A DNA stretch of 64,000 bases, from contig OX638293.1 in the NCBI GenBank assembly GCA_951812335.1, positions 186,001 to 250,000 of the forward strand, given 5' to 3'. The notes under the pieces were generated by a model. It was not told the DNA's origin. It did not search any database and was given only the letters and a program-made list of their open reading frames with translations. The translations under genes and the position numbers were made by a program. Origin of the DNA: Rhodothermales bacterium (GTDB taxonomy: Bacteria > Bacteroidota > Rhodothermia > Rhodothermales > VXPQ01). Numbering within the stretch: the first letter of the stretch is position 1; each line of letters opens with the position of its first letter. Positions 1 to 64,000 of the stretch are shown here, piece after piece.

Positions 1-2271
1 CGTACGAAAACTGGGAGCAGGACCACTTACCGAGAACGCAAGTCCATCCGCAACAATGACATCTTGCTGCTGCGGATATGCTTCTCCCGTGTTATTGAAG
101 TGGGCGCAACCGTCGAGAATCAAATGTCCGTCCGACTCGCGCAGGATACTGTACGACAGGACCCCGTGCCCCGCTTCCACACCGCATTCCTCACCCACAT
201 CGAACATCCGCACTGTGTAATCGGAACCTTTCAACTGAGCAGGGTCCACCACACGCCACGTCACAATACCCTGACCGCTTTGCGTTACCACCACGGCCGA
301 CGAATCCGCTGTGGTGGCGCCGCTGTTCAGAGACGATCCACCGTCCGTGGAAGCGATACGCGACGGACGAATCGTAATATTCGTCGGAGGACTCTCGAGA
401 ATACGCGGCGTCGAGTTCGGGCTGTAGGAATACGCCGACACCCCGTAGTAGTAGTCCGTGTAGTTCGTCAGATTCGGCAACGAGAAATTATACTGGATCC
501 CGCTATCCGTCCCCCGGGCCGATACTTGCTGAATAAAATCGCCCACATCGCCGTCGAACACCGGATCGGTTACCTTAGTGATTCCGTTTGCGATATCGAA
601 TGTCATAACATGCTCGCGCTGCTCCGACGCAAACGAAGACGTAGGATACCGGTAGATGTTGAAACCCTCGAACGTGTACGTCTTGTCGTCGAAGTCCAGG
701 TCCGCAAGGAACGGGTCGTCCGCATTGAACGCGCCAAGATAATTCTCGCTGTTGGACGGATACCCCCACACGAGGTGTGCCTTCCCGTCCAGCTCCGAAG
801 CATACAGACAGTTGCCGGATCCCGGATGCAATTCGGGGTTGGGGGAATTGGAATTGCACAAAGGCGGCGGCGGAGGCGGCGAGGGTATATTAAAGTCCGC
901 ATCGTAGGCTGCCTGCGCAAGCACGTCTGCACTTCGCAACGCCGATATGGAACTCAGGTTATCCGAACCCTGCGCAAACACGACCCCATACACAATATCC
1001 TGACTCTCGCCCGGTTGCAACGTGAAGGGCCCTGTGGACATCACAAGACGACGATCACCGGACTGGTTCCGGGATCCGTTGCCGTCGTTGTTTACCTCGC
1101 TCCAGAACTGACCCGTTACCGGATCCCCCGGATAGGCGAATTTGGTGATCGGCCCGTCCGTCTGGAAACCGAGCCCATTGGCCGTAAGCGGCTGCCCGCC
1201 GCGCCAGAAACCTTGCTGGACGTTATATATCTCCTGAGAAAGATGCGGGTCTTCCGTACCCGCAGGGCCGCCGTTGATGAAATACATAAACGTTGTAACG
1301 CCCAGCGTGTCGCCGTCCTGCGTAATCGGCCCCTGGAAGAAATCGTAGCCCGCCGCCGGAGCCGGGCCGTATATATTGTCGATTGGGGTATCGTTGTACA
1401 CGTAGCCCAAGCTGAGTGTCGTATCCACCCCCACGAAGTCGTCACCCGCATCCCCGAGGTCCGGATCGGAGAAAATGGACAAGAAAATGTCCGTCAGCGG
1501 CTCATCGCCCTTGTAGGTAACGTTGTATTTGAAGAACGTCGTGTTGCCGAGCGCATCCGCCCGATTGAAAGCAAAGGCTTGAACACGCATTTCGACGCCG
1601 ATCGGCGGGGCCTCCGTGTTGTTGTGCGTGTTGCCTACATCGTTCATGATCCACCAGACCGCCTGATCCCCGATCAGATCGGGACGATCGCCCCCGGCAA
1701 GATTGTAGTTACCCTCCGTACCGTCGCCGTCGATGACCGGCGCGCCCAGATCGTACGGCCAGTCCGCAAGATCGGCAGAAGCCTGCCCCGTCGCTTCGTA
1801 GTTCTGAATGTCGCTCCGGCCCACCTTGTAAATGCGGTCGTACGCCGAGCAATCGGCCGGATTCACCGGACGACCGTTCGACCCCAAAGGACCCGGCCAA
1901 AACTCGAAGTCGGTGTACGTGGCCCCGGCTGTGCGTAACTGATCCCCCACCAGGCCACCCATCCAGACACCCATCTGATAGATTGGCGAATGGCCGGATG
2001 CTTTGGGCACCACGTACTCTGTTCCGTTCGCAATACTCCCCGTGTTGAAAACACGCACGCGCACATTATTGCCATCGAGATCCTTTTGCGCCACTCCGAT
2101 TGAACACTGCCCGGGATCAGGACCACTGCTGGTCCGAAGCACAGCTGAGGAGGAGGCTCCCTGCCGCTCCTTCTTGTCCTTGTCGTCCTTGTCCTTGTCT
2201 GCAAAGGCAACGGACGAAGTTGACACGCAAATAGCGAGAATCAGCGTCAGGTATCGTGTAAGCTGCTTCAT
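1..2271 (-). CDS. Large secreted protein of unknown function, C-terminus beyond window
   Basis: The minus-strand frame starts with ATG at 2271 and stays open to base 1, so at least 757 residues are seen and the end is missing. The start MKQLTRYLTLILAICV is a typical signal peptide ending near AFA, followed by a short Lys/Asp-rich stretch (DKDKDDKDKK). The rest is rich in Gly, Asp, Asn and aromatic residues, as in secreted beta-rich proteins. I recognise no catalytic motif. It lies directly downstream of a TonB-dependent receptor on the same strand, with an 86-bp gap holding a hairpin, so it may be co-transcribed and act with the receptor at the cell surface (inference). A long open frame on the opposite strand is a compositional shadow. 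Confidence 0.75.
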   Translation of the reverse strand, partial: MKQLTRYLTLILAICVSTSSVAFADKDKDDKDKKERQGASSSAVLRTSSGPDPGQCSIGVAQKDLDGNNVRVRVFNTGSIANGTEYVVPKASGHSPIYQMGVWMGGLVGDQLRTAGATYTDFEFWPGPLGSNGRPVNPADCSAYDRIYKVGRSDIQNYEATGQASADLADWPYDLGAPVIDGDGTEGNYNLAGGDRPDLIGDQAVWWIMNDVGNTHNNTEAPPIGVEMRVQAFAFNRADALGNTTFFKYNVTYKGDEPLTDIFLSIFSDPDLGDAGDDFVGVDTTLSLGYVYNDTPIDNIYGPAPAAGYDFFQGPITQDGDTLGVTTFMYFINGGPAGTEDPHLSQEIYNVQQGFWRGGQPLTANGLGFQTDGPITKFAYPGDPVTGQFWSEVNNDGNGSRNQSGDRRLVMSTGPFTLQPGESQDIVYGVVFAQGSDNLSSISALRSADVLAQAAYDADFNIPSPPPPPPLCNSNSPNPELHPGSGNCLYASELDGKAHLVWGYPSNSENYLGAFNADDPFLADLDFDDKTYTFEGFNIYRYPTSSFASEQREHVMTFDIANGITKVTDPVFDGDVGDFIQQVSARGTDSGIQYNFSLPNLTNYTDYYYGVSAYSYSPNSTPRILESPPTNITIRPSRIASTDGGSSLNSGATTADSSAVVVTQSGQGIVTWRVVDPAQLKGSDYTVRMFDVGEECGVEAGHGVLSYSILRESDGHLILDGCAHFNNTGEAYPQQQDVIVADGLAFSVSGPAPSFRT

Positions 2272-2315
2272 GAGTATATGAGGCGTTGCATTCGGGAAAA
2301 TTTCCTGATCAGGCA

Positions 2316-2342
2316 TTGGCGAGGCGTAACGCGCCCCGCCAA
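2316..2342 (-). terminator. Hairpin between receptor gene and downstream secreted-protein gene
   Basis: Read on the minus strand, TTGGCGGGGCG and CGCCTCGCCAA flank a five-base loop and form an 11-bp stem with one G-T pair. It starts 16 bases after the receptor stop codon. No clean T-run follows, only TTTT some 20 bases further on, so it may be an attenuator or an mRNA-stabilising hairpin rather than a full terminator. Confidence 0.4.
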
Positions 2343-2357
2343 ATATCCATGATCACG

Positions 2358-5300
2358 TTAGAAATTGAGCAGGAAACCCACGCGAACCCGGCGCGGTCGA
2401 CTGTACATCAGACTGGATGCCGACGTATGGCGCGACCCCACGTTCACAGGTCCTCCTATGTAGGCGCCATACAGGAACGCCGCTGCGGCGGGATCCGGCT
2501 GCGTGGTAAGGTATCCCTGCCCTCCATTCGTTACAAGATAGCCGTCGTTGTCGGGCAAGCCCGTGGCCCGAAAGACCGCCAGCACATTCTTCGTGTCCAG
2601 CAGGTTGAGCACGTTCACATAGGCCGTTAGCGAAGCGCCACCTACGCGAAACCGCCGATCCACGCGCACATCGATGCGCGTGGTGGACGGCAAACGCGCC
2701 GAGTTGACGGAACCTACCGCGTCGTCGGTAAAGCTGTCGTCCACATTGAACGACGATCCGGCCAGCGCCGTGTATGCCATACCACTGCCGTACCGCGCCA
2801 AGACGTTCACGCCGAGATTTTCGAGCAGGCGACTGCCTCCGATCATCGGCCCCTCGTCCTCGCCGAAGCGATAGTCGACCGATGCATTCAGCGTATGCCG
2901 CTGATCGAAATCCGCCGGAGCAATGGTGTTCGGAAACACTTCACCGCGCCAGACAACCACCGCGGTCGCTCCGGCATCCGACCCCGTACCCTGCGCATAC
3001 GCCAGCGTATAATTCGCTGTCAACGCGAGGTTACGCGTCCGGCGCAAATCAAAGCCGAATTCGATGCCCTTCGTGGTCGTGAAATCCGCGTTCAGGTACG
3101 TGCCGTAGGAAGGAAAACCCCCGATCAAACGGCGGTTGCTTATTTTGTTCTCCTGCGTCCGGTAGAACCCGGAAATCGTGAGCGCCGTGCTGGCGCCCAG
3201 CCGCTGCCGTAAACCCAGCTCGTACTGCGTCGTCCGCTCGGGCTTGAGCTTCGGGTTCGGGGTACGAGAATCCTGCGTTGTGATTTCCTCATAGTCCCGG
3301 AAGGGCGTAAATTCGGTCTCCGTGGGGCGCTGGCTGGTTACGTTGTAGGACGCAAAGAATACGGCCCGGTCGGTCACCGGAAAACTCACTCCAATGCGCG
3401 GCATGAACGTGGCCTGCGGCGTGTACTCCTCGAAGGCGCTGGAGATGGACTCGTCGGTCGGCTTCGCTTGGCCGGACAGATCACTCGTGATACGCAGCGC
3501 ATCCACGCGCGCGCCCTCCACATCGTAGAAATTACCGTCGAGGTCGCGGTAGCCGACGACATCGCCCGCATCGTTGAAATACACTGCATCGCCCGGATCG
3601 ATGCCACCGGGGGTACCGGAAACCGAGCCCGCACGAACAATGGGGAAAGGCGCATAAATATCTTTCAGGACGGGCGCGTTGTTGTCGAACACTTCCATGC
3701 GCACCCCAAGGTTGAGCACCAGATCGCGGTACTCGATCTTGTCCTGCAAATACCCGCCGTAGTAGATCGGCTGGTACGGCGCTACATGGAACGCCGCATA
3801 ATCATCCGTGCGATCGAAGTAGTTCTGAATATTCTGCGTGTCCACCTCGTTCAAGCCCCGAAAATCGTAGCCGTAATAATAGGCTATTTCCCGGAAGGCC
3901 TCGAACGGCAACTGGTTGTAGTTGTCGTAGCAATCTGCCTGCTCGCAACTGCCGTCGTTGGCGTAACGGGAAAGTCCAAAGCCCCGCAAGTTGTACCAGC
4001 GCTCCGTAAACGTGCGGTACTCGCCGCCGAACTCCAACTGGTGCAGGCCGATCTGCGCGGTGGCGTTCGCCGAAAACTGGAGCGCCTTCCGATCCAGCTT
4101 ATGGAACGTGGCCAGCGGGGCGCCCGGCAACGAGAACGTAATGCCCACGGCTTGCCCCACCCCTGAAGTGCCGTCCGCGCTGTAAAGCGGCTCGTACCCG
4201 CCGGATCTCGCCGCAAAATAGCTACGCGCCGTGTTCAGATAATCGTTCCCCAGATCGATATCCCCGTAGGAAAACGCTTCCTCTACATTCCCGGCAAATC
4301 CATTGGGGTACTGGGTATAGTTGTAATCCTGGTACGCCGCGTCGATCTGGTAGAAGAAGTTCGAGGCGAAGCGCTGGCGTAGACTGCCGTAGACCCGCCA
4401 TGTATCCCGCTCGTCCTTATAGAAGAAGTCAGGATTGAAGACATGCCGGAAGTAGCTGATTTCATCCTCCTGTTGCGTTTCGTACCCTCCACCCACGCGC
4501 AACGTGACGGTCTGCGTGGGCTGGATCGTGAGATTGCCGGTTACGATCGTTTCTCCGAAAGGACGATTTTTGGCTGGCTCCAACGTAAAATCTTCCCGGC
4601 GGTATGTGTCCGGTGCATTGATGAGCCCTCCCCCATCAAGACTGTATCCCTCGGGAATGCCCAATATCGTAGCCAGCGAGTCCGGCGTAAGCGGCTGCCC
4701 GTTGTCGACAGCGGCCTGGGCGTTCTGCCACGGGAACGGCAAGTACAAGGAATCTCCGGCGGCATTTGTTATGCGTACAAGCTGCGGATTGGCGTTAAGC
4801 GCGGAAAGCTGCTCGTCCGTAAGCTGATACGTGGGTACGCCGTACGGACCGGAATCCTCAAGACGTGTATGCTGCCCCGTCACAAAGAAGCTGAGGCGAC
4901 CGGGAACGATGGGTCCTCCCAGCGAAATCTCGCCGAGGCTATGGCCATAGCTGTCCAGCCCCTGCGAGGTATAGCCTCCCACGGTGCCGAAAAAGCGGTC
5001 GGCGCCGCTCTTCGTCGTAACCGACACCACGCCCGCTTGGGTATCGCCGTATTTGGCCGGAATGGTTCCGATCAGCATCTCCTGTTCTGAAATGGCCACG
5101 CGCGGAAGGGCCTGCTGCCCCGATATCCGCACTCCATCCACGTAATATGCGAGTTCCTCTTCGCGGCCCCCGCGTACGAAGAGTCCCGTACCTTCCGACG
5201 AGACCACACCGCTTTGCAGCGAAGCCACATTGGCGACGCCCCGAATCGGAAGCACCACCAACTGATCACTGGTCACCACGCGCGGCGCGCCGATAGCGTC

Positions 5301-5669
5301 CTTCTGGATAATCGGCCGTTCGTACTCGACCACGATTTCCTCCAGTTCGGCCCCGGGCATGAGGCTGAAGTTCAATTCCCGCGTGTAGCCGGCATTGATC
5401 TCCACTTGCTGAACGGTCTGGGACTGATACCCTACGAAAGAGGCCGTAATGTCATACGCCCCCACGGGTACGCCAATGATGAAGTAGTTTCCATCCAGGT
5501 CCGATGCGGTCCCGAGCAGGGTGCCTCCGAGAACGATATTGGCCCCGGGCAGCGATTCGCCCGTAGATGCATCCGTGATGACGCCGGAGAGCTTGCCCGT
5601 GTTTTGCGCCAGCGCTGCAACGGGCATGACAAGCAGAACGAGTACGGTCGTAACGCACCTGCGCAACAT
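2358..5669 (-). CDS. TonB-dependent outer-membrane receptor, 1103 aa
   Basis: This is an outer-membrane active-transport receptor of the CarboxypepD_reg-like plus Plug plus barrel type. Residues 1-22 are a signal peptide ending ALAQ. Residues about 28-110 are the regulatory-like domain (GVITDASTGESLPGANI). The plug follows at about 120-240, with LFVRGG and YYVDGV. The rest is a long beta-barrel, and the protein ends in a terminal Phe as is usual for barrel proteins. The ATG at 5669 has an AGGAGG Shine-Dalgarno (5676-5681) six bases upstream, and a promoter lies about 125 bases further up. The substrate cannot be read from sequence. The barrel lies within the range for large SusC-like or general Bacteroidetes receptors, but no SusD gene is adjacent. 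Confidence 0.92.
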   Translation of the reverse strand: MLRRCVTTVLVLLVMPVAALAQNTGKLSGVITDASTGESLPGANIVLGGTLLGTASDLDGNYFIIGVPVGAYDITASFVGYQSQTVQQVEINAGYTRELNFSLMPGAELEEIVVEYERPIIQKDAIGAPRVVTSDQLVVLPIRGVANVASLQSGVVSSEGTGLFVRGGREEELAYYVDGVRISGQQALPRVAISEQEMLIGTIPAKYGDTQAGVVSVTTKSGADRFFGTVGGYTSQGLDSYGHSLGEISLGGPIVPGRLSFFVTGQHTRLEDSGPYGVPTYQLTDEQLSALNANPQLVRITNAAGDSLYLPFPWQNAQAAVDNGQPLTPDSLATILGIPEGYSLDGGGLINAPDTYRREDFTLEPAKNRPFGETIVTGNLTIQPTQTVTLRVGGGYETQQEDEISYFRHVFNPDFFYKDERDTWRVYGSLRQRFASNFFYQIDAAYQDYNYTQYPNGFAGNVEEAFSYGDIDLGNDYLNTARSYFAARSGGYEPLYSADGTSGVGQAVGITFSLPGAPLATFHKLDRKALQFSANATAQIGLHQLEFGGEYRTFTERWYNLRGFGLSRYANDGSCEQADCYDNYNQLPFEAFREIAYYYGYDFRGLNEVDTQNIQNYFDRTDDYAAFHVAPYQPIYYGGYLQDKIEYRDLVLNLGVRMEVFDNNAPVLKDIYAPFPIVRAGSVSGTPGGIDPGDAVYFNDAGDVVGYRDLDGNFYDVEGARVDALRITSDLSGQAKPTDESISSAFEEYTPQATFMPRIGVSFPVTDRAVFFASYNVTSQRPTETEFTPFRDYEEITTQDSRTPNPKLKPERTTQYELGLRQRLGASTALTISGFYRTQENKISNRRLIGGFPSYGTYLNADFTTTKGIEFGFDLRRTRNLALTANYTLAYAQGTGSDAGATAVVVWRGEVFPNTIAPADFDQRHTLNASVDYRFGEDEGPMIGGSRLLENLGVNVLARYGSGMAYTALAGSSFNVDDSFTDDAVGSVNSARLPSTTRIDVRVDRRFRVGGASLTAYVNVLNLLDTKNVLAVFRATGLPDNDGYLVTNGGQGYLTTQPDPAAAAFLYGAYIGGPVNVGSRHTSASSLMYSRPRRVRVGFLLNF

Positions 5670-6093
5670 GTGCTACCTCCTGATTTGTATGGTGTGTGCC
5701 TGCAATGCCGGGCGCGCTTTTAGGGAGCCCACGCCTGGCTTTGCTGTCCGGTATGAGTGGAAATCGGTTGTTCGTCGCAGTGACGCTTTAAGATATTTTG
5801 AAGTATACGACGTATCTGCCAATGTTGTCAAGATGTATATATGAATTAAATACAAAGCGAAGAGTGCTCGATGGTATGGGACAATAGCTGTAAAAACGGT
5901 CGTTGCCCACCGAGTCGGGAAGCAAGAAGTCCACGAACCCCGTCTGGCCCTGCGCGAGCGCAGGCCGGGCGATAGAGGCCATATAGCAGGAGCGGTAGCG
6001 GTTCGTGTCGTGGCGGGGCACTCCGTGGCCGGGGTGCTATGCCTCGTCGTTTTGCGATGCAAGGCATCGAAGGAGCGTGTTAGTTCTAGTAGC
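5670..6093. other. 424-bp intergenic region, no supported gene
   Basis: It holds the receptor promoter (5802-5831) and leader on the minus strand, and a small perfect inverted repeat CGATGC/GCATCG (6055-6069) just downstream of the giant lipoprotein gene without a T-run. Short open frames exist on the minus strand (for example 5788-6021) but none has an SD or a recognisable motif. Confidence 0.6.
5802..5831 (-). promoter_or_regulatory. Sigma-70-like promoter of the TonB receptor gene
   Basis: On the minus strand, TTGACA (5826-5831) is separated by 18 bases from TATACT (5802-5807). This is close to the general bacterial consensus rather than the Bacteroides TTTG/TAnnTTTG form. The predicted start near 5795 would give a leader of about 125 nt before the receptor ATG. 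The flanks are AT-rich compared with the surrounding sequence. Confidence 0.6.
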
Positions 6094-9000
6094 CTACCAG
6101 CCTACCGTCATGTTGACCGTCCTCGTCACCGAATTCGCGGGACTGGCCGAATCGGTAACGGTAAGCCGAACTCCCACAATCATAATCTCGAGCATTGATA
6201 TCGTCCTCGTATAACTGCTTCCCGATCCCACCCCTATATTCCACTGCAACTCGCAGACGGGCGGTGCTGTGCTCGGGACGCAGGTCCCATAATCCCAGCT
6301 GTACGTGTAGGAAGGTGTGCCGCCTGTGGCCGTGGACCCCCATGTGTATTCCGCTTCATCCGAGCCGATCCTTGTCCATGTTGGACCCGTGATGGAGGCC
6401 GTAAGGTTCACCCTCACGGTCACTGTGTCCGTGACGCTTTCGCACGGACTCGTACCCGTAGCCGTGATCGTGTACGTCGTCGTGCTATCGGGAGAAACCG
6501 ATCGCGTTCCCGACGTCGCAACCGAACCGATGCCCGGACTGATCGACACGCTCGTAGCATTCGTAGACGACCACTCGAGCGTCGAACTACTGCCGACGTT
6601 AATCGTGCTCGGATCGGGATCCTCAAACTCGACCGTAGGAAGTGGATTAACCGTCACGGTTGCCGGATCCGAATCCGTTCCGCCAGCACCTATGGCCGTA
6701 GCCGTGTACGTCGTCGTGCTATCCGGAGAAACCTCTTCCGATCCCGACGTCGCAACCGAACCGACGCCCGGAATGATCGATACGCTCGTAGCGTTCGTAG
6801 ACGACCACTCGAGCGTCGACGAATTTCCTGCGCAAATCGTAACCGGATCGGCCGACAGCGTGATTGTCGGCGGCTGATTAACCCTCACGATCACTGTGTC
6901 CGTGGCTGTTCCACAACCATTTGTCGCCTTGATCGTGTACGTCGTCGTACTATCGGGAGAAACCGATACCGTGTGCTCTCCCGACGTCGTCGCAACCGAA
7001 CCGACGCCCGGACTGATCGACACGCTCGTAGCGTTCGTAGACTCCCAAGTAAGCGTCGAACTACCTCCGACATTAATCGTGGTCGGCGACGCAGTGAACG
7101 ACGTGATCGCAGGAAGTGGATTAACCGTCACGAGCGTTGTGTCCGTGGCCGTTCCGCCTGCACCTTTTGCCGTCGCCGTGTACGTCGTCGTGCTCGTCGG
7201 AGAAACCTCTTCCGATCCCGACGTCGAAACCGAACCGACGCCCGGACTGATCGATACGCTCGTAGCGTTCGTAGACGACCAGGTGAGCGTCGACGACTGT
7301 CCTTCGCAAATCGTAACCGGATCGGCCGACAGCGTGACTGTCGGAGGCTGATTAACCGTGACGATCACTGTGTCCGTGACGCTTTCGCACGGACTCGTAC
7401 CCGTAGCCGTGATCGTGTAGGTTGTTGTGGTCGTGGGGGAAACCGATTGCGTTCCCGACGCCGCAACCGTACCGATGCCCGGACTGATCGACACGCTCGC
7501 AGCGTTCGTAGACGACCAGGTAAGCGTCGAACTACCTCCGACATTAATCGCGCTCGGCGACGCAGTGAACGACGTGATCGCAGGAGGCGCACGAACCGTC
7601 ACGAGCGTTGTGTCCGTGGCCGTTCCGCCTGCACCTGTTGCCGTCGCCGTGTACGTCGTCGTACTCGTCGGAGAAACCTCTTCCGATCCCGATGTCGCAA
7701 CCGAACCGACGCCCGGACTGATCAACACGCTCGTAGCGTTCGTAGACGACCAGCTAAGCGTTGACGACTGTCCTTCGCAAATCGTAACCGGATCGGCCGA
7801 CAGCGTGACTGTCGGCGGCTGATTAACCGTCACGGTCACTGTGTCCGTGACGCTTTCGCACGGACTCGTACCCGTAGCCGTGATCGTGTACGTCGTCGTG
7901 CTCGTCGGAGAAACCGATTGTGTTCCCGACGCCGCAACCGTACCGATGCCCGGACTGATCGACACGCTCGCAGCGTTCGTAGACGACCACTCGAGCGTCG
8001 AACTACCCCCGACGTTAATCATGCTCGGATCGGGATCCTCAAACTCGACCGTAGGAAGTGGATTAACCGTCACGAGCGTTGTGTCCGTGGCCGTTCCACC
8101 TGCACCTGTGGCCGTAGCCGTGTAGGTTGTCGTGCTATCGGGAGAAACCGATCGCGATCCCGATGTCCCAACCGAACCGACGCCCTGATCGATCAACACG
8201 CTCGTAGCGTTCGTAGACGACCAGGTGAGCGTTGACGACTGTCCTTCGCAAATCGTAACCGGATCGGCCGACAGCGTGACTGTCGGCGGCTGATTAACCG
8301 TCACGGTCACTGTGTCCGTGACGCTTTCGCACGGACTCGTACCCGTAGCCGTGATCGTGTACGTCGTCGTGCTCGTCGGAGAAACCGATTGTGTTCCCGA
8401 CGCCGCAACCGTACCGATGCCCGGACTGATCGACACGCTCGCAGCGTTCGTAGACGACCACTCGAGCGTCGAACTACCCCCGACGTTAATCATGCTCGGA
8501 TCGGGATCCTCAAACTCGACCGTAGGAAGTGGATTAACCGTCACGAGCGTTGTGTCCGTGGCCGTTCCACCTGCACCTGTGGCCGTAGCCGTGTAGGTTG
8601 TCGTGCTATCGTGAGAAACCGATCGCGATCCCGATGTCGCAACCGAACCGACGCCCTGATCGATCAACACGCTCGTAGCGTTCGTAGACGACCAGGTGAG
8701 CGTTGACGACTGTCCTTCGCAAATCGTAACCGGATCGGCCGACAGCGTGACTGTCGGCGGCTGATTAACCGTCACGGTCACTGTGTCCGTGACGCTTTCG
8801 CACGGACTCGTACCCGTAGCCGTGATCGTGTACGTCGTCGTGCTCGTCGGAGAAACCGATTGTGTTCCCGACGCCGCAACCGTACCGATGCCCGGACTGA
8901 TCGACACGCTCGCAGCGTTCGTAGACGACCACTCGAGCGTCGAACTACCCCCGACGTTAATCATGCTCGGATCGGGATCCTCAAACTCGACCGTAGGAAG

Positions 9001-12000
9001 TGGATTAACCGTCACGAGCGTTGTGTCCGTGGCCGTTCCGCCTGCACCTGTGGCCGTAGCCGTGTAGGTTGTCGTGCTATCGTGAGAAACCGATCGCGAT
9101 CCCGATGTCGCAACCGAACCGACGCCCTGATCGATCAACACGCTCGTAGCGTTCGTAGACGACCAGGTGAGCGTTGACGACTGTCCTTCGCAAATCGTAA
9201 CCGGATCGGCCGACAGCGTGACTGTCGGCGGCTGATTAACCGTCACGGTCACTGTGTCCGTGACGCTTTCGCACGGACTCGTACCCGTAGCCGTGATCGT
9301 GTACGTCGTCGTGCTCGTCGGAGAAACCGATTGTGTTCCCGACGCCGCAACCGTACCGATGCCCGGACTGATCGACACGCTCGCAGCGTTCGTAGACGAC
9401 CACTCGAGCGTCGAACTACCCCCGACGTTAATCATGCTCGGATCGGGATCCTCAAACTCGACCGTAGGAAGTGGATTAACCGTCACGAGCGTTGTGTCCG
9501 TGGCCGTTCCGCCTGCACCTGTGGCCGTAGCCGTGTAGGTTGTCGTGCTATCGGGAGAAACCGATCGCGATCCCGATGTCGCAACCGAACCGACGCCCTG
9601 ATCGATCAACACGCTCGTAGCGTTCGTAGACGACCAGGTGAGCGTTGACGACTGTCCTTCGCAAATCGTAACCGGATCGGCCGACAGCGTGACCGTAGGC
9701 CCCGCATTGACCGTCACCACGACCATGTCCGGCGCAGAGTCTTGCGTCCCGTCGTTCACCGTCAGCTCGAACTCCAGCACCGAGTCCGACACAAGCTGCG
9801 TCGGCGCCGTGAACCTCCGCTCGTGCGGCTCCGCGGTACTCGACAGCGCGATATTATCGAGGGAGACCCAGGTATAGGTCAGCGCCGCACCCTCCGGGTC
9901 GGAGCTGCCACTCCCGTTCAGCGTCACCGTATCCCCTTCGTCCACCGTCTGGTCGGGGCCTGCATCGGCCGTCGGCGCATCGTTGCAAATGTTGTCGCTG
10001 TCGCCCTCGAACTCATCGAGATCGCCAAGCCATTGCTGGAATGCGGTATCTCCCGGCACGCACAGTTCGTCGTCGACTTTCAAGGAAATGAGATTGTCCA
10101 GGTTGACAAACTCCGACGGGATCGAGCCCGAAAGGTCGTTCTCACCGATCCACAGCCTCATGAGGTTGGCGAGGTCGCCCAACTCCGCAGGGATCGAACC
10201 CGAAAGGGAGTTCTCACCGATCGACAGGCCCGTGAGGTTGGCGAGGTCGCCCAACGCCGCAGGGATCGAGCCCGAAAGGGAGTTGCTAGCGAGATTCAGC
10301 CATTCGAGGTTGGCGAGGTCGCCCAACGCCGCAGGGATCGAGCCCGAAAAGGAGTTCTCACCGATCGACAGGCTCGTGAGGTTGGCCAGGTCGCCCAACG
10401 CCGCCGGGATCGAACCCGAAAGGTCGTTGCGGAAGAGATTCAAGCTCTCGAGGTTGGTCAAGTCGCCCAACGCCGCCGGGATCGAACCCGAAAGGTCGTT
10501 GCTAGCGAAATTCAGGTGTTCGAGGTTGGCGAGGTCGCCCAACGCCGCAGGGATAGAGCCCGAAAGGTCGTTGCGGAAGAGATTCAGAGAAACCACCCGT
10601 CCGGCGTCGTCGGTCGTGACGCCGTACCACGTATCGATGGCGGCGTTACCGTTCCAGTTGTCATTGTGCTTCCAATTGGCCCCGCCGGTCGAGTCGTAGA
10701 GCGCGACCAGCGCCGCTCTGTCCTTCTGATACACCGTCACCACGACCGTGTCAGCCTCGGAGTCTTGCGCCCCGTCGTTCACCGTCAGCGTGAACTCGAG
10801 CACCGCGTTCGACACAAGCTGCGTCGGCGCCGTGAACGTCGGCGCCTGCGCCGCGGCGTTCGGCAGCACGGTCCCCGACAAAGCCGTCCAGGCGTAGGTC
10901 GGGTTGATCAGCGCATTGCCATTACTGTCCGTACCCGAACCGGAGAGCGTCACCGTTGCCCCTTCGTCCACCGTCTGGTCGAGGCCTGCGTTGGCCACAG
11001 GCGGATCGTTGCAGATGTTGTCGCTGTCGCCTGAGAATACAGTAAGATCGCCAAGCCATTGCTGGAACGCGGTATCTCCCGGGACGCACAGCCCGTTGTC
11101 GACAGAAAAGTTCGATAGATTGTTCAAGTTGACAAACGCCGCAGGGATCGAGCCCGAAAGGGAGTTGTTTTGGAGCCACAGCCATTCAAGGTTGGTCAAG
11201 TCGCCCAACTCCGTCGGAATCGATCCCGTCAGGGAGTTGTCGTGGAGCCACAGTTGTTTGAGGTTGGTCAAGTTGCCCAACGCCGCAGGGATCGAGCCAG
11301 TCAGGTCGTTGTCGTAGAGAGCCAGTACCTCGAGGCCGGTCAAGTCGCCCAACTCCGCAGGGATCGAACCCGAAAGGGAGTTGCTGCGGAGATTCAGGTT
11401 CTCGAGGTTGGTCAAGTCGCCCAACTCCGCAGGGATCGAACCCGAAAGGGAGTTGTTTTGGAGATAGAGTATCTCGAGGTTGGCGAGGTCGCCCAACTCC
11501 GCAGGGATCGAACCCGAAAGGGAGTTGCCCCACAGACGCAGGGTATCGAGGTTGGTCAAGTCGCCCAACTGCGCAGGGATCGAACCAGTCAGGTCGTTGT
11601 CGTAGAGATCCAGTATTTCGAGGTTGGTCAAGTCGCCCAGCGCCGCAGGGATCGAGCCCGAAAGGGAGTTGCTCCAGAGATATAGTACCTCGAGGTTGGC
11701 GAGGTCGCCCAACGCCGCAGGGATCGAGCCCGAAAGGGTGTTGCCCCGGAGATTCAGGTTCTCGAGGTTGATCAAGTCGCCCAACGCCGCAGGGATCGAG
11801 CCCGAAAGGTAGTTGTCATAGAGATAGAGTATCTCGAGGTTGGTCAAGTCGCCCAACGCCGCAGGGATCGAGCCCGAAAGATCGTTGCCGTAGATATCCA
11901 GTATTTCGAGATTGGTCAAGTCGCCCAACTCCGCAGGGATCGAGCCTGAAAGATCGTTGCCACTGAGATACAGGTTTTCGAGGTTGGTCAAGTCGCCCAA

Positions 12001-13233
12001 CTCCGCAGGGATCGAGCCCGAAAGGGAGTTGAAACCGAGATCCAGAGAAACCACCCGTCCGGCGGCGTCGGTCGTGACGCCGTACCACGTACCGATGGCG
12101 GCGCTACCGTTCCAGTTGGTATTGTCGTCCCAATTGGCCCCGTCGGTCGAGTCGTAGAGCGCGACCAGCGCCGCTCTGTCGCTCTGAGCGTCCGACGTCG
12201 CCATCATCATCGCCCCCTGCGCCACCGTCTGGTCGGCGCCCACATCGACCGCCGGTTTTGACCGGTTCAATCGGTTGCCGCTGGCGCTCGCGGTCGTACT
12301 CGCCGTCGAACTCTTTGCAGATACCGATTCCGATACAGAAACCGATACCGATTCGGATTTAGATTTAGAAACCAATACCGATTCCGATTCGGATATCGAC
12401 TCCGAAACGATCGGACGCCAATCGATCATCTGGTACGCATCGTCGTCCGCGAATCCCAGCAATTGCACATCGAAAGCATCCGAAGACGTTCCGCAGCCCG
12501 AAACGTCTTTCGGGATCTCCCCTTCCGCTTCGCCGGATATGGAGCCATAAAAACGACGGTGCAAAACGGTAGACACATCCAGGCTATCTCCCTCGAAAAC
12601 GATTCGTCCGAACCGACCGCCCGCGCAAACGGCTTTTCTCCAGCCAATATCGTTATAACTCGATATATCCTCAAGGATATGCGTCCTGGCCCCGATGGCC
12701 TGGGACGTAATAGCGATATCGCCGTTATCCCATGTGAAATACGTATCGACATCGACAGCGGAGGGCAAAAGGACCAGTAACGCATCGCCTCTCGCAGGAC
12801 TATCGAAAGAGAGGGCGTACAAAGCATCCCGTCCAAGCGCGGGAACGCCTCCCTCTCCATGGATATCTACCCCCTCCGAATGCGCGGCCCCCCAGTGGTA
12901 TATCGTACCCTTCGCAGGTATGCCGAGCGTAGCGTAACCGGTCTCGTTATAATCCGTATGCCAGGATTTGACATGTACGCGCACGCTATCCGGATTGCCG
13001 TCGGCGCTCAAGATCCGACCCAAAAGCGCATACCGATCCAGGGAAGACGCACCCTCTCCGGGAACGCCGCCTGCACGGGCCGTACTGTCCCCGGGGGCGA
13101 CACGCGCATTAGCCCCCGCAGACGGATCGACATCGTCCAGGCCCGTCAGCGCCCCGTCGTCGCACGCGCTCAGCGTCAGCAGCGAGACCGTTAAAGCCGC
13201 CATGCCCGCGACGATCCAGGATATAGTTCTCAT
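6094..13233 (-). CDS. Giant modular surface lipoprotein: LRR, PKD-like and Ig-like repeats, 2379 aa
   Basis: The ATG at 13233 has GGAG six bases upstream. The lipobox LSAC is followed by DDG, and acidic residues after the Cys are typical of surface-exported Bacteroidetes lipoproteins. A Ser-rich linker (about 280-320) precedes an LRRNT-like cap (GTWYGVTTDAAGRVVSLDL) and 13 leucine-rich repeats of 24 residues (about 408-718, core SGSIPAELGDLTNLE). A PKD-like segment, a second cap with seven LRRs (about 885-1048) and another PKD-like segment follow. Then come seven 157-159-residue modules, each two Ig-like domains (STLTWSSTNA ... STTTYT), up to a C-terminal domain ending MTVGW. Four modules are near-identical 471-bp DNA repeats. 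LRR and Ig arrays suggest adhesion or binding at the surface (inference). No C-terminal sorting domain is seen. Confidence 0.88.
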   Translation of the reverse strand: MRTISWIVAGMAALTVSLLTLSACDDGALTGLDDVDPSAGANARVAPGDSTARAGGVPGEGASSLDRYALLGRILSADGNPDSVRVHVKSWHTDYNETGYATLGIPAKGTIYHWGAAHSEGVDIHGEGGVPALGRDALYALSFDSPARGDALLVLLPSAVDVDTYFTWDNGDIAITSQAIGARTHILEDISSYNDIGWRKAVCAGGRFGRIVFEGDSLDVSTVLHRRFYGSISGEAEGEIPKDVSGCGTSSDAFDVQLLGFADDDAYQMIDWRPIVSESISESESVLVSKSKSESVSVSVSESVSAKSSTASTTASASGNRLNRSKPAVDVGADQTVAQGAMMMATSDAQSDRAALVALYDSTDGANWDDNTNWNGSAAIGTWYGVTTDAAGRVVSLDLGFNSLSGSIPAELGDLTNLENLYLSGNDLSGSIPAELGDLTNLEILDIYGNDLSGSIPAALGDLTNLEILYLYDNYLSGSIPAALGDLINLENLNLRGNTLSGSIPAALGDLANLEVLYLWSNSLSGSIPAALGDLTNLEILDLYDNDLTGSIPAQLGDLTNLDTLRLWGNSLSGSIPAELGDLANLEILYLQNNSLSGSIPAELGDLTNLENLNLRSNSLSGSIPAELGDLTGLEVLALYDNDLTGSIPAALGNLTNLKQLWLHDNSLTGSIPTELGDLTNLEWLWLQNNSLSGSIPAAFVNLNNLSNFSVDNGLCVPGDTAFQQWLGDLTVFSGDSDNICNDPPVANAGLDQTVDEGATVTLSGSGTDSNGNALINPTYAWTALSGTVLPNAAAQAPTFTAPTQLVSNAVLEFTLTVNDGAQDSEADTVVVTVYQKDRAALVALYDSTGGANWKHNDNWNGNAAIDTWYGVTTDDAGRVVSLNLFRNDLSGSIPAALGDLANLEHLNFASNDLSGSIPAALGDLTNLESLNLFRNDLSGSIPAALGDLANLTSLSIGENSFSGSIPAALGDLANLEWLNLASNSLSGSIPAALGDLANLTGLSIGENSLSGSIPAELGDLANLMRLWIGENDLSGSIPSEFVNLDNLISLKVDDELCVPGDTAFQQWLGDLDEFEGDSDNICNDAPTADAGPDQTVDEGDTVTLNGSGSSDPEGAALTYTWVSLDNIALSSTAEPHERRFTAPTQLVSDSVLEFELTVNDGTQDSAPDMVVVTVNAGPTVTLSADPVTICEGQSSTLTWSSTNATSVLIDQGVGSVATSGSRSVSPDSTTTYTATATGAGGTATDTTLVTVNPLPTVEFEDPDPSMINVGGSSTLEWSSTNAASVSISPGIGTVAASGTQSVSPTSTTTYTITATGTSPCESVTDTVTVTVNQPPTVTLSADPVTICEGQSSTLTWSSTNATSVLIDQGVGSVATSGSRSVSHDSTTTYTATATGAGGTATDTTLVTVNPLPTVEFEDPDPSMINVGGSSTLEWSSTNAASVSISPGIGTVAASGTQSVSPTSTTTYTITATGTSPCESVTDTVTVTVNQPPTVTLSADPVTICEGQSSTLTWSSTNATSVLIDQGVGSVATSGSRSVSHDSTTTYTATATGAGGTATDTTLVTVNPLPTVEFEDPDPSMINVGGSSTLEWSSTNAASVSISPGIGTVAASGTQSVSPTSTTTYTITATGTSPCESVTDTVTVTVNQPPTVTLSADPVTICEGQSSTLTWSSTNATSVLIDQGVGSVGTSGSRSVSPDSTTTYTATATGAGGTATDTTLVTVNPLPTVEFEDPDPSMINVGGSSTLEWSSTNAASVSISPGIGTVAASGTQSVSPTSTTTYTITATGTSPCESVTDTVTVTVNQPPTVTLSADPVTICEGQSSTLSWSSTNATSVLISPGVGSVATSGSEEVSPTSTTTYTATATGAGGTATDTTLVTVRAPPAITSFTASPSAINVGGSSTLTWSSTNAASVSISPGIGTVAASGTQSVSPTTTTTYTITATGTSPCESVTDTVIVTVNQPPTVTLSADPVTICEGQSSTLTWSSTNATSVSISPGVGSVSTSGSEEVSPTSTTTYTATAKGAGGTATDTTLVTVNPLPAITSFTASPTTINVGGSSTLTWESTNATSVSISPGVGSVATTSGEHTVSVSPDSTTTYTIKATNGCGTATDTVIVRVNQPPTITLSADPVTICAGNSSTLEWSSTNATSVSIIPGVGSVATSGSEEVSPDSTTTYTATAIGAGGTDSDPATVTVNPLPTVEFEDPDPSTINVGSSSTLEWSSTNATSVSISPGIGSVATSGTRSVSPDSTTTYTITATGTSPCESVTDTVTVRVNLTASITGPTWTRIGSDEAEYTWGSTATGGTPSYTYSWDYGTCVPSTAPPVCELQWNIGVGSGSSYTRTISMLEIMIVGVRLTVTDSASPANSVTRTVNMTVGW
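7821..9704 (-). repeat. Four tandem 471-bp repeats inside the giant lipoprotein gene
   Basis: Units start at 7821, 8292, 8763 and 9234 with an exact 471-bp period. They differ from each other by only a few bases (for example atcgggag versus atcgtgag). Each encodes 157 residues, that is two Ig-like domains. Flanking modules at about 6404-6876, 6877-7349 and 7350-7820 encode the same domain pair but have clearly diverged. The period is a multiple of three, so gain or loss of units keeps the frame. Confidence 0.95.
10090..12060 (-). repeat. Two arrays of 72-bp leucine-rich-repeat units
   Basis: Minus-strand 72-bp units encode 24-residue LRRs. There are seven at about 10090-10580 and thirteen at about 11100-12060. 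Most contain the same DNA core (on the plus strand ggttggtcaagtcgcccaac or a near copy). The consensus L-x-G-S-I-P-x-x-L-G-D-L-x-N-L is the plant-specific LRR class. The arrays are separated by a PKD-like segment, and both end in the same capping text with CVPGDTAFQQWLGDL, so the cap-LRR-cap block was duplicated. Confidence 0.9.
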
Positions 13234-13298
13234 TTACTTCTCCGGGAGGTATGTATGCTATGGTTGTTTTTTTATGTCCTTGCGGCACAAGAGCGGAA

Positions 13299-13327
13299 AT
13301 CCTATCTAAGAAATCGGTGGAACACAA
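13299..13327 (-). promoter_or_regulatory. Possible promoter of the giant lipoprotein gene
   Basis: On the minus strand, TTGTGT (13322-13327) lies 17 bases from TAGGAT (13299-13304), about 66 bases upstream of the ATG at 13233. The surrounding 100 bases are clearly more AT-rich than the neighbouring genes. The match is weaker than at the TonB receptor. Confidence 0.35.
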
Positions 13328-13395
13328 GGACAAAAACGTTCTTCACTTATTATTCATAAACATAAAGACTGCTCAAAAGCCCCCGGAACCCGCCT

Positions 13396-14979
13396 TCACA
13401 CCTCCACCCTGCGTACATCCTCGATACCGTCCAGCGCCGCAATCTCCCCGACTACGGCTGCCGGAACCGCCTCGTCCACAGTAACCGCCGCCAGAGCGAT
13501 CTCCCCCTTGCCGGCCCGCCCCAGCGCCAGAGCGCCGATGTTGATATCGTTGCGGGCCAGAATGCTCCCCACGGCCGCCAGCATGCCGGGCCGGTCCACA
13601 TTCCTGTATACGATCATATGGCCCTCCGGCCTGATCTCCAGCCAGTAATCGTCAATACGCACCAGACGCGGTTCGTCGCGGTCGAAGATCGTACCTGCCA
13701 CCGTGCGGTCGCCGTCGTCCGTTTTCAGACCGATCTGCAACAGATTCGTATACCCGCCGGGAGCCGTATCCCGTTCTTCCGTCACATGGATCCCCATATC
13801 CTCCGCAAGAAACGGCGCATTGATCAGATTCACGGGTTCTGTGACCCACTTCGATAGAATCCCGCGTACGGCAGCCACCGTCAGCACTTCGGAATAACGG
13901 CGCGGGACATCCCCCCGACACCCCACGGTGATCCCCCGAATACGCCCGGCCCCCAGTTGCCCGATCAACTGGCCAAGGCGATCGGATAGACTCAAATAGG
14001 GTTGAACATCCGGTTGCGCCGCCATCTTGATGGCCAGCGCGTTGACAGGCGTCTGCACCGCCTCGCCGCATAACGCGCGAATGACCTGCTCGGTAATCTG
14101 CACCGCGACTTTTTCCTGGGCTTCCTCCGTCGAGGCCGCAATGTGGGGCGTCGCGACGACCTTCGGATGTCTGAGCAATGCGTGCAGTTCGGCGGGCGGC
14201 GGCTCTGTGGAATACACATCGAGCGCCACGCCCCCTACTTGCCCGCTATCCAGCGCATCAAGCAGGTCCTTTTCCTCGACAATGCCTCCCCGGGCGCAAT
14301 TGACGATGCACACGCCCCTGCGGCACTGCGCAAACGTTTCCTTCCGGAGCAAGCCGCGGGTGGCGTCGTTCAGCGGCGTATGTACGGTAATGAAGTCGCT
14401 CCCCGCCAACAACTCGTCCATGTCCACAAGCCGTACCCCGAGACGTTCGGCAGCCTCCCGCGACAACACCGGGTCGTACCCGATCAGCGTCATCCCGAAA
14501 CCGGCCATGCGCACAGCCACCTCCCGTCCGATCTTCCCCAAACCCACGACGCCGAGGGTTTTTTCGTACACTTCCGACCCGGTGAACGCCTTGCGATCCC
14601 ACTTGCCCTCCGCAATGGAGCGGTTCGCCTGAGGCACGCGGCGAGCCATGGAAAGCAACAGGGCGCAGGTGTGCTCGGCGGTCGAGATCGTATTGCCGGA
14701 AGGCGCATTGATTACGAGTACGCCCCGGCGGGTAGCGGCAGCGAGGTCGATATTGTCTACCCCGACCCCGGCGCGCCCTATCGCCCTCAGGTTGCCGGCA
14801 GCTTCGATAAGGTCCGCCGTGATCGTGGTGCCGCTGCGAATGATCCAGCCGTCCGCTTCTGCAGCCGCTTCCCGCAACGCCTCTCCGGATTGCTTCAATC
14901 GAACGTCGGGCGTAATGCCCCGGGCTTCCAGCATGTCGATGCAGATCGGATCGACCGCATCGGTGATGAGCACTTTCAT
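13396..14979 (-). CDS. serA: D-3-phosphoglycerate dehydrogenase, long ACT-containing form, 527 aa
   Basis: SerA oxidises 3-phosphoglycerate to 3-phosphohydroxypyruvate with NAD, the first step of serine synthesis. The N-terminal substrate domain opens MKVLITDAVDPICID. The Rossmann motif GLGKIG is near residue 150. The catalytic Arg is in NCARGGIVEEKDLL, the catalytic Glu lies in the following segment, and the His is in ATPHIAASTEEA. An intervening domain and a C-terminal ACT domain (about 455-527, starting MIVYRNVDRPGMLAAVG) make this the long type found in many non-enteric bacteria. engB ends 10 bases upstream, so the two are probably co-transcribed. Confidence 0.95.
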   Translation of the reverse strand: MKVLITDAVDPICIDMLEARGITPDVRLKQSGEALREAAAEADGWIIRSGTTITADLIEAAGNLRAIGRAGVGVDNIDLAAATRRGVLVINAPSGNTISTAEHTCALLLSMARRVPQANRSIAEGKWDRKAFTGSEVYEKTLGVVGLGKIGREVAVRMAGFGMTLIGYDPVLSREAAERLGVRLVDMDELLAGSDFITVHTPLNDATRGLLRKETFAQCRRGVCIVNCARGGIVEEKDLLDALDSGQVGGVALDVYSTEPPPAELHALLRHPKVVATPHIAASTEEAQEKVAVQITEQVIRALCGEAVQTPVNALAIKMAAQPDVQPYLSLSDRLGQLIGQLGAGRIRGITVGCRGDVPRRYSEVLTVAAVRGILSKWVTEPVNLINAPFLAEDMGIHVTEERDTAPGGYTNLLQIGLKTDDGDRTVAGTIFDRDEPRLVRIDDYWLEIRPEGHMIVYRNVDRPGMLAAVGSILARNDINIGALALGRAGKGEIALAAVTVDEAVPAAVVGEIAALDGIEDVRRVEV

Positions 14980-14989
14980 CTTTTTTTCG

Positions 14990-15586
14990 TCATGGTTCCA
15001 TGGTTGCCATCGTCCCGATCCATTCCGACAAGGCGGGCAAGCCCCGTTTTGTCTGCGACGAGGTCGGGAAAACCGGAATTTCCAGTCCGAACGTCGAAAG
15101 CGTCTCGTGCATACGGTGTTCCGTCTTCACACGATCGTTACCGGAGAGTTTGTCGCACTTCGTAAGTGCAATGGCGTAAGGCACATCGCTCCCGCGCATG
15201 AACTCTATAAAACTCCTGTCGAGCGCGCCTAACTCATGCCGGCTGTCCACAAGGTGAACGACCAGGCGCAGCATGTCGCGTTCCGCAATGTAGCGCTCGA
15301 TGAGCCGGGCCCAGTGCGCACGCTCTCTCTTCGAGACTTTCGCATAGCCGAAGCCCGGAAGGTCCACGAAATACAGGCTTTCGTTGACAAGGTAGTAATT
15401 GAACTCCCTCGTCTTGCCCGGCGTCCTGCTCGTCCGGGCCAGCGCCCGACGGCCCGCAAGCGCATTCAACAGAGAACTCTTGCCCACGTTCGAGCGGCCG
15501 GCGAACGCGACTTCGGGCCGCCCGTCCGAGGGTAATCCACTCCAGGATACCGATCCCTTGACAAACGTAATTTCCCGAATATGCAA
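14990..15586 (-). CDS. engB: Ribosome biogenesis GTP-binding protein EngB (YsxC/YihA), 198 aa
   Basis: This small GTPase is needed for assembly of the large ribosomal subunit. The P-loop GRSNVGKSS (about 31-39), switch segment TSRTPGKT, G3 DLPGFG, G4 TKCD and a late PTSS segment are all present and in order. The length is usual for the family. The start of this frame is TTG at 15586 (protein begins MHIREITFVKGS); no ATG lies near the expected N-terminus and the SD is weak, so the exact start is not settled. It is 27 bases from sucD upstream and 10 from serA downstream on the same strand. Confidence 0.93.
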   Translation of the reverse strand: MHIREITFVKGSVSWSGLPSDGRPEVAFAGRSNVGKSSLLNALAGRRALARTSRTPGKTREFNYYLVNESLYFVDLPGFGYAKVSKRERAHWARLIERYIAERDMLRLVVHLVDSRHELGALDRSFIEFMRGSDVPYAIALTKCDKLSGNDRVKTEHRMHETLSTFGLEIPVFPTSSQTKRGLPALSEWIGTMATMEP

Positions 15587-15613
15587 GGGGCGCCTCGTCC
15601 GAATCGTTCCGAT

Positions 15614-16489
15614 TTACGCGGCAGTCAACCGGTCCTTTACGGTCTCGCCGATCACTGCCGGATTCTCGACCACAACCACGCCGGCTTCTTCCAGCGCAGC
15701 AATCTTTTCTTCCGCCGTACCCTTGCCCCCGGAAACAATGGCGCCGGCATGCCCCATCCGGCGTCCGGGAGGCGCCGTCCGGCCCGCAATGAATCCGAAC
15801 ACGGGTTTCGTCATACGGTCCCGAACGAAAGCCGCGGCTTCTTCTTCCGCCGTACCGCCGATTTCGCCGATCATTACCACGGCCTCGGTATCGTCGTCCC
15901 CCTCGAACAATCGCAGGATATCGACAAAATTCGTTCCGATCACAGTATCCCCGCCGATGCCCACCGCCGTACTCTGACCGAGCCCTTGCCGGGTAAGCTG
16001 GTCTACCGCTTCGTACGTCAGGGTGCCGGAGCGAGACACCACTCCCACGGACCCTTCGCGGAAAATCATGGCGGGCATAATGCCGACTTTGGCCTGATCG
16101 GGCGTCAAGGCTCCCGGACAATTCGGTCCGATGAGGCGCGCACCCTTGCGTTGCACATAGTGAAAAACCGGGATCATATCCCCTACGGGAATGCCTTCCG
16201 TGATGCACACGATAACCTGTATGCCGGCTTCCGTCGCCTCCAGAATCGCATCCGGAGCGAACGGAGGAGGTACGAAAATCACAGACGTGTTCGCCCCTTC
16301 CTGCACGACCGCCTCGGCCACGGTGTTGAACACCGGCTTGCCGAGATGCGTGCGGCCACCCTTTCCGGGCGTCACGCCGGCGACAAGCGCCGTGCCGTAC
16401 TCGAGCATATGTTCTGAATGGAACGTGCCCTCGGAACCCGTAAATCCCTGGACAAGCAAACGGGTGTTTTTATCGACGAGAATCGCCAT
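15614..16489 (-). CDS. sucD: Succinyl-CoA synthetase subunit alpha, 291 aa
   Basis: The alpha subunit of succinate-CoA ligase carries the CoA-binding Rossmann domain and the phosphorylated His. Visible are [38 protein letters not shown] and the active-site segment [17 protein letters not shown] near residue 246. The length matches the family. The beta subunit gene sucC is not adjacent, which is not unusual in this lineage. The 165-bp gap upstream to gatA shows no clear promoter. Confidence 0.95.
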
Positions 16490-16654
16490 AGCGATCAGAA
16501 TAAGCGGCGAAAAACAGGAATGGGCTTAAGATATGAAGGATACTAAACAATCCAGAGCGTGAAACAGGTGAAGATATGGAAGATTACGAACGCGCGGGGA
16601 GCGTATCCCGAAGGAAAGCGAATGATTTTTTAAGGATAAAAACGGGCGTGGACA

Positions 16655-18205
16655 TTAGGCTCCGGCGGACGCCCTCCCGTACAACCGCTCCACCATGTCC
16701 CCGGCGCGGAGTATCGTCTCTTCGCCGAAATGCGGTCCCAGAATCTGCATGCCTACGGGCAGATGGGGCGGCTCCGGATGCAAACCGAGGGGTACGACCA
16801 GGCCGGGAATACCCGCAAGGTTGGCGGTCACCGTGTAAATGTCGCTGAGGTACATAGCCATCGGATCGTCCGTCTTGCTGCCGATGCGAAAGGCGGGTGC
16901 GGGCGTAGCCGGCGCCACGAGCGCATCCACCTCCTCGAAGGCCCTATCGAAATCGTTCCGGATCAGGGTCCGCACCTGCTGTCCTTTCGCATAATAGGCG
17001 TCGTAGTATCCGGAAGAGAGCACGTAGGCGCCGAGCATGATCCGCCGTTTGACTTCATCCCCGAAGCCTTCCGTCCGGGAAGCCATATAAAAGCGATGGA
17101 GCATGGGATCTCCGTCCAGACGCTCCTTAAGCGTTTCTACATCTGCCCCGGAGGCGGTCTCCATGGCCCGTTCCAGTTCCTCCCGCTCGTTTTTTATGGT
17201 TTCGAGGAGTTCGTCGAGCGATGCGCGGCGGCCATACCGGATCCCGTCGTAACGAGCCAGATTACTGGACGCTTCGGCGGTCGTGAGAATATAGTACGTG
17301 GCAATGCCGTACTCTGTACGAGGCAGCGACACGTCCTGGACCACAGCCCCCTCGCGTTCGAGACCGCGCACGCATTCCTCGATCATACCCCGTATCCCGG
17401 CGTCGAGTCCGTCGGCAAAGTACTCCTTCGGCAACCCGATACGCATGCCTCGGATATCTCCTGTCAGCGCTTGCGTGTAGTCGGGCGCTTCCACCGGCGC
17501 ACTAGTGGAATCCCGCTCGTCCTTCCCCGCCATATGGTTCAGGAGAAGTGCGCAATCCTCGACGCATTGTCCGATCGGCCCCATGCAATCGAAGGAAGAA
17601 GCGAAGGCCACCAGACCGTACCGGGACACGCGTCCGTACGTAGGCTTCAGGCCAACCACGCCGCAATGTGCAGCGGGCTGGCGAATAGAACCGCCCGTAT
17701 CGGTGCCAAGCGCCGTATGGCACATTCCGGCAGCGACGGCGGCGGCGGAACCTCCGGAAGAGCCGCCGGGAACGTAATCGGGGTTCGCCGGATTTCTGAC
17801 CGGCCCGAAATACGAGGTCTCGTTGGACGAACCCATCGCAAACTCGTCGCAGTTCGTTTTCCCGACAAAGATGGCGCCCGAAGCTCGCAGGCGTTCGATC
17901 GCCGTGGCGTCGTACAGCGACTCGAAACGTTCGAGCATACGGGACGAACAGGTGACGGGGCGCCCCTTCATACAGATCACGTCCTTGACGCCCATAATCA
18001 TGCCCTTCAGCGGCAGGTCCGGGCCGGCGCCCGTCCATCGGTCAAGACGGCGGGCCTGTCCGAGGGCATCCTGCTCGTCCACCGAAACGAAGGCGTTGAG
18101 CCGATCGTTTTGCGCCCGAATGCGCGCAAAAAAAGAAGAGACCAATCGTTCGCAATCGGTCTCTCCGTTCCGTAAGGCTTTCCGGGCGTCCGCAAATGGG
18201 GTCAT
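16655..18205 (-). CDS. gatA: Asp-tRNA(Asn)/Glu-tRNA(Gln) amidotransferase subunit A, 516 aa
   Basis: GatA supplies ammonia from glutamine to convert mischarged Glu-tRNA(Gln) or Asp-tRNA(Asn). The amidase signature is complete: the Lys of GVKDVICMKG, PGGSSGGSAAAVAAGM, and GTDTGGSIRQPAAHCG holding the Ser-cis-Ser-Lys triad, then GLKPTYGRVSRYG. The C-terminal part has QVRTLIRNDF and a substrate-pocket segment VAPATPAPAF typical of GatA rather than generic amidases. gatB and gatC are not in the window. It sits between tatA and sucD on the same strand. Confidence 0.95.
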   Translation of the reverse strand: MTPFADARKALRNGETDCERLVSSFFARIRAQNDRLNAFVSVDEQDALGQARRLDRWTGAGPDLPLKGMIMGVKDVICMKGRPVTCSSRMLERFESLYDATAIERLRASGAIFVGKTNCDEFAMGSSNETSYFGPVRNPANPDYVPGGSSGGSAAAVAAGMCHTALGTDTGGSIRQPAAHCGVVGLKPTYGRVSRYGLVAFASSFDCMGPIGQCVEDCALLLNHMAGKDERDSTSAPVEAPDYTQALTGDIRGMRIGLPKEYFADGLDAGIRGMIEECVRGLEREGAVVQDVSLPRTEYGIATYYILTTAEASSNLARYDGIRYGRRASLDELLETIKNEREELERAMETASGADVETLKERLDGDPMLHRFYMASRTEGFGDEVKRRIMLGAYVLSSGYYDAYYAKGQQVRTLIRNDFDRAFEEVDALVAPATPAPAFRIGSKTDDPMAMYLSDIYTVTANLAGIPGLVVPLGLHPEPPHLPVGMQILGPHFGEETILRAGDMVERLYGRASAGA

Positions 18206-18279
18206 CGGACGAGCGGCAAGGGATGGCGTTCAGTGTAGACGAATAAACCGGGGATGCGGCAAACGACAACCCGGCGCGA

Positions 18280-18606
18280 TCAGCTTTGAGGCGTCCGATC
18301 GGGAGGCTGGGTTGGCCCGGAAGCAGCGGCATCCGACGCCGGAGCAGCTTGGGCCGCCTGCTGGGCGGGCGGTTGCGCGGGGGGGGCTTGGGGTTGCGGC
18401 GCAGCCTGCGCAGGCGGCTGGGGGCGGTAGGTCGCACGCCGGCTGTCCTCCACGGTGAGTTCGCGCTGGATATCCTTGGTGGCGTCCTTGAACTCGCGCA
18501 GGCCCTTGCCGAGTCCGCGCGCAATTTCCGGGATGCGCTTTGCGCCGAATATGAGGAGCAAAGCCAAGCAAATCAGGCCTATTTCCAGTGGTCCAGGTGT
18601 ACCCAT
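18280..18606 (-). CDS. tatA: Twin-arginine translocase TatA/TatE family protein, 108 aa
   Basis: TatA forms the protein-conducting part of the Sec-independent export system. The start at 18606 is chosen because AGAGGA lies six bases upstream, while an ATG six bases earlier overlaps that SD. The sequence shows a short N-terminus (MGTPGPLEIG), one membrane helix (LICLALLLIFG), the hinge AKRIPEIARGLGKGLREFK, an amphipathic helix, then a Pro/Gln/Ala-rich tail of about 50 residues. The FGAKRIPE hinge fits TatA rather than TatB. No tatC is seen in the window. Confidence 0.88.
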   Translation of the reverse strand: MGTPGPLEIGLICLALLLIFGAKRIPEIARGLGKGLREFKDATKDIQRELTVEDSRRATYRPQPPAQAAPQPQAPPAQPPAQQAAQAAPASDAAASGPTQPPDRTPQS

Positions 18607-18886
18607 GACCATTCCTCTTTCTTGTGGGCGAGAATATACATGCCTCGTTACGGCATAAAAACGGCTTTTACCGGTAAACGAAGGGGTATAGACGGGGTTC
18701 CGGGACCGGAGCATGAGAAGACATGGAACCATAGCCTGACGCCGCCGATCGAGGAACCGTCAAGTAAATAGTTCATTGTCCTGCAACGCATGAACGGGAT
18801 ATTTCGTTGCAAGGGACGGTCCCTGTCTAACAAAATCGGCCGTCCTGCAATGCGGATTGCGACCAGAGGCCGAACCGGAACATACC

Positions 18887-20254
18887 ATGACGCTCCGGTT
18901 TTCAGGAAATTGCTCGTTTTTTCAAGGCAATCCGTACGATTCTCGCTTCGTGAGCATCCGATACGACAAGGCAAGCGACCGGGCCGTTGTGACGCGGTGT
19001 ATACAAGTGGACGGCCTCGTCGATCCGCCGCCCGACAAATCGATCGCGCAACGGGCCGCGCTGCTTGCGGCCATCGGCGACGGAACGTCCCGGCTGGTCA
19101 ATTATCCCTTGTCCGCCGATCCGCAATCGACCCTGCATTGCCTCCGGCAGTTGGGCATTGTTATAGAAAAGGACGGAGAAGACCTCCTGGTGCATGGCAA
19201 GGGGCTCGACGGGTTTTCCGCACCCGACGCCCCTCTGGACTGCGGCAACTCGGGCACCACGATGCGCCTTATTTCCGGCCTCCTCGCCGGACGGGATTTC
19301 GACAGTGTGCTCACAGGCGACGCATCCCTTCGGAGCCGACCCATGGAACGTGTTGCAGCGCCGCTCCGGGAGATGGGTGCGCGAATCGCGCTGGACGCCG
19401 GTTGCGCCCCCATGCGTATCGAACGCGGCCCCCGGCTCTATGGCATGGACTATCGCCTCCCGATGCCCTCGGCGCAGGTAAAATCCTGCGTACTCCTTGC
19501 AGGTCTGCGGGCCCGGGGGCGCACCACCGTCATCGAAACCTTGCCGTCGCGCGACCACACCGAGCGCATGCTGAACCTGGGACCGATCGAAGTAAAGGGT
19601 GCAAGGCATATTTCCGTCGGGGGAAACATGCCCGTGTCGGCGCGCACCTGGACCGTGCCGAACGATTTTTCCGCCGCCGCCTTCTTTATGGTCGCCGGGG
19701 CGGCAGCGCCTCATGGCGCCATGCTCCTGCGAAAAGTCGGCCTGAACCCCACGCGGAGCGCGCTCATCGGGGTTCTTGAAGAAATGGGCGCTCTTATCCG
19801 CGTAGCCAACCGGGAGGAATCCGGCGGGGAGCCGGTGGGCGACCTCCACATCGAAGCTTCCCCGCTCCGGGGCGTGCGCGTGGACGGAGCACGCATCCCT
19901 CTCATGATCGACGAAATCCCGATCCTCGCGGTGGCGGGCGCCCTGGCGAAGGGACGCACCGAAATACGGGACGCGCGCGAACTGCGTTTCAAGGAAACGG
20001 ACCGCATCGGCGCCATGGCGGAGAACCTGCGGCGGCTTGGCGTACCCGTGGAAGAATTCGACGACGGATTGGCCGTGGAAGGCCCCGCCGCCCTGCACGG
20101 AAACGTCGTAGCAAGCCGGCACGATCACCGTGTAGCCATGGCCATGGCCGTGGCCGGCCTGATGGCCGACGGAGAAACGGTCATCGAGGACGCATCCTGT
20201 GCAGCGGTGTCGTTCCCGAACTATTGGGAAACGCTTGCGTCGGTGGCCTCATGA
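18887..20254 (+). CDS. aroA: 3-phosphoshikimate 1-carboxyvinyltransferase (EPSP synthase)
   Basis: AroA joins PEP to shikimate 3-phosphate in the shikimate pathway. Seen are PPDKSIAQRAALLAAIGDG (substrate loop), DCGNSGTTMRL, LPSRDHTERML, FKETDRIGAMAENL and the C-terminal HDHRVAMAMAVAGL. The frame extends upstream past the usual start: ATG at 18857 or 18887, or GTG near 18986 (VTRCIQVDGL), which would begin at about the position of other AroA proteins. I list the ATG at 18887, which has GGAA before it, but the start is uncertain. The stop TGA is two bases before a three-arm repeat fragment. Confidence 0.9.
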   Translation: MTLRFSGNCSFFQGNPYDSRFVSIRYDKASDRAVVTRCIQVDGLVDPPPDKSIAQRAALLAAIGDGTSRLVNYPLSADPQSTLHCLRQLGIVIEKDGEDLLVHGKGLDGFSAPDAPLDCGNSGTTMRLISGLLAGRDFDSVLTGDASLRSRPMERVAAPLREMGARIALDAGCAPMRIERGPRLYGMDYRLPMPSAQVKSCVLLAGLRARGRTTVIETLPSRDHTERMLNLGPIEVKGARHISVGGNMPVSARTWTVPNDFSAAAFFMVAGAAAPHGAMLLRKVGLNPTRSALIGVLEEMGALIRVANREESGGEPVGDLHIEASPLRGVRVDGARIPLMIDEIPILAVAGALAKGRTEIRDARELRFKETDRIGAMAENLRRLGVPVEEFDDGLAVEGPAALHGNVVASRHDHRVAMAMAVAGLMADGETVIEDASCAAVSFPNYWETLASVAS

Positions 20255-20256
20255 TC

Positions 20257-20353
20257 AAGGATACTCTGATCAAAACCGCTTCGCTCAGCGCTTCACGGAC
20301 GTGACGCGCCCTTCGGGAGGCTGCCAGAGATGCGCTGGCTGCGTCATTCCTCA
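20257..20353 (+). repeat. Three-arm repeat, partial copy A
   Basis: It begins AAGGATACTCTGATCAAAAC at 20257, follows the R-end of the family through a collapsed second arm (GCGCTTCACG gac GTGACGCGC), enters the first arm (GCGCTGGC ... GTCATTCCTCA) and then stops. The rest of the element is missing. It lies between convergent aroA and the MGMT-like gene, and the complement of its TCA at 20351-20353 is that gene's stop codon. Confidence 0.85.
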
Positions 20354-20695
20354 GTATGTATCCTTTGTTTCCTCGGACGGATCCCACAGATGCGCTTCCA
20401 GCACGACGCACCCGTTTTCGTCGAACGTCACCCCCTCGGCGCGCAGGCGTTCTTCCATGACATGCGGTCCTCCAAAACGCATTTTGCCGGTCAGCGCGCC
20501 AAACCGGTTGACCACGCGGTGACAAGGAAGCAGGGTACCCGCCGCCGCGCCCAGCGCCCAGCCGACCGTGCGAGCAGCGGAACGCGCACCGAGATATCCT
20601 GCGATATGTCCGTAGGTCGTAACTTTACCGCAAGGGATCCGGTCCACTACGGCCCAGACCCGTTCGAAGAAATCGTTGTCCCGGGAGGCGTTCAT
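20351..20695 (-). CDS. MGMT-family DNA alkyltransferase-like protein, 114 aa
   Basis: This is a single C-terminal-type domain of the O6-alkylguanine-DNA alkyltransferase family. Motifs: FFERVWAVVDRIPCGKVTTYGHIAGYLGA (helix-turn-helix and the conserved PxGKVxTYG) and the active-site loop LPCHRVV. Free-standing proteins of this size are often the alkyltransferase-like group that bind but do not repair because the Cys is replaced by Trp. Here the Cys is kept, so methyl transfer is possible (inference). The stop codon lies inside a three-arm repeat fragment (TACTGAGG, where other copies read TAATGAGG), so the original C-terminus may have been a little different. Confidence 0.88.
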   Translation of the reverse strand: MNASRDNDFFERVWAVVDRIPCGKVTTYGHIAGYLGARSAARTVGWALGAAAGTLLPCHRVVNRFGALTGKMRFGGPHVMEERLRAEGVTFDENGCVVLEAHLWDPSEETKDTY

Positions 20696-20725
20696 ACGCC
20701 GTATACCGTTCTCCCTCCCTTTTTT

Positions 20726-20992
20726 AAGGATACTCCGATCAAAACCGCTTCGCTCAGCACTTCACGTTCGCAAGTAAAGTAATGTCATGATTCCATCGTT
20801 GAAATCAGCGGGACACACTGATGTTTCGGGCATCGCGGAGGCGATGCGCCCTTCGGAAGGCTGCGAGGAGCACGCTGGCCGCGTCATTCCTCATTATGCG
20901 GGGCCTGCCACATTGCTTCGTCATGCCTTGCCAGCCCACCCATCGCAGCCTCTGAACTTCGTGGACTTAATCAGAGTATTTTAAGGATGCTC
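20726..20992 (+). mobile_element. Three-arm repeat, full copy B (R-end first)
   Basis: It starts AAGGATACTCCGATC and ends with the complement of the L-end (GGACTTAATCAGAGTATTTT). Internal arms are recognisable: GCCACATTG and CATTATGCGGGGC around the first arm, and the CATGATTCCATCGTTG loop segment of the second arm. It is directly abutted by copy C in the same orientation, so the two form a tandem pair between the MGMT-like gene and murB. No protein-coding gene is supported within it. Confidence 0.9.
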
Positions 20993-21241
20993 TGATCAAG
21001 TCCACTTCGATCAGCGCTTCACTTTCACGCGTAAAGAACGATATGCTTGCATCGTCGGAATCAGCGAAAAACACGGCGGATTCGGGTCGTCTCGGCCGTG
21101 AAGCGCCCTTCGGGAGGCAGACAAAGGCACGCTGGCTGTGTCATTCCTCATTATGTGGGGCCTACCACATTGCTTCGTCATTCCTTGCCAGCGCGCCCCT
21201 TTCAGCCTCTGAATCTTTGCGGACTTAATCAGAGCATCCTT
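20993..21241 (+). mobile_element. Three-arm repeat, full copy C, tandem with copy B
   Basis: Termini are AAGGATGCTCTGATCAAGTC and the complement of AAGGATGCTCTGATTAAGTC, so both ends carry GATGC where most copies have GATAC. The first arm pairs GGCACGCTGGC with GCCAGCGCGCC. The second arm pairs GCGCTTCAC with GTGAAGCGC. It ends two bases before an in-frame ATG of murB (21244), and thus forms the murB leader. Confidence 0.9.
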
Positions 21242-21276
21242 ATATGTTGTCGCATCCCGGCGCGCCCCGCAGAATT

Positions 21277-22317
21277 ATGACAAACGTACCTCACTTGCCG
21301 GATCCGGCGGCCTGTGCTGCACTGGAACATGCGCTGGGGGCGGAACGCCTTCTGCGGCAGGTCGAACTGGCCCCCTACACAACCTTCCGGATTGGCGGCG
21401 CGGCGGACCTGTTCTACGAGGCGCGCACCGTAGAGGAACTCGTTCGAGCCATCGCAACGGTCCGGGAATTCGGCGTTCCGTACTTCCTTCTCGGACGGGG
21501 AGCGAATATCCTGGTGAGCGACCGCGGCGTACGCGGACTCGTCATCTACAATACCGCGGACCGGATGGAGATAAACCCCGACACGCACCGGCTATGGGTG
21601 GAGTCCGGGGCGATCGTGTATCCGAACGTAATCGAAGCAGCCGTGGAGGCCGGTCTCTCCGGGCTGGAACACTATGTCGGCATTCCGTCCACCGTGGGAG
21701 GCGCGCTTTGGCAAAACCTGCACTTCCTGGCGCCGCCCCCCAAGCGGGAACGCACCATGTTCATCGAGGAAGTGCTGGAGGAAGCGGATATTCTGACCGA
21801 AGAAGGCGAGCGCCGCACGGTCGGCGTGGAGTATTTCGATTTCGGGTACGACTACTCGATCCTGCACGACCGCGAAGATATCGTGCTTTCGGCCACGTTC
21901 CGGCTGGAGCCGGGAGACCGGACGCGGATGAAAGAAATCATGGCGGCGAACCTCGAATGGCGCAGCGCCCGACATCCCCCGCTGGATACGGAGCCCAGCG
22001 TGGGGTCCATCTTCAAGAAAATAGAAGGGATCGGGGCGGGACGGCTCATCGACGAAGCCGGCCTCAAGGGAACGCGCATCGGGGGTATCGAAATCACGCA
22101 CCGGCACGCCAATATCATGGTCAACCGGGGCGGGGGCAGGGCCGCCGACGTGATCGCCCTGATCCGATACATACAGGAAGTGGTGGCGCGCGACACAGGC
22201 TATCTGCTCGAGACGGAAATTGCATTTATTGGCGAATTCGAGGATGTACCGGATGCGCTGCCGTATACCGCACCAGCCCATATAGAACACGCCGACGCTC
22301 CCCGGCCCCCGCTGTGA
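21277..22317 (+). CDS. murB: UDP-N-acetylmuramate dehydrogenase (UDP-N-acetylenolpyruvoylglucosamine reductase)
   Basis: MurB reduces the enolpyruvyl group of UDP-GlcNAc-enolpyruvate with NADPH and FAD in peptidoglycan precursor synthesis. Motifs: YTTFRIGGAADLFYEA (FAD-binding start), LGRGANILVSDRGVRGLVI, GLEHYVGIPSTVGGAL, PSVGSIFKKIEG with the catalytic Ser region, and LIDEAGLKGTRIGG with HANIMVNRG. The form lacks the long insertion of type I MurB. The start is ATG 21277 (MTNVPHLP) or ATG 21244, which lies right at the end of repeat copy C; 21277 is preferred as the longer start only adds repeat-flank sequence. The stop overlaps the ccmB start (TGATG), suggesting coupling. Confidence 0.92.
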   Translation: MTNVPHLPDPAACAALEHALGAERLLRQVELAPYTTFRIGGAADLFYEARTVEELVRAIATVREFGVPYFLLGRGANILVSDRGVRGLVIYNTADRMEINPDTHRLWVESGAIVYPNVIEAAVEAGLSGLEHYVGIPSTVGGALWQNLHFLAPPPKRERTMFIEEVLEEADILTEEGERRTVGVEYFDFGYDYSILHDREDIVLSATFRLEPGDRTRMKEIMAANLEWRSARHPPLDTEPSVGSIFKKIEGIGAGRLIDEAGLKGTRIGGIEITHRHANIMVNRGGGRAADVIALIRYIQEVVARDTGYLLETEIAFIGEFEDVPDALPYTAPAHIEHADAPRPPL

Positions 22318-23003
22318 TGAAACAACCGTTTAAAGCGTGGCTTGCCGGGGCATGGGCCGTTTTCGAGAAGGACCTGCGTCTCGAACTGCGAAGCCGCTAT
22401 GCGGTAGGCATGCTGCTCATGTTCGTGCCCGCCTCGATCCTGCTCATCCTGTTCGCTACGGGCCAGGAACCGCTTTCTCCCCGCATCCAGTCGGGACTCC
22501 TGTGGATCGTGATTCTTTTTGCGGCGTCCATCGGTCTCGGAAGATCGTTCGTGAGCGAAGAAGATCGCGGGACGGTGCTCCTCCTGCGGCTGCACACCCG
22601 GGCCAGCATGGTCTATGCGGGAAAACTGCTGTTCAATTTCTTCCTGATCCTTGTGCTGGAAGCCGTAGCTGTCTTTACCATGATCTTGCTCCTGAATATC
22701 GAGGTGGCGCATAGCGGCTTGCTCGCAAGTACGATCTTGCTCGGTTCACTGGGTCTCGCCGGGGCGACGACGCTCCTCGCTGCGCTGATCGCGCGGGCCG
22801 CAACGCGAGGGCCTCTGCTACCGGTATTGCTTTTTCCCCTGCTCGTGCCCTTGCTCATGTCGGTGGTGGCAGGCACGCGCCATGCTTTCGAAGGCGGCTT
22901 CGGATGGGGCGCCAGCGGCGAAGCCCTGACCACGCTGGCCGCATTCGCCGGGGTGGTGATTACCGCCGCCGTGCTGCTTTTCGATTTCGTCTGGAACGAT
23001 TAA
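22317..23003 (+). CDS. ccmB: Heme exporter protein CcmB, 228 aa
   Basis: CcmB is the membrane subunit of the CcmAB ABC complex of cytochrome c maturation system I, which releases holo-CcmE. About six hydrophobic helices follow an N-terminal FEKDLRLELRSRYAVG segment. IGLGRSFVSEEDRGTVLLLRL is the typical cytoplasmic loop of CcmB. The ATG overlaps the murB stop. The stop TAA (23001-23003) overlaps the first bases of repeat copy D. The ATPase partner ccmA is not in the window. Confidence 0.9.
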   Translation: MKQPFKAWLAGAWAVFEKDLRLELRSRYAVGMLLMFVPASILLILFATGQEPLSPRIQSGLLWIVILFAASIGLGRSFVSEEDRGTVLLLRLHTRASMVYAGKLLFNFFLILVLEAVAVFTMILLLNIEVAHSGLLASTILLGSLGLAGATTLLAALIARAATRGPLLPVLLFPLLVPLLMSVVAGTRHAFEGGFGWGASGEALTTLAAFAGVVITAAVLLFDFVWND

Positions 23004-23046
23004 GGATACTCTGATTAAGTCCGCAAAGCTCCTCTCAGCCTCCCAA
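23002..23046 (+). repeat. Three-arm repeat, partial copy D inside the ccm operon
   Basis: It begins AAGGATACTCTGATTAAGTC (L-end) at 23002 and is recognisable for about 45 bases, up to CTCAGCCTCC. The first base pair after GAT completes the ccmB stop TAA. The rest of the element is missing. It separates ccmB from ccmC, which start only 114 bases apart. Confidence 0.85.
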
Positions 23047-23116
23047 AGCGCGCGTCATTTGCGAAATCTGCGCCGTATCTTGTCGCCCGCCACCCATTCG
23101 CTTTGTCTTCCGCTTC

Positions 23117-23812
23117 ATGGCTACTCCGGGAAAAACATACAAGCGGCTCCGCAACATCGTCCTCGCATGGCTGACCCTGGTCGTGCTGGGCGGATTCCTG
23201 CTCGACATTCCCCGAATCAACATTCTGGAGCACACGGCGCGGAATCTGTATTTCCACGTGCCGATGTGGTTCACGATGATGGCGGCCTTCTTCGTATCGG
23301 CATGGCACTCGGCGCGATACCTTTCGTCCCGAGACCGCGTACGCGACGTGCGGGCGCTGGAAGCCGCGCGAGTCGGCGCCGTGTTCGGCATCCTCGGCTT
23401 GGCGACGGGCATTGTCTGGGCGCGCTTCACCTGGTACGTGGGCCAGGGTATCTGGTGGAATTTCGATCCCAAGCAAACCATGGCCGCCGTACAGTTGCTG
23501 ATTTACGGGGCCTACTTCACCCTGCGCGCAAGCGTGGAAGAACCGGAAAAGCGGGCGCGCATCGCCGCCGTATATAATCTGTTCGCGGCCGCCTGCGTAC
23601 CGTTTCTGCTGTACGTGCTCCCCCGCCAGATGGAGAGCCTGCACCCCGGCGCGGAGGGCAATCCCGCCTTCAGCGACATTACCCATCCGATCATGCGCGT
23701 GGTTTTTTACGCAGCGGTAATCGGTTTCATCGGACTCTTTTGGGTGCTTTACACGCAACGAGTCCGGCTGGCCGCCCTCAACGAACGAGCCGACGACATC
23801 CCCGAACCATGA
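23117..23812 (+). CDS. ccmC: Heme exporter/handling protein CcmC, 231 aa
   Basis: CcmC loads heme onto CcmE at the periplasmic face of the inner membrane. Six membrane helices are seen. The tryptophan-rich WWD-type segment is present as TWYVGQGIWWNFDPKQTMAAVQ, with conserved His residues in YFHVPMWF and SDITHPIM. The length is usual for the family. Its stop overlaps the next gene by ATGA. A repeat fragment lies in its 5' leader, which may affect the expression balance of ccmB against ccmC (inference). Confidence 0.93.
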   Translation: MATPGKTYKRLRNIVLAWLTLVVLGGFLLDIPRINILEHTARNLYFHVPMWFTMMAAFFVSAWHSARYLSSRDRVRDVRALEAARVGAVFGILGLATGIVWARFTWYVGQGIWWNFDPKQTMAAVQLLIYGAYFTLRASVEEPEKRARIAAVYNLFAAACVPFLLYVLPRQMESLHPGAEGNPAFSDITHPIMRVVFYAAVIGFIGLFWVLYTQRVRLAALNERADDIPEP

Positions 23813-24075
23813 CCATTCACGCTATTCAGGAAGCGGATACGACGTACGGCGCCACGCCGTACGATTCCGTATGGACTTCGCAGGAAGTCCCGGTGCAGCA
23901 ACCGGACGCGCTGGAGCGAACCATGCTGGCCCAGGACAAACTCTATGTGGTGCTGGCGGTGGTGCTCATCATCTGGATCGGGCTCGCGGCATTCGTATAC
24001 CGGACCGACCGCAAAATCGACCGGCTGGAACGGAAACTGGATGCACGCATTTCAGACGAAGACGCCTCGCCGTAG
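23809..24075 (+). CDS. ccmD: CcmD-like small membrane protein, 88 aa
   Basis: The ATG overlaps the ccmC stop (ATGA). The N-terminal half is polar, followed by a single membrane helix (KLYVVLAVVLIIWIGLAAFVYRTD) and a charged helix (RKIDRLERKLDAR). Size, topology and position between ccmC and ccmE fit CcmD, which in known systems helps release holo-CcmE from CcmABC. CcmD proteins are poorly conserved, so the call rests largely on context. Confidence 0.75.
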   Translation: MTIHAIQEADTTYGATPYDSVWTSQEVPVQQPDALERTMLAQDKLYVVLAVVLIIWIGLAAFVYRTDRKIDRLERKLDARISDEDASP

Positions 24076-24154
24076 CACGTAGCACATTGTTCATGTATAC
24101 GGACCACGCCCGTAGCCCCGCACACGCACCCTCTCGCTTCCGACAACCCCCGGC

Positions 24155-24544
24155 ATGAAACCAAAAACGATTATAGGCCTCGTGCTGATGCTTGGCTTCG
24201 GCGCCTTGTTGTTTCTGAATTTCGGACAACAGGTCGGGGGATACATGGATTTCGTCGAAGCCGAGAAAACGGGCGCGGAAGCGCATGTGGTCGGGACATG
24301 GGTGGAGTCGGAACGGTATGCATACGACCGCGACCGGAACGTCTTCAGTTTCCATATGCAGGACGAAGAAGGCCATGTGCGCATGGTCCAGTATCCCAAT
24401 CCGAAGCCGGCCAACTTCGAAGACGCCGAACGGCTGGTCGTACAGGGCTCCACAGAGGGCGAAATCTTCGTGGCGCGGCACATTCTCGTCAAGTGCCCCT
24501 CGAAATACAACGACGGCGCCGAATTCCAGGCAGCGGCTTCGTAG
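24155..24544 (+). CDS. ccmE: Heme chaperone CcmE, CxxxY variant, 129 aa
   Basis: CcmE carries heme in the periplasm to the cytochrome c ligation complex. One N-terminal membrane anchor (TIIGLVLMLGFGALLFLNF) precedes the OB-fold domain with VVGTWV and FSFHMQDEEGHVRMVQY. The heme-attachment region reads VKCPSKY, with Cys at about 114 and Tyr at 118. In enterobacterial CcmE the attachment residue is His (HxxxY). A CxxxY form is known from Desulfovibrio and archaeal system I variants. It is last in the ccmBCDE run, and no ccmF or ccmH follows, so the ligation genes must lie elsewhere. Confidence 0.92.
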   Translation: MKPKTIIGLVLMLGFGALLFLNFGQQVGGYMDFVEAEKTGAEAHVVGTWVESERYAYDRDRNVFSFHMQDEEGHVRMVQYPNPKPANFEDAERLVVQGSTEGEIFVARHILVKCPSKYNDGAEFQAAAS

Positions 24545-24636
24545 AAAACGCGGCTATCCGCCAGTACCCGGTAAGTTGTCTCTGGTAAAATCCTGCCGTG
24601 CGCCGCACCGTATGGTCAAGCACCGGCGCCTCCCGC

Positions 24637-26034
24637 TCACAAATAGATCAGCGTCGCCAGCAGGAAGAACACGCCCAGGCCGAGAATATCGTTGCTTGTG
24701 GTGATAAACGGCCCGGTGGCAAGCGCCGGGTCTATGTTCATGCGGTGGAGCAGCAGAGGCACCGTGGCCCCAATAAGCGTGGCGAGTACGATCACGGTCA
24801 GCATGGAAAGCGAGGCCGTAAGCGCAAGCAGTTCGAGCGTCTCGCCGCCGATAGGCAACGCCATCACCACAGCCCCGAGAATGAGCGCCAGCGCCAGCCC
24901 GTTCAGAAGCGACACGCTCAGTTCCTTGCCGAGGCGGCGCGCCACATCGCTCGCCCACAATTCCCCGCTGGCCAGCCCCTGCACCACAATGGCCGAACTC
25001 TGAATGCCTGCATTGCCGGCCATGGCCATGACAATGGGAATAAACGTGGCGAGTATGACCGCCTGTTCGAGCGCATTTTCGAATTGTCCGATGACGAGGC
25101 CGGACAGGCCGGCGCCCACCATACCGATAAGCAGCCAGGGCAATCGCCCGCGAATCACCCGGAACACGGAGTCGGAAGGCTCTTCGCTGCCGGACATACC
25201 GCTCATGCGCTGAATATCTTCCTCCGCCTCGTCCCGAATGACGTCCACGATATCGTCGATCGTGATCCGGCCCAGCATCTCGCCGCTCGCGTCCACCACA
25301 GGAAGCGATACGAGATCGTACCGCTGCATGATGCGCGCCACTTCCTCCTGATCGATCTGAGGCGTTACCGTGATGACATCCCCGTCCATGATATCGGATA
25401 CGGGCGTGTCCGCAAGCGTCAGCAAGAGATTCTTCAGAGAAACGACGCCCTGCAATGTCCCCTGCACATCGTGTACGAACACGGCGAAGACCTCCTCCAC
25501 CGTTTCGGCATTGCGACGCACTTCTTCCGTCGCTTCGGCCACAGTCCACGTTTCGGGTACGATGACAAACTCCGTACCCATGATGCCCCCGGCGGACTCC
25601 TCGTCGTAATGGAGCAACGACCGGACTTCCTCGCTGCGATCCAGCAAGGGCAGTACCCTGGCGGCCACCTCTTCCGGCAGATCCGCCAGCACATCGGCCG
25701 CATCGTCCGTTTCGAGATGGCTCAGAAGTTCGGTAAGCCGCTCCGGGGGCGTTTCTTCAAGAAGTCGCGTGCGAAACTCTTCGTCGAGTTCGGCCAACAC
25801 CAGTCCGGCCTGTTCGCCCGGCAACCATCCGAACAGGGTCTCGCGTTCTCCGGCAGGAAGATAATTCAATAAGCGGGCAAGATCGGCCGGGTACAAACTG
25901 GCTGCAATGCGCACCGCTTCCTGCCGATCGCCGGATTCCAGCAGGTCCTCCAGGCGCTCTGCCAGATCGTCGTCGATCCCGGGAAGATGTGCGGGAAGTT
26001 CTTCGTCCCGAACGGTATCGAAAGAATGCTCCAT
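24637..26034 (-). CDS. mgtE: Magnesium transporter MgtE, 465 aa
   Basis: MgtE is a Mg2+ channel gated by cytoplasmic Mg2+. Residues about 20-130 form the MgtE N domain (RLLNYLPAGERETLFGWLP, LSHLETDDAADVLADLPEEV). Two CBS domains follow (about 135-250, MGTEFVIVPETWTVAEA and MDGDVITVTPQIDQEE). Five membrane helices close the protein, with the conserved FIPIVMAMAGNAGIQSS pore segment. It ends in a hydrophobic helix as usual. It is separated from rsmA by 60 bases on the same strand. Confidence 0.95.
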   Translation of the reverse strand: MEHSFDTVRDEELPAHLPGIDDDLAERLEDLLESGDRQEAVRIAASLYPADLARLLNYLPAGERETLFGWLPGEQAGLVLAELDEEFRTRLLEETPPERLTELLSHLETDDAADVLADLPEEVAARVLPLLDRSEEVRSLLHYDEESAGGIMGTEFVIVPETWTVAEATEEVRRNAETVEEVFAVFVHDVQGTLQGVVSLKNLLLTLADTPVSDIMDGDVITVTPQIDQEEVARIMQRYDLVSLPVVDASGEMLGRITIDDIVDVIRDEAEEDIQRMSGMSGSEEPSDSVFRVIRGRLPWLLIGMVGAGLSGLVIGQFENALEQAVILATFIPIVMAMAGNAGIQSSAIVVQGLASGELWASDVARRLGKELSVSLLNGLALALILGAVVMALPIGGETLELLALTASLSMLTVIVLATLIGATVPLLLHRMNIDPALATGPFITTSNDILGLGVFFLLATLIYL

Positions 26035-26094
26035 GCGGTACGCAAACGGTTAAAGGATACCAGGCGCCCCACCCTGCAAGCAAGGCCCTGAGCG

Positions 26095-26880
26095 CTATAC
26101 GCGCAACTTAAGATAACGTGCAAGAGCGACAAACTCTTCCGGGGTCAATTCCTCCGGTCTGCGCGCATCCAGCCCCTCGGGAAGCGCAATACCCGTCGCC
26201 CCCCTGGTCCAGCGTTCGAGCCCGTTGCGCAGCGTTTTACGGCGGCGGTTGAAGGCCGTCCGGACCACGCTGCGAAAAAACGGCATATCCACCCCCTCGG
26301 GCGCGTCTTCTTTCCCAGAGAAGGTCAGACGCACCACGGCGCTGGTTACGGCAGGGCGCGGGTAAAATACGTGGGGAGATACCCGAAACAACAATTCGGG
26401 ATGCGCAAGAACCTGACACAGCACGCTCAAAATACCGTAGGCCCTGGTCCTCGGAACAGCCACAAGACGCTCGGCCACCTCCCGCTGCATCGTCGCAACG
26501 ACCTCCTCCACGACATCGCGCGCATCGAGCACATTGAACAAGATGGGGCTCGTGATATTGTACGGAAGGTTACCCACCACAAAAATCGGAGCGCCTTTTT
26601 CGCTGGCAAGCGCTCGCCAATCCACATCCAGCACATCCATCTGTCGCACGTCGATCCCTGGCCGTGCATCCCGCAGGAACGCAGCAGCGCGCCGGTCAAT
26701 CTCGACAGCGGTAAACGTTGCAAAACGATCCTGAAGAAAACCCGTGAGCGCCCCCTCGCCCGGCCCGATTTCCACCACATGCGCCTCCTCCGGAGCCTGC
26801 AGCGCAGCTACAATTTTGCGCGCCACATTCGGATCGCGAAGAAAATGTTGTCCGAGCGATCTTCTGGGAAGAATGGACAT
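26095..26880 (-). CDS. rsmA: 16S rRNA dimethyladenosine transferase RsmA/KsgA, 261 aa
   Basis: RsmA dimethylates two adjacent adenosines near the 3' end of 16S rRNA. Motifs: RRSLGQHFLRDPNVA at the start, EIGPGEGALT (SAM motif I), QMDVLDVD, and NLPYNITSPI (motif IV). The start is ATG 26880. The frame continues upstream for 48 more codons, but those come from repeat copy E and have no match to the family. The repeat ends one base before this ATG, so the leader of the gene is entirely repeat-derived. Confidence 0.94.
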   Translation of the reverse strand: MSILPRRSLGQHFLRDPNVARKIVAALQAPEEAHVVEIGPGEGALTGFLQDRFATFTAVEIDRRAAAFLRDARPGIDVRQMDVLDVDWRALASEKGAPIFVVGNLPYNITSPILFNVLDARDVVEEVVATMQREVAERLVAVPRTRAYGILSVLCQVLAHPELLFRVSPHVFYPRPAVTSAVVRLTFSGKEDAPEGVDMPFFRSVVRTAFNRRRKTLRNGLERWTRGATGIALPEGLDARRPEELTPEEFVALARYLKLRV

Positions 26881-26881
26881 G

Positions 26882-27139
26882 AGGATGCTCTGATTAAGTC
26901 CGCAAAGACTCAGAGGCTGAAAGGGGCGCACTGGCAAGGAATGACGAAGCAATGTGGTAGGCCCCACATAATGAGGAATGACACAGCCAGCGCGTCTCTG
27001 TCTGCCTCTCGAAGGGCGCTTCACGGCCGAGACGACCCGAATCCGCCGTGTTTTTCGCTAATTTCAACGATGCAAAGATATCGTCCTTTACGCGTGAAAG
27101 TGAAGCGCTGATCGAAGTGGACTTGATCAGAGCATCCTT
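26882..27139 (-). mobile_element. Three-arm repeat, full copy E (L-end at rsmA)
   Basis: Plus-strand ends are AGGATGCTCTGATTAAGTCC and the complement of AAGGATGCTCTGATCAAGTC; both termini carry GATGC, as in copy C. The first arm surrounds ATGTGG-TAGGCC-CCACAT, and the second arm pairs GCGCTTCACG with a GTGAAGCGC segment. It fills the gap between the TPR gene stop (27161) and the rsmA ATG (26880). Confidence 0.9.
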
Positions 27140-27160
27140 AAATATGGATAAGGACCGGCG

Positions 27161-28324
27161 CTACTGTCCATAGGGCATTTCAAGATACTGTCTTGCTCGT
27201 TCGTGCGCATTGGACCAGTCTTTCGTGGTCAATGCCTCCCGGTAGAAAGCCACCGCCCGATTGCGTCGCCCGAGCGCATCATGGGCCATGCCTGCGTACA
27301 GCCGTCCCATCGTGACAAACGGATAATCCACCGCTCCGCGTATCGCGGGTTCCTGCAAAGCGTCAAGATGCGGGAGCGCCGCCTCGTACTCGCCATAGGC
27401 CATGCGGCCTCGCGCCATGAAAAAAAGCGCCTGCCCGGCCAGCGATGCATTATATCCTGTCTGCCCGGCCGTATGACGCGCATAAATTTCCTCGAAAATG
27501 GGAGCTGCCTGCTCCCATCTCCCCCACCGGGCATAGATGCGCCCCTCGATCGTATGAAAAAAAGCATTACGGGGATACCGCTCGCGCAGCCAGGTCGCAT
27601 ACTGTACGCTGTGCTCGAAATCGTTTTCGAACAGATAATATATCTGCAACAGGAAATAGGCCGCCTCGGTGCGGATAAACCGTCCATCGCGCACCGTACG
27701 CCGGAGCGCTTCGATACCCCGCTCCCGATCCCCGTCCGGAAAAAAGAGCATCAGGGGCTTCAGGATCGGGTATTTTTCCGGAATAACCACCGCATAATAA
27801 TCGTACATCCCCTTGCCAAAGGCATAGTCGGCCACGTCCGGTTCCTGTTTCACCACGTCCAGCACGTAGTCCATCGCTCGCAGACCGTCCCGAGCCGCTT
27901 TGAGCCATTCCCCGCGATTCGACCGGAGCCGCCCCCGGAACCCCAGGGCAGCGCCCTTGAAGAACATGGCGTCGAACGCATCGGAATGCTGCTTGAGAAG
28001 GCGGTCCGAGCGTTCGATAACTTCCTCCATGGCCGCATAAAACGCCGCGTCATGCGTCTCGTCGGAAAGATCGGGAAGAATCTTCCACCATATGTTGAGC
28101 GCCTCCAGAAAAGGACCGGCAGGATGTTCCGGATAACGCCGGGCGATGTGCTCGAAGCGACGGGCTGCCGCCTCGAATTCCATGCTATACAGACGGTCCA
28201 GCCCTTCGCTCACCTCGGCCTGTACGACCGGGTCGTCGAAAATGGATCCGGCGGGCTGTGCCCGGACGGAAACGAACCCCGGAAGAAAGACTACAGCCAG
28301 CCAGCCAATAGCAAGTCGTATCAT
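27161..28324 (-). CDS. Exported tetratricopeptide-like protein, 387 aa
   Basis: An N-terminal signal peptide (MIRLAIGWLAVVFLPGFVSVRA) is followed by helical TPR-type repeats such as GLDRLYSMEFEAAARRFEHI, SVQYATWLRERYP and YASLAG-type turns. The spacing of A/Y/P residues fits TPR or solenoid units. There is no catalytic signature. Proteins of this kind in related genomes are annotated only as TPR-domain proteins. Probably periplasmic. It is upstream of rsmA but cut off from it by a 258-bp repeat. The 30-bp gap to bioY suggests they share a transcript. Confidence 0.75.
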   Translation of the reverse strand: MIRLAIGWLAVVFLPGFVSVRAQPAGSIFDDPVVQAEVSEGLDRLYSMEFEAAARRFEHIARRYPEHPAGPFLEALNIWWKILPDLSDETHDAAFYAAMEEVIERSDRLLKQHSDAFDAMFFKGAALGFRGRLRSNRGEWLKAARDGLRAMDYVLDVVKQEPDVADYAFGKGMYDYYAVVIPEKYPILKPLMLFFPDGDRERGIEALRRTVRDGRFIRTEAAYFLLQIYYLFENDFEHSVQYATWLRERYPRNAFFHTIEGRIYARWGRWEQAAPIFEEIYARHTAGQTGYNASLAGQALFFMARGRMAYGEYEAALPHLDALQEPAIRGAVDYPFVTMGRLYAGMAHDALGRRNRAVAFYREALTTKDWSNAHERARQYLEMPYGQ

Positions 28325-28354
28325 GAAAACCGCCGGACATGTGCTCGTAACGAT

Positions 28355-28942
28355 CTATGCTCCCCGCTCGCCCAGGCGCCGCGTCCCGGAGTAGATCAGG
28401 GCAACCAGGGACACTTTAGCAAGATCCGCAGGAACGAAACGAAGAAAACCCTTGTCGATGGATTCCATCCAGGTGGCATGATCGGCGGCGTAATGCAGCC
28501 AGATAACGCCCGTGGCAAAGAATACCAACGACCCGACGAGCATCGCCAGGGCACTGCCCGTCAGCGTATTCCACTGCCTCGAAAGGCGACCCACTGCGAG
28601 CGCCGCCAAGGGATACCCCAGCAGGTACCCCGCGCTCACCGCCCCCAGCATATAGGAAAGTCCGTGTCCGTCGCCCGCAAACACCGGCGCAAAAAGCCCC
28701 ATTGCGAGATACAAGAGTTGTGCGAACATCCCGTTACGAGCGCCCAGAAAAAGGCCGCTGCCGAATACGAACAGCGTCTGGAGCGTGAAGGGAACCTCCC
28801 ACAAGTAGATGCGGACCTGGGCCCCGGCGGCGGTAAGCAGTGCAAAACCGACGACCCCGAGCGCCTGCACAAGCGTAGAGGCTCGTTCTTCCCGAAGGGC
28901 GTCGATCAGCGAATGGGCGGGCGCGTGCAGTCGTAGCAGCAT
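28355..28942 (-). CDS. bioY: Biotin transporter BioY (substrate-binding S component), 195 aa
   Basis: BioY is the membrane S component that binds biotin, alone or with an ECF module. Six hydrophobic helices are seen. The family-typical segments are AQVRIYLWEVPFTLQTLFVF and GLFLGARNGMFAQLLYLAMGLFAPVFAG, then GYLLGYPLAA. ecfA and ecfT genes are not in the window, so it may use a shared module or act alone. The region upstream holds a perfect 16-bp palindrome that may be an operator. Confidence 0.92.
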   Translation of the reverse strand: MLLRLHAPAHSLIDALREERASTLVQALGVVGFALLTAAGAQVRIYLWEVPFTLQTLFVFGSGLFLGARNGMFAQLLYLAMGLFAPVFAGDGHGLSYMLGAVSAGYLLGYPLAALAVGRLSRQWNTLTGSALAMLVGSLVFFATGVIWLHYAADHATWMESIDKGFLRFVPADLAKVSLVALIYSGTRRLGERGA

Positions 28943-29220
28943 GACAACAGAGATCGGTTAAAAAATCGAGGGATGCAAAGGTCCCGTAATATCGGCTTTT
29001 TTTCGGAATCGGGACAAGCCCGGATCGCATGAGATTACCAAATCAAATGAAACCCCGGACAGGTTCCCTGTTCGGAACGTTCCGAAAAAGGTAAACGTTT
29101 TTGTTTTTTACACTTTTTCGAGAGGCAAACCGTACTCTTGCGAGCGGCTTGCCGATCGGTTTGTACATTGGGGACGCTCATTCTCGTTGCCGTCCGCCTC
29201 CGCTTATCTTCTCTGCCGCC
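28943..29220. other. Divergent intergenic region between bioY and CPBP gene
   Basis: 278 bp separate divergent genes, so both promoters should lie here. The central part is AT-rich around 29095-29130. I could not assign clear -35/-10 pairs. The only strong structure is the palindrome at 29071-29086. Confidence 0.5.
29071..29086. promoter_or_regulatory. Perfect 16-bp palindrome, candidate operator
   Basis: TTCGGAACGTTCCGAA equals its own reverse complement. It lies about 128 bases before bioY and 134 before the CPBP gene, which are divergent. Perfect dyads of this length between divergent genes are typical of dimeric repressor sites. It does not match the BirA half-sites I know, so the regulator is unknown. 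Confidence 0.45.
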
Positions 29221-30003
29221 ATGCGTAACTGGATCCGACTGGAAACGGATCGTCTGGCGACAGCCCTCGGGCGCCTCGATCGCCGGACGGCGACCGTGCT
29301 GGCAGCCGTCGCAGCCCTCGTTATCCTGCAGGATGCTATAGGGAGCCGCCGGTTTTTTTACGACGCCCTGAGCGAGCATTTCCCAGGCGAGTATACCGGC
29401 CTGCTCGCCTGGATATGGCGGTTCCTGGTGCAAGGCGTCACCGGATTCGCGCTCCCGCTCGCGATCCTGTGCGGTCTGTTCCGGCAATCCGCGCGGGACG
29501 CGGGACTGGGGCTGGGCGACTGGAAATTCGCAGGGCTGGCTATGGCCCTCTATCTTCCGGTGGTCATTGCAGGCACGTGGTTTCTTTCGGCGAGTCCGGC
29601 CTTCCAGGCGCAGTATCCCCATTACGCCCCCGCGGAAACCGACTGGACGATTTTTCTGATCTACGAAGCATGCTTCCTCTTCTACTGGATTGGCTGGGAA
29701 TACCTTTGGCGAGGGTTTATGCTCTTCGGAACGGCGCGTACGTTCGGGGTATACGCCATCTTCATCCAGGCTATTCCATTCGCCTTGCTGCACCTTGACA
29801 AGCCGCTGCCGGAAACCGTGCTTTCTCTTGTCGGCGGCATAGCGCTCGGAGCCCTCGTCTGGCGTTGCCGGTCGTTCTGGATCGCCGTCCCGATCCATGC
29901 CGCGCAAATGATGGCGCTCGACTTCTGGTGCGCGCTGCGCGCCCGCTCCGGCGCACTCGGAATCGGACTGGATGCATTGGGCAGGGCATTGGGCGTGCAT
30001 TAG
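29221..30003 (+). CDS. CPBP-family (Abi) intramembrane protein, 260 aa
   Basis: Hydrophobic helices surround the three motifs of the CPBP glutamic-type intramembrane protease family: WEYLWRGFM (motif 1, usually EExxxR), FALLHLDKP (motif 2, FxxxH) and HAAQMMALDFW (motif 3, HxxxN/D). Motif 1 has Trp-Glu in place of Glu-Glu, so one of the two glutamates is lost. The function of bacterial members varies (CAAX-type proteolysis, bacteriocin immunity, or unknown). The start is ATG 29221 (MRNWIRL); an upstream extension would be mostly non-coding in character. Confidence 0.78.
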   Translation: MRNWIRLETDRLATALGRLDRRTATVLAAVAALVILQDAIGSRRFFYDALSEHFPGEYTGLLAWIWRFLVQGVTGFALPLAILCGLFRQSARDAGLGLGDWKFAGLAMALYLPVVIAGTWFLSASPAFQAQYPHYAPAETDWTIFLIYEACFLFYWIGWEYLWRGFMLFGTARTFGVYAIFIQAIPFALLHLDKPLPETVLSLVGGIALGALVWRCRSFWIAVPIHAAQMMALDFWCALRARSGALGIGLDALGRALGVH

Positions 30004-30057
30004 GTAAACCACCGGAGGGATAGCCCCGCACGACGGGGTATATCGCCGTAGTTTACC
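30003..30057. terminator. Inverted repeats between convergent genes, possible bidirectional terminator
   Basis: GGTAAAC (30003-30009) pairs with GTTTACC (30051-30057), and inside lies CCCCG-CACGA-CGGGG (30024-30038). The two genes converge here with 49 bp between them. There is no long T-run, so the assignment is tentative. Confidence 0.35.
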
Positions 30058-30970
30058 ACCGGTAGGTCAGCGTCATCATATGCCCCGGCCCTTCATACCC
30101 ACTGAACGCCACATAGGCGTAATCGACGAGCACCTTGTCTATATCCAGACCTATCCCGAAAGAAGGCCCTCGAAGATCGTCGTCCGTAATGTATCCGCCC
30201 CGCAGCGTCACCATGTCGAAAACCCCCGCCCCCAGGCCAATGTGCAGTTGTGTGCGCTGCATCTCAAAAAACCGCGAGATTTCCATGGTGGCGAACAGTT
30301 GAGCCAGCGTAGCGTCGTCTTCCCGGAGCCTGACATGGAATGGGTGTACCGCCACGCCCACACGCAGGGCGCGCGGTAATCGGGTGGCCTCCGCCGCCAG
30401 CCTGGACATCCTGCCTATGTTCTGCAATGCAGCGCCGAACTGCGCTCCCCGTACAGGCAGATCCGCCTGTACGCCGAAATCGAAGGCATACCCGCGGGCA
30501 GAATTCGTAAAAATGCGCTCAAGCAAATACTTGGCCGTTACGCCGGCCCGAAAGCGCCCGAAGCGCCGGCCATACGAAGCCCCACTGCTGACGAATTGCG
30601 TACTGAAGAACCCTTCCGGGTCCCCCGGCCCGGAGCGCGCCTCGAGGTTGCCGCTTTCCATCGTCGTAACGAATAACCCGACAGCCCCCTTTTCACCCAG
30701 GCCCAGGCGAGAGGCCGCAGCATAACTCCCGGCGCCAAGCACCCACGCATAATAAGACAACGAAGCCGTATTGCGTTCGGCTGCGGCCAGACCGGCCGGA
30801 TTCCAGAACGTGCTGAATGCATCGCGGCTCCAGGCAACTTGCGCATCTCCCATAGCGCCTGCCTCGGCATTCACTCCAATACGAAGAAACGCAAATCCGC
30901 CTTCCTGCGCCGCCGCCGGCCATGCAGAAAAAAACGCAAGCATTCCCAGCATCCACAAGCGCGTTTTCAT
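30053..30970 (-). CDS. PorV/PorQ-family outer-membrane beta-barrel protein, 305 aa
   Basis: The start is ATG 30970, with GAGG six bases before it. The signal peptide ends PAAAQ. The N-terminal barrel pattern FLRIGVNAEAGAMGDAQVAWSRDAFSTFWNPAGLA is the classic PorV/PorQ (UPF0164) start, with the Asn-Pro-Ala turn. The protein ends YVAFSGYEG..MMTLTYRW with an aromatic terminal residue. In type IX secretion, PorV shuttles C-terminal-domain cargo at the outer membrane. The neighbouring protein with a sorting-domain-like end fits such a role, but the family also has members of unknown function. Confidence 0.82.
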   Translation of the reverse strand: MKTRLWMLGMLAFFSAWPAAAQEGGFAFLRIGVNAEAGAMGDAQVAWSRDAFSTFWNPAGLAAAERNTASLSYYAWVLGAGSYAAASRLGLGEKGAVGLFVTTMESGNLEARSGPGDPEGFFSTQFVSSGASYGRRFGRFRAGVTAKYLLERIFTNSARGYAFDFGVQADLPVRGAQFGAALQNIGRMSRLAAEATRLPRALRVGVAVHPFHVRLREDDATLAQLFATMEISRFFEMQRTQLHIGLGAGVFDMVTLRGGYITDDDLRGPSFGIGLDIDKVLVDYAYVAFSGYEGPGHMMTLTYRW

Positions 30971-30989
30971 CAATATCCTCTCAATATCC

Positions 30990-32027
30990 TCACAAGAGCA
31001 TCCGGAGCGTAATCAGGTGCAGCAGGCCCGCACCGTGCGATTCCAGCAGAAGGCCGTACTCGACCCGAAAAGCAAGGGTCCCCACCGGTTGTTCGATCTC
31101 AAATCCGGCGGAAGGCGTATTCCCCGAAAGCGCACTGCCGATGCGGTCGACGCCGCCGCGGAACGCCAGGATCTCCGAGAGTTCGTACTCGACGCCGGCG
31201 CGCAAACCGGCCTCGTGCAAGGTCGCCCGACGCGCCTCGAACGCTTCGAACGGAACGGAGCCGATGCGTTGCATACTTCGGACCCGGTATTCCAGATCCG
31301 AAATGCGGGATTCGTATTCGGCAAGCAGTTGCAAACGATCCCCCATCATACCGTACGACGCGCCCACACGCAAACGCAGGGGGAATCTATCGGATGTCGT
31401 GCCGCCCTCCGCTCCGTATAGACCGGACGAATCCCAGGAATAGCGAGCCAGCAGATCGTCTGTAACGAACGCAAGGCGCAAGCGATCGGTCACGTCCACC
31501 GTCACCCCCACATCGATACCGATACTATGAACCGGCTCGATCTCGTCGAAAAGATCCGTACGGAAAAGCTGAAGGCCGACGCCCACCGACAAACGCCGAC
31601 CGAGATGCGTGCCAAAAGCCAGAAAAAACGCAAATTCGTCCGTCGAATACATTTGCGTGTGGTACCCGCTGGCATCTCTCCCGTCGATACGGGATACCCC
31701 GGTATGAATCAGCCCGGCGGCCAGGCCCGCACTCGGCCGGATGGGCGTCGCGAATTGCAGAAACTGCATCTCTCTGTCGAAACGCATGAAAGCCGTCGAC
31801 GCCATGATATGCTGTCGGGTGGCTTGCGGGGCCAGGGCCGGATTATAATATGGGGAGGCATCGCCCCGCACGTCTGCGGCAAGCGCATTGCCCAACGCCA
31901 TGCCGCGCGCGCCAAAGCCCATTCTAGAGAAAGCTCCCGCCGATTGCCCCCATGCGTTGGCCGCCGGCGTCAGAGCCAGCAACCCTACGAGGCAGTGGAT
32001 CGCCTTGTGCGCCATACGTACGGTCAT
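30990..32027 (-). CDS. PorV/PorQ-like outer-membrane protein, 345 aa
   Basis: The start at 32027 overlaps the upstream gene's stop (ATGA); a second ATG at 32015 is possible. A signal peptide (AIHCLVGLLALTPAANAWGQ) precedes AGAFSRMGFGARGMALGNALAADVRGDASPYYNPALAP, the same Gly-Met-Gly ... Tyr-Asn-Pro-Ala pattern as PorV/PorQ. The remainder alternates as a beta-barrel and ends in LLHLITLRMLL. Thus two paralogous barrels are encoded next to each other, 19 bp apart. They may handle different cargo or form one complex (inference). Confidence 0.78.
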   Translation of the reverse strand: MTVRMAHKAIHCLVGLLALTPAANAWGQSAGAFSRMGFGARGMALGNALAADVRGDASPYYNPALAPQATRQHIMASTAFMRFDREMQFLQFATPIRPSAGLAAGLIHTGVSRIDGRDASGYHTQMYSTDEFAFFLAFGTHLGRRLSVGVGLQLFRTDLFDEIEPVHSIGIDVGVTVDVTDRLRLAFVTDDLLARYSWDSSGLYGAEGGTTSDRFPLRLRVGASYGMMGDRLQLLAEYESRISDLEYRVRSMQRIGSVPFEAFEARRATLHEAGLRAGVEYELSEILAFRGGVDRIGSALSGNTPSAGFEIEQPVGTLAFRVEYGLLLESHGAGLLHLITLRMLL

Positions 32028-33583
32028 TCGAGCACCTGTATCTTTCCGTGTGCGGTCTTCCCGCCGACCACGGTATAGAAATACACCCCGTTCGCCACCC
32101 GGAATCCGTTGTGATCGGTTCCGTCCCACGTCACTTCGCGCTCGCCCCCGGCGCTGGCGTTTGCCGCCAGTTCACGCACGAGGTTCATTCGAAAATCAAC
32201 GATGCGGATGCGGTCGGCGCCCCCGTCCGCATCGTACCGTATGCGAACGAACCGGTCGTTTGCGGGCGAAAACGGATTCGGATACGCATAGGTGTCCACA
32301 TCCGGCTTGTCGTCGGTTGGCGTATCCGGGTGCAACGGCACATCGGTTCGATAGATGCGCCATGTGGTTCCGCCGTCCGTGCTCTGCATCAGCCCGTCCG
32401 ACGTGCCTACCCATAACGCCGCGTCCGTCACGGCCACGGAATACACGGAGAGGTCCGGGCGCACGATCCGATCGGGATCCTCTGCATCCCGGAAACGGCG
32501 GATCGTGCGCCAGGTCACGCCGCCGTCGCGCGTAACGAACAATCCGTTTTCCCCGGCGACATACACCGTCTTGCTTCCCCGAAAGGCGAAATCGTGGACT
32601 TTTTCGCCAAGAAGCATCTGTTCGAACGTCTCGCCCCCGTCTCTGGTCACGGTAACGCCGTACTGCTCCGGCGGGCCCTGCCGGGACGGATCGTTCACCG
32701 GCCAGGTAGCCATCCATATCGGGTTTCGTCCCCCGGGCAGGGGCTGCTGCTCTATGGAAGTCACCCAGTTCCCCGCCAGCGAAAATGAGGTGCCGTCGGC
32801 GGTGAATCGCTGCCACGCCATCCCGTCGTACGACCGGTTCACACCGCCTGCCGTACCGGCCCAAATCGTGCCGGTACGGTCCACAAGCACGCTGAATCCC
32901 CGGTGGTTCAGGTGCCCGTACATCTCCTCCCGCGGCACAGGCGACACGAAAAAATCGTACGACGAATCCGGATGAATGGCGTGCAGAAAATCGGGGGGCA
33001 GCACGACCCGCTCCCAGGTCTGCCCATTATCCCGGGATCGACGTATGCCACTGGCCCAAGCCGCAATCCACACATCGCCCCGCACCGGATCGTAGTCGAT
33101 ATCGAAGGGAGAGCTTTGCTCCGGCGCGATGATGGGCAGGGCAGGCAACACGGATACGCCATATTCCTCGGTCGTGTCGTCCGGATCGTCCAGATGAGAC
33201 GGACGCCAGGTAAACGTCGCGCCCCCGTCTGTGGAGAAGACATAGCCGGAAACGCTGCTGATCGTCTGGCCGTCCTCCATTCGAGAAGAACCGATGCCTG
33301 CCCACAAAACGGCGCCTTCCACGTCCAGCGAATACACGTTAAGGCGGCGGGCCGCCAGCGAATCGACGTCCGCAACGAACCAGGTGCGCCCGTCGTCCGG
33401 GGTCATATTCAGGAACGGCCCGACCCACAGCCTGTCGCCCTCCGCATGCAGGTTCGTCACACTGTTGCGCAGAATGCCGGTAGCAGGCAATAATTCGTCT
33501 GTCCGACCAAACTGGCCAAACTGAGCCTGCGCCTGTGGAACGAGCAAAAGACCGGTCAATATGGTGAAGAATATTCGTCTCAT
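32024..33583 (-). CDS. Secreted BNR/propeller-like protein with C-terminal sorting-type domain, 519 aa
   Basis: The signal peptide ends AQAQ. Repeated Asp-box-like motifs (STDGGATFTW, SRDNGQTWERV, TRDGGETFEQM, TRDGGVTWRTI, STDGGTTWRIY) point to a beta-propeller of the sialidase/BNR type. The last 90 residues (YPNPFSPANDRFVRIRYDAD ... TWDGTDHNGFRVANGVYFY) match the FlgD-Ig/type IX sorting type A pattern. No sialidase Arg triad could be assigned, so it need not be an enzyme. It overlaps the neighbouring genes at both ends by ATGA, so it is translated with the upstream lipoprotein and downstream PorV-like genes. Confidence 0.82.
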   Translation of the reverse strand: MRRIFFTILTGLLLVPQAQAQFGQFGRTDELLPATGILRNSVTNLHAEGDRLWVGPFLNMTPDDGRTWFVADVDSLAARRLNVYSLDVEGAVLWAGIGSSRMEDGQTISSVSGYVFSTDGGATFTWRPSHLDDPDDTTEEYGVSVLPALPIIAPEQSSPFDIDYDPVRGDVWIAAWASGIRRSRDNGQTWERVVLPPDFLHAIHPDSSYDFFVSPVPREEMYGHLNHRGFSVLVDRTGTIWAGTAGGVNRSYDGMAWQRFTADGTSFSLAGNWVTSIEQQPLPGGRNPIWMATWPVNDPSRQGPPEQYGVTVTRDGGETFEQMLLGEKVHDFAFRGSKTVYVAGENGLFVTRDGGVTWRTIRRFRDAEDPDRIVRPDLSVYSVAVTDAALWVGTSDGLMQSTDGGTTWRIYRTDVPLHPDTPTDDKPDVDTYAYPNPFSPANDRFVRIRYDADGGADRIRIVDFRMNLVRELAANASAGGEREVTWDGTDHNGFRVANGVYFYTVVGGKTAHGKIQVLE

Positions 33584-34404
33584 TCCACCACCACGGTCGC
33601 TTCCAAGATATCGCTGAGCAGACCGGCTCTATCTGTGGCCTGGAAAGCCAACGTGGTCACCCCGGGCTCATTCGACGACTCGATCTGCACAATGCGCGTA
33701 TAGCGTCCATCGGCGGCCTCCGCATCGCCGTCCGTCCCTTCGTCGAACATGCCGATCTTTGTCCCGGGATTTGCCACATTCCAGAATTCGACGGAGGCGA
33801 TATTGTTACGCCCGTCCGGATCGGATACGACGGCTACCAATTCCAGCAACGCACTGGGCTCACCCTGCATGGGACGGCGTACGGTATCCGGCGCCACGAC
33901 CATGCTTATGACCGGCGGGGCCCCCTCCGCCGAAACGTGCATCATGCCGCGCACCTCGTTGCTGAGCATCCCTTGCCGGTCTTCCGCAAAAACCAGCACG
34001 GTATAGACCCCGACCTCGCCGGCCGGAAAAATCACGTCGAAACGACCCGCGTACTGCCCACCGGAGCCGTAAGAAAGCACGCCTTCGGCGATCGTCGTGT
34101 CCCCGAACACCACAAAGGAGACGGCCTCCACATCGTTGTCCGCATCCCGTACCGTAACCTCCATGGAGAGCGGAACGACCGTATTGGGATTGCCGGCGTC
34201 GGGCGGGGCAATAAACTGATGCGGCGAAAAGGAAAAATCCGACAACTCCGGCGGAGCGCCTGCATCGTCAAACGGGCCAAGGGCCTGATCGCACGCACTC
34301 AGGGCGAGGATCGCTGCGACAAGGACCGCTGCCGGATAGCGAAAGGAATAAAGCAAGACGAGCGTCCCGAAGGGTTCAGATCCGGAAAAACGAAACCGTA
34401 TCAA
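33580..34404 (-). CDS. Lipoprotein with Ig-like/cadherin-like domains, unknown function
   Basis: Lipobox LALSAC follows a hydrophobic segment. After it come two domains of the type EVTVRDADNDVEAVSFVVFGD and ELVAVVSDPDGRNNIASVEFWN, as in Ig-like beta-sandwich folds, with acidic Ca-binding-looking loops (DADND, DPDG). The open frame starts with TTG at 34404; a second TTG about 16 codons in (MLYSFRYPAAVL) would give a more typical lipoprotein signal, so the start is uncertain. It is the first gene of the four-gene envelope operon, overlapping the next by ATGA. Confidence 0.7.
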   Translation of the reverse strand: MIRFRFSGSEPFGTLVLLYSFRYPAAVLVAAILALSACDQALGPFDDAGAPPELSDFSFSPHQFIAPPDAGNPNTVVPLSMEVTVRDADNDVEAVSFVVFGDTTIAEGVLSYGSGGQYAGRFDVIFPAGEVGVYTVLVFAEDRQGMLSNEVRGMMHVSAEGAPPVISMVVAPDTVRRPMQGEPSALLELVAVVSDPDGRNNIASVEFWNVANPGTKIGMFDEGTDGDAEAADGRYTRIVQIESSNEPGVTTLAFQATDRAGLLSDILEATVVVE

Positions 34405-34544
34405 TCTGCGCTCATCAACGCTCCGTCAAGTGGAAAGGACAGGGTGCGGCCGGGAATGCGCAGCGTATGCAAAACGTTACGACAGATGCCGGACAGACGC
34501 TCTTAACAAGCCTTCGACACAAAAGATCCCGGAGGGCGAATTTC

Positions 34545-34789
34545 AGGATACTCTGATCAAAACCGCTTCGCTCAGCGCTTCACGTTCGTGCGGATAAGAC
34601 ATCATGATTCCATCGTTGGAATTAGGGGAAGCACTGCGGATTTGGGACAGTGCGGACGTGACGGAGGCATAGAGGGGCACGCTGGCCGCGTCATTCCTCA
34701 TTGTGTGGGGCCTGCCACACTTCTTCGTCATTCCTTGCCAGCGCACCCCTCACAGTCTCTGAGATTTGCAGACGTAATCAGAGTATCCT
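34545..34789 (+). mobile_element. Three-arm repeat, full copy F (R-end first)
   Basis: Ends are AGGATACTCTGATCAAAACC and the complement of AGGATACTCTGATTACGTC. The arm-1 loop ATTGTGTGGGGCCTGCCACAC and the arm-2 loop CATGATTCCATCGTTGGAAT are seen. It lies upstream of the four-gene envelope operon, at the border to an AT-rich island. Confidence 0.9.
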
Positions 34790-34977
34790 AAAGGAGATTT
34801 GCGCGCAAAACGGGCCGATAAACCCAAAAAAGCAAATTATAATAATTGAAAGTGAAGTATTTCAAATACCTCTAAAAATGTAATGGCAAGGAATTTATTT
34901 CAAAATATTCCTTGATATTGTGCCTGGAAAACACGCAAAAAACCGGATGTACAACGATATGCAGTCGAAATGTTTAA
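34790..34977. other. AT-rich intergenic island with short inverted repeats
   Basis: This stretch is far more AT-rich than the genes around it. AAGGAAT (34888-34894) and ATTCCTT (34907-34913) form an inverted repeat, and GTATT-TCA-AATAC lies at about 34857-34869. A minus-to-plus reading of 34916-34990 gives a short coding-like stretch (RKKPDVQRYAVEMFKPSYL) in frame with ATG 34970. No complete gene is seen. Confidence 0.5.
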
Positions 34978-35445
34978 ACCGTCTTATTTACCCCCCCCCC
35001 CCGGAATTCACACAAATTTAATAATAAAATACTTGACAATGGCATCGTAGAAGAAGCTCGAAAAAACTTCCTCGAAACAGATGCCTCGCATGCGGAAAAG
35101 AACGACATTGTGGTGGCGCTCGGGTATATCCATGACAATCTGCTTTCGCCCTCTTTGTCCGTAATGAAAGTAGTTGAAAAATGCCGTATCCAGACCGATT
35201 GTTTCTACGGCCGATTCGCGGACGAAGTTACGCCGAACGGCGATGCGCGAAGAACGCCCGGAGAATACATAACATGGGCGCGCATCCAGGTAGCCCGGCG
35301 CATACTTGAACACGGCGCTTGCAATTTGACGGAACTGGCGTACGCGCTGGGATTCAATTCGTACCCGACTTTCTGGCGGGCGTGTCGTAAGCATCTCGGT
35401 TGCAAACCGGCGGAAGCGGCGAAAATGAATGGGAAGGCGGGTTGA
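34970..35445 (+). pseudogene. AraC-type HTH regulator frame, interrupted at a 12-C tract
   Basis: The C-terminal part is an AraC-family DNA-binding domain: two helix-turn-helix segments (SVMKVVEKCRIQTDCFYGRF, and LTELAYALGFNSYPTFWRACRKHLG) with PGEYITWARIQVARRILE between them, ending about 20 residues later. In one frame this is open from about 34978 with no ATG; a GTG at 35110 could start a 111-residue product. An ATG at 34970 reads into the C-tract (34991-35002) and then stops at 35048 in the present length. One extra C would join that ATG to the regulator frame. So it is either phase-variable, a decayed fragment, or a sequencing error in the homopolymer. Confidence 0.6.
34991..35002 (+). 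repeat. Poly-C tract of 12
   Basis: Twelve C residues in a row lie between TTTA and GGAATTC. It is placed seven codons after the only nearby ATG and before the AraC-type frame. Homopolymers of this length are prone to slipping both in cells and in sequencing. Confidence 0.9.
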
Positions 35446-35481
35446 CGGATCGTTTTCGATTGTCGCCTTGAGATACCCTTA

Positions 35482-36690
35482 TTACCGAGCAAAACGGATG
35501 TAAGCATTGTGGCGGGAGTCGCCAATGCTACCGGACAAAGAATTACTGTCCGGATCGAATCGGAGGTCCATATCCCGGAGGACGGTATCGGTGCTGTGAA
35601 ACAGTCGAATATCGCTGCCCTGGAACGAAAATCCGCCATCGAGCGCTATCGTTGTCGGGGCGCCGTCCGAAGAGGGTAGCCGCATGCGTCCGACTACCGT
35701 AAAATCGGGACGCAGCGTAATCGCGACCGACCCGCCTTCGGCAAGGTAATTCACGGGTTCGTTGTTCTCTCTACCCTCGAAACCAACGGCCGTGTAGGCG
35801 CCGGAAATCATGCTTCTTAACCGGCGGGAGGACAGCGCCCCATGGGCATCCAGGGAATAGCCTGCAAACACCCCCTGCCCGCCTCGAATGTTGGATTGAA
35901 TCCTGACCGGCTCGACGAAGGGGTTGTGGTCGGCGTCCTGCTGAAGCAGCCGGGTGCGACGATACAGGTAGTAGGCTTCGCTGACGGTGCGAATATAAAT
36001 GGTCGCATCTCCGTAGATGCTTTCGGTCTCGAGCCTGAAGGTGAAGAGCTTACCGTCAAAGGGATCGTCACGGATCAGGGCCCGACGAACGTACGGAGTC
36101 GTTAGTTCGGGCTCGAACAAGTCGCCCGGATCCAGGCTTCTGATCTGGTCCTCCAATTCTGCATTGAGCAGGGTAAAGGGCACTTCGTAACCTTGCTTGT
36201 TGTGGAGGACGGAGAGTTCGTAGAAATTGCGAACCTCGCCATCGTCCCGGATTTCGATGTCGATGCGTCTGGTCGCCTGATCGGCGTCCGAACGCGCCCG
36301 AACCCGCACCGCCATCACGACAACGGGTTCGGGCAGTCGGTCGACCGCCTCGACGGTCCGGAACCCGTCGGCAGCGGCATGCAGGGTATAGGTGACGCCG
36401 AACCGGGGGGAAGGACTATTGGCATGATAAAAGCCGCCGCCCTTGTGGCTTAAAGCAACGAAAGACCCGTCGTGGCCTCGAATCGTCACGGTGGCGTCCT
36501 CTACGACAGCAGGAAAGGCCGCGACTTCCTGCGTGCCGACGGTGCGCTGGACGACTACGCGCCAGGGTTCATCCGGCGTAAACAGGCTCGTTACGACCAA
36601 CTGGGCAGGACCCGTCTCGATATCTGCGTCCACGACGGTTTCGCAACCGGCAGTGGCCGCCAGCAGAGCGGCGATGACTACGTTTCGCAT
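35482..36690 (-). CDS. DUF4249-family lipoprotein, 402 aa
   Basis: The signal ends ATAGC (lipobox TAGC after MRNVVIAALLAA). The following ETVVDADIETGPAQLVVTSLFTPDEPWRV is the typical DUF4249 opening, and the rest (VEDATVTIRG, GVTYTLHAAADGF, GEVRNFYELSVLH, SEAYYLYRRT) matches the known pattern. DUF4249 genes usually sit next to a TonB receptor, as here (17 bp downstream of its stop). The likely role is a surface partner of the receptor, possibly in uptake of an iron or peptide ligand, but this is not established. Confidence 0.85.
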   Translation of the reverse strand: MRNVVIAALLAATAGCETVVDADIETGPAQLVVTSLFTPDEPWRVVVQRTVGTQEVAAFPAVVEDATVTIRGHDGSFVALSHKGGGFYHANSPSPRFGVTYTLHAAADGFRTVEAVDRLPEPVVVMAVRVRARSDADQATRRIDIEIRDDGEVRNFYELSVLHNKQGYEVPFTLLNAELEDQIRSLDPGDLFEPELTTPYVRRALIRDDPFDGKLFTFRLETESIYGDATIYIRTVSEAYYLYRRTRLLQQDADHNPFVEPVRIQSNIRGGQGVFAGYSLDAHGALSSRRLRSMISGAYTAVGFEGRENNEPVNYLAEGGSVAITLRPDFTVVGRMRLPSSDGAPTTIALDGGFSFQGSDIRLFHSTDTVLRDMDLRFDPDSNSLSGSIGDSRHNAYIRFAR

Positions 36691-36707
36691 AGCGTTTCTC
36701 GAAGGGG

Positions 36708-39062
36708 CTAAAACGTAAAACGGTAACTGATCGAGGGAATAATCGGAAACAGACTGACCTGTCTGACGGTCCGGACCTGGTCGAAAAAACCGACGTGGGG
36801 ATGGAAGGACGAGCTATCCTTCACAAACAGGAAAAACGGATTGCGGCGATTGTAGAGGTTATAGATGCTGAACGTCAACTGATTTTTTCCGTCCCGGCGG
36901 GGCGTGTGCACGCTTATGTCTAACCGGTGATAGGCCGCCATGCGATACCCGTTGCGCCGGTCGTAGACGTTGACGATCTCCCCGTTTTCGCTGTATTGCG
37001 CCACCGGCAGCGTGACGGCATTGCCCGTGCCGTACACCCACGTTGCCGAAACCGTCCTGCGTTTCAGTTTGCGCATTATCGCTATGGAGAGGTCGTGCCG
37101 ACGGTCGTACCGGTACGGAAATGCGCGGCCCTGATTCAGTTCTGCGATGCGCCGCTTCGTCCACGAAAGCGTATACCCGATCCATCCCCTCGTTCGCCCC
37201 TTTTTCTTCCGGACGAACACCTCTGCGCCGTAAGACCAGCCCCGACCCGCGACAATCCGGTCTTCCCAATCTCGATTCAGCCCCACAAAATTGCTTCCCT
37301 CTGCGAACTCGGTAACGCCATCCATCGATTTGTAATACCCTTCGACACTGACGTCGTAAGCGTTTGGACCGAGCGTACGTGCAAGGCCGACCGCGCCTTG
37401 CCACGATCTTTGCGGCCGGACGCGGGCCGTACTGGGCAGCCAAAGGTCGGTTGGCAAACCGATGCCGCTGTTGGAAAGCAGGTGGATGTACTGTCGCATC
37501 GACGCAAACGACGCCTTGAGCGCCCACTGCCCGGGCAACAGGAACGAGGTCGCCAGCCTCGGCTGCACAGACGCGTACACCCGATCATCGACGTGAAATC
37601 CCGAAATGTGTACTCCGGCATTGATCTTGAGCCAGCGCGTAAGGTCGATAGCGTCCTCGGCATAGGCGAACCATTCGACGGCGGGCTTGTCAACCCTCTG
37701 GGCGATGGTGGTATCGGGAACGGTCTCCAGGGAGTTCTTCTCCCGGTGCAATTGGGCGCCGGGAGTAAACCGGTGGTGCGTAATGACGCCTCCGTAGCGG
37801 ACGTAATGGGCCCGGTGCGGCAGATAGTCTATGTCGATCTTCGCACTCCAATCCCGGATACCGGAAGAAAAGCGCGATTCGAAGCTTTCCCGAACGCTTT
37901 GGTCGTTGATGAGCAGTTTTGTGTCGTATCGATCCCGGGCCCCGTACCGGAAACGGCTGAAAAGCAGCATGGTGTTCGCGAACATCCTGGGGGTCAGGAC
38001 CCGATTCCAGCGCAGCGTGGCGGTGACGTTGCGCCAGCCCAAATGCGTTTTGTCGGAATAGTCGGTTTCCTTATTGTCAAAAAATGCATATAACCGGTCG
38101 TTTCCGGCGTAGAGACTGACGAAGACCCGATCTTTCTCGGAAAGAGCAACGTTCGATTTTGCGTTGACGTCGTAGAAATAATAGCCTATGACGGAATTGT
38201 CCTCGCCGTTTCTGAGCGCCTGGAAAGGGCGTGTGATCAGGTCGAGGTAGGTGCGCCGCGTCGAGACGATAAACGAACTCTTCTCCTTTCGAATCGGCCC
38301 TTCGACAGTCAGGCTCGACGCCACCAACCCGACGGCGCCGCGTCCCTCGAATTCTTTCCGGTTGCCTTCGCTCATGCGCAAATCGAGCACCGAGGAAAGG
38401 CGCCCGCCATACCGGGCCGGAAAGCCGCCCTTGAACAACTCGGCTTTGTTGAGCGCATCGGTGTTGAACGTGGACAGGAATCCAAAAAGGTGACTGACAT
38501 TGTAGACCGGAGCGTCGTCAAGGAGAACCAGGGTCTGGTCGGGGCTGCCGCCGCGTACGTACAGCCCCGAGCTGCCCTCCGAACCGGATTGGACGCCGGG
38601 CATTAACTGGAGCGTTTTGAGCACATCGGCTTCGCCCAGCAACGCCGGAAGCGTCTGCACATCGGCCATCGAAACGTGCACTGTACTCATTTGGACGCGT
38701 TCTTCAAGCCGTTCTTCCAGACGCGAGGCAACCACGTTCAGGGAGTCCAGCCCTACGGTCGAGGGGGTCAGTTCGATAGCCTGAATACGCTCCAGGGGAG
38801 CCTGGAGCACGAGTGTCTCGGGCCGATAGCCCAGATAACTGACCTGGATGAAGGCGGTGTCTACCGGCAGGGTCAGGCTGAAAAAGCCATACGCATTCGT
38901 GATCGTACCTGCACGCTGGCGGGTTTCGTAGACATGCGCCCCGATAAGGGCTTCGCCCGTCTGCACGTCGGTGACGTAGCCGCGAACCGTTAGCGGTTGC
39001 GCCAGGACATCGCCGACACAGAAAAAGAAGAGGCTCCAGGTAATCCAGACTGCGCTGCGCAT
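36708..39062 (-). CDS. TonB-dependent receptor with carboxypeptidase-regulatory-like domain, 784 aa
   Basis: The start is ATG 39062 (MRSAVWITWSLFFFCVGDVLAQ, a signal peptide). An earlier TTG in frame adds seven residues and is unlikely. Residues about 25-100 (VRGYVTDVQTGEALIGAHVYE) are the regulatory-like domain. The plug (about 110-230) has LYVRGGSPDQTLVLLDDAPVYNVSHLFGF and FPARYGGRLSSVLDLRM. The barrel ends SISYRFTF with a terminal Phe. It lacks a clear TonB-box or N-terminal signalling extension. Paired with the DUF4249 lipoprotein. Confidence 0.92.
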   Translation of the reverse strand: MRSAVWITWSLFFFCVGDVLAQPLTVRGYVTDVQTGEALIGAHVYETRQRAGTITNAYGFFSLTLPVDTAFIQVSYLGYRPETLVLQAPLERIQAIELTPSTVGLDSLNVVASRLEERLEERVQMSTVHVSMADVQTLPALLGEADVLKTLQLMPGVQSGSEGSSGLYVRGGSPDQTLVLLDDAPVYNVSHLFGFLSTFNTDALNKAELFKGGFPARYGGRLSSVLDLRMSEGNRKEFEGRGAVGLVASSLTVEGPIRKEKSSFIVSTRRTYLDLITRPFQALRNGEDNSVIGYYFYDVNAKSNVALSEKDRVFVSLYAGNDRLYAFFDNKETDYSDKTHLGWRNVTATLRWNRVLTPRMFANTMLLFSRFRYGARDRYDTKLLINDQSVRESFESRFSSGIRDWSAKIDIDYLPHRAHYVRYGGVITHHRFTPGAQLHREKNSLETVPDTTIAQRVDKPAVEWFAYAEDAIDLTRWLKINAGVHISGFHVDDRVYASVQPRLATSFLLPGQWALKASFASMRQYIHLLSNSGIGLPTDLWLPSTARVRPQRSWQGAVGLARTLGPNAYDVSVEGYYKSMDGVTEFAEGSNFVGLNRDWEDRIVAGRGWSYGAEVFVRKKKGRTRGWIGYTLSWTKRRIAELNQGRAFPYRYDRRHDLSIAIMRKLKRRTVSATWVYGTGNAVTLPVAQYSENGEIVNVYDRRNGYRMAAYHRLDISVHTPRRDGKNQLTFSIYNLYNRRNPFFLFVKDSSSFHPHVGFFDQVRTVRQVSLFPIIPSISYRFTF

Positions 39063-39395
39063 GAGTAACTCATGATCCGACAAAAATGCTTGCAGTATCT
39101 GGTCGGCCTCTGTCTCTATACCCTCTTGTTTTGGATTATGGAAGGGTCATGCAGCCATCCGCTTGCTGCGCCGGAGGCGCCGCGCTTCGATCATGGTCGA
39201 TCTGAATGGCTCTCCGTATACGCGCGATGCGGATATTGGTGCCTTTCGAGATACGCAAGGCTGATCGAAGCATCGTGGCGTGGTTATTACGGCGTGGCAT
39301 GAATACACTTTTTTGTCATCCCAGCGTTCAGGCAGAGCCGACTTCGCACGAATCTTGTGCAAGAAACCGGCCCTGCCTGAGACTAACACCACGAC
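39063..39395. other. 333-bp intergenic region, no supported gene
   Basis: It lies upstream of the TonB receptor and downstream of the orphan lipoprotein, both on the minus strand, so it should hold a promoter; none is clear. A small hairpin GCGCC-GGA-GGCGC is at 39168-39180. Short frames on either strand show no motif. Confidence 0.5.
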
Positions 39396-40568
39396 TCAAC
39401 GGACATACACATTTTCGAATTTCCATCCTCCCGTGTAGTAATAGATCAACCAATAAGTACCAAATTCGGATGACCAACTTTCATTACTGAAATAATCGTG
39501 GGTTCCCGCACCATGATTGCTGGTAGTTCCCCTATTACGCTTGCGACTTGTAGATGCGGTGACTTCACTGCAAAAAGTGGATGAGAACCAGCGGTAAGGC
39601 GGATTATATTTATAGTACAGAGGCCCCGGATTGAGTGCGCCAATGCACTCGCTGCTACTCGAGCCGTTCCCACCATTTACTGAGACCTTCATACGCACAC
39701 GACTAAGCAATGATGACGGTAGCGAGTAATGCCCAAAGCCATACCAAGTACTACCAATCTGGGCTTGTGCCTGGGTTCCTCCCTTTGCCCTCCTTCTGAA
39801 TGTACGCCCGGTTGATTGATTCCACAGCAAAAAGCGCACAGGATAGCATGTCTTGTCAAAGAATTGGGCATCGTTATCCGGCAGACAAATGGTAGTATTA
39901 CCATAATAACGGGTATCGCGGTTTTGTGTTTTAGCCGCTGTCCCTTGGAGGATTTCTTGTGCTTTCTGCTGCACAAAGGGGTTTTTGAACGTCAGCGTGG
40001 CCAATTCCTCTGGCCTATGCTGAAGACCATAGAGTTGCGACAGCTCTCGTTCTACAGCCTTGCCATCCTCGCCCCAGTATTCTATTAACTCTCTACTCTG
40101 GTTCGGTGCACCAGTGTCTTGCTGATAAGCGCCGATCTCGGTTACTGTGTATTCATGGTCTCCGATGATGACTTTGCCGTCGGTATCCAACACGCTGATC
40201 TCAGCCGGATTGTTGGCGTGTACAAGCCGTCTGTACAGATCTGCATTAACGGTTAATGCAGACTGCTCCGTAAGTTTGTCAAGAAACGCATAATATGTAT
40301 CGAAGCTTTCAAACGTACGTCGCTCTTGTTTGAAACCGGGATTTAACGAGACAGAGACGACATGCTCGGTACCATCCTCACTTTCTCCATAACTATACTG
40401 GACCGTCTCAAGTGCCCCTCCTTCGGGTGCCTGACTGGCTTTAGTGTCGATATTAGGGTTAGTATCCGTAACTGAGTCGCACGCTTGCAAACCAAGAAGA
40501 ACGACGAAGACGAAAGTTAGGATAATCCATCTTTGATTCAACGAATTGGTGGGGTAGGATATATTCAT
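39396..40568 (-). CDS. Lipoprotein of unknown function, 390 aa
   Basis: The start is ATG 40568 (MNISYPTNSLNQRW); an upstream in-frame extension has no signal character. A signal helix (IILTFVFVVLLGLQAC) ends in a lipobox GLQAC. The mature part has no motif that I recognise. The middle is charged (LTEQSALTVNADLYRRLV, RELSQLYGLQHRPEEL), and the C-terminal 140 residues are rich in Ser, Gly, Tyr and Trp with four Cys, suggesting a disulfide-bonded beta domain. Codons are more AT-rich than in most neighbouring genes, which may point to recent acquisition (inference). Confidence 0.75.
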   Translation of the reverse strand: MNISYPTNSLNQRWIILTFVFVVLLGLQACDSVTDTNPNIDTKASQAPEGGALETVQYSYGESEDGTEHVVSVSLNPGFKQERRTFESFDTYYAFLDKLTEQSALTVNADLYRRLVHANNPAEISVLDTDGKVIIGDHEYTVTEIGAYQQDTGAPNQSRELIEYWGEDGKAVERELSQLYGLQHRPEELATLTFKNPFVQQKAQEILQGTAAKTQNRDTRYYGNTTICLPDNDAQFFDKTCYPVRFLLWNQSTGRTFRRRAKGGTQAQAQIGSTWYGFGHYSLPSSLLSRVRMKVSVNGGNGSSSSECIGALNPGPLYYKYNPPYRWFSSTFCSEVTASTSRKRNRGTTSNHGAGTHDYFSNESWSSEFGTYWLIYYYTGGWKFENVYVR

Positions 40569-41174
40569 GACGGTGGTTGTAATTTGGTTCTGGAAACAGA
40601 GTAAACCCAGAAGAATTTTAGCGGCCCGCACACCCCAATACATTTCATATTCTTCCAATAATGCATCTTGCAGACAATCCTGTAATCGACGCAACCGGGG
40701 TCGATCTGCCAACCCGGGACGCGCCCACGTACTTCTGCCCCCCAGCGCCTTCAGCGGCCATCTCCCACAGTACGCCGTGCAGCACCTGCCGCCTGAAAAA
40801 CGGATATATCCGCAAAAGCCGGATTGCTGGCGAAACGACGTGATGCGCTACCTAACCTCGGCCCGGGAATCGGCGGCAAACCCCGATTTCTCCGTTCCGA
40901 TCGACCTGCCGGGAGGCCCCGAAGAACGCCTTGCGGCGTTCCGGCGGCAGGTACTCGCCTACGGACAATTGCTTACCCACTGGCCCGCAATCGTCGAAGC
41001 CGCACGCGCTATGAAAGACAAAGGAGACATGCTGGCCCGGCCAATTCAGGCATACGCAGCCTGAACGTACGGCATCTTTTCTGTAACCGCCCCGGAATCA
41101 TAAGTTGTTTAGCGCCAAATTCTCATCGTTCCAGCGCCAATTTGCTGTCGTTGTACACTGACAACATAGAACCG
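40569..41174. other. 606-bp gap with two small overlapping frames, uncertain genes
   Basis: Two plus-strand frames are coupled by TGATG at 40841-40845: 40661-40843 (60 aa, MHLADNPVIDATG) and 40843-41064 (73 aa, MRYLTSARESAANPDFSVP). The second continues, in its own frame, a longer open frame that runs back to 40567. GC content and codon use look like the host, but neither has an SD or known domain. They could be remnants of one gene with a frameshift. Confidence 0.4.
40843..41064 (+). CDS. Hypothetical small protein, 73 aa (uncertain)
   Basis: The frame MRYLTSARESAANPDFSVPIDL is followed by a likely helix with RLAAFRRQVLAYGQLL and WPAIVEAARAMKDKGD, and ends IQAYAA. The composition is protein-like, with alternating charged and hydrophobic helix residues. 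No family is recognised. The start ATG overlaps the stop of a preceding 60-codon frame. It may be the tail of a longer, now broken gene. Confidence 0.4.
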   Translation: MRYLTSARESAANPDFSVPIDLPGGPEERLAAFRRQVLAYGQLLTHWPAIVEAARAMKDKGDMLARPIQAYAA

Positions 41175-42398
41175 TCACGCGACATACAGGGGCCTGAAAC
41201 TGAAACACAGGATAAAAATAAACAGGCTGAGAAGGCCCAGCGCCATGCGTCCGGGAGTCAACGGTTGCTCATGAAGCACCGGGGGGTGATCTATCTTGAC
41301 CAGATATATGAGCAACAGGCACCAGAGCAACCAGCCGCTGTAGGCGAAATTCTGCATCCACGGCAGAATGTTCTCTGCAAGCGCAGCCAATGCCATAAGG
41401 CCCGCCAGGGCAAGAGCAATGCGCTTCAGATTCCGGCCGAACAATTTCGCCAGATAAAAATACAGGATTCCTGCAAGGATAAACCAGGAACCGGTCCCGA
41501 GAAACGAATGCATTTCGTAGAGAGGCGGCGAAATTTCGAGCACGAACCCGATGGCGCCCGAAAGCAGCAACACCAGAAAAAATCCCCGGGCGAGCCGGGC
41601 ATGCCAGACGCGGCCGAATAGCGCATAGGTAATGTGTCCGCCGTCGAGTTGCCCGATGGGGAGCAGGTTCAGCGCCGTAAAAAACAGCCCCAGCCACCCG
41701 GCAAACAGCACAGGATAGTGGTACATCTCCCAGTTGGGGGGCACATCCGTGAAAAATTGTTTGAGCAGCATGTACAACAGCGTATCGCCGACGACCAGCG
41801 CACCCGCCCCGTCGCCCAATCCGGTCAGACTGTCCGGATACCTGCCGAATTGTTCTACATACTGGTGAATGGCCTCGTGTCCCGGCCCTACGCCGAAGAT
41901 ATACGAGACGGGCGGCAATGCAGCAAAGGCCGCAAGAAGAAGAAGAAGAGCGACGGCAAAACCGGCGAGCGGCCCGGCAGCGCCGATGTCGAACAACTTC
42001 CGCAAGCTGGGCACCGGTTCTCTGATGCGGATCACCGCACCCAACGTACCCACGCCAAAAGGAAGGGGAATGTAGTAGGGCAACGAAGTGGCCACGCCAT
42101 GAAACCGGGCGGCGAAATAATGTCCGAACTCGTGCACAGTCAAGAAAAAAAGCAGGGATAGCCCAAAGCGCAAGCCGTCGGCCAGGAATGCAGGCCATCC
42201 CTCGCTCGCGTACACTGCCAGGCGGCTCGTCAGATTACCCCCCACATACACCGTGGTCGCCAGGGTAACGACAAAGAGCAGCGCATGGAGCCAGTAGCGA
42301 TCCTGGCCTTTCCGCACACGGGAGCCGGCGGAAGCGGCTCCGACGACATGATCTGTCTCGGCAGAGAATACGGAAGGTTCGCTATGCGACGGATACAT
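41175..42398 (-). CDS. Site-2 protease-family membrane metalloprotease (M50), 407 aa
   Basis: This is an intramembrane zinc protease. The zinc motif is HEFGH at residues 89-93, and the second motif, GLFFTALNLLPIGQLDGGH, supplies the conserved Asp near residue 255. About eight hydrophobic segments are seen. There is no PDZ domain between the motifs, so it resembles the PDZ-less group rather than RseP. Such enzymes cut membrane-bound regulators, but no anti-sigma gene is next to it. Its start is 48 bases after the aminotransferase stop on the same strand. Confidence 0.9.
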   Translation of the reverse strand: MYPSHSEPSVFSAETDHVVGAASAGSRVRKGQDRYWLHALLFVVTLATTVYVGGNLTSRLAVYASEGWPAFLADGLRFGLSLLFFLTVHEFGHYFAARFHGVATSLPYYIPLPFGVGTLGAVIRIREPVPSLRKLFDIGAAGPLAGFAVALLLLLAAFAALPPVSYIFGVGPGHEAIHQYVEQFGRYPDSLTGLGDGAGALVVGDTLLYMLLKQFFTDVPPNWEMYHYPVLFAGWLGLFFTALNLLPIGQLDGGHITYALFGRVWHARLARGFFLVLLLSGAIGFVLEISPPLYEMHSFLGTGSWFILAGILYFYLAKLFGRNLKRIALALAGLMALAALAENILPWMQNFAYSGWLLWCLLLIYLVKIDHPPVLHEQPLTPGRMALGLLSLFIFILCFSFRPLYVA

Positions 42399-42446
42399 AC
42401 GGGATATACGTGACGAAGACGGGGCGCGGCAAGAAGAGGCGAAGCG

Positions 42447-43643
42447 TCAACGGAGCTCGGAAAGTCCCTGGGCGATCCGGCGCATGGCTTCCTGTAAATC
42501 TTCCGTGGAAGCGGCGTACGAAATACGCAGGCCTCCGGGATCGCCGAAGGCGCCCCCCGGCACGAGCGCCACATGGTGTTCTTCGAGGAGATAGAAACAC
42601 AGATCCTCGCTTGTTTCAATCGCCCTGCCGGAAGCGGACGTTGAACCAAGGTAGACGGATACGTCCGGGAAGAGATAAAACGCGCCCTCTGGACGCGGGC
42701 AACGGATGCCGTCAATAGCGTCAAGTTGCTCGAGCATAAAATCGCGGCGGACCCGGAACCGGCTCACCATGTCCGTCACATACCGCTTGTCCATTTCCAG
42801 CGCGGCAATGCCGGCCCTCTGGGTAATGCTGCACGGCGCCGAGGTGGTCTGTCCCTGTATTTTCGCCGACGTTTTCACAATGGATGGGTCGGCCGCCATA
42901 TACCCCAAACGCCAGCCGGTCATGGCATAGGCTTTCGAAAAACCGTTTACCGTAATCGTCCGCTCCTTCATGCCGGGGAGCGACGCAAACGCAACGTGCT
43001 CTGCGTCGAAAAGAACATGCTCGTAAATCTCGTCCGAGAGCACGAATACGTCCGGATACCGCCGCAACACCTCGGCCAGCGCTTCCAGTTCTTCCCGGGG
43101 ATACACCGAACCGGTGGGATTGGAGGGCGAACACAAGATGAGCATGCGCGTGGCCCCGCCTATGGCTTCCTCCAGCGCAGAGGGGCTGAGGCGGTATTCG
43201 CCGGCGGCTGTGGTGGCAAGGGGCTTTGGCGTAGCGCCCGCGAGGCGCACCATCTCCGGATAACTCACCCAGTACGGCGCCGGGATAAGCACCTCGTCCC
43301 CGGGACGACAGAGCGCTGCCACGGCGAGAGCGACCGACTGCTTGGCGCCGCTGGAGCAAAGTATCCGATCCGGTGCGTACGCAAGCCCGTTATCCTCCTC
43401 GAACTTTCGGCAGATCGCTTCGCGCAATGCGAGCATACCCATGTTCTCCGTATACCGGGTATACCCTTCCCGGATGGCGGCCCGGCCCGCCTCGACAATC
43501 GGCGCAGGGGTATCGAAATCAGGTTCTCCGGCGCTAAGGCCAATAACGGGAAGACCCTCTCGCCGCAGTTGTTTTGCGCGTCCGGACATCGCCAGCGTAG
43601 CGGAGGGCCGGACGGCTTCCACGTTAGGGTTGAAACGAATCAT
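42447..43643 (-). CDS. Class I pyridoxal-phosphate aminotransferase (aspartate-type), 398 aa
   Basis: The fold type I aminotransferase signature is complete: the PLP Lys in NGFSKAYAMTGWRLGY (Lys 237), CSPSNPTGSVYPREELEAL, DEIYEHVLFD and the C-terminal RISYAAS with the substrate-carboxylate Arg. GLSAGEPDFDTPAP near the N-terminus places it with the Thermus-type AspC subgroup, which transfers amino groups from aspartate and sometimes to prephenate. The substrate is not fixed by sequence alone. It is 18 bases downstream of coaD. Confidence 0.9.
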   Translation of the reverse strand: MIRFNPNVEAVRPSATLAMSGRAKQLRREGLPVIGLSAGEPDFDTPAPIVEAGRAAIREGYTRYTENMGMLALREAICRKFEEDNGLAYAPDRILCSSGAKQSVALAVAALCRPGDEVLIPAPYWVSYPEMVRLAGATPKPLATTAAGEYRLSPSALEEAIGGATRMLILCSPSNPTGSVYPREELEALAEVLRRYPDVFVLSDEIYEHVLFDAEHVAFASLPGMKERTITVNGFSKAYAMTGWRLGYMAADPSIVKTSAKIQGQTTSAPCSITQRAGIAALEMDKRYVTDMVSRFRVRRDFMLEQLDAIDGIRCPRPEGAFYLFPDVSVYLGSTSASGRAIETSEDLCFYLLEEHHVALVPGGAFGDPGGLRISYAASTEDLQEAMRRIAQGLSELR

Positions 43644-43661
43644 GATGAAAATCGCAAAAGG

Positions 43662-44141
43662 TTATAGGCGGGCACGCCGCGCAAGCGCGTCCGAAACAGG
43701 CTCGGGTACGAAGGCCGACACATCGCCGTTCCAGCGAAGAATGTCGCGCACCAGCGTGCCGCTTACGAGGGCATACCGACCCGAAGCAGGTAAAAAAACG
43801 GTTTCGAGATCTTCCTGTAGCGCCCGGTTCGCCAGCGCCATGGGCAGTTCGTAATCGAAATCGCGAGACTGCCGAAGCCCTCGAATCAGCACAGCGGCGC
43901 CGGTTTCCCGGGCGCGGTCCGCAATCAGCCCCTCATGGGCAACCACCTCGACGCCGGTCAAACGCCGTACGCACTGGCGAATCAGATCGCACCGCTCTTC
44001 GACAGGAAAAATCGTTTCCTTCTCGGCATTAACGGCCACAGTCACTTCCACCCTGTCGAACAACGCCACCGCGCGCTCGAGGATATCGAGGTGTCCGAAC
44101 GTAAACGGATCGAATGTGCCGGGGTACAGCGCCAGTCTCAT
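43662..44141 (-). CDS. coaD: Phosphopantetheine adenylyltransferase, 159 aa
   Basis: CoaD adenylates 4'-phosphopantetheine in coenzyme A synthesis. The start is ATG 44141 (MRLALYPGTFDPFTFGHLDIL), which puts the TFGH nucleotide motif at the usual position; an in-frame TTG 12 bases earlier is less likely. Also seen are IRGLRQSRDFDYE and a C-terminal ALVSGTLVRDI (usually SSTLVR; here SGTLVR). The gene starts 12 bases past rsmD's stop, a common rsmD-coaD pairing. Confidence 0.94.
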   Translation of the reverse strand: MRLALYPGTFDPFTFGHLDILERAVALFDRVEVTVAVNAEKETIFPVEERCDLIRQCVRRLTGVEVVAHEGLIADRARETGAAVLIRGLRQSRDFDYELPMALANRALQEDLETVFLPASGRYALVSGTLVRDILRWNGDVSAFVPEPVSDALARRARL

Positions 44142-44153
44142 ATGCAGCGACAA

Positions 44154-44756
44154 TCAGGAAATCACGGAATTCGGAGCACGCTCAGTGTCGGCAGGTTCCG
44201 GGACAATGGCCTGTCCGCGCCGGAACACCGACACTACGGTACGCCCGTACGGCCGGGAAACGTCCAGGTCGGGATGCGCCGGTTCCCGGTCGAAGAAGAT
44301 ACGCCGGTCATGTTCTAGGATAAACAGGCCCCCTTCCGTCGCATGCGGCAACGCCAAAGAAGGCATGTCCGGCATGGCTTCGAGGTTGTACGGCGGATCG
44401 GCGACAATGAAATCGAACGCCGGTCCCTTGTAGCGGCGCAGGTAACGTACGGCGTCCGCCCGCAAAAAGATGCATTGATCTTCCACATCCAGTGCACGCG
44501 CATTCCGCCGGGCAACTTGTAGCACACGTCCTTCTTTTTCCACAAAAACGACCGAGCGAGCGCCGCGGGAAAGCGCCTCGAACCCTATGGAGCCGGCGCC
44601 GGCGAACAGATCGAGTACGGACGCGCCGGCGAATTCTCTCCGGTTTTCCGCAAGATGGAAAAGCGACTCCCGCGTCCGGTTCATGGTCGGCCGGGTCCGA
44701 AGGCCTTTCGGAGCGAAAAGCTTCCTGCGAGCGAATTTTCCCGCAATAATTCTCAC
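44154..44756 (-). CDS. rsmD: 16S rRNA (guanine(966)-N2)-methyltransferase RsmD, 200 aa
   Basis: RsmD methylates G966 of 16S rRNA. The sequence opens MRIIAGKFARRKLFAPKGLRTRPT, has VLDLFAGAGSIGFEALSRG (SAM motif I) and IVADPPYNLEAMP with the DPPY catalytic motif. The start codon is GTG at 44756. The C-terminus is about 12 residues longer than usual. The 13 bp upstream of the start lead straight into repeat copy G, so the promoter must lie inside or beyond the repeat. Confidence 0.94.
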   Translation of the reverse strand: MRIIAGKFARRKLFAPKGLRTRPTMNRTRESLFHLAENRREFAGASVLDLFAGAGSIGFEALSRGARSVVFVEKEGRVLQVARRNARALDVEDQCIFLRADAVRYLRRYKGPAFDFIVADPPYNLEAMPDMPSLALPHATEGGLFILEHDRRIFFDREPAHPDLDVSRPYGRTVVSVFRRGQAIVPEPADTERAPNSVIS

Positions 44757-44769
44757 GACGTAGCGGTTT

Positions 44770-45027
44770 AAGGATACTCTGATTAAATCCGCAAAGATTC
44801 AGAGGCTGAAAGGGGTGCGCTGGCAAGGAATGACGAAGCAATGTGGCAGGCCCCACATAATGAGGAATGACACGGCCAACGTGCCCCTCTCTGCCTCCCG
44901 AAAGGCGCTTCACGTTTGCAAGTACAGGATATCATGATTTTATCATCGGAATCAGCGGGAAATATGCGAATTCGGGGCGTTGCGAACGTGAAGCGCTGAA
45001 CGAAGTGGTTTTGATCAGAGTATCCTT
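44770..45027 (-). mobile_element. Three-arm repeat, full copy G (L-end at rsmD)
   Basis: Ends are AAGGATACTCTGATTAAATC and the complement of AAGGATACTCTGATCAAAAC. Arm 1 pairs AGGGGTGCGCTGGC (44811-44824) with GCCAACGTGCCCCT (44875-44888) around the ATGTGG/CCACAT loop stem. Arm 2 pairs GGCGCTTCACGTTTGCA (44904-44920) with TGCGAACGTGAAGCGCT (44981-44997). The right end finishes exactly at the stop codon of the next minus-strand gene (45027). Confidence 0.92.
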
Positions 45028-45974
45028 CAAATGACTCGGAAAACAAATTCCTCGCCTTCATACAGGGCGCCGCCGATGCACCCGGCATATGCCGGAACGT
45101 CCACATCGGACGGCGGGCAGGTAACGGGAACGTCCCGAAGCGCCGCAGGATGCAGCATCCGGATATCCCCGCCGAACACGGCCCGAAGCTCGGAAAACAA
45201 GGTGTCGGGGGCGGTATCTCCGTACACATAGACCGTTTGTACACCCGACGGGGGTATTCCGAACCGGGACGCTGTGTGGGCGCCCAGGTACGCCGCATCG
45301 ATCGGTTCCACGCCTTCCGCAAACCCTCCAAAACGCCAGGCTTTGCCGGTGCAAAGAACATAGTCGAGCCGGTCGCCATACCAGCCGATTCCCAACGCAC
45401 AGGAATCTTCGCCGGCGCCTTCCCGTACAGCCTCGGCGCATCCGATCATACCGGCTGCCGCTTGGGCGCCGGACATGAGCCGCGTGCGCTTCGCCGGTAC
45501 GTCCCGAACAAGATACCGCAGACGTTCGTCAAGACGCTCTCCGACCGCCAGCACATGCATCCATACTACTGCGGCGCCCCGGGGCATGGGGATCGCATCG
45601 GCAGTGATACGCAGCGGCTCTTCCGGCGCTATGAGCAGATCGATCGCTTGCCTGAGACAGTTCCGCCGAACATCCGGTCCGGCTTCCGCAGAAAGCGGCG
45701 CCCGAAAGGAATGGCCTGCCCGAGGAGAAACCGAAATGCGAAGATCGTCAATCCGATCGCCGTTGTCCGGTCTGGCAAAAACCTCTGCAAGCGCCTCTGA
45801 AAACGCATGAATGCGTCCGTCGTCCCGGCCGGCGAGCACATTGCGGAGCACATCCTTTTCCACGTCAATGCGCCCGAGTCGCGATAGCCGGCATCCCGAT
45901 GCATCCTGCATTACCTCGGCGTACCGGATCGCGCGGCCTGCAATATCGACCCCCGCCCGTACGTACGCGTCCAT
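45027..45974 (-). CDS. Unknown protein, possible actin-fold (PilM-like), 315 aa
   Basis: The start reads MDAYVRAGVDIAGRAIRYAEVM, like the first beta strands and phosphate loop of actin-fold proteins such as PilM or GspL. Also seen are DLRISVSPRAGHSF, the internal ALGIGWYGDRLDYVL (a second possible phosphate-loop strand), and a C-terminal GGDIRMLHPAA. The order is suggestive but the identity is weak, so I would not name it. It lies 53 bases downstream of a small single-helix protein on the same strand. Its last codon touches the three-arm repeat copy G. Confidence 0.45.
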   Translation of the reverse strand: MDAYVRAGVDIAGRAIRYAEVMQDASGCRLSRLGRIDVEKDVLRNVLAGRDDGRIHAFSEALAEVFARPDNGDRIDDLRISVSPRAGHSFRAPLSAEAGPDVRRNCLRQAIDLLIAPEEPLRITADAIPMPRGAAVVWMHVLAVGERLDERLRYLVRDVPAKRTRLMSGAQAAAGMIGCAEAVREGAGEDSCALGIGWYGDRLDYVLCTGKAWRFGGFAEGVEPIDAAYLGAHTASRFGIPPSGVQTVYVYGDTAPDTLFSELRAVFGGDIRMLHPAALRDVPVTCPPSDVDVPAYAGCIGGALYEGEEFVFRVI

Positions 45975-46027
45975 GGATCAGGTTGGTCGGCGCAATAAAT
46001 ACACGGCGTTCGCCGCCGCCTGCGAGA

Positions 46028-46489
46028 CTACTCCCAGCTCGCGGCGTTCAATTGGGTAGGATCCGATTCCAGAGTTCCGATCTCATCGTCGGAATCCGGA
46101 TCGCTGAGCAGATACACCATGACGCGCGACGTATCGTTGATTTCGTACTCGAATTGTGCACCCGTACGCGGCGAAAAAATAAAGGAATCGGGATCCATAC
46201 CGCTGCCGAAAAGACTGTCGCTATCCGCCTGAATCGTCGAATCGGTTCGAACCCAGATATGCAGGCTGTCCAGTGAACCCGGAAAACGCCCGGTGCGTTC
46301 GTCGAAACGGATGAGCGCCACCCTGATATTGCTCATGCGCATGCGCGTGCGATCCGTGAGTTCCTCCTGGCGCTCCACAGCCTCCCAGGGTTCGGTAATC
46401 GAAACATAGAGGACATATCCCATGCAGAGGATAAGCACCCCCAAAGCCACCTGAATATAGGTCCGTTTGTTCTGACTGCCTGACGCCAT
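46028..46489 (-). CDS. Small single-pass membrane protein, unknown, 153 aa
   Basis: The start is ATG 46489 with AGGAA seven bases before it; the open frame extends further upstream but without signal character. One N-terminal helix (YIQVALGVLILCMGYVLYVSI) is followed by a helical segment (EAVERQEELTDRTRMRMSNIRVALIRFDERTGRFPGSLDSLHIWV) and an acidic tail. The layout, with a hydrophobic N-terminus, long helix and the RFPGSLDSL turn, recalls pseudopilins such as GspG, but there is no prepilin peptidase site. Paired with the gene downstream. Confidence 0.55.
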   Translation of the reverse strand: MASGSQNKRTYIQVALGVLILCMGYVLYVSITEPWEAVERQEELTDRTRMRMSNIRVALIRFDERTGRFPGSLDSLHIWVRTDSTIQADSDSLFGSGMDPDSFIFSPRTGAQFEYEINDTSRVMVYLLSDPDSDDEIGTLESDPTQLNAASWE

Positions 46490-46715
46490 AGTGCGTTCCT
46501 GCTCCCGCAGGGTCTGATTGTCTGACGAATAAGAAACGGGAACCATACTCCACGGTACTACGCACGACGCCGCCCGCCTCTGCGAAAAAATACATGAACA
46601 TACCCCGAAAAGCAACCATGCAAGGGATACTCTGCACAGAGAACGGAATTTCCCCCGCAGATTGCGATATTGCGGTAAGCGGACCCACCGTCCCGCCCAC
46701 ATACCGATCGTTTCC

Positions 46716-47441
46716 ATGACAACCGACCTGCTCATCAACATAGATCATGTGGCTACGCTGCGAAACGCCCGCAAGGAAACGCTGCCTGATCCGGTCGACG
46801 CAGCCGCCGCCGCAGAAGCCGCAGGGGCCGACGGCATCGTTTTCCATTTACGGGAAGATCGCCGCCATATCACCGAACGCGATGTGCGCCTTCTGAAGCA
46901 AGCAGTCCGGACAAAACTTGATTTTGAACTGTCTACGGACCCCGATGTCGTGCGTATCTGCTGCGAGGTGCAACCGGATCTGGCTACCCTCGTGCCGGAA
47001 CGACGCGAGGAAGTAACGACGGAAGGCGGCCTGGACGTAATCGCCCGCCAGGAGCGTCTCCGCGATGTCGTTGCGCAATTGCGGCAAGCAGGCGTAAAAG
47101 AAGTGGCGCTTTTCATCGATCCTGTGTGCAACGAGATCGACGCAGCAGGGAAAACCGGAGCCGATTGCATCGAACTGCACACAGGGGATTTCGCCAACGC
47201 AAAGAACGCGAAAGAACGCGAACGATGTATAGAAGACCTGGCCCGGGCCGCCGAACACGCCCACGCCGCCGGCCTCGTCGTACACGCCGGCCATGGGCTA
47301 GGCTACCGCAACTACGCCACGTTTCGAGCCGCGGTCCCTCATGTCCGGGAGGTTTCCATTGGCTTTGCCGTGATGGCGCGAGCCATGCTCGTCGGCATGA
47401 AACAGGCTGTTCGGGAAATGCGGGATCTCGTAAAATCGTGA
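46716..47441 (+). CDS. pdxJ: Pyridoxine 5'-phosphate synthase, 241 aa
   Basis: PdxJ condenses 1-deoxyxylulose 5-phosphate with 3-amino-2-oxopropyl phosphate to give pyridoxine 5'-phosphate. The motifs are LLINIDHVATLRNAR, ADGIVFHLREDRRHI, FELSTDPDVV and VVHAGHGLGYRN. The start at 46716 (MTTDLLINID) fits the family; a longer frame to 46662 is not needed. It diverges from the unknown minus-strand gene, with 226 bp between start codons. era follows 38 bases downstream. Confidence 0.95.
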   Translation: MTTDLLINIDHVATLRNARKETLPDPVDAAAAAEAAGADGIVFHLREDRRHITERDVRLLKQAVRTKLDFELSTDPDVVRICCEVQPDLATLVPERREEVTTEGGLDVIARQERLRDVVAQLRQAGVKEVALFIDPVCNEIDAAGKTGADCIELHTGDFANAKNAKERERCIEDLARAAEHAHAAGLVVHAGHGLGYRNYATFRAAVPHVREVSIGFAVMARAMLVGMKQAVREMRDLVKS

Positions 47442-47479
47442 CGCACCACCCGGCACACGCCCACGCATCGAGAAAATCC

Positions 47480-48391
47480 ATGGATTCGCCGCTCCTCATG
47501 CCGGAAGACGTCCCTGAAGGCCACCGATGCGGCTATGTCGCGCTGGCGGGGCCGCCGAATGTGGGCAAGAGCACCCTGCTGAATGCCCTCATCGGACAAA
47601 AACTGTCCATTGTTACCCGGAAACCGCAAACCACACGCCACCGGATCCCCGCCATGTTGTCTGCGGACGATCACCAGATCGTTTTCCTCGACACACCCGG
47701 CATCGTGATCCCACGGTACGGGCTGCACAAGGCGATGATGCACGCCGTGCGGGATGCCGTAGCCGATGCAGACCTGCTGGTATTCATGGCCGACGCCTCT
47801 CGTAGCGTGCCCGATGCATCCGGAATGGATATCGTCCGGGAACGGCCCGCCATACTCGCCCTGAACAAAATGGACCTCACTCGGCAGGAAGACGCCCTGC
47901 CCCTCGTAGAGGCCTGGCTTGCACTGGGCGATTTCGACGATGTTGTGCCGATTTCGGCTCGAAAAGGTACGAATCTGGACGTTCTGCTGGACGCTATTCT
48001 GAAGCGTCTTCCGGTCGGGCCGCCTCTCTACCCGAAGGACATGATCAGCGACCGCCCCGAACGTTTCTTCGTGGCCGAGATCGTCAGGGAGAAAGTATTC
48101 CGGCTGTACCGGCAGGAGATCCCGTACTCCACCGAAGTACGCATTGTACACTTCGAGGAACGGGAGAACGAAAAAGATTTTGTATCGGCTGAAATCGTGC
48201 TGACGGCGGATACGCAGAAGGGTATCCTGATCGGAAAAAGAGGACAAGCCCTGAAGCGACTGGGCACGGCGGCGCGGAAGGATATCGAGGCCTTTCTGGG
48301 CCGATCCGTATATCTGGATCTGCATGTGAAAGTCCGAAGCGATTGGCGCAATCGACCTGCATTCCTGCGCTCGTTCGGTTACCGGGCCTGA
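47480..48391 (+). CDS. era: GTPase Era, 303 aa
   Basis: Era binds the 3' end of 16S rRNA during small-subunit maturation. Motifs: P-loop GPPNVGKSTLL, switch TTRHRIP, DTPGIV, NKMD and SAR, then a C-terminal KH domain with GILIGKRGQALKRLG. The start is ATG 47480 (MDSPLLMPEDV); ATG 47498 is also possible. A longer open frame upstream overlaps pdxJ and is a shadow. It is convergent with pdxB, 20 bases apart. Confidence 0.95.
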   Translation: MDSPLLMPEDVPEGHRCGYVALAGPPNVGKSTLLNALIGQKLSIVTRKPQTTRHRIPAMLSADDHQIVFLDTPGIVIPRYGLHKAMMHAVRDAVADADLLVFMADASRSVPDASGMDIVRERPAILALNKMDLTRQEDALPLVEAWLALGDFDDVVPISARKGTNLDVLLDAILKRLPVGPPLYPKDMISDRPERFFVAEIVREKVFRLYRQEIPYSTEVRIVHFEERENEKDFVSAEIVLTADTQKGILIGKRGQALKRLGTAARKDIEAFLGRSVYLDLHVKVRSDWRNRPAFLRSFGYRA

Positions 48392-48411
48392 CCGCCAGGC
48401 GCCGCACCGGA

Positions 48412-49593
48412 TTACGAACCGATCTGCACACCCAGCCCTTCCCGGACCGCCCTGTGCAGTGCATCCGGCACATGTTCCCGGGCCAGCCGCCGGATCGAAA
48501 AGGCGCGCCGCTCGGGATACGTTCGCCGGAGTTGTCCGAAGCGCAGCGCCGCCGCCTCATCCGAGTCAGGCCATGACCGCCTCATCCGGCGGTCGTCGCG
48601 CCATACGTCGTACATGCTTTGGACCAGATGGTGTAACCAGTCCGTGAGCGGCAAGACAGGATCGGGAGCGCATGCCGGAAGCGGCTCCACCTCCCCGTAC
48701 ACTTGGCCAGCGAATCCTTCGACTACAGGTATATTCATGCCCGGTAGAGATGCAATGGCGTCGCGGAGCATGTACGCGCCCGCCACCTTACCGTCGTACG
48801 AATAGCCGGAGATATGGGGCGTGCCGATGTCCACGCAGCGCAGCAGCGCAGCAGAGGGAACGGGCTCGCCTTCCCACACATCGAGTGCTACGGCGGCAGG
48901 CCGTCGCTCGGAGCGCTGCAATGCCTCAAGAAGCGCCTCGTTGTCGAAAACGGCCCCGCGCGACGTATTAATCAACCAGGTTCCGGGACGCAGTGCAGTT
49001 AGTTCGTCGCGACCGATCATATGCCATGTGCGATGCGGCCCTTTCCGGACAAGCGGTACATGAAAGGTGAGCACATCCGCCCGCTCGATCAGGACATCCA
49101 GCGGGAGGTAGTTCCGTGCTGCCCCCGCCGGGTCGCCCGCCTCCGCAAGCGGCGGATCGCACAACAGCACCGTCATGTCCAGCGCGGCAGCTCGCACCGC
49201 CAGCCGGCTCCCGATGCGGCCGCACCCCACAATGCCCAGCGTCTTGCCTCGGAGGGCCTCCCCCCTTTGGGTCGCCAGATAAAGAAGCGTCGCCAGTACG
49301 TACTCGACCACGGAATCCGCGTTTGCGCCCGGCGCATAGGCGAGCGGGATTCCGCGCCGTCGCAGATACCCGGCGTCGATATGATCCAGACCGGAGGTCG
49401 CCGATCCCACGAACCCGACCGCACTGCCGTCCAGCAACGCTGCATCGACGCGGGTGACGCTGCGCACAAGCAGCACATCCGCATGCCGAACCGTCTCCGG
49501 AGTCATATCCCACCCCGACATGGTGCGCACCGGTCCGAGCGAACCGAACAGGTCGCTCGCAAGCGGAATATTCTCGTCGGCTACAATATGCAA
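48412..49593 (-). CDS. pdxB: Erythronate-4-phosphate dehydrogenase, 393 aa
   Basis: PdxB oxidises 4-phosphoerythronate in the DXP-dependent vitamin B6 route. Motifs: MHIVADENIPLASDLFG at the start, FVGSATSGLDHID, GKTLGIVGCGRIGSRLA (NAD site), LINTSRGAVFDNEAL, and GTPHISGYSYDGKVAGAYML. The last 90 residues form the PdxB dimerisation domain. The start codon is TTG at 49593; it is right at the end of repeat copy H, whose last bases CCTT precede the G. The family normally begins with ATG at this position, so the insertion may have replaced the original start. Confidence 0.92.
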   Translation of the reverse strand: MHIVADENIPLASDLFGSLGPVRTMSGWDMTPETVRHADVLLVRSVTRVDAALLDGSAVGFVGSATSGLDHIDAGYLRRRGIPLAYAPGANADSVVEYVLATLLYLATQRGEALRGKTLGIVGCGRIGSRLAVRAAALDMTVLLCDPPLAEAGDPAGAARNYLPLDVLIERADVLTFHVPLVRKGPHRTWHMIGRDELTALRPGTWLINTSRGAVFDNEALLEALQRSERRPAAVALDVWEGEPVPSAALLRCVDIGTPHISGYSYDGKVAGAYMLRDAIASLPGMNIPVVEGFAGQVYGEVEPLPACAPDPVLPLTDWLHHLVQSMYDVWRDDRRMRRSWPDSDEAAALRFGQLRRTYPERRAFSIRRLAREHVPDALHRAVREGLGVQIGS

Positions 49594-49849
49594 GGGATAC
49601 TCCGATTAAGTCCGCAAAGCCCGGAGGCTGCGAGAGGTGCGTTGGCAAGGAATGACGAAGCAGTGTGGCAGGCCCCACACAATGAGGAATGACGCGGCCA
49701 GCGTGCCCCTCGAAACCTCCCGAAGGGCGCGTCACGTCTGCGACGCCCCGAATCCGCAGTGCCTCCCCTGATTCCGACGATGGAATCATGATGTCCCGTA
49801 CTTGCGAACGTGACGCGCCGGACGAAGCGGTTTCGATCAGAGTATTCCA
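49592..49849 (-). mobile_element. Three-arm repeat, full copy H at the pdxB start
   Basis: Plus-strand ends are AAGGGATACTCCGATTAAGT and a complement of GGAATACTCTGATCGAAAC. Arm 1 has GTGTGG-CAGGCC-CCACAC, and arm 2 contains GATTCC-GACGAT-GGAATC inside GGCGCGTCACG/CGTGACGCGCC. It fills the gap between pdxB and the outer-membrane protein gene, and its left end overlaps the pdxB start codon. Confidence 0.9.
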
Positions 49850-49895
49850 AGGGCGGCATGACGTACCGAAATGCACCACGAGCCGCACCGAAACG

Positions 49896-50582
49896 TCAAA
49901 AACCGACGCCAATGCTGAGCATGGTCGCATGAAGGCGCTGCTCGTCGGGACGGATGACGATATCGGCAAACTCGTACTCGTCGCTGGTGAATCTCGACAC
50001 GCCGAAAGTGCGCTTCACCTCGGGATAAAACCGCAAGCCGGCCAATCGAATTTCCAGACCCACTCCTGCAGCAGCGGCCATGCTGAGCGTACGCAGGCGG
50101 TCCTGGTTGTTGGTGTCCGTGGCGAATCGCAAGACAGGCCCGATCAGCACATACGGGGAAATGAAGGGAAGTTTGTACTGGTAACGCACGTCTATCGGGA
50201 TTTCGATGTAGGTCACGAAGTGGTCGTCGTTGACAGAGCCGGTAGCATCCGGAAACCCGGAATCCGGGGCGCCGCCAAATTCCGGCGGATCCGGCGCCGT
50301 AACAAATCCCGACGTATTGGACGGATTGAAAAGCCGGCCTGCATCCATATACCGCAATCCGGGGCGCAGCGCGAACGATCCCAACGGCAGATCGACCCAC
50401 AGGTGAACGTGCCATCCGGGAACCCGCTTGAGCGAAGCCGACCGGTCATCTGTGGCGATATCGCCCAGTTCGGAAAACGTTACTCCTCCGGCGATACCCA
50501 CCTGTGCGTTCGCGGGCATCGCCGCGCCAACGCAAAGTAAAAGTATCGGGACAAAACCGATCGTACAAAATCCCTTTCGCAT
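49896..50582 (-). CDS. Outer-membrane beta-barrel protein (PorT/OmpA-like barrel), 228 aa
   Basis: The start is ATG 50582 (MRKGFCTIGFVPILLLCVGAAMPANAQ, a signal peptide); an upstream ATG gives no signal. The mature part alternates hydrophobic residues as barrel strands: VGIAGGVTFSELGD, GWHVHLWVDLPLGSFALRPGLRYMDAG, YIEIPIDVRYQYKLPFISPYVLIGPVLRF, and a terminal Phe. This is the outer-membrane beta-barrel (DUF3078/PorT-like) shape common in Bacteroidetes. The gene faces away from bshA (144 bp between starts). Confidence 0.75.
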   Translation of the reverse strand: MRKGFCTIGFVPILLLCVGAAMPANAQVGIAGGVTFSELGDIATDDRSASLKRVPGWHVHLWVDLPLGSFALRPGLRYMDAGRLFNPSNTSGFVTAPDPPEFGGAPDSGFPDATGSVNDDHFVTYIEIPIDVRYQYKLPFISPYVLIGPVLRFATDTNNQDRLRTLSMAAAAGVGLEIRLAGLRFYPEVKRTFGVSRFTSDEYEFADIVIRPDEQRLHATMLSIGVGF

Positions 50583-50726
50583 AAGAGCGCCCCGCAAAGA
50601 TAGTTCGTACAACCCGGCATGCATCAAGGCCATGTATTGCAACCTTAACCGCAAACGCAAGTTTCTGCGTTACGCATAGCGAACATAACTCACTTCTCCG
50701 CGAGCCGGACAAACAAACGAACGCCT

Positions 50727-51860
50727 GTGAATATCGGCATTACATGCTATCCCGTGTACGGGGGAAGCGGGGTCGTTGCCACGGAATTGGGTAAGGCTCT
50801 TGCGCTTAGAGGACATAAGATTCATTTCATTGCCTATTCCATGCCGTTCCGGCTGGCGCACGTTACGGAAAATATTTCCTTCCATGAGGTAGCTGTCAAT
50901 ACGTACCCCCTCTTCGAGTATCCCCCCTATTCGCTGGCCCTTACGGGCAAAATGGTTGACGTTGCACGGTTCGAGCGCCTCGATCTCCTGCATGTGCATT
51001 ACGCCATTCCCCATGCCACAAGCGCCGTACTGGCCCGGGAAATCCTGCGCGAGCAGGGCCTGCGCGTTCCGGTATTCACCACGCTGCACGGTACGGACAT
51101 TACGCTGGTGGGACAGGATCCGGGCTTCGCGCCGGTGGTGAATCATGCAATCAACCACTCCGACGGCGTAACGGCTGTCTCCGAATACCTTCGCAGCGAA
51201 ACGAAGCAGCACTTTCAGGTCGATACACCGATCGAGGTCATTCCCAATTTCATCGACACGACACGCTTCCGCCGCTGCGAAAATAAAGCGTTCAAGCGAG
51301 CGGTGTGCCCGGATGGCGGGAAAGTCATCGTACATGTCTCGAATTTCCGCCCCGTGAAGCGCGTAGAGGACGTTATCCGCGTCTTCCACCGCCTCGTGCA
51401 GGACGGCATGGCGGTTAATCTGCTGCTCGCAGGAGACGGGCCGGACCGGATGTCCGCCGAGCGGCTGGCCCGCGAACTGGGAATATGGGAAAAGATTCGC
51501 TTTCTTGGCAAACAGGAGCCTATCGAGGAATTGCTATCCATCGCCGATGTGTTTCTCATTCCCAGCGGCTCGGAAACGTTCGGCCTGGCCGCGCTAGAGG
51601 CAATGGCATGCAACGTGCCGATCGTATCGAGCAATATCGGGGGGCTGCCGGAACTGAACGTGGACGGTGAAACAGGCTTCCTGTGCCCGCTTGGCGACAT
51701 CGATGCATTGACGGAAAAAACCCGCGCCATTCTGAGCGACGATGCGCTGCATCAGCGTCTTGCGGAGGGCGCCCGCCGCCGGGCGGTGAAGATGTTCGAT
51801 CAGGACCGGATCGTGCCCATGTACGAGGCCTACTACGAGCAGGCTTTGCAAGCGGCCTGA
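50727..51860 (+). CDS. bshA: N-acetyl-alpha-D-glucosaminyl L-malate synthase BshA, 377 aa
   Basis: BshA is the GT4 glycosyltransferase that starts bacillithiol synthesis by joining GlcNAc from UDP-GlcNAc to L-malate. The opening MNIGITCYPVYGGSGVVATELGKALALRGHKIHFI is near-diagnostic. Also seen are HVHYAIPHATSA, TLHGTDITLVG, HVSNFRPVKRVEDVIRVF and GSETFGLAALEAMACNVP with the E-x7-E motif. The start codon is GTG at 50727. The later steps (bshB, bshC) are not in the window. It may use a promoter in the 144-bp gap to the outer-membrane protein gene. Confidence 0.92.
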   Translation: MNIGITCYPVYGGSGVVATELGKALALRGHKIHFIAYSMPFRLAHVTENISFHEVAVNTYPLFEYPPYSLALTGKMVDVARFERLDLLHVHYAIPHATSAVLAREILREQGLRVPVFTTLHGTDITLVGQDPGFAPVVNHAINHSDGVTAVSEYLRSETKQHFQVDTPIEVIPNFIDTTRFRRCENKAFKRAVCPDGGKVIVHVSNFRPVKRVEDVIRVFHRLVQDGMAVNLLLAGDGPDRMSAERLARELGIWEKIRFLGKQEPIEELLSIADVFLIPSGSETFGLAALEAMACNVPIVSSNIGGLPELNVDGETGFLCPLGDIDALTEKTRAILSDDALHQRLAEGARRRAVKMFDQDRIVPMYEAYYEQALQAA

Positions 51861-52132
51861 CGCCATAAGTCCAGGCGTACACACCGGCGGAAGGACACGT
51901 TACATAACGAATACTCTCGTATACAAGATCGGACCGGGAGGCGCCATTCGGTCTTTATTTTCTGTCGTCCGATCCGGCAAGAGCTACTGGTTAAAAGGCT
52001 CCGTCTGCATGGCAGGCGGGGCCGTTCCCGTATCCGCTCCGGGGCCAACCCGATCGCGCACGACGGAACGCGAACTCACGGCGTATGTAGCAAGGATTCC
52101 CACCGGACCGATTGACCCAGCACCCCGCTTCC

Positions 52133-52774
52133 ATGCAGATACAGGGATTCACCTGCAACCCGTTTCAGACGAATTGTTATGTCTGCCATGACGAAGGCGA
52201 GGCGGTGCTGATCGATCCGTCCTGCTCGACCCCGGAAGAATGCGCACAGGTCGAACGCTACATCGCCGAACGAGAACTGACCGTTCGCCGCCTGCTGTTA
52301 ACGCATGGGCATATCGACCATATCTTCGGATGCGCACACTTTGCGCAAACGTTCGGGATGGGTTTCCTGATGCACCGCGAAGATCGGGTTTTTATTACCC
52401 AGGCCGAGGAGCAGGCCCAACTGTTCGGGGAAGCCATCGAAACCCCGCCTGAACCGGAGGGCTTTCTGAACGAAGAGGATCGCGTACCTTTCGGCAACAC
52501 ATCGCTCGATGTACTGTACACGCCGGGGCATTCCCCGGGATCGATTTCCTTCTATGAAGCCGCTTCGCAGGCAGTGATTTCCGGGGATACGCTGTTCCGG
52601 GGATCCATCGGGCGTACGGACCTGTGGCGCAGCGACTTGCCCGAACTGATGCGCTCCATTTTCGAGAAGATCGTTTCCCTCGGGGACACGGTACGCGTCT
52701 ATCCCGGTCACGGCCCTGTCACGACCGTTGGAGAAGAGCGGCGGACGAACCCGTTCCTTGTATTTCCCCCATGA
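52133..52774 (+). CDS. MBL-fold hydrolase, glyoxalase II-like, 213 aa
   Basis: This metallo-beta-lactamase-fold hydrolase has the motif THGHIDHIFG (HxHxDH), LYTPGHSPGSISF, SGDTLFRGSIGRTDL and VYPGHGP with the remaining metal ligands. The start is ATG 52133 (MQIQGFTCNPFQTNCYV), which matches the family opening; an earlier TTG at 52112 is less likely. The substrate may be a thioester, but this is not fixed. Because bshA is nearby, a role in bacillithiol-linked detoxification is possible (inference). Overlaps the next gene by ATGA. Confidence 0.85.
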   Translation: MQIQGFTCNPFQTNCYVCHDEGEAVLIDPSCSTPEECAQVERYIAERELTVRRLLLTHGHIDHIFGCAHFAQTFGMGFLMHREDRVFITQAEEQAQLFGEAIETPPEPEGFLNEEDRVPFGNTSLDVLYTPGHSPGSISFYEAASQAVISGDTLFRGSIGRTDLWRSDLPELMRSIFEKIVSLGDTVRVYPGHGPVTTVGEERRTNPFLVFPP

Positions 52775-54267
52775 AACGACTTCACGGACTCATTCTGCGC
52801 ATGCTCCCGGGACGCGTTCTCGGATGGTTGGGAACGCTCATGTTCCTGCTGGTGATGCAGTTTCTGATCAAGTACCTGCCCGATCTGGCGGGCAAGGGGC
52901 TTCCTCTTGGGGTGCTGCTTGAACTGATCGCTTACAACCTGGCTTACATGGTGGTCCTCGCCGTTCCGATGTCGCTTCTTATCGGCGCCATGATGACGTT
53001 CGGACGTATCGCCGAATCCCGGGCCTGGGTTGTGATCAAGGCATCCGGCGTCTCGCCTATCCGGCTTATCTGGCCCACGCTCCTGATTGGAGCATTTGTC
53101 GCCACCGGCATGACGTACTTCAACAACCGCGTGTTGCCGGAGGCGAACTTCCGCGCCCGCAACCTGTGGTACGACATACGCCGGAAGCGTCCGGATTTCG
53201 AGTTGCGTTCCGGCATGTTCTACGAGGGAGTACGAGGCTACAGCATCCTCGTGCAGCATGTGGCCGCCGGCTCCGGAGAGCTGAAGGATATTCTCATCTA
53301 CGACTACACGGACAATGCCCAGGCCGTGATCAAGGCGCGCGAGGGGCGCTTGCTCCCCCTGCAGGATCGACCGGAGCTGGCGCTTACCCTTTTCGATGGC
53401 GAAATACACCGCATGCCGGAGGGACAACAGTTCTTCCGAGCCGAAGAGCGCTACGAGCGGCTCACCTTCGACAAATACCGCATGACGCTGGACGCTTCCG
53501 AATTCGCCTTCGAGCGGTCGGCGGAAGGCCGGACAAATCGTTCGGACCGCACCATGTCCACCCGGGACATGATCGGCTTTGTCGATTCCCTTCGGCAAAG
53601 CATCGACTCGTCTCTTGTCCGCCTTGCCGGATATTTCGCGCCGGGGAGCTTTGGAAACAATGCGCCCGAGAACTTTGGAGACAATGCGCCGGAGAACTTT
53701 GAAAACAATGCACCGGCGAACTTTGAAAACAATGCGCCGGAGAACAGGATGCCAAAACCCTTCCTTGCAACGCTCCCGGCAGAAGAAACCGGGATAGCCG
53801 CATCGTCCGGACGCGCTCCGCCAGGGGACGAAGAGATCCTTACCAAAGCCATAGAGAACGCCCGGAATATGCGTATGATTATTGACGATACGCAGCGCGG
53901 CATCGCTTGGGAATTGCAGCGAGCCGACCGGTTTCTGGTGGAGATCCACAAGAAGTACTCCATCGCCATCGCGTGTCTTATTTTCATGCTCATAGGCGCC
54001 CCGCTGGGGCTGAGCACCCGGCGCGGCGGTCTGACTTCGGCAGGCATTCCGGCAGCGGGTATTTTCCTCTTTTACTGGGTGACGCTCGTACAGGGAGAAA
54101 AGCTGGCGGACCGCGGCTTTCTCGAACCTTGGATCGGTATGTGGATCGCCAACCTTGTGATGATCGCAGCAGGGCTATGGCTGATGGTCTACGTAACGCT
54201 GGATCTGCGCGCCACAACGCCTCTCCGCACCCGGCTCCTGCGCCTGTTGCAAAAACATACGCCATAA
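52771..54267 (+). CDS. LptF/LptG-family lipopolysaccharide export permease, 498 aa
   Basis: YjgP/YjgQ-type permease of the LPS export ABC system, at the inner membrane. It has three N-terminal helices (FLLVMQFLIKYLP, AYMVVLAVPMSLLIGAMMTFGRIAE), a large periplasmic beta-jellyroll (about 105-430) and three C-terminal helices (AIACLIFMLIGAPLGLSTRRGG). It is over 130 residues longer than E. coli LptF or LptG; the extra part holds an 8-residue repeat array (about 293-325) and a polar linker. Only one such permease is seen here, and Bacteroidetes often have a separate second one elsewhere, so I cannot tell F from G. The start overlaps the MBL stop by ATGA. Confidence 0.88.
   Translation: MKRLHGLILRMLPGRVLGWLGTLMFLLVMQFLIKYLPDLAGKGLPLGVLLELIAYNLAYMVVLAVPMSLLIGAMMTFGRIAESRAWVVIKASGVSPIRLIWPTLLIGAFVATGMTYFNNRVLPEANFRARNLWYDIRRKRPDFELRSGMFYEGVRGYSILVQHVAAGSGELKDILIYDYTDNAQAVIKAREGRLLPLQDRPELALTLFDGEIHRMPEGQQFFRAEERYERLTFDKYRMTLDASEFAFERSAEGRTNRSDRTMSTRDMIGFVDSLRQSIDSSLVRLAGYFAPGSFGNNAPENFGDNAPENFENNAPANFENNAPENRMPKPFLATLPAEETGIAASSGRAPPGDEEILTKAIENARNMRMIIDDTQRGIAWELQRADRFLVEIHKKYSIAIACLIFMLIGAPLGLSTRRGGLTSAGIPAAGIFLFYWVTLVQGEKLADRGFLEPWIGMWIANLVMIAAGLWLMVYVTLDLRATTPLRTRLLRLLQKHTP
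53648..53746 (+). repeat. Four 24-bp tandem repeats in the LptF/LptG gene
   Basis: The 24-bp unit aacaatgcgccggagaactt-like is repeated four times with few changes and codes for N-N-A-P-E-N-F-E-type octapeptides. It lies in the periplasmic insert of the permease. The period is a multiple of three, so changes in copy number keep the frame. Confidence 0.9.
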
Positions 54268-54299
54268 CGACACGCGCCGTACGATCCCCTGCCTGTCCG

Positions 54300-54989
54300 A
54301 TGCTGTATCTCGTCCCCACGCCGATCGGCAACCTCGAAGACATTACGCTCCGTGCCCTCCGTATTCTGAAGGAAGTGGACCTGATCGCCTGCGAGGATAC
54401 GCGCACCTCGGGCATACTCCTTGCCCGCTACGAAATCGGCACGCCGACCATCAGTTACCATGAACATAACGAACGGCGCCGGACGCCGGACCTCGTCGAG
54501 CGGATGCAGGCGGGACAACGCATCGCCCTCATAAGCGACGCCGGGTCGCCGGGGATTTCGGATCCGGGATTCTATCTGGTACGAACATGCAAGCAACACG
54601 ACATTCCCGTGGAGGCGCTGCCCGGACCTACCGCTATCATACCTGCGCTCACCGTCTCGGCGCTCCCTGCGGAGCGCTTTGTTTTCGAAGGGTTCCTGCC
54701 CGTAAAAAAGGGGCGGCGCTCCCGACTCGAAGCACTCCGGGACGAACCGCGAACCATGGTTTTCTACGAATCGCCGCACCGGGCCGCCGCCACGATGAAC
54801 CAGTTTGCGGACGTCTTCGGACCTGATCGTCCGGCGGCGGTCGCGCGGGAAATGACCAAGAAGTTCGAGGAAGTCCGGCGGGGAACGGTGGGAGAACTGG
54901 CGGCTTTTCTCGAAGAGCAACGTAGGGTCCGGGGGGAGATTGTGCTGGTTGTGGCGGGGGCTGGCGTTACGATGGAGTTGTGGGGGTGA
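54300..54989 (+). CDS. rsmI: 16S rRNA (cytidine(1402)-2'-O)-methyltransferase RsmI, 229 aa
   Basis: RsmI 2'-O-methylates C1402 of 16S rRNA. The tetrapyrrole-methylase fold shows LVPTPIGNLEDITLRALRIL, ACEDTRTSGILL, LISDAGSPGISDPGF, ALPGPTAIIPALTVS and FYESPHRAAATM, all in order. The start is ATG 54300. It follows the LptF/G gene by 32 bases and ends in a short C-terminus without the extra domain present in some homologues. Confidence 0.94.
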   Translation: MLYLVPTPIGNLEDITLRALRILKEVDLIACEDTRTSGILLARYEIGTPTISYHEHNERRRTPDLVERMQAGQRIALISDAGSPGISDPGFYLVRTCKQHDIPVEALPGPTAIIPALTVSALPAERFVFEGFLPVKKGRRSRLEALRDEPRTMVFYESPHRAAATMNQFADVFGPDRPAAVAREMTKKFEEVRRGTVGELAAFLEEQRRVRGEIVLVVAGAGVTMELWG

Positions 54990-55053
54990 GGAGGTGTAGT
55001 ATGTACCCGAAGCACCTCTACCCGGCCTGTCCCGGAGCTGCATTTTGATGCCG

Positions 55054-55107
55054 CCCGCAACGCCCGCAACGCCCGCAACGCCCGCAACGCCCGCAACGCC
55101 CGCAACG
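55054..55107 (+). repeat. Six perfect 9-bp tandem repeats
   Basis: The unit cccgcaacg occurs six times in a row from 55054 to 55107. It lies between rsmI and the first small unknown ORF and is not within a supported gene. A minus-strand open frame through it gives an LRA tripeptide repeat but has no start signal. Confidence 0.92.
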
Positions 55108-55292
55108 TACGACGCAAATACGGGGCAGCAAGTCTCCCCGATAATTTTTGCGCGCCCTGGGACGAAATACGGTCGCCTACCAGAGGGAAACCCGCCAAAT
55201 TAAGAGCCGATTGAAAGAACTGCTCCATCTTGATATTTTCGTTTCCTCGTGCGTAGGTTGTAGAAGCCCAAGGCCACGAAAAAGAACCGGCT

Positions 55293-55490
55293 ATGTCTGA
55301 ACAGAGCAGTGGATTTGAAGGCACTCAGCCTGTGCGCGTCGGGGTGGACTTGGACAAGTACATTGACCAGCGGATAGAAGCTGGTTTTCGGGCGAGAGAA
55401 AATGTGCTATGGCGGGTACTTTGGAAATGGCTCTTGGTATCCATCGGCGGGGGAGGAGTAGGGGGCCTTCTTACCCTCCTTTTTTCATGA
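55293..55490 (+). CDS. Small membrane protein, unknown, 65 aa
   Basis: The polar N-terminus (MSEQSSGFEGTQPVRVGVDLDKYIDQRIEAGFRAREN) is followed by one membrane helix with a glycine-rich end (WKWLLVSIGGGGVGGLLTLLFS). No family recognised. The stop TGA is directly followed by the start of the next small gene, so the two are probably a pair. Codon use and lower GC differ from rsmI upstream. Confidence 0.6.
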   Translation: MSEQSSGFEGTQPVRVGVDLDKYIDQRIEAGFRARENVLWRVLWKWLLVSIGGGGVGGLLTLLFS

Positions 55491-55491
55491 A

Positions 55492-55821
55492 ATGCACTCT
55501 GTCATGAAGATAACTATCCCTAAGACCTACTTGAAAATAACCGGCTCTCGGGCAGATATGTTACGTGATTTCCTGGCCCGTAATGCCGTTGCCAAAGAAA
55601 AGGACGGGGGAGAATACCGGGCCGGAATGCTGTTGGCGGCGGACAAGTACATAATCAAGATGGAACAGAACGAAAGCGGCCTGCGCTACAGCGTGGGGTT
55701 TGATCACGAAGGTGATTCGTTTGTGGCGATAGGTCCCAATCTGGCCAAGCAACTTGTGAGCGAAGCAGTGCCCTTGTTGGCTATCGGCGGCTCGGAACAC
55801 CGTATGGCGTATACGGAATAA
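55492..55821 (+). CDS. Small cytoplasmic protein, unknown, 109 aa
   Basis: The start is ATG 55492 or ATG 55504 (MKITIPKTYLKI). The sequence SRADMLRDFLARNAVAKEKDGGEYRAGMLLAADKYIIKMEQNE looks like a compact alpha/beta domain, ending AYTE. No known motif. It follows the preceding small membrane protein by one base. The pair is flanked by a 9-bp repeat array and by a degraded restriction island, so it may be part of the same accessory segment (inference). Confidence 0.6.
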   Translation: MHSVMKITIPKTYLKITGSRADMLRDFLARNAVAKEKDGGEYRAGMLLAADKYIIKMEQNESGLRYSVGFDHEGDSFVAIGPNLAKQLVSEAVPLLAIGGSEHRMAYTE

Positions 55822-55864
55822 CGTTTCACGCCGTCAGGTCTTTGAGCATCAACCGTCTGGCTCA

Positions 55865-56071
55865 CTATTGGGCCTGGAGTTCCGGTTCATCTGCAGCGCT
55901 CGGCTCAGGCCCGGATTGTTCTTCAGGCGCGTCGGGCCCCTCGAAAACCACGCGACCATCCCGCCAGAACACGGCGTATTGCCCCAGTTTGCGCTTGCGC
56001 TCCAGCGCTTCGGCAACCGCTTGCCGCAGGCACTCGAGTCCTTGCCTTGTAAACTCATCCAGTTCAGCCAT
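55865..56071 (-). CDS. Small helical protein, possible antitoxin-like, 68 aa
   Basis: The sequence MAELDEFTRQGLECLRQAVAEALERKRKLGQYAVFWRDGRVVFEGPDA is a helix followed by a beta-hairpin-like segment, and ends in an acidic Pro-rich tail. An overlapping frame upstream on the same strand ends KIRHDG-stop across its ATG (ATGGCTGA), starting from at least MGFRVVQTEPDILQLLEKIRHDG. The two look like a coupled pair, as in small toxin-antitoxin or regulator operons, but no family is identified. The upstream partner has no clear start codon. Confidence 0.5.
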   Translation of the reverse strand: MAELDEFTRQGLECLRQAVAEALERKRKLGQYAVFWRDGRVVFEGPDAPEEQSGPEPSAADEPELQAQ

Positions 56072-56536
56072 CGTGCCGTATTTTCTCGAGGAGTTGCAGA
56101 ATATCCGGTTCGGTCTGCACCACCCGAAATCCCATGCTGCGTTTGGGAGATTGCGAGCGTTTTTTCCGGGGCCAAACCCGAATTGCATCATGATGTAAAG
56201 AGATTAAAACACATCGTTTTGAGTAAAAAATATACTAAAAAGGAGTAGAAATTATACTAAAAAGGTATAAAAACTACTCAAAAGAGGTAAAATGGATCAT
56301 TGGGGCCGGTGAGTTCAGCCAACGTGCTGTCGCCTCGCGCGGCGGCGAAGGAACGGTCGAATAAATACTAAACTGGCTCAAAAAGATACTCTCAGGTAGA
56401 ATAGCCGATAATCCAGTTGTCCGGAAATTCCGGATAACTTTTGCTGCCAATGGCACAAAGGGATGTGAAAATGCGCAAGCGAATCAGTAACGCCAGTCTG
56501 CGTGTGCGAGCGGCGCCCGGTTGAGTTCGTCATACT
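56072..56536. other. 465-bp AT-rich gap in degraded restriction island
   Basis: The 56190-56290 part is strongly AT-rich (repeated actaaaaagg-type text). On the minus strand a short coding-like tail FAAARGDSTLAELTGPNDPFYLF followed by stop (56270-56350) looks like a gene remnant without a start. No complete gene is seen. Confidence 0.5.
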
Positions 56537-56734
56537 CTACGGGGACAGAGTCCCCATCGAACAATAATCTCGCTTACACAGTTTAGCGGACACGCCCTCG
56601 CCGAGTAGCACCGCGTTCCAATCCTCTGGAATCACCCCCACCTCCGTCCGCTTGTAACCCACCGGAACCTCTTCCGATAGCGCCCCGCGTCCATTTCCAA
56701 GGACGCTGCCCATTGTTCCTTGCCCGCTATTCAT
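56537..56734 (-). pseudogene. hsdS: Truncated hsdS (type I restriction specificity subunit), N-terminal stub
   Basis: The 65-codon frame contains VPVGYKRTEVGVIPEDWNAVLLGE, the well-known N-terminal signature of HsdS proteins (GYK-TEVGVIPEDW). The intact subunit is about 400 residues. Here the reading ends after another 15 residues of unrelated text, so both target-recognition domains are absent. The stub is on the same strand as the hsdM-like gene and lies just downstream of the DUF1016 gene. Confidence 0.75.
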
Positions 56735-56738
56735 CTCC

Positions 56739-57872
56739 TTAGCCTTCCCGATAGTTCAACTCTCTCCGGATGCTCTCCAGTTGGGCTACAAGTTCCTGTT
56801 TCGATGGCAGATAGAGTTGGTATTTCGACGCGTAGATATTGGCTTCTTCCGGTAGCGTCAGCTCAACCACGGCATCGTTCTTTCGGCCGCAGAGTACAAT
56901 GCCAACGGTCGGCAACTCATCATCAGTCTTCACATAGCGGTCAAAGTAATTGACGTACATCTGCATCTGTCCCAAATCCTGATGGGTCAGTTCGCCGCGC
57001 TTGAGATCAATCAGCACATAGCAGCGCAGGAGCCGATTGTAGAAAACCAGGTCCACGCGAAAATGCTTGTTGTCGAAAGTAAACCGCTTCTGCCGCGCCT
57101 CGAACAGGAAGCCTTTACCCAACTCCAGCAAGAAGTGCTGAAGTCGGTCGATGATCGCCGTTTCCAGTTCGCTTTCTGAATAGACAGGCTTTTCCTCCAA
57201 CTCGAGAAACTCCAGCACCAGAGGGTTCTTGATCAGGTCTGATGCTTTCTCGACCACTTGCCCCTCGTTGGCAAGCCGACAAACTTCCTCTTTGTCGCGG
57301 CTGAGCGCGAGCCGCTCGTACAGGGAACTCGCTATTTGCCGCTCCAACTCGCGCACACTCCAGCCGTTGTCCGCAGCCTCAATCTCGTAAAAACGGCGCT
57401 CCTCGGGATTGTCGATGGTCAGCAGAATAACGTAGTGGGACCAGCCAAGGGGAAACCGCTTTACCAATTCCGCAGACAGTGTCTGCACAATTCCCGGCAT
57501 TTCTGGATCTGCCAGCTGGAGGGCAGAGGTTGCCCTGTTGTCACTCAATGTCTCGTCTTGAGACACCGCCATCGATTTTGCAGACGCCGTCTGCAAAATA
57601 TCTGGGTAGCGCCTGTAGAACTTGCTCGATAACGCCAAACTCCGGCTGGAACAGCCTCGCATCGCCAGTTTGGCCGCCAGTTTTTTGATTAGCGCGGCCC
57701 CATATTCCGCCCTGTCCGCGCCATGCTGTTCATACTCGACGATATACCAGCCGAACAGCCAGTTTCGCACCACGAGTGAGCTATCAATAGCCCGCACGGC
57801 CGAGTGTTGCGCTTCCTCGTGGGTGCGCCGACACAATTCGACGAGATTCTCGAAATCGAATTTTTGACTCAT
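56739..57872 (-). CDS. PDDEXK nuclease-fold protein DUF1016 (YhcG type), 377 aa
   Basis: The N-terminal DUF1016_N (about 1-150) has LVVRNWLFGWYIVEYEQHGADRAEYGAALIKKLA, and a C-terminal PD-(D/E)xK domain has FRVDLVFYNRLLRCYVLIDLK with catalytic Asp and Lys-containing motifs, then HQDLGQMQMYVNYFDRY. The start is ATG 57872 (MSQKFDFENLVELC), overlapping the hsdM stop by ATGA; an upstream frame extension is a shadow of hsdM. YhcG-type genes are often found in type I restriction loci, and have been described as accessory nucleases. It is complete while its neighbours are broken. Confidence 0.88.
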   Translation of the reverse strand: MSQKFDFENLVELCRRTHEEAQHSAVRAIDSSLVVRNWLFGWYIVEYEQHGADRAEYGAALIKKLAAKLAMRGCSSRSLALSSKFYRRYPDILQTASAKSMAVSQDETLSDNRATSALQLADPEMPGIVQTLSAELVKRFPLGWSHYVILLTIDNPEERRFYEIEAADNGWSVRELERQIASSLYERLALSRDKEEVCRLANEGQVVEKASDLIKNPLVLEFLELEEKPVYSESELETAIIDRLQHFLLELGKGFLFEARQKRFTFDNKHFRVDLVFYNRLLRCYVLIDLKRGELTHQDLGQMQMYVNYFDRYVKTDDELPTVGIVLCGRKNDAVVELTLPEEANIYASKYQLYLPSKQELVAQLESIRRELNYREG

Positions 57873-59056
57873 AGCGACACCCCCATCCGCCTCAAGTGTC
57901 CCTCGACCTTTGCGCCGAATGCATCCACTTCCTTCTCCAACTCCGGCAGCGTCCGGGCGTAGCGCTCCTCCAGTTCTTTCACGCGCCCGGCAAGTCGTTG
58001 GGTCAGCCGTTCCATCTCGCTCCCGATAGCGGTTCGGATATCGGCGAACCATTTGTCCTCCACCACCAGCGACTTGATCTCGGTTTCGGTAAGCGAGGCA
58101 TAGCGGGCCAGCACCTGCTCGTTCAGCGCGGTCTGATGGTCTTTAACGGCTTTCCCCGCCTTCGATTCGGCGTTGATCAGAGCCAGACAGCGCATGAGCA
58201 CTTCCCGTTCCTCATTGCTCTCCGGCTCGCCCCGCACGGCCTTGAGTCGTGCCGCCACCGCAGTTTTAGTGACTTTGCCCTTGTCGTTCACCGCCTCTGC
58301 CAGCAGGCCCTCCTCCCCTGTGTGTTCTTCGACAAATTCCTCCAGTTCGCGGGCCGCGGACTCCTGCCTCGCCTCGATTCGAGCCTCGCTGTAACCCAAG
58401 CGGCCGTTGCCCGTAAACAATGTCTGACGCAGCGAGGGAAAGATATTCCAGTATTCTTCGAGCGCATCGATATCGCGGTCGGGAATGCCACCGTTCAGAT
58501 GAGCGTCCAGATCGTGCATATCCTCTGGCTCGCTGGAGTCGATATAGCGCGGGATGTTGAGGTTGTAATCGTTGGCCGGGTCGGCGATCTCCGACACCGG
58601 AACCATACGAGAATACCGGGGCAATTCAATCTGCTTGTTGAATACGTCCACAATCTTGTGAATGTCCTGCGCGCGCAGGCGGTTCTTGTTGCCGTCCTTG
58701 AGAAAGCCCTTGCTTGCGTCGATCATGAAGATGCCGGCGCGGGCATGGGCATGCTCCTTGTCGACAATCAGGATGCAAGCAGGGATTCCGGTACCGTAAA
58801 ACAGGTTGGCGGGCAGGCCAATGATACCCTTTATAAAGCCGTGCAGGATCAGATTCTTGCGAATGTCGGCCTCCTTGTTCCCGCGAAATAATACGCCGTG
58901 AGGCAGAATGATCGCGCCCTTGCCGTTGTTCTTGAGCGATGCGATGAGATGCAGAAGGAAAGCATAGTCCTTGTACTGCGAAGCGTCCATGCCGCCCCGC
59001 AACTCGTCGCAACTTTGCCAGAGCGAGGAATAAAGTTGAGACTTCTTCAGAGCCAT
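57869..59056 (-). pseudogene. hsdM: hsdM with large in-frame deletion of the methylase core, 395 aa
   Basis: The first 31 residues (MALKKSQLYSSLWQSCDELRGGMDASQYKDY) are the true start of a type I methylase. At residue about 31 the sequence jumps to AFLLHLIASLKNNGKGAIILPHGVLFRG, which normally lies about 250 residues later, after the catalytic NPPF/NPPY motif. The SAM-binding motif and the NPPY region are therefore gone; normal HsdM is over 600 residues. The frame is kept, and the join occurs at DYA, which is found at both normal positions (YKDY and GDYAFLLH), suggesting deletion between short matches. The C-terminal helical part is intact. No hsdR is in the window. Confidence 0.8.
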
Positions 59057-59080
59057 GCGCGCGTACTCAGGATGCTCCCC

Positions 59081-60229
59081 CTACTGCTGATACCGATGCC
59101 GCCGCAACGCCTCCGGCTCCCGTGTTCTGGTTACGGTCTCGCCACAGTCTCCGCATCGAAACACGATCTCCTTGGGCGGGCCCGTAGCGCCAGCCAGAAA
59201 GTATACGGCGCTGAACATGCCGTAACGAGCATGGGGCGAGACGCGCGGATGATCCCTGCCATGCCCGCAGGAACAGGCAGCGGCGGGCGCCGGGGAGAAC
59301 TCCGGAGACAGGAGCGGTTCTGCTTCGGTAGCCTCTTTTTCCAGCGCCTGCGCATGACGGTAGTGTTCCGCATCTGCAGGCCGTTCCACGATGTGCCTGT
59401 CTACCGATAGCCTACCGGATCCCCACAGCACGAGCAGGATCAGCAGGAACAGAACGAGCGCCGAGAACTCCAGCGACTGGGTGGGAGCCAGAAGCCCGCT
59501 CTGCAAGTGAACGACGAAGACGGCCCCGATGAGGATCGGCAACTGGACCATCGCAGCTACGCGCGTGAAAAGGCCGACGGCAATCATGACTCCCCCTACG
59601 AGGTGAGATAGCGCCACATAGTGGATCAGCACCACGGAGGTAAGCCACGCCGACGACGAGGAGCCGATCAGATCGAGGAATGCGGAAGAGTTCGAGATGA
59701 ACAGGACTCCCCGTGCGAAGAGTCCGATACCGAGATAGATTCTCAGCAATTCGAACGCAATGTTGCCGAGGCGCTCGAGCCGGTCGCCAATCGAACGGAA
59801 CGGGATGAAACGCCGCGTACTCCATGATGCATCGACGGACCACCGGCCGGATCCATGCAGAAAAATCGGGATCAGCAGGAACAGTACAAGCGCCGAGAAC
59901 TCGAACGACTGTCCGGCGGTGAATATACCGCCCCTGAGGTGGATCAGGAAGACGGCGCCTGCAAGAATCGGTATCTGCAACAGCACGGCCAGACGCGTAA
60001 ACAGACCGATGGCGATCATGGCCCCTCCCAGCAGGTGTGCGCCCACCACGATATACATGACACTGGACGACGCGAGCATGGATGTCTCGCTTCCCGCTAC
60101 GAGCGCGGCGAAGGCATCCGGACGGATCAAAAAAAACAGGCCGCGGACAAAGAGCCCGACCCCGAGATATATGCGAAGCAGGTCGAAGGCGAGATCGCGG
60201 TTCGACTCGATGCGATGCGACAGAGTCAT
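59081..60229 (-). CDS. Tandem DoxX-like membrane protein with C-terminal zinc-ribbon-like tail, 382 aa
   Basis: Two copies of a four-helix DoxX-like domain lie in one chain (about 10-140 and 155-285): LLRIYLGVGLFVRGLFFL and LLRIYLGIGLFARGVLFI, each followed by HLLGGAMIAIGLFTRLA / HLVGGVMIAVGLFTRVA. A cytoplasmic-looking tail has CSCGHGRDH and FRCGDCGETV, a CxxC pair suggestive of a zinc ribbon. Most DoxX proteins have a single domain and no such tail. Function of the family is not settled. The gene ends 24 bases upstream of the hsdM start, the same direction. Confidence 0.78.
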   Translation of the reverse strand: MTLSHRIESNRDLAFDLLRIYLGVGLFVRGLFFLIRPDAFAALVAGSETSMLASSSVMYIVVGAHLLGGAMIAIGLFTRLAVLLQIPILAGAVFLIHLRGGIFTAGQSFEFSALVLFLLIPIFLHGSGRWSVDASWSTRRFIPFRSIGDRLERLGNIAFELLRIYLGIGLFARGVLFISNSSAFLDLIGSSSSAWLTSVVLIHYVALSHLVGGVMIAVGLFTRVAAMVQLPILIGAVFVVHLQSGLLAPTQSLEFSALVLFLLILLVLWGSGRLSVDRHIVERPADAEHYRHAQALEKEATEAEPLLSPEFSPAPAAACSCGHGRDHPRVSPHARYGMFSAVYFLAGATGPPKEIVFRCGDCGETVTRTREPEALRRHRYQQ

Positions 60230-60244
60230 GGACGTACGTATGAT

Positions 60245-60559
60245 CTATTTCTGATAGTTCTGGTTTGTGGAGCGTAACCGTGCTTTGTATTTCCGGAGCC
60301 GACGACGCAGCACCTTCACGCATTCGTCAAGCGCTTCCTCGTGGGTGGCGCCATCGTTCGCAGTCGCGAGTGTCCGATGGTACACATGCACAATGACTTC
60401 AGCCGATTTGATCTTGTCAGGGTGGCCATTTTCCGAGAATACGATGCGCGCTTCTGTGATGCCGTCGTACACCCGTTCGAGTTTCGCCAGCCGGGCTTCG
60501 GCATATTTCCTGAGAGTCGAAGGAGCATCGAAATGACGGGCCGTAATCTGTGTTTGCAT
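60245..60559 (-). CDS. hpf: Ribosome hibernation promoting factor (short HPF/RaiA family), 104 aa
   Basis: HPF binds the 30S subunit and inactivates ribosomes in slow growth. The start is ATG 60559 with GAGG six-plus bases before it; an earlier GTG overlaps that SD. The beta-alpha-beta-beta-beta-alpha order is visible: MQTQITARHFDAPSTLRKYAEARLAKLERVYDGI, ARIVFSE, AEVIVHVYHRTLATAN, and EALDECVKVLRRRLRKYKARLRS. There is no C-terminal dimerisation domain, so this is the short form. Confidence 0.9.
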   Translation of the reverse strand: MQTQITARHFDAPSTLRKYAEARLAKLERVYDGITEARIVFSENGHPDKIKSAEVIVHVYHRTLATANDGATHEEALDECVKVLRRRLRKYKARLRSTNQNYQK

Positions 60560-60690
60560 AGGATACACCTCTTTACGTCGAACAACCTTACGATACAGCG
60601 CAGACGCGCACCCTTCGTATTACGGAATCGGCGCGAAATTATCAACGGGTACCGCGACAAAACGGAAAATTCCTGCCGATCGTGACGGTT

Positions 60691-60757
60691 AACGATACTC
60701 TGATTAAGTCCGCAAAGCGCAGGGGCTGAGAGGGATGGTCTCGATCAGAGTATCATT
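60691..60757 (-). repeat. Three-arm repeat, minimal copy I
   Basis: Only 67 bases remain: CGATACTCTGATTAAGTCCG at one end, GGGGCTGAGAGGGA in the middle, and the complement of GATACTCTGATCGAGAC at the other. Both terminal repeats are kept but the two internal arms are gone, as in an internal deletion derivative. It sits between hpf and ybeY, and the ybeY stop TAA (60756-60758) lies at its border. Confidence 0.85.
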
Positions 60758-61217
60758 AATATCCCGTTGCACGCAGGTAACGGTCTTCGAGCGCGTGCAT
60801 TTTTGCTTTCTCTACCGGGGTCTTGTCCAGGTAGCCGATCAAATGCAAGAGACCGTGGATCGCATAGCGCATGGCTTCTTCCTCCTCGTCCGCGCCGAAT
60901 TCGCGGCAACGTTCGCGCGCCGTATCGAAATCAATGTAGATTTCCCCGTCTACGACCTGTTCCTTCGCTTCCTCTTTTGCGGGGTGGTAATCGAAGGCCA
61001 ATACGTCCGTAGGCTCGTCGCATGCCCGGTAGCGCCGGTGCAGGTTCTGCACCGTCTTGCGACCGGCTACCACCAGGACAAGGCGCCGAACCGTTATGCC
61101 TTCGGCAGACAGTACATGCGTCAGTACGCGGCGGAAACGATCTGCAGGGAGGCTGCAGGAAGGATGCTGCAACGCTACCGTGAAATCGCTCCCCGGATCG
61201 GTTTTCTCCCCGTGCAT
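60756..61217 (-). CDS. ybeY: Endoribonuclease YbeY, 153 aa
   Basis: YbeY is a metal-dependent endoribonuclease needed for 16S rRNA 3'-end maturation. The motifs are RAC-DEPTDVLAFDY and AIHGLLHLIGYLDKTPVEKAKMH. The family motif is HGxLHLxGYDH; here two His are kept but the third position reads Asp-Lys, a form I recall from Bacteroidetes homologues. The start at 61217 overlaps the stop of the gene upstream (TGATG). Confidence 0.92.
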   Translation of the reverse strand: MHGEKTDPGSDFTVALQHPSCSLPADRFRRVLTHVLSAEGITVRRLVLVVAGRKTVQNLHRRYRACDEPTDVLAFDYHPAKEEAKEQVVDGEIYIDFDTARERCREFGADEEEEAMRYAIHGLLHLIGYLDKTPVEKAKMHALEDRYLRATGY

Positions 61218-61672
61218 CAACGGAGATCGTCGAAGAGCGTCTCGGTCATAGAGAGCGCAACGCTGCTCATCACGAGTTCCGGAGCCAACTGCGTGAAATC
61301 GGCGGAGAGCAGACGTTCGTCCACGTTCGAATACAGGGAGCATCCCGCCTCCCGTTCGATCACGAGTCCGTGGGCGGTTCCTGCACGGCGTGCGAAAAAA
61401 AGGACTTCCCCCAGTTCCTCGCTGGCGATGAAGCCCGTGCATCCCTGGAGTTGCAGAAAAGAGCCGATAGCGTATACGGAGATAAGATTTTCGGACTGAT
61501 CTTTCCGCACATCCCTGGGCAGATCCAGTTCGGGCGTGATTTCCAGCGAGAGCCTCCGGCCGCTCGCTTCGTCCAGAAGTTCGTAGCGGACCAGCGCAGG
61601 TTCGTGTCGGGCCGGTACCCTCAGCACGCTGGCGATACGATCGAAGTCCTTGTCAGAAAATGCGAAATGCAT
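61217..61672 (-). CDS. Unknown cytoplasmic protein, 151 aa
   Basis: The frame MHFAFSDKDFDRIASVLRVP leads into a compact beta-rich sequence: ALVRYELLDEASGRRLSLEITPELDLPRD, NLISVYAIGSFLQLQGCTGFIASEELGEVLFFARRAGTAHGLVIEREAG, SADFTQLAPELVMSSVALSMTETLFDDLR. No signal peptide, membrane segment or known motif. It overlaps ybeY by TGATG, so coupled translation is likely. Conserved-hypothetical in related genomes is my best guess. Confidence 0.65.
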   Translation of the reverse strand: MHFAFSDKDFDRIASVLRVPARHEPALVRYELLDEASGRRLSLEITPELDLPRDVRKDQSENLISVYAIGSFLQLQGCTGFIASEELGEVLFFARRAGTAHGLVIEREAGCSLYSNVDERLLSADFTQLAPELVMSSVALSMTETLFDDLR

Positions 61673-61728
61673 AACAGGGAGCGCCTGCGAAAAACGAAGG
61701 ATTGCTTGAGGAAAGGGCGGATGGCGCC

Positions 61729-62025
61729 TCAGTACGTCTCCTCGGAATATTCCTCCGTTTCCGTAGAAACTTCGCCGTCTTCCGACACGGGGTCGTCAAA
61801 GTCTTCCACTGCTTCGTCGGGCACGACATTTACGGCGTGCAGCCCCTTGTCGCCTTCTTCCAGATCGAACGTAACGGTTTGTTCCTTACGCAATGTTTTG
61901 AACCGTTGCTCCGACTGAATCGAAGAATAATGTACGAAAATGTCCGCATCCCCGTCGGGGTGAACGATGAAGCCGTACCCTCTTTTGGCGTCGAACCATT
62001 TGACGACGCTCCGTTGCGTGCTCAT
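61729..62025 (-). CDS. Cold-shock-domain protein with acidic tail, 98 aa
   Basis: The cold-shock domain (1-70) has VKWFDAKRGYGFIVHPDGDADIFVHYSSI with RNP1 (RGYGFI) and RNP2 (DIFVHY), then EQTVTFDLEEGDKGLHAVNV. A 28-residue acidic tail (DEAVEDFDDPVSEDGEVSTETEE) follows, which most Csp proteins lack. It probably binds single-stranded RNA. It has a long AT-rich leader upstream (62026-62240), as cold-shock genes often do. Confidence 0.93.
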   Translation of the reverse strand: MSTQRSVVKWFDAKRGYGFIVHPDGDADIFVHYSSIQSEQRFKTLRKEQTVTFDLEEGDKGLHAVNVVPDEAVEDFDDPVSEDGEVSTETEEYSEETY

Positions 62026-62240
62026 GACAATACCTTTGAAATTCCAGATCGTTTGGCGACAGTCGGCCTGCTTATTGCGAGGTTTTTCATGAGCTCACGC
62101 CGAAATTTCCCGCAAAAGCCCGATACTTAATGAATATACGAAAATAAACATATAGGCAAAATTTTTTTTATCGAATTTTCATATCTTTACACAAAGAACA
62201 GCGTTCGACCTTCCGGCGATTTCTCTCGCCTTGCACCTAA
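62026..62240 (-). promoter_or_regulatory. AT-rich leader/promoter region of the cold-shock gene
   Basis: 215 bases separate the cold-shock gene from the DUF2723 gene stop. 62128-62196 is strongly AT-rich, with an eight-T run (62162-62169). A -10-like TATATT and T-rich tracts are seen, but spacing to a -35 is poor, so no exact promoter is named. AAAGG lies a little upstream of the ATG. Confidence 0.35.
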
Positions 62241-64000
62241 CTATCCGCCGCTAGCCTCTTCTTCAAGCGTTTGTTCGTATTCCTCGTTCATCCGCCGATA
62301 ATCTTCCACCGATCTCCTGAGCGTGGAGTCCCCGAGAAGGTCCGCAAGGCGTCCGCTGAGCGCCGACGCGGCGTCATAATCCTTCCCCTGGAGATAAATG
62401 CTCCGAAATATTTGCAGGTACGATCCGGCAAGTTCCAGATCGCGATCCGTCTCGGCTTGTTCGAGGCGGCGCAATACGAGCGGTTCGGCGCCCTTGGCAA
62501 CATCGGTGGCCTTGTCGACATACCCGGATTCGAAATAGGCCCTCGCCAGCAATAGATACGATTGCTCGTCGCCGGGAATCGTATCGAACGGCACCTTCGC
62601 CATCAGAGTATCGAGCAGCGCCCCTGCTTGCTCCGTTTCCCCGGCGAAGGCGAGCGATTGGGCGGTGTGGGCAAAAATGTTGCGGTAGCCGTCCACCATA
62701 CCGCGGATCGTCTCGTCGTAGTAGACATTCGGATTATTCAGGTTGCGGAACCGGAAATTAGCCAGAATGCCGGACGCCACGGACGGCACGACCCGGCCGA
62801 ACCCTCCTCCGTGCCGGACGGGTACAGTCTTGAATGCCTGTCCCTCAAGGTGGAAGAAATCCTGCAAACCGAGTTGGCCGTCCGGACTTGTCGTCACAGC
62901 AAAGTACACGGGGCGCTGCCATCCTTCCCGCGCGTTTGTGACCACGATGTCCAGGGAGGCTTGGTCGGCGATATACAACATGTTGGTCTCGTCGTTGTAG
63001 GGCCGCCCCTCTAGTCGCCAGCGCATCGGGTTCATGATCAGGTTGGTGTCGGCGATCCCAGGCAGGAATATCTCGGATTCCGGTGCGAACCGGTCGGTAT
63101 TCACCGGCAGCTCGATATCCCGGGGAGTCCACGCAGTCGCGCCGATCAGGTCGATCCTGTCGTCGGACATGGAGAAGGGAAGCGGCGACGATTCCCGCGA
63201 CCACTGGTTTTTGAGTTGCCGGATATACCAGGGGGTGTTGAGCAGCGACAGGTTGACGACGCGCACATCCGTCCGCTGGCCCTCGACCTCCTGCAGGTAC
63301 CAGAGTGGAAATGTGTCATTGTCTCCATTGGTGAACAGGATAGCTTCCTCCTCCAGACCGTTCAGCATGTTCCAGGCATAATCCGGCGCGACGTAATTGC
63401 CGGACCGGTCGTGTTCGAACCAATTTTCCCGTACCATCCAGGCAGGCGCCGCAAGGAACAGAACCGCACCCAGCGCCAGCATAGCGCCGCGCACCTTTCG
63501 CTGGTCCCACATGGTATGGACCATTTCGCGCAGGGAGTACAGGATACCGGTGGCTCCCAATCCAATCCACAGGGAGAATGCGAAGAAGCTGGCCACATAG
63601 GCGTAATCCCGCTCGCGAGGCTGCAACGGCGTCTGGTTCAGATATACGATGATCCCGAGGCCCGTGATGAGAAATAGCGTAAGCACACTGAGCGCCCGGC
63701 GCCAGTCCCGGTTGAAGTGAAAACCGGCGCCGATCAACCCCAGGAGCAACGGCAGCGCATAGTACACGTTCCGGGAAGCCCTTGTCGAGGGTGTTGTCAT
63801 GAGGTAGTCGTTCGCCCCGATACGCTCATCGATAAATCCGATTCCAGTGGCCGGCGGCGCATCCTGCACATCGCTTGCCCTGCCCATGAATTGCCACAGG
63901 AAGTAGCGGATGTACATGTGCCCGACCTGATATTTCCGGAAGAACTCCCAGTCCGAATCGTACAGCGCATAGTAGGGGCGGTGCGCCGGTTCTTGCGAGT
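62241..64000 (-). CDS. DUF2723 (PMT-like) membrane protein, N-terminus beyond window
   Basis: The minus-strand frame is open from 64000 down to the stop at 62241; an internal ATG at 63917 (MYIRYFLWQF) is not the start, since the reading upstream (PAHRPYYALYDSDWEFFRKYQVGHMYIRY) continues in the family. The visible part has several membrane helices (PLLLGLIGAGFHF, LIVYLN-type), the segment RERDYAYVASFFAFSLWIGLG, a periplasmic part with ILFTNGDNDTFPLWYLQEVEGQRTDVRVVNLSLLNTPWYIRQL, and a C-terminal TPR-like helical domain. DUF2723 proteins belong to the GT-C-like fold and are common in Bacteroidetes; a sugar-transfer role is likely but not shown. Confidence 0.85.
   Translation of the reverse strand, partial: SQEPAHRPYYALYDSDWEFFRKYQVGHMYIRYFLWQFMGRASDVQDAPPATGIGFIDERIGANDYLMTTPSTRASRNVYYALPLLLGLIGAGFHFNRDWRRALSVLTLFLITGLGIIVYLNQTPLQPRERDYAYVASFFAFSLWIGLGATGILYSLREMVHTMWDQRKVRGAMLALGAVLFLAAPAWMVRENWFEHDRSGNYVAPDYAWNMLNGLEEEAILFTNGDNDTFPLWYLQEVEGQRTDVRVVNLSLLNTPWYIRQLKNQWSRESSPLPFSMSDDRIDLIGATAWTPRDIELPVNTDRFAPESEIFLPGIADTNLIMNPMRWRLEGRPYNDETNMLYIADQASLDIVVTNAREGWQRPVYFAVTTSPDGQLGLQDFFHLEGQAFKTVPVRHGGGFGRVVPSVASGILANFRFRNLNNPNVYYDETIRGMVDGYRNIFAHTAQSLAFAGETEQAGALLDTLMAKVPFDTIPGDEQSYLLLARAYFESGYVDKATDVAKGAEPLVLRRLEQAETDRDLELAGSYLQIFRSIYLQGKDYDAASALSGRLADLLGDSTLRRSVEDYRRMNEEYEQTLEEEASGG

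Follow-up and report, generated by a model that had tools for sequence, protein, structure and literature searches.

Correia elements, BOX, RUP, SPRITE, ERIC and Chunjie are folded or repeated intergenic elements that are thought to have been spread by transposases acting in trans. MITEs are usually viewed as dead weight framed by a pair of inverted repeats. A 4-bp YTAR-like target duplication is a feature of the IS5 group, and ISAba12 belongs to the IS5 family. MITEAba12, whose parent is ISAba12, is described in the available excerpts as a short element without a transposase gene that shares its ends with an autonomous DDE transposase element and generates a target duplication (PMC6382973). 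The bcr1–bcr18 repeats of the Bacillus cereus group are, as far as the excerpted sources describe them, group-restricted interspersed elements of 100–400 bp, of which bcr1–3 are similar to MITEs, bcr10 and bcr18 have conserved secondary structure, and 84 of 165 and 62 of 155 copies in two strains were found in mRNA (PMC6542083, PMC3446304). The excerpted account of QMITE2 from Coxiella burnetii presents it as a MITE with a transcript predicted to fold very stably (PMC10969869).

Here we analyze an interspersed three-arm repeat in a 64,000-nucleotide window (the whole stretch of DNA that was analyzed) of a 2.69-Mb single-contig Rhodothermales genome (G000). It very probably represents an IS5-derived MITE family, and one strand of the element seems to be constrained to fold.

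Definition and distribution of the element

All nine copies listed in the initial annotation are present in the window, with small coordinate corrections (Table 1): each of the nine listed starts led to a copy, although copy C starts at 20983 and not 20993, and copy F at 34544. The proposed six full copies are B, C, E, F, G and H, which are full or nearly full, while I is a 61-bp deletion form and A and D are truncated relics. The terminal inverted repeats are real but open slightly further in, the leading 'AA' being part of a duplicated TTAA-like target. The element proper is GGATACTCTGAT...ATCAGAGTATCC, with a full length of ~254 bp; the sites it occupies are TTAA-like and show a 4-bp duplication. 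Its position between genes was judged from ORF lists rather than annotation. At ≤2 mismatches, AAGGATACTCTGAT matched the window 15 times versus 0.24 expected, and one of these matches, at 53284, belongs to no listed copy. Mechanical end-pairing shortened copy B.

Table 1. Copies of the element in the window (window coordinates) and sites shared by G000 and its sister species G004 (site numbers)
Feature	Position	Strand	Description
Copy A	20259..20363	-	Truncated relic: right end and piece of arm 1
Copy B	20728..20980	-	Full-length; directly adjoins copy C
Copy C	20985..21239	-	Full-length
Copy D	23004..23050	+	Left-end relic without right end; 3' limit uncertain
Copy E	26883..27137	+	Full-length; missing from orthologous place in G004
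Copy F	34546..34788	-	Full-length
Copy G	44772..45025	+	Full-length; reference copy of young subfamily; common to G004
Copy G arm 1	44803..44896 (approximate)	+	Covarying stems with near-invariant tandem-G.A module
Copy G arm 2	44904..44997 (approximate)	+	Stem GGCGCTTCACG / CGTGAAGCGC; loop variable, invertible
Copy H	49595..49847	+	Full-length; empty site in G004
Copy I	60693..60755	+	61-bp internal-deletion form; empty site in G004, TTAA duplicated
The seven shared copies	404822, 642153, 684014, 742490, 762674, 1688585, 2140768		98-100% identical; flanks diverged
Shared copy	2400620		Identical, but flanks 99% identical
Shared copy	738281		Flipped, 168/186
Shared copy	84423		64/69
Shared site	2189927		Another subfamily, 194/249
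Shared copy	230773		Inverted loop, nested copy

Genome-wide, the terminal 15-mer at ≤1 mismatch had 403 matches in G000 (0 for the reversed control), and the terminal inverted repeat had 112–348 matches in each of five other genomes of the genus. A full copy used as query found relatives in 6/6 genomes of the genus examined and in 0/34 other genomes of the order, and a search for the arm-1 hairpin across the class, with stricter filters, recovered 6 of 244 genomes, all of the same genus. The labels G001 for the JAJECT and G005 for the JANQSQ records were assigned by deduction. Several draft contigs of the uncultured lineage terminate in element copies; that the host bacterium lives in sponges is our guess. 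Shorter forms (35, ~61 and 80–190 bp) look like internal deletions of the element, and the 35-bp form is what would remain if a full copy lost the segment between its TCAG(AG) direct repeats.

Searches of Rfam returned no match at gathering level in the window and none around copy G even with hits of E ≤5 allowed, and a known Rfam RNA was rejected on these results. No paper on the element was found, so its description as undescribed holds for Rfam and the literature searched.

Insertion at orthologous sites and probable IS5 parentage

The element differs between related species at orthologous sites as insertions do. Between genomes, 28 comparisons were empty, and in 12 of these the overlap was exactly that expected of the 4-bp duplication plus two end bases; the remaining empty comparisons had overlaps of -5, -7, -8, -9, -12 or 0, and some joins are possibly wrong where a neighboring element sits in the flank (for example, G000 563736 and 565496). 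The evidence includes a CTATGG site in the orthologous comparison with G004. When 61 G000 elements were compared with G004 (642153 was dropped from this count by a length filter), 17 sites were empty, 11 were occupied and 33 had no orthologue among the compared sequence. Flank statistics gave a TTAA target consensus with a 4-bp excess: identical 4-bp flanks bordered 29 of 109 elements (shuffles: mean 9.7, maximum 18), and a perfect duplication was missing in 80 of the 109 flank pairs. A 6-bp target duplication was rejected because positions -6/+1 and -1/+6 showed no excess, indicating that the outer G and C are part of the element.

Individual window copies have varied histories in G004. The place of copy A holds a shorter relic, the B+C place holds one 117-bp element only, and copy D is shared as a relic 17 bp shorter. 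Copy F lies at the border of 6.6 kb that match nothing in the compared G004 stretch, and the orthologue of copy G has an inverted arm-2 loop that contains a nested element copy.

A genome-wide profile search of G000 with one Pfam family (PF01609) gave a single match, outside the window. The G000 transposase relic consists of one 29-residue match (E 3e-4), beside which a degenerate end was read by eye, the pattern search having found none there. In G004, decayed IS5-family transposase copies lie between the same ends, and a fragment from these copies matched PF01609 (E 1e-22) and the IS5 model NF033581 (E 5e-40, 2.4 bits below the cut-off). A 328-aa relative in G029 scored 336 bits against NF033581 (cut-off 140); the ends of the G029 and G049 relatives, found with a loose pattern, are related, not identical, and the G049 element has CTAA on both sides. 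None of the six genomes of the genus, four of which are drafts of at least 50 contigs, yielded an intact transposase bounded by these ends. Based on the same ends around decayed IS5-family transposases in G004, with only a gene relic in G000, we consider the element non-autonomous and of IS5 type; it is presumably mobilized in trans and is apparently orphaned in G000. The IS5-type DDE transposase remnants and the 4-bp TTAA-like duplication are both as found in the IS5 group.

Like a MITE, the element is short, has terminal inverted repeats, no transposase gene and many copies, and shows a 4-bp duplication and empty orthologous sites, while ends shared with an autonomous element are represented only by decayed copies in G004. 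The proposal of a non-autonomous mobile element, which was to be judged on empty sites, is thus upheld: these exist at orthologous positions with the 4-bp duplication and are joined by the insertion of one copy inside another in G004 and by the transposase remnants with the same ends.

A strand-specific three-arm fold

The 90 full copies from six genomes are a natural alignment for viewing mobility apart from structural constraint. They derive from 100 spans chosen by both ends (≤2 mismatches in 11), 99 of which matched an arm-1 probe with ≤7 edits in 25. This probe and the 3' half of the G.A module described below overlap. The alignment omitted 5 alternative spans of copies, L009, L038, L090, L108, L169 and the unmatched L091 span; L009 is window copy G, which was used instead.

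Copy G folds as had been described, with the terminal stem and two arms forming a three-way junction, and does so with z -7.8 as RNA (0/200 shuffles as stable) and z -4.6 as DNA. Across the alignment, 98.4% of cells are paired in the three-arm fold, with the element ends pairing in 98.7% of helix 1 cells, and 18 of 51 pairs have changed on both sides, versus 7.4 in shuffles (0/500 as high). Watson-Crick pairs changed to G-U 106 times versus 34 times to A-C (29 to 3 on internal and 77 to 31 on terminal branches), while background changes were near-symmetric (C>T 155, G>A 145, A>G 119 and T>C 92). RNA folding was better on the plus strand in 78 of 90 copies. Statistically, changes in the arm-1-first strand follow the pattern expected of a strand constrained to form the three-way junction.

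Within arm 1 lies a near-invariant module that can be read as (stacked) tandem G.A pairs and in which the mean major-base fraction is 0.990 versus 0.937 in the element ends; positions 58.117, 59.116 and 72.101 beside it are off the G.A pattern. The 5' half of the module, which lies outside the probe, is as conserved as the 3' half. Conservation was nearly equal in the 19 copies of the other species (arm-1 outer stem 0.961 and arm-2 stem 0.970 versus module 0.991).

The arms therefore do covary, and the structured element suggested by the initial annotation is supported by controlled covariation and strand-asymmetric wobble, with covarying helices beyond controls as in a structured non-coding RNA. 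Both halves of the earlier 'mobile or structured-RNA' stand, and the 'or' looks more like 'and'. Relative to neighboring ORFs, 26 of 98 copies were sense, 32 antisense, 24 divergent and 16 convergent (crude ORF calls). A clear orientation relative to genes was rejected for want of bias among these copies, which leaves a cis-acting RNA in host transcripts without support.

Slow change of seven shared copies

Twelve sites were paired with a copy in both species (G000 and G004; Table 1). Not among them are the relics A and D, the place of B+C, and G004 575381, opposite which lie 161 bp of unclear sequence. In the seven shared copies, which were picked after the result was seen, 14 of 1748 sites differ, versus 211 of 2559 in well-aligned flanks or 294 of 2756 when the badly aligned right flank of 642153 is included. 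Independent insertion behind identical shared copies is unlikely for 742490, where the closest paralogue is 88% identical in G000 versus 98% in G004. One site is occupied by different subfamilies in the two species, so its history is not simple.

Discussion

If the copies are IS5-type MITEs with one strand constrained to fold, an IS5-type DDE transposase would bind both ends and mobilize the element in trans; the gene for this enzyme would since have decayed in the window genome. The arm-1-first strand would act as RNA made from the element, as suggested by the tolerance of G-U wobble and the much lower tolerance of A-C.

An ordinary MITE with the fold as a by-product would acquire its compensatory changes by hairpin-templated (quasipalindrome) DNA correction between arms, with no strand selection. 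The arm-2 loop inversion between copy G and its orthologue shows that arms recombine, and MITE transcripts form stable stem-loops according to the excerpted review (PMC10969869). However, a mechanism of this kind should not favor G-U over A-C, and the observed ratios (106 to 34 overall; 29 to 3 for internal branches), against a near-symmetric background, reject it as the sole source of covariation; the G.A module is also conserved without being Watson-Crick. We therefore regard this account as unlikely. An intergenic RNA domesticated by the host, multiplied passively through duplication and recombination without transposition, would fit the seven shared copies (14/1748 versus 211/2559 in flanks, one badly aligned flank omitted). 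As a sole explanation it is very improbable given the empty sites with 4-bp duplications, the nested insertion and the ends common to IS5 copies.

The strand-specific fold and small palindromic units would also suit a single-stranded DNA element moved by an HUH transposase (REP/RAYT or IS200/IS605 type), which would likewise act on one strand. HUH elements are not known to make target duplications, and the 4-bp duplication together with DDE transposase remnants bounded by the same ends led us to reject this origin, which is scarcely credible. In a further reading, the element would be a mobile vehicle for a functional folded RNA: the arm-1-first strand would be expressed, its tandem-G.A module would bind a protein or an RNA, and the host would have adopted a subset of the copies; we hold this only tentatively, as possible but rather doubtful. 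Host adoption of that subset could account for retained copies changing ~10x slower than their flanks since the species split.

The G-U/A-C asymmetry provides a sequence-only test for the importance of a fold in single-stranded form, and the test can be applied to other MITEs. Our results also document a young, abundant MITE in genomes whose matching transposase was found only as decayed copies.

A covarying three-arm fold with strand specificity and slowly changing shared copies goes beyond an ordinary MITE. By description rather than sequence, the element resembles Correia elements, BOX, RUP, SPRITE, ERIC and Chunjie in being folded or repeated and intergenic. It is also like MITEAba12, which is gene-less, shares its ends with a DDE-encoding element and has a target duplication; however, in the excerpts available, MITEAba12 has 9-bp duplications and a co-resident parent, (PMC6382973), whereas the duplication here is 4 bp long, at TTAA-like sites, and the parent was found only as decayed copies. 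QMITE2 is reported, in the excerpted source, with direct repeats of 7–9 bp as opposed to 4 bp here (PMC10969869). The bcr1–bcr18 repeats, again compared by description and from excerpts, are similarly group-restricted, interspersed and MITE-like or structured; relative to what those excerpts describe, the element here unites IS5-type ends with a strand-specific structural signal.

Copy number and distribution

The window lies at bases 186001–250000 of a single-contig host genome (G000) of 2,686,407 bases, in which the terminal 14-mer AAGGATACTCTGAT has 110 exact matches versus 0 for a reversed control. Allowing ≤1 mismatch, GGATACTCTGATYAA was found 403 times in G000; 122, 125, 112, 348 and 163 times in the other genomes of the genus (G001–G005, respectively, G004 being the sister species); and, in 34 genomes from the order's other families, 0 to 3 times apiece. 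A search with a full copy recovered relatives in 6 of 40 genomes, every one from the same genus, and a covariance model of arm 1 matched the same six among 244 genomes of the class. Among the at least 74 stretches listed for the terminal pattern in a public genome set, all came from 'Rhodothermales bacterium' records. Draft contigs G002:C3, C6, C16 and C45 and G001:C2 have their starts only a few bases from arm 1 of a copy, a pattern that assembly breaks at the repeat would produce.

Element anatomy

Ends were paired mechanically in DNA picked around copies (267 kb from G000, 838 kb from G004), giving 61 and 72 elements with both ends, of which 49 and 40, respectively, measured 230–275 bp. Of 100 full-size spans, 99 have arm 1 after the left end, and the remaining one was not placeable. 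Shorter forms look like internal deletions, and a 35-bp form is the product expected if TCAG(AG) repeats, one close to the left end and the other at the right end, had bounded a deletion. In a young subfamily, the arm-2 loop has the window's orientation. One copy common to both species (G000 738281, G004 69220) has opposite orientations in the two and so seems to have flipped in place, and an adjacent copy pair recurs inverted in order ~1.5 kb away (G000 563529–563988 and 565495–565954).

Insertion and target duplication

At G000 53658 the filled site reads CCCAGTACTATGG, element, CTATGGTCAATT, and the orthologous G004 site is empty (CCCAGTACTATGGTCAATT). Empty sites were seen in 28 between-genome comparisons, 12 of them with exactly the expected overlap. 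Across 109 elements, flank positions −5 to −2 and +2 to +5 were identical in 29 (shuffled mean 9.7, maximum 18), with no excess of identity at −6/+1 or −1/+6; the base at −1 was G in 105 and that at +1 was C in 103. From the excess of 4-bp identity and the lack of any excess at the adjoining positions, the element is delimited as GGATAC...GTATCC with a duplicated 4 bp of consensus TTAA. The mobility proposed in the initial annotation is supported by orthologous empty sites and a 4-bp target duplication.

Window copies and other window features, with their state in the sister species G004
Feature	Window position	Observation
Copies E, H, I		No element at the orthologous G004 place
Copies A, D		Common to G000 and G004, as relics
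Copy G	44770–45027	Common to G000 and G004; arm-2 loop inverted relative to orthologous copy L090; second element nested in arm 2 in G004
Copies B+C		Opposite a single short element in G004
Copy F		Beside a stretch without counterpart in the G004 DNA compared
Unmatched stretch	34533–41174	6.6 kb without match to the compared G004 stretch; copy F at its edge
2379-aa ORF	6094–13233	234/237-bp and 72-bp repeats; poor collinearity with G004; may be a repetitive surface protein
Tandem repeat	53638–53757	24-bp unit, internal to an ORF

A probable transposase parent

A profile search with PF01609 found hits in four of the six genomes of the genus, ten in all. Three, all in G004 (L124, L128 and L132), bear the element's ends; at L132 both ends enclose a transposase with an internal deletion, and a fourth G004 fragment has a left end. 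The C-terminal transposase piece matched DDE_Tnp_1 (E 1e-22) and the IS5-family model NF033581 (E 5e-40; 137.6 bits, cut-off 140), which the N-terminal piece also matched (E 2e-12). When 114 genomes of the order were searched, matches reaching E 1e-30 came from G004 and two genomes of another family: G029, with a 328-aa ORF (72% identity to the transposase piece; 336 bits against NF033581), and G049, whose copies carry internal stops. Related ends adjoin both sets of relatives under a loose pattern (GGATAGTCTGATTAA and GGAAGGTCTGATCAA in G049), and one G049 element has CTAA on either side; a 4-bp YTAR duplication is a hallmark of the IS5 group.

The initial annotation had proposed looking for a transposase with matching ends. 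Such genes turned up in G004 as decayed or deleted IS5-type copies; in G000 a single 29-residue stretch matched the C-terminal piece, with a degenerate end alongside, read by eye. A second IS5-type gene in G000 (636280) matches a different model, NF033580, and no element ends (≤2 mismatches) were found within its 3.4-kb locus. Elsewhere, a transposase fragment (L135; G001:C10:13343) adjoins sequence that reads like part of MITE arm 1. The most probable mechanism, and a well-supported one, would be insertion of the element at TTAA-like sites by an IS5-type transposase that acts in trans on these common ends.

A strand-specific fold

The consensus structure of 90 full copies has 51 pairs, with 98.4% of cells paired. 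Two-sided changes affect 18 of the 51, versus 7.4 after shuffling (none of 500 shuffles reached 18) and 2 to 6 in slid controls, which supports the structured element suggested in the initial annotation. Because kinship of copies may inflate such counts, a second, tree-based test was used: Watson–Crick pairs changed to G-U 106 times versus 34 times to A-C, and unpaired columns showed almost symmetric numbers of the corresponding transitions (C>T 155, G>A 145, A>G 119, T>C 92). The counts were 34 to 12 in the ends, 63 to 18 in arm 1 and 9 to 4 in arm 2, or 29 to 3 on internal and 77 to 31 on terminal branches (33 to 4 and 81 to 31 with a tree lacking paired columns). A fold in double-stranded DNA should not distinguish G-T from A-C, since each complements the other. 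RNA folding favored the plus strand in 78 of 90 copies, by a mean of 9.6 kcal/mol. Selection for a putative RNA-level role, aiding the element's persistence or used by the host, would have kept this strand foldable, a statistically supported reading of the sequences.

Two almost invariant runs lie between arm 1's two stems. Read antiparallel, they give, in counts out of 90, G.A 82, A.G 87, A-U 88, U-A 90, G.A 88, A.G 87, C-G 89, G.A 90, A.G 89, A-U 90 and G.A 90, which can be read as a predicted duplex of tandem G.A pairs, probably sheared, set between Watson–Crick pairs; neighbors 58.117, 59.116 and 72.101 do not fit this pattern. Major-base frequency averaged 0.990 across the module, against 0.937 for the ends, 0.907 for the outer stem of arm 1 and 0.767 for the loop of arm 2; in 19 copies from the four genomes other than G000 and G004, the respective values were 0.991, 0.951, 0.961 and 0.824.

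Shared copies and their flanks

Twelve sites carrying a copy in each of G000 and G004 were matched up, and seven full copies with diverged flanks, chosen after the result was seen, were compared. The copies differ at 14 of 1748 sites (0.8%) and their flanks (200 bp per side) at 294 of 2756; leaving out one badly aligned flank gives 211 of 2559 (8.2%), about ten times the divergence of the copies. Among other aligned 250-bp windows (n = 2947, overlapping; median identity 0.912), 7.6% reach 98% or above. Family-wide constraint does not explain this likeness, since the arm-2 loop, variable across the family, is conserved like the remainder of the copy in five G000/G004 pairs. Selection on retained copies may be the cause, as may conversion confined to the element; two shared copies look neutral, one shared site holds different subfamilies in the two species, and the ~57 bp visible of the copy at the 742490 site in a third genome are another variant.

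Comparison with known systems

No published description of this Rhodothermales element family was found in the literature searched. Related categories are known: IS-derived MITEs with a known parent, such as MITEAba12 (PMC6382973); group-restricted elements, MITE-like or structured, such as bcr1–bcr18 (PMC3446304, PMC6542083); and MITE transcripts that, according to a review, fold into stable stem-loops (PMC10969869).

Follow-up and report, generated by a model that had tools for sequence, protein, structure and literature searches.

The best-documented cases of slipped-strand switching come from host-adapted pathogens such as Neisseria, Haemophilus, Campylobacter and Bordetella. In Bordetella pertussis, a poly-C switch between C6 and C7 in bvgS controls this regulator (PMC1891110), and mga of group A streptococci has an 8C/7C tract (PMC11868660). 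Searching the open-access literature, we found no report of C-tracts causing phase variation in Rhodothermales or sponge symbionts, and none of an AraC-family regulator under the control of a homopolymer within its coding sequence. The locus described here lies in a 64,000-nucleotide stretch of Rhodothermales DNA (the window) and, judging from its sequence, is quite likely a translational ON/OFF contingency locus operating by slipped-strand phase variation, one of three phase-variable AraC regulators that consist of the DNA-binding part only. Since the two sister genes, as well as relatives in other species, have this unstable run in the same place, a random on/off switch for this regulator family is very probable.

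The tract and the frames around it

The sequence-only reading placed 12 C residues between an ATG at 34970 and an AraC-type HTH frame, itself intact, that is one base out of register with this ATG; counting the tract bears this out, at exactly 12. C12 is the longest homopolymer of the window; the next C run has 6 residues and runs of other bases never exceed 8. The AT-rich island noted earlier is also real, extending over 240 bases with 30% GC (tract excluded) against 58.7% for the window. From ATG 34970, located 21 bases before the tract, the frame at C12 reads MFKPSYLPPPPGIHTN... and meets a stop after 26 codons. The HTH frame, one base off this ATG, is open from 34978 to 35445 (155 codons, stop at 35443-35445), and frame arithmetic indicates that the two would merge at 13 C. 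ATG 34970 is thus out of frame as had been stated, but it is not the only ATG: those at 34947 and 34959 are present in the third frame, and from them fusion with the HTH frame would occur at 11 or 14 C. Since these two need 11 or 14 C and ATG 34970 needs 13, a length of 12 falls in the only residue class modulo 3 that leaves the HTH without any ATG in frame. We infer that the alternative ATGs may also be used. Upstream of the GTG at 35110, the HTH frame contains no ATG, GTG or TTG.

Table 1. Features of the locus and its paralogs (window coordinates; genome coordinates for paralogs b and c; G003a and G004b are homologues in congeneric genomes)
Feature	Position	Strand	Evidence or comment
Poly-C tract, C12	34991..35002	+	Proposed slipped-strand switch, OFF state; homologous tracts in paralogs and congeners
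Proximal ATG, most likely the true start	34970..34972	+	Homologous ATG in frame with the HTH in paralog c, G003a and G004b
Alternative ATGs 34947 and 34959, third frame	34947..34961	+	Frame arithmetic; ATGTAC start kept in paralogs b and c
Internal GTG, first usable start after the tract	35110..35112	+	Judged not to be the normal start: preceding 34 codons conserved as protein
HTH frame, AraC-type regulator without ligand-binding domain	35003..35445	+	HTH_18 E=6e-14; dN/dS well below 1 on both sides of GTG 35110; AraC-type fold
Pfam HTH_18 match	35251..35421	+	E=6e-14, protein residues 92-148
Conserved 23-bp element, TCAAATAC(C/T)(C/T)CTAAAAATGTAAT	34862..34884	+	Exactly upstream of the three paralogs
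MITE-like repeat, a neighbour outside the switch	34530..34800	.	49 genome matches
Paralog b	1512219-1512656	-	88% amino acid identity to a; C13-G, tract at 1512658-1512670; OFF from the proximal ATG
Paralog c	797200-797622	+	74% amino acid identity to a; C18-G, tract at 797181-797198; ON from the homologous ATG

The encoded protein belongs among AraC/XylS regulators by its C-terminal ~100 residues, in which the HTH_18 match, the helices and the fold all point to two HTH motifs. An N-terminal effector or dimerisation domain, common in AraC/XylS but neither universal nor required for membership, is missing: only ~45 residues precede the DNA-binding part. The AlphaFold2 model, built from a four-sequence alignment, has eight helices at a mean pLDDT of 75. 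It shows residues 1-17, which the tract encodes, as disordered, so that changes in tract length should be harmless as long as the frame is kept. The best Foldseek matches are AraC-type DNA-binding domains (6swi, 3oio, AdpA, SoxS and MarA; best E 2.4e-3, TM-score to target 0.72-0.82, and 0.72-0.86 for AraC-type DNA-binding domains overall), while in NCBIfam AraC equivalogs matched below threshold only.

The 23-bp element has three matches genome-wide at up to three mismatches, all upstream of the paralogs, and a reversed control gave zero; TCAAATACTCCTAAAAATGTAAT occurs in the genome at the three paralogs only. It is partly kept in the copies of congeners G002, G003 and G004 and is a probable promoter or operator. 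A mobile repeat had been placed next door by the sequence-only reading, and indeed a MITE-like repeat of ~260 bases is found there. About 40 of its 49 scored matches are near full length, at 79-84% identity (from 275 first-look candidates), and tandem copies are present at 20722-21234 of the window. The window also contains large tandem repeats (6410-9700 and 10118-12031) in units of 471 and 72 bases.

Sister genes and relatives within the genus

The genome containing the window (2.69 Mb, one contig) encodes three members of the family, paralog a in the window and paralogs b and c elsewhere, each with a long C-tract at the corresponding place. C/G runs of at least 10 number just four in the entire genome, and three of them belong to the three paralogs, at matching points, which is more than chance. 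There are only seven runs of at least 9, those of exactly 9 all lying inside long continuous ORFs, and this rules out that C-tracts are simply common in this genome. As assembled, the tract of paralog a is C12-GG and leaves the gene OFF from the proximal ATG. In paralog c the homologous ATG is in frame and opens a 170-residue ORF beginning MPYISYPPPPPPNSHKFNKK....

The fourth run, 11 bases long (L026:1134-1144; G000:C1:2684533-2684543), directly follows a lipobox-like N-terminus (MSIRT...LLSSCDS) and interrupts a lipoprotein frame: the part behind the run spans at least 377 codons, has a peptidase M15-like match and is out of phase. This run is a candidate fourth switch in the genome. A 244-residue AraC-type protein (L027:3084-3818), 30% identical to the family, is encoded ~0.9 kb downstream of paralog c.

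Near-identity between paralogs a and b extends from ~80 bases ahead of the HKF codon to ~100 bases past it, and recurs C-terminally. Between these parts 13 of the 35 residues at 42-76, a stretch covering the first HTH, differ. Such near-identical flanks around a divergent part suggest segment exchange between the two genes. The dN/dS ratio in the divergent stretch is ~0.3, and we therefore do not claim positive selection.

We found the family in the genus of the window only; outside it there were just distant AraC domains with ~30-40% identity, and a search of viral contigs returned no relatives. Two of the outcomes that the sequence-only reading had named as speaking against it were homologues starting at the internal GTG and a match only to the end of a larger regulator. 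Neither occurred. Homologues begin ~11-25 residues ahead of the HKF motif and are 150-170 residues long, which rules out a fragment of a larger regulator. The in-frame form predicted for 13 C also has counterparts, as MxKPSYLPPP..RNSHK is present in congener G003 and a poly-C in-frame form in paralog c. The G003a homologue has a tract interrupted by T (CCCCCTCCCTCCC) and is in frame (MLKPSYLPPPSRNSHK...). G004b is without a tract, its 5' end is in frame (MPEKSDSLNSHK...), and it is later truncated after ~60 family residues, with no remainder found across contig ends. With its C11, the G002 homologue is in frame with none of the nearby ATGs. Members of a second subfamily (G003b and G004a) have no tract, start with MIP(K/E)Y... 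and span 162-164 residues in the alignment. Thus, across paralogs and species (not isolates of one strain), the tract is found as C12-GG, C13-G, C18, C11, interrupted or absent.

C-tracts are unevenly distributed in the genus, with ~38-39 C/G runs of at least 9 in each of G001 and G002 and one in G004. In G002, several of them occur a few codons past the ATG in DNA methyltransferase, type IIG restriction-modification and surface-type genes. Two tandem N6_N4_Mtase genes (L134:1505-1514 and L134:4103-4113) each have a C-tract 2-4 codons after the ATG; as assembled, the C10 form reads MNSPPPSDN-stop and is OFF, and the C11 form (MTIAPPPTNVQN..., 461 residues) is ON. By sequence this pair is a candidate phasevarion. 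Two type IIG-like restriction-methyltransferase genes have 11-base C/G runs (L136:1496-1506 and L145:1543-1553), one right after the start codon and the other inside the nuclease domain, and both are OFF as assembled, while Calx-beta or LapA-like surface proteins with a start-proximal C-tract are ON. Together, these genes look like a classic phase-variable set. Of 18 G002 tracts, 8 are 5'-proximal, compared to 19% for random positions (simple test, binomial P=0.011), a modest enrichment that is supportive rather than overwhelming. Congeneric draft contigs end in or near very long C runs of up to 50 or 43 bases (G003:C44:1-50; L132, at the end of G002:C1), which are either real or an assembly artefact.

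Proposed switch and its alternatives

The proposed slipped-strand layout is supported by the tract together with the intact off-frame ORF, by the in-frame homologues, by selection on the frame and by tract lengths that differ between paralogs and species. The 23-bp element confined to the three paralogs and the C-tract genes of G002 speak for it as well. The locus combines the traits of a contingency locus: a homopolymer in or beside an ORF longer than chance would give, a change of length that toggles the frame of an intact ORF, and a length that varies among related copies. In the mechanism we propose, transcription would start upstream, near the 23-bp element, and translation would begin at ATG 34970. 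Gain or loss of C at replication would then shift the frame seven codons in. In the ON state this would yield a DNA-binding-only AraC-type regulator of 155-170 residues with a floppy proline-rich N-terminus; in the OFF state, in which the window copy was assembled, the product would be cut off after ~26 codons. Paralogs a (OFF), b (OFF) and c (ON) would represent three regulators able to switch independently, presumably within a population. These ON/OFF assignments follow assembled homopolymer lengths and may err by one base; the argument for a switch draws mainly on the conserved position of the tract and the conserved frame behind it.

This brings up the main rival explanation: a genuine tract whose length was miscalled by one base in paralogs a and b, the genes being permanently in frame. 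Assemblies indeed tend to gain or lose bases in runs of 12-18 C, the shift is one and the same base in both a and b, which would fit a systematic undercall, and several congeneric contigs end in or near long C runs. However, paralog c with its 18 C is in frame within the same assembly, and in the independent G002 assembly one of two neighbouring paralogous methyltransferase genes is OFF and the other ON. Moreover, a miscall leaves unexplained why every paralog retains the tract in the same place. We therefore regard it as unlikely, although the most serious of the alternatives.

Programmed frameshifting, in which transcriptional or ribosomal slippage on the C-tract yields a fixed full-length fraction at any tract length, is markedly less probable. 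Homopolymers can promote slippage, which would permit expression from an OFF sequence, yet relatives with a broken or absent tract read in frame without it, and neither length nor frame of the tract is conserved as a programmed site would require. Slightly less probable still is that a and b are decaying pseudogenes frozen OFF, with c the working gene. Two of the three copies are OFF and the G004b relative is truncated, but the HTH frame of a and b has no stops or other frameshifts, its dN/dS is low, and the two genes seem to have exchanged 5' and 3' segments recently, although they differ in the part covering the first HTH.

Selection also bears on the internal GTG. In the 34 codons between tract and GTG, paralogs a and c differ by 7, 2 and 16 changes at codon positions 1, 2 and 3 (third position, 16 of 25), corresponding to dN 0.18, dS 1.29 and dN/dS ~0.14; the part downstream of the GTG is likewise constrained. 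Such purifying selection implies that the GTG is not the usual start and that translation normally begins further upstream and runs through the tract. Translation from GTG 35110 with the tract in a 5' leader, perhaps tuning expression, is accordingly the least credible alternative: the 111-residue ORF keeps the HTH_18 match, but protein-level conservation of the preceding codons holds across paralogs and species, and an upstream ATG is in frame in three homologues.

Returning to phase variation, a broader reading is tentative, and we would put it at somewhat below even chances: three DNA-binding-only AraC paralogs, each with its own C-tract and swapping segments around a variable first HTH, might produce up to eight random regulatory states in a Rhodothermales lineage that would also switch DNA methyltransferases and surface proteins by C-tracts.

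Comparison with known systems

As a protein, the window regulator resembles the single-domain AraC regulators of the MarA/SoxS type (1bl0, 7w5w), which likewise consist of the DNA-binding domain alone with two HTH motifs. However, it has no close sequence relation to them (~24-26% identity in the fold match) and has an extra N-terminal helix and the tract-encoded tail. As a switch, it is similar to bvgS (PMC1891110) in that a C-tract lies within the coding region of a regulator and a one-base change truncates the product. BvgS, in contrast, is a sensor kinase, and its C6/C7 tract is internal to a large gene; in the window family, C12-18 follow the start by a few codons, the product is a small DNA-binding protein, and three paralogs share this layout. 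The mga gene (PMC11868660) is also a transcription regulator gene with a C-tract, but it is a single gene with a short tract, encoding another protein in another phylum. Phase-variable mod methyltransferases (phasevarions) share with our locus a repeat near the 5' end of a gene controlling many others, and congener G002 appears to have phasevarion-type methyltransferase genes with C-tracts; in the window, however, the switched product is the DNA-binding regulator itself. Thus, poly-C switching of regulators is a known mechanism, while the family, the host lineage and the threefold set appear to be new. If correct, our interpretation would extend homopolymer bet-hedging to uncultured Rhodothermales, in which transcription regulators and probably also DNA methyltransferases would be switched.
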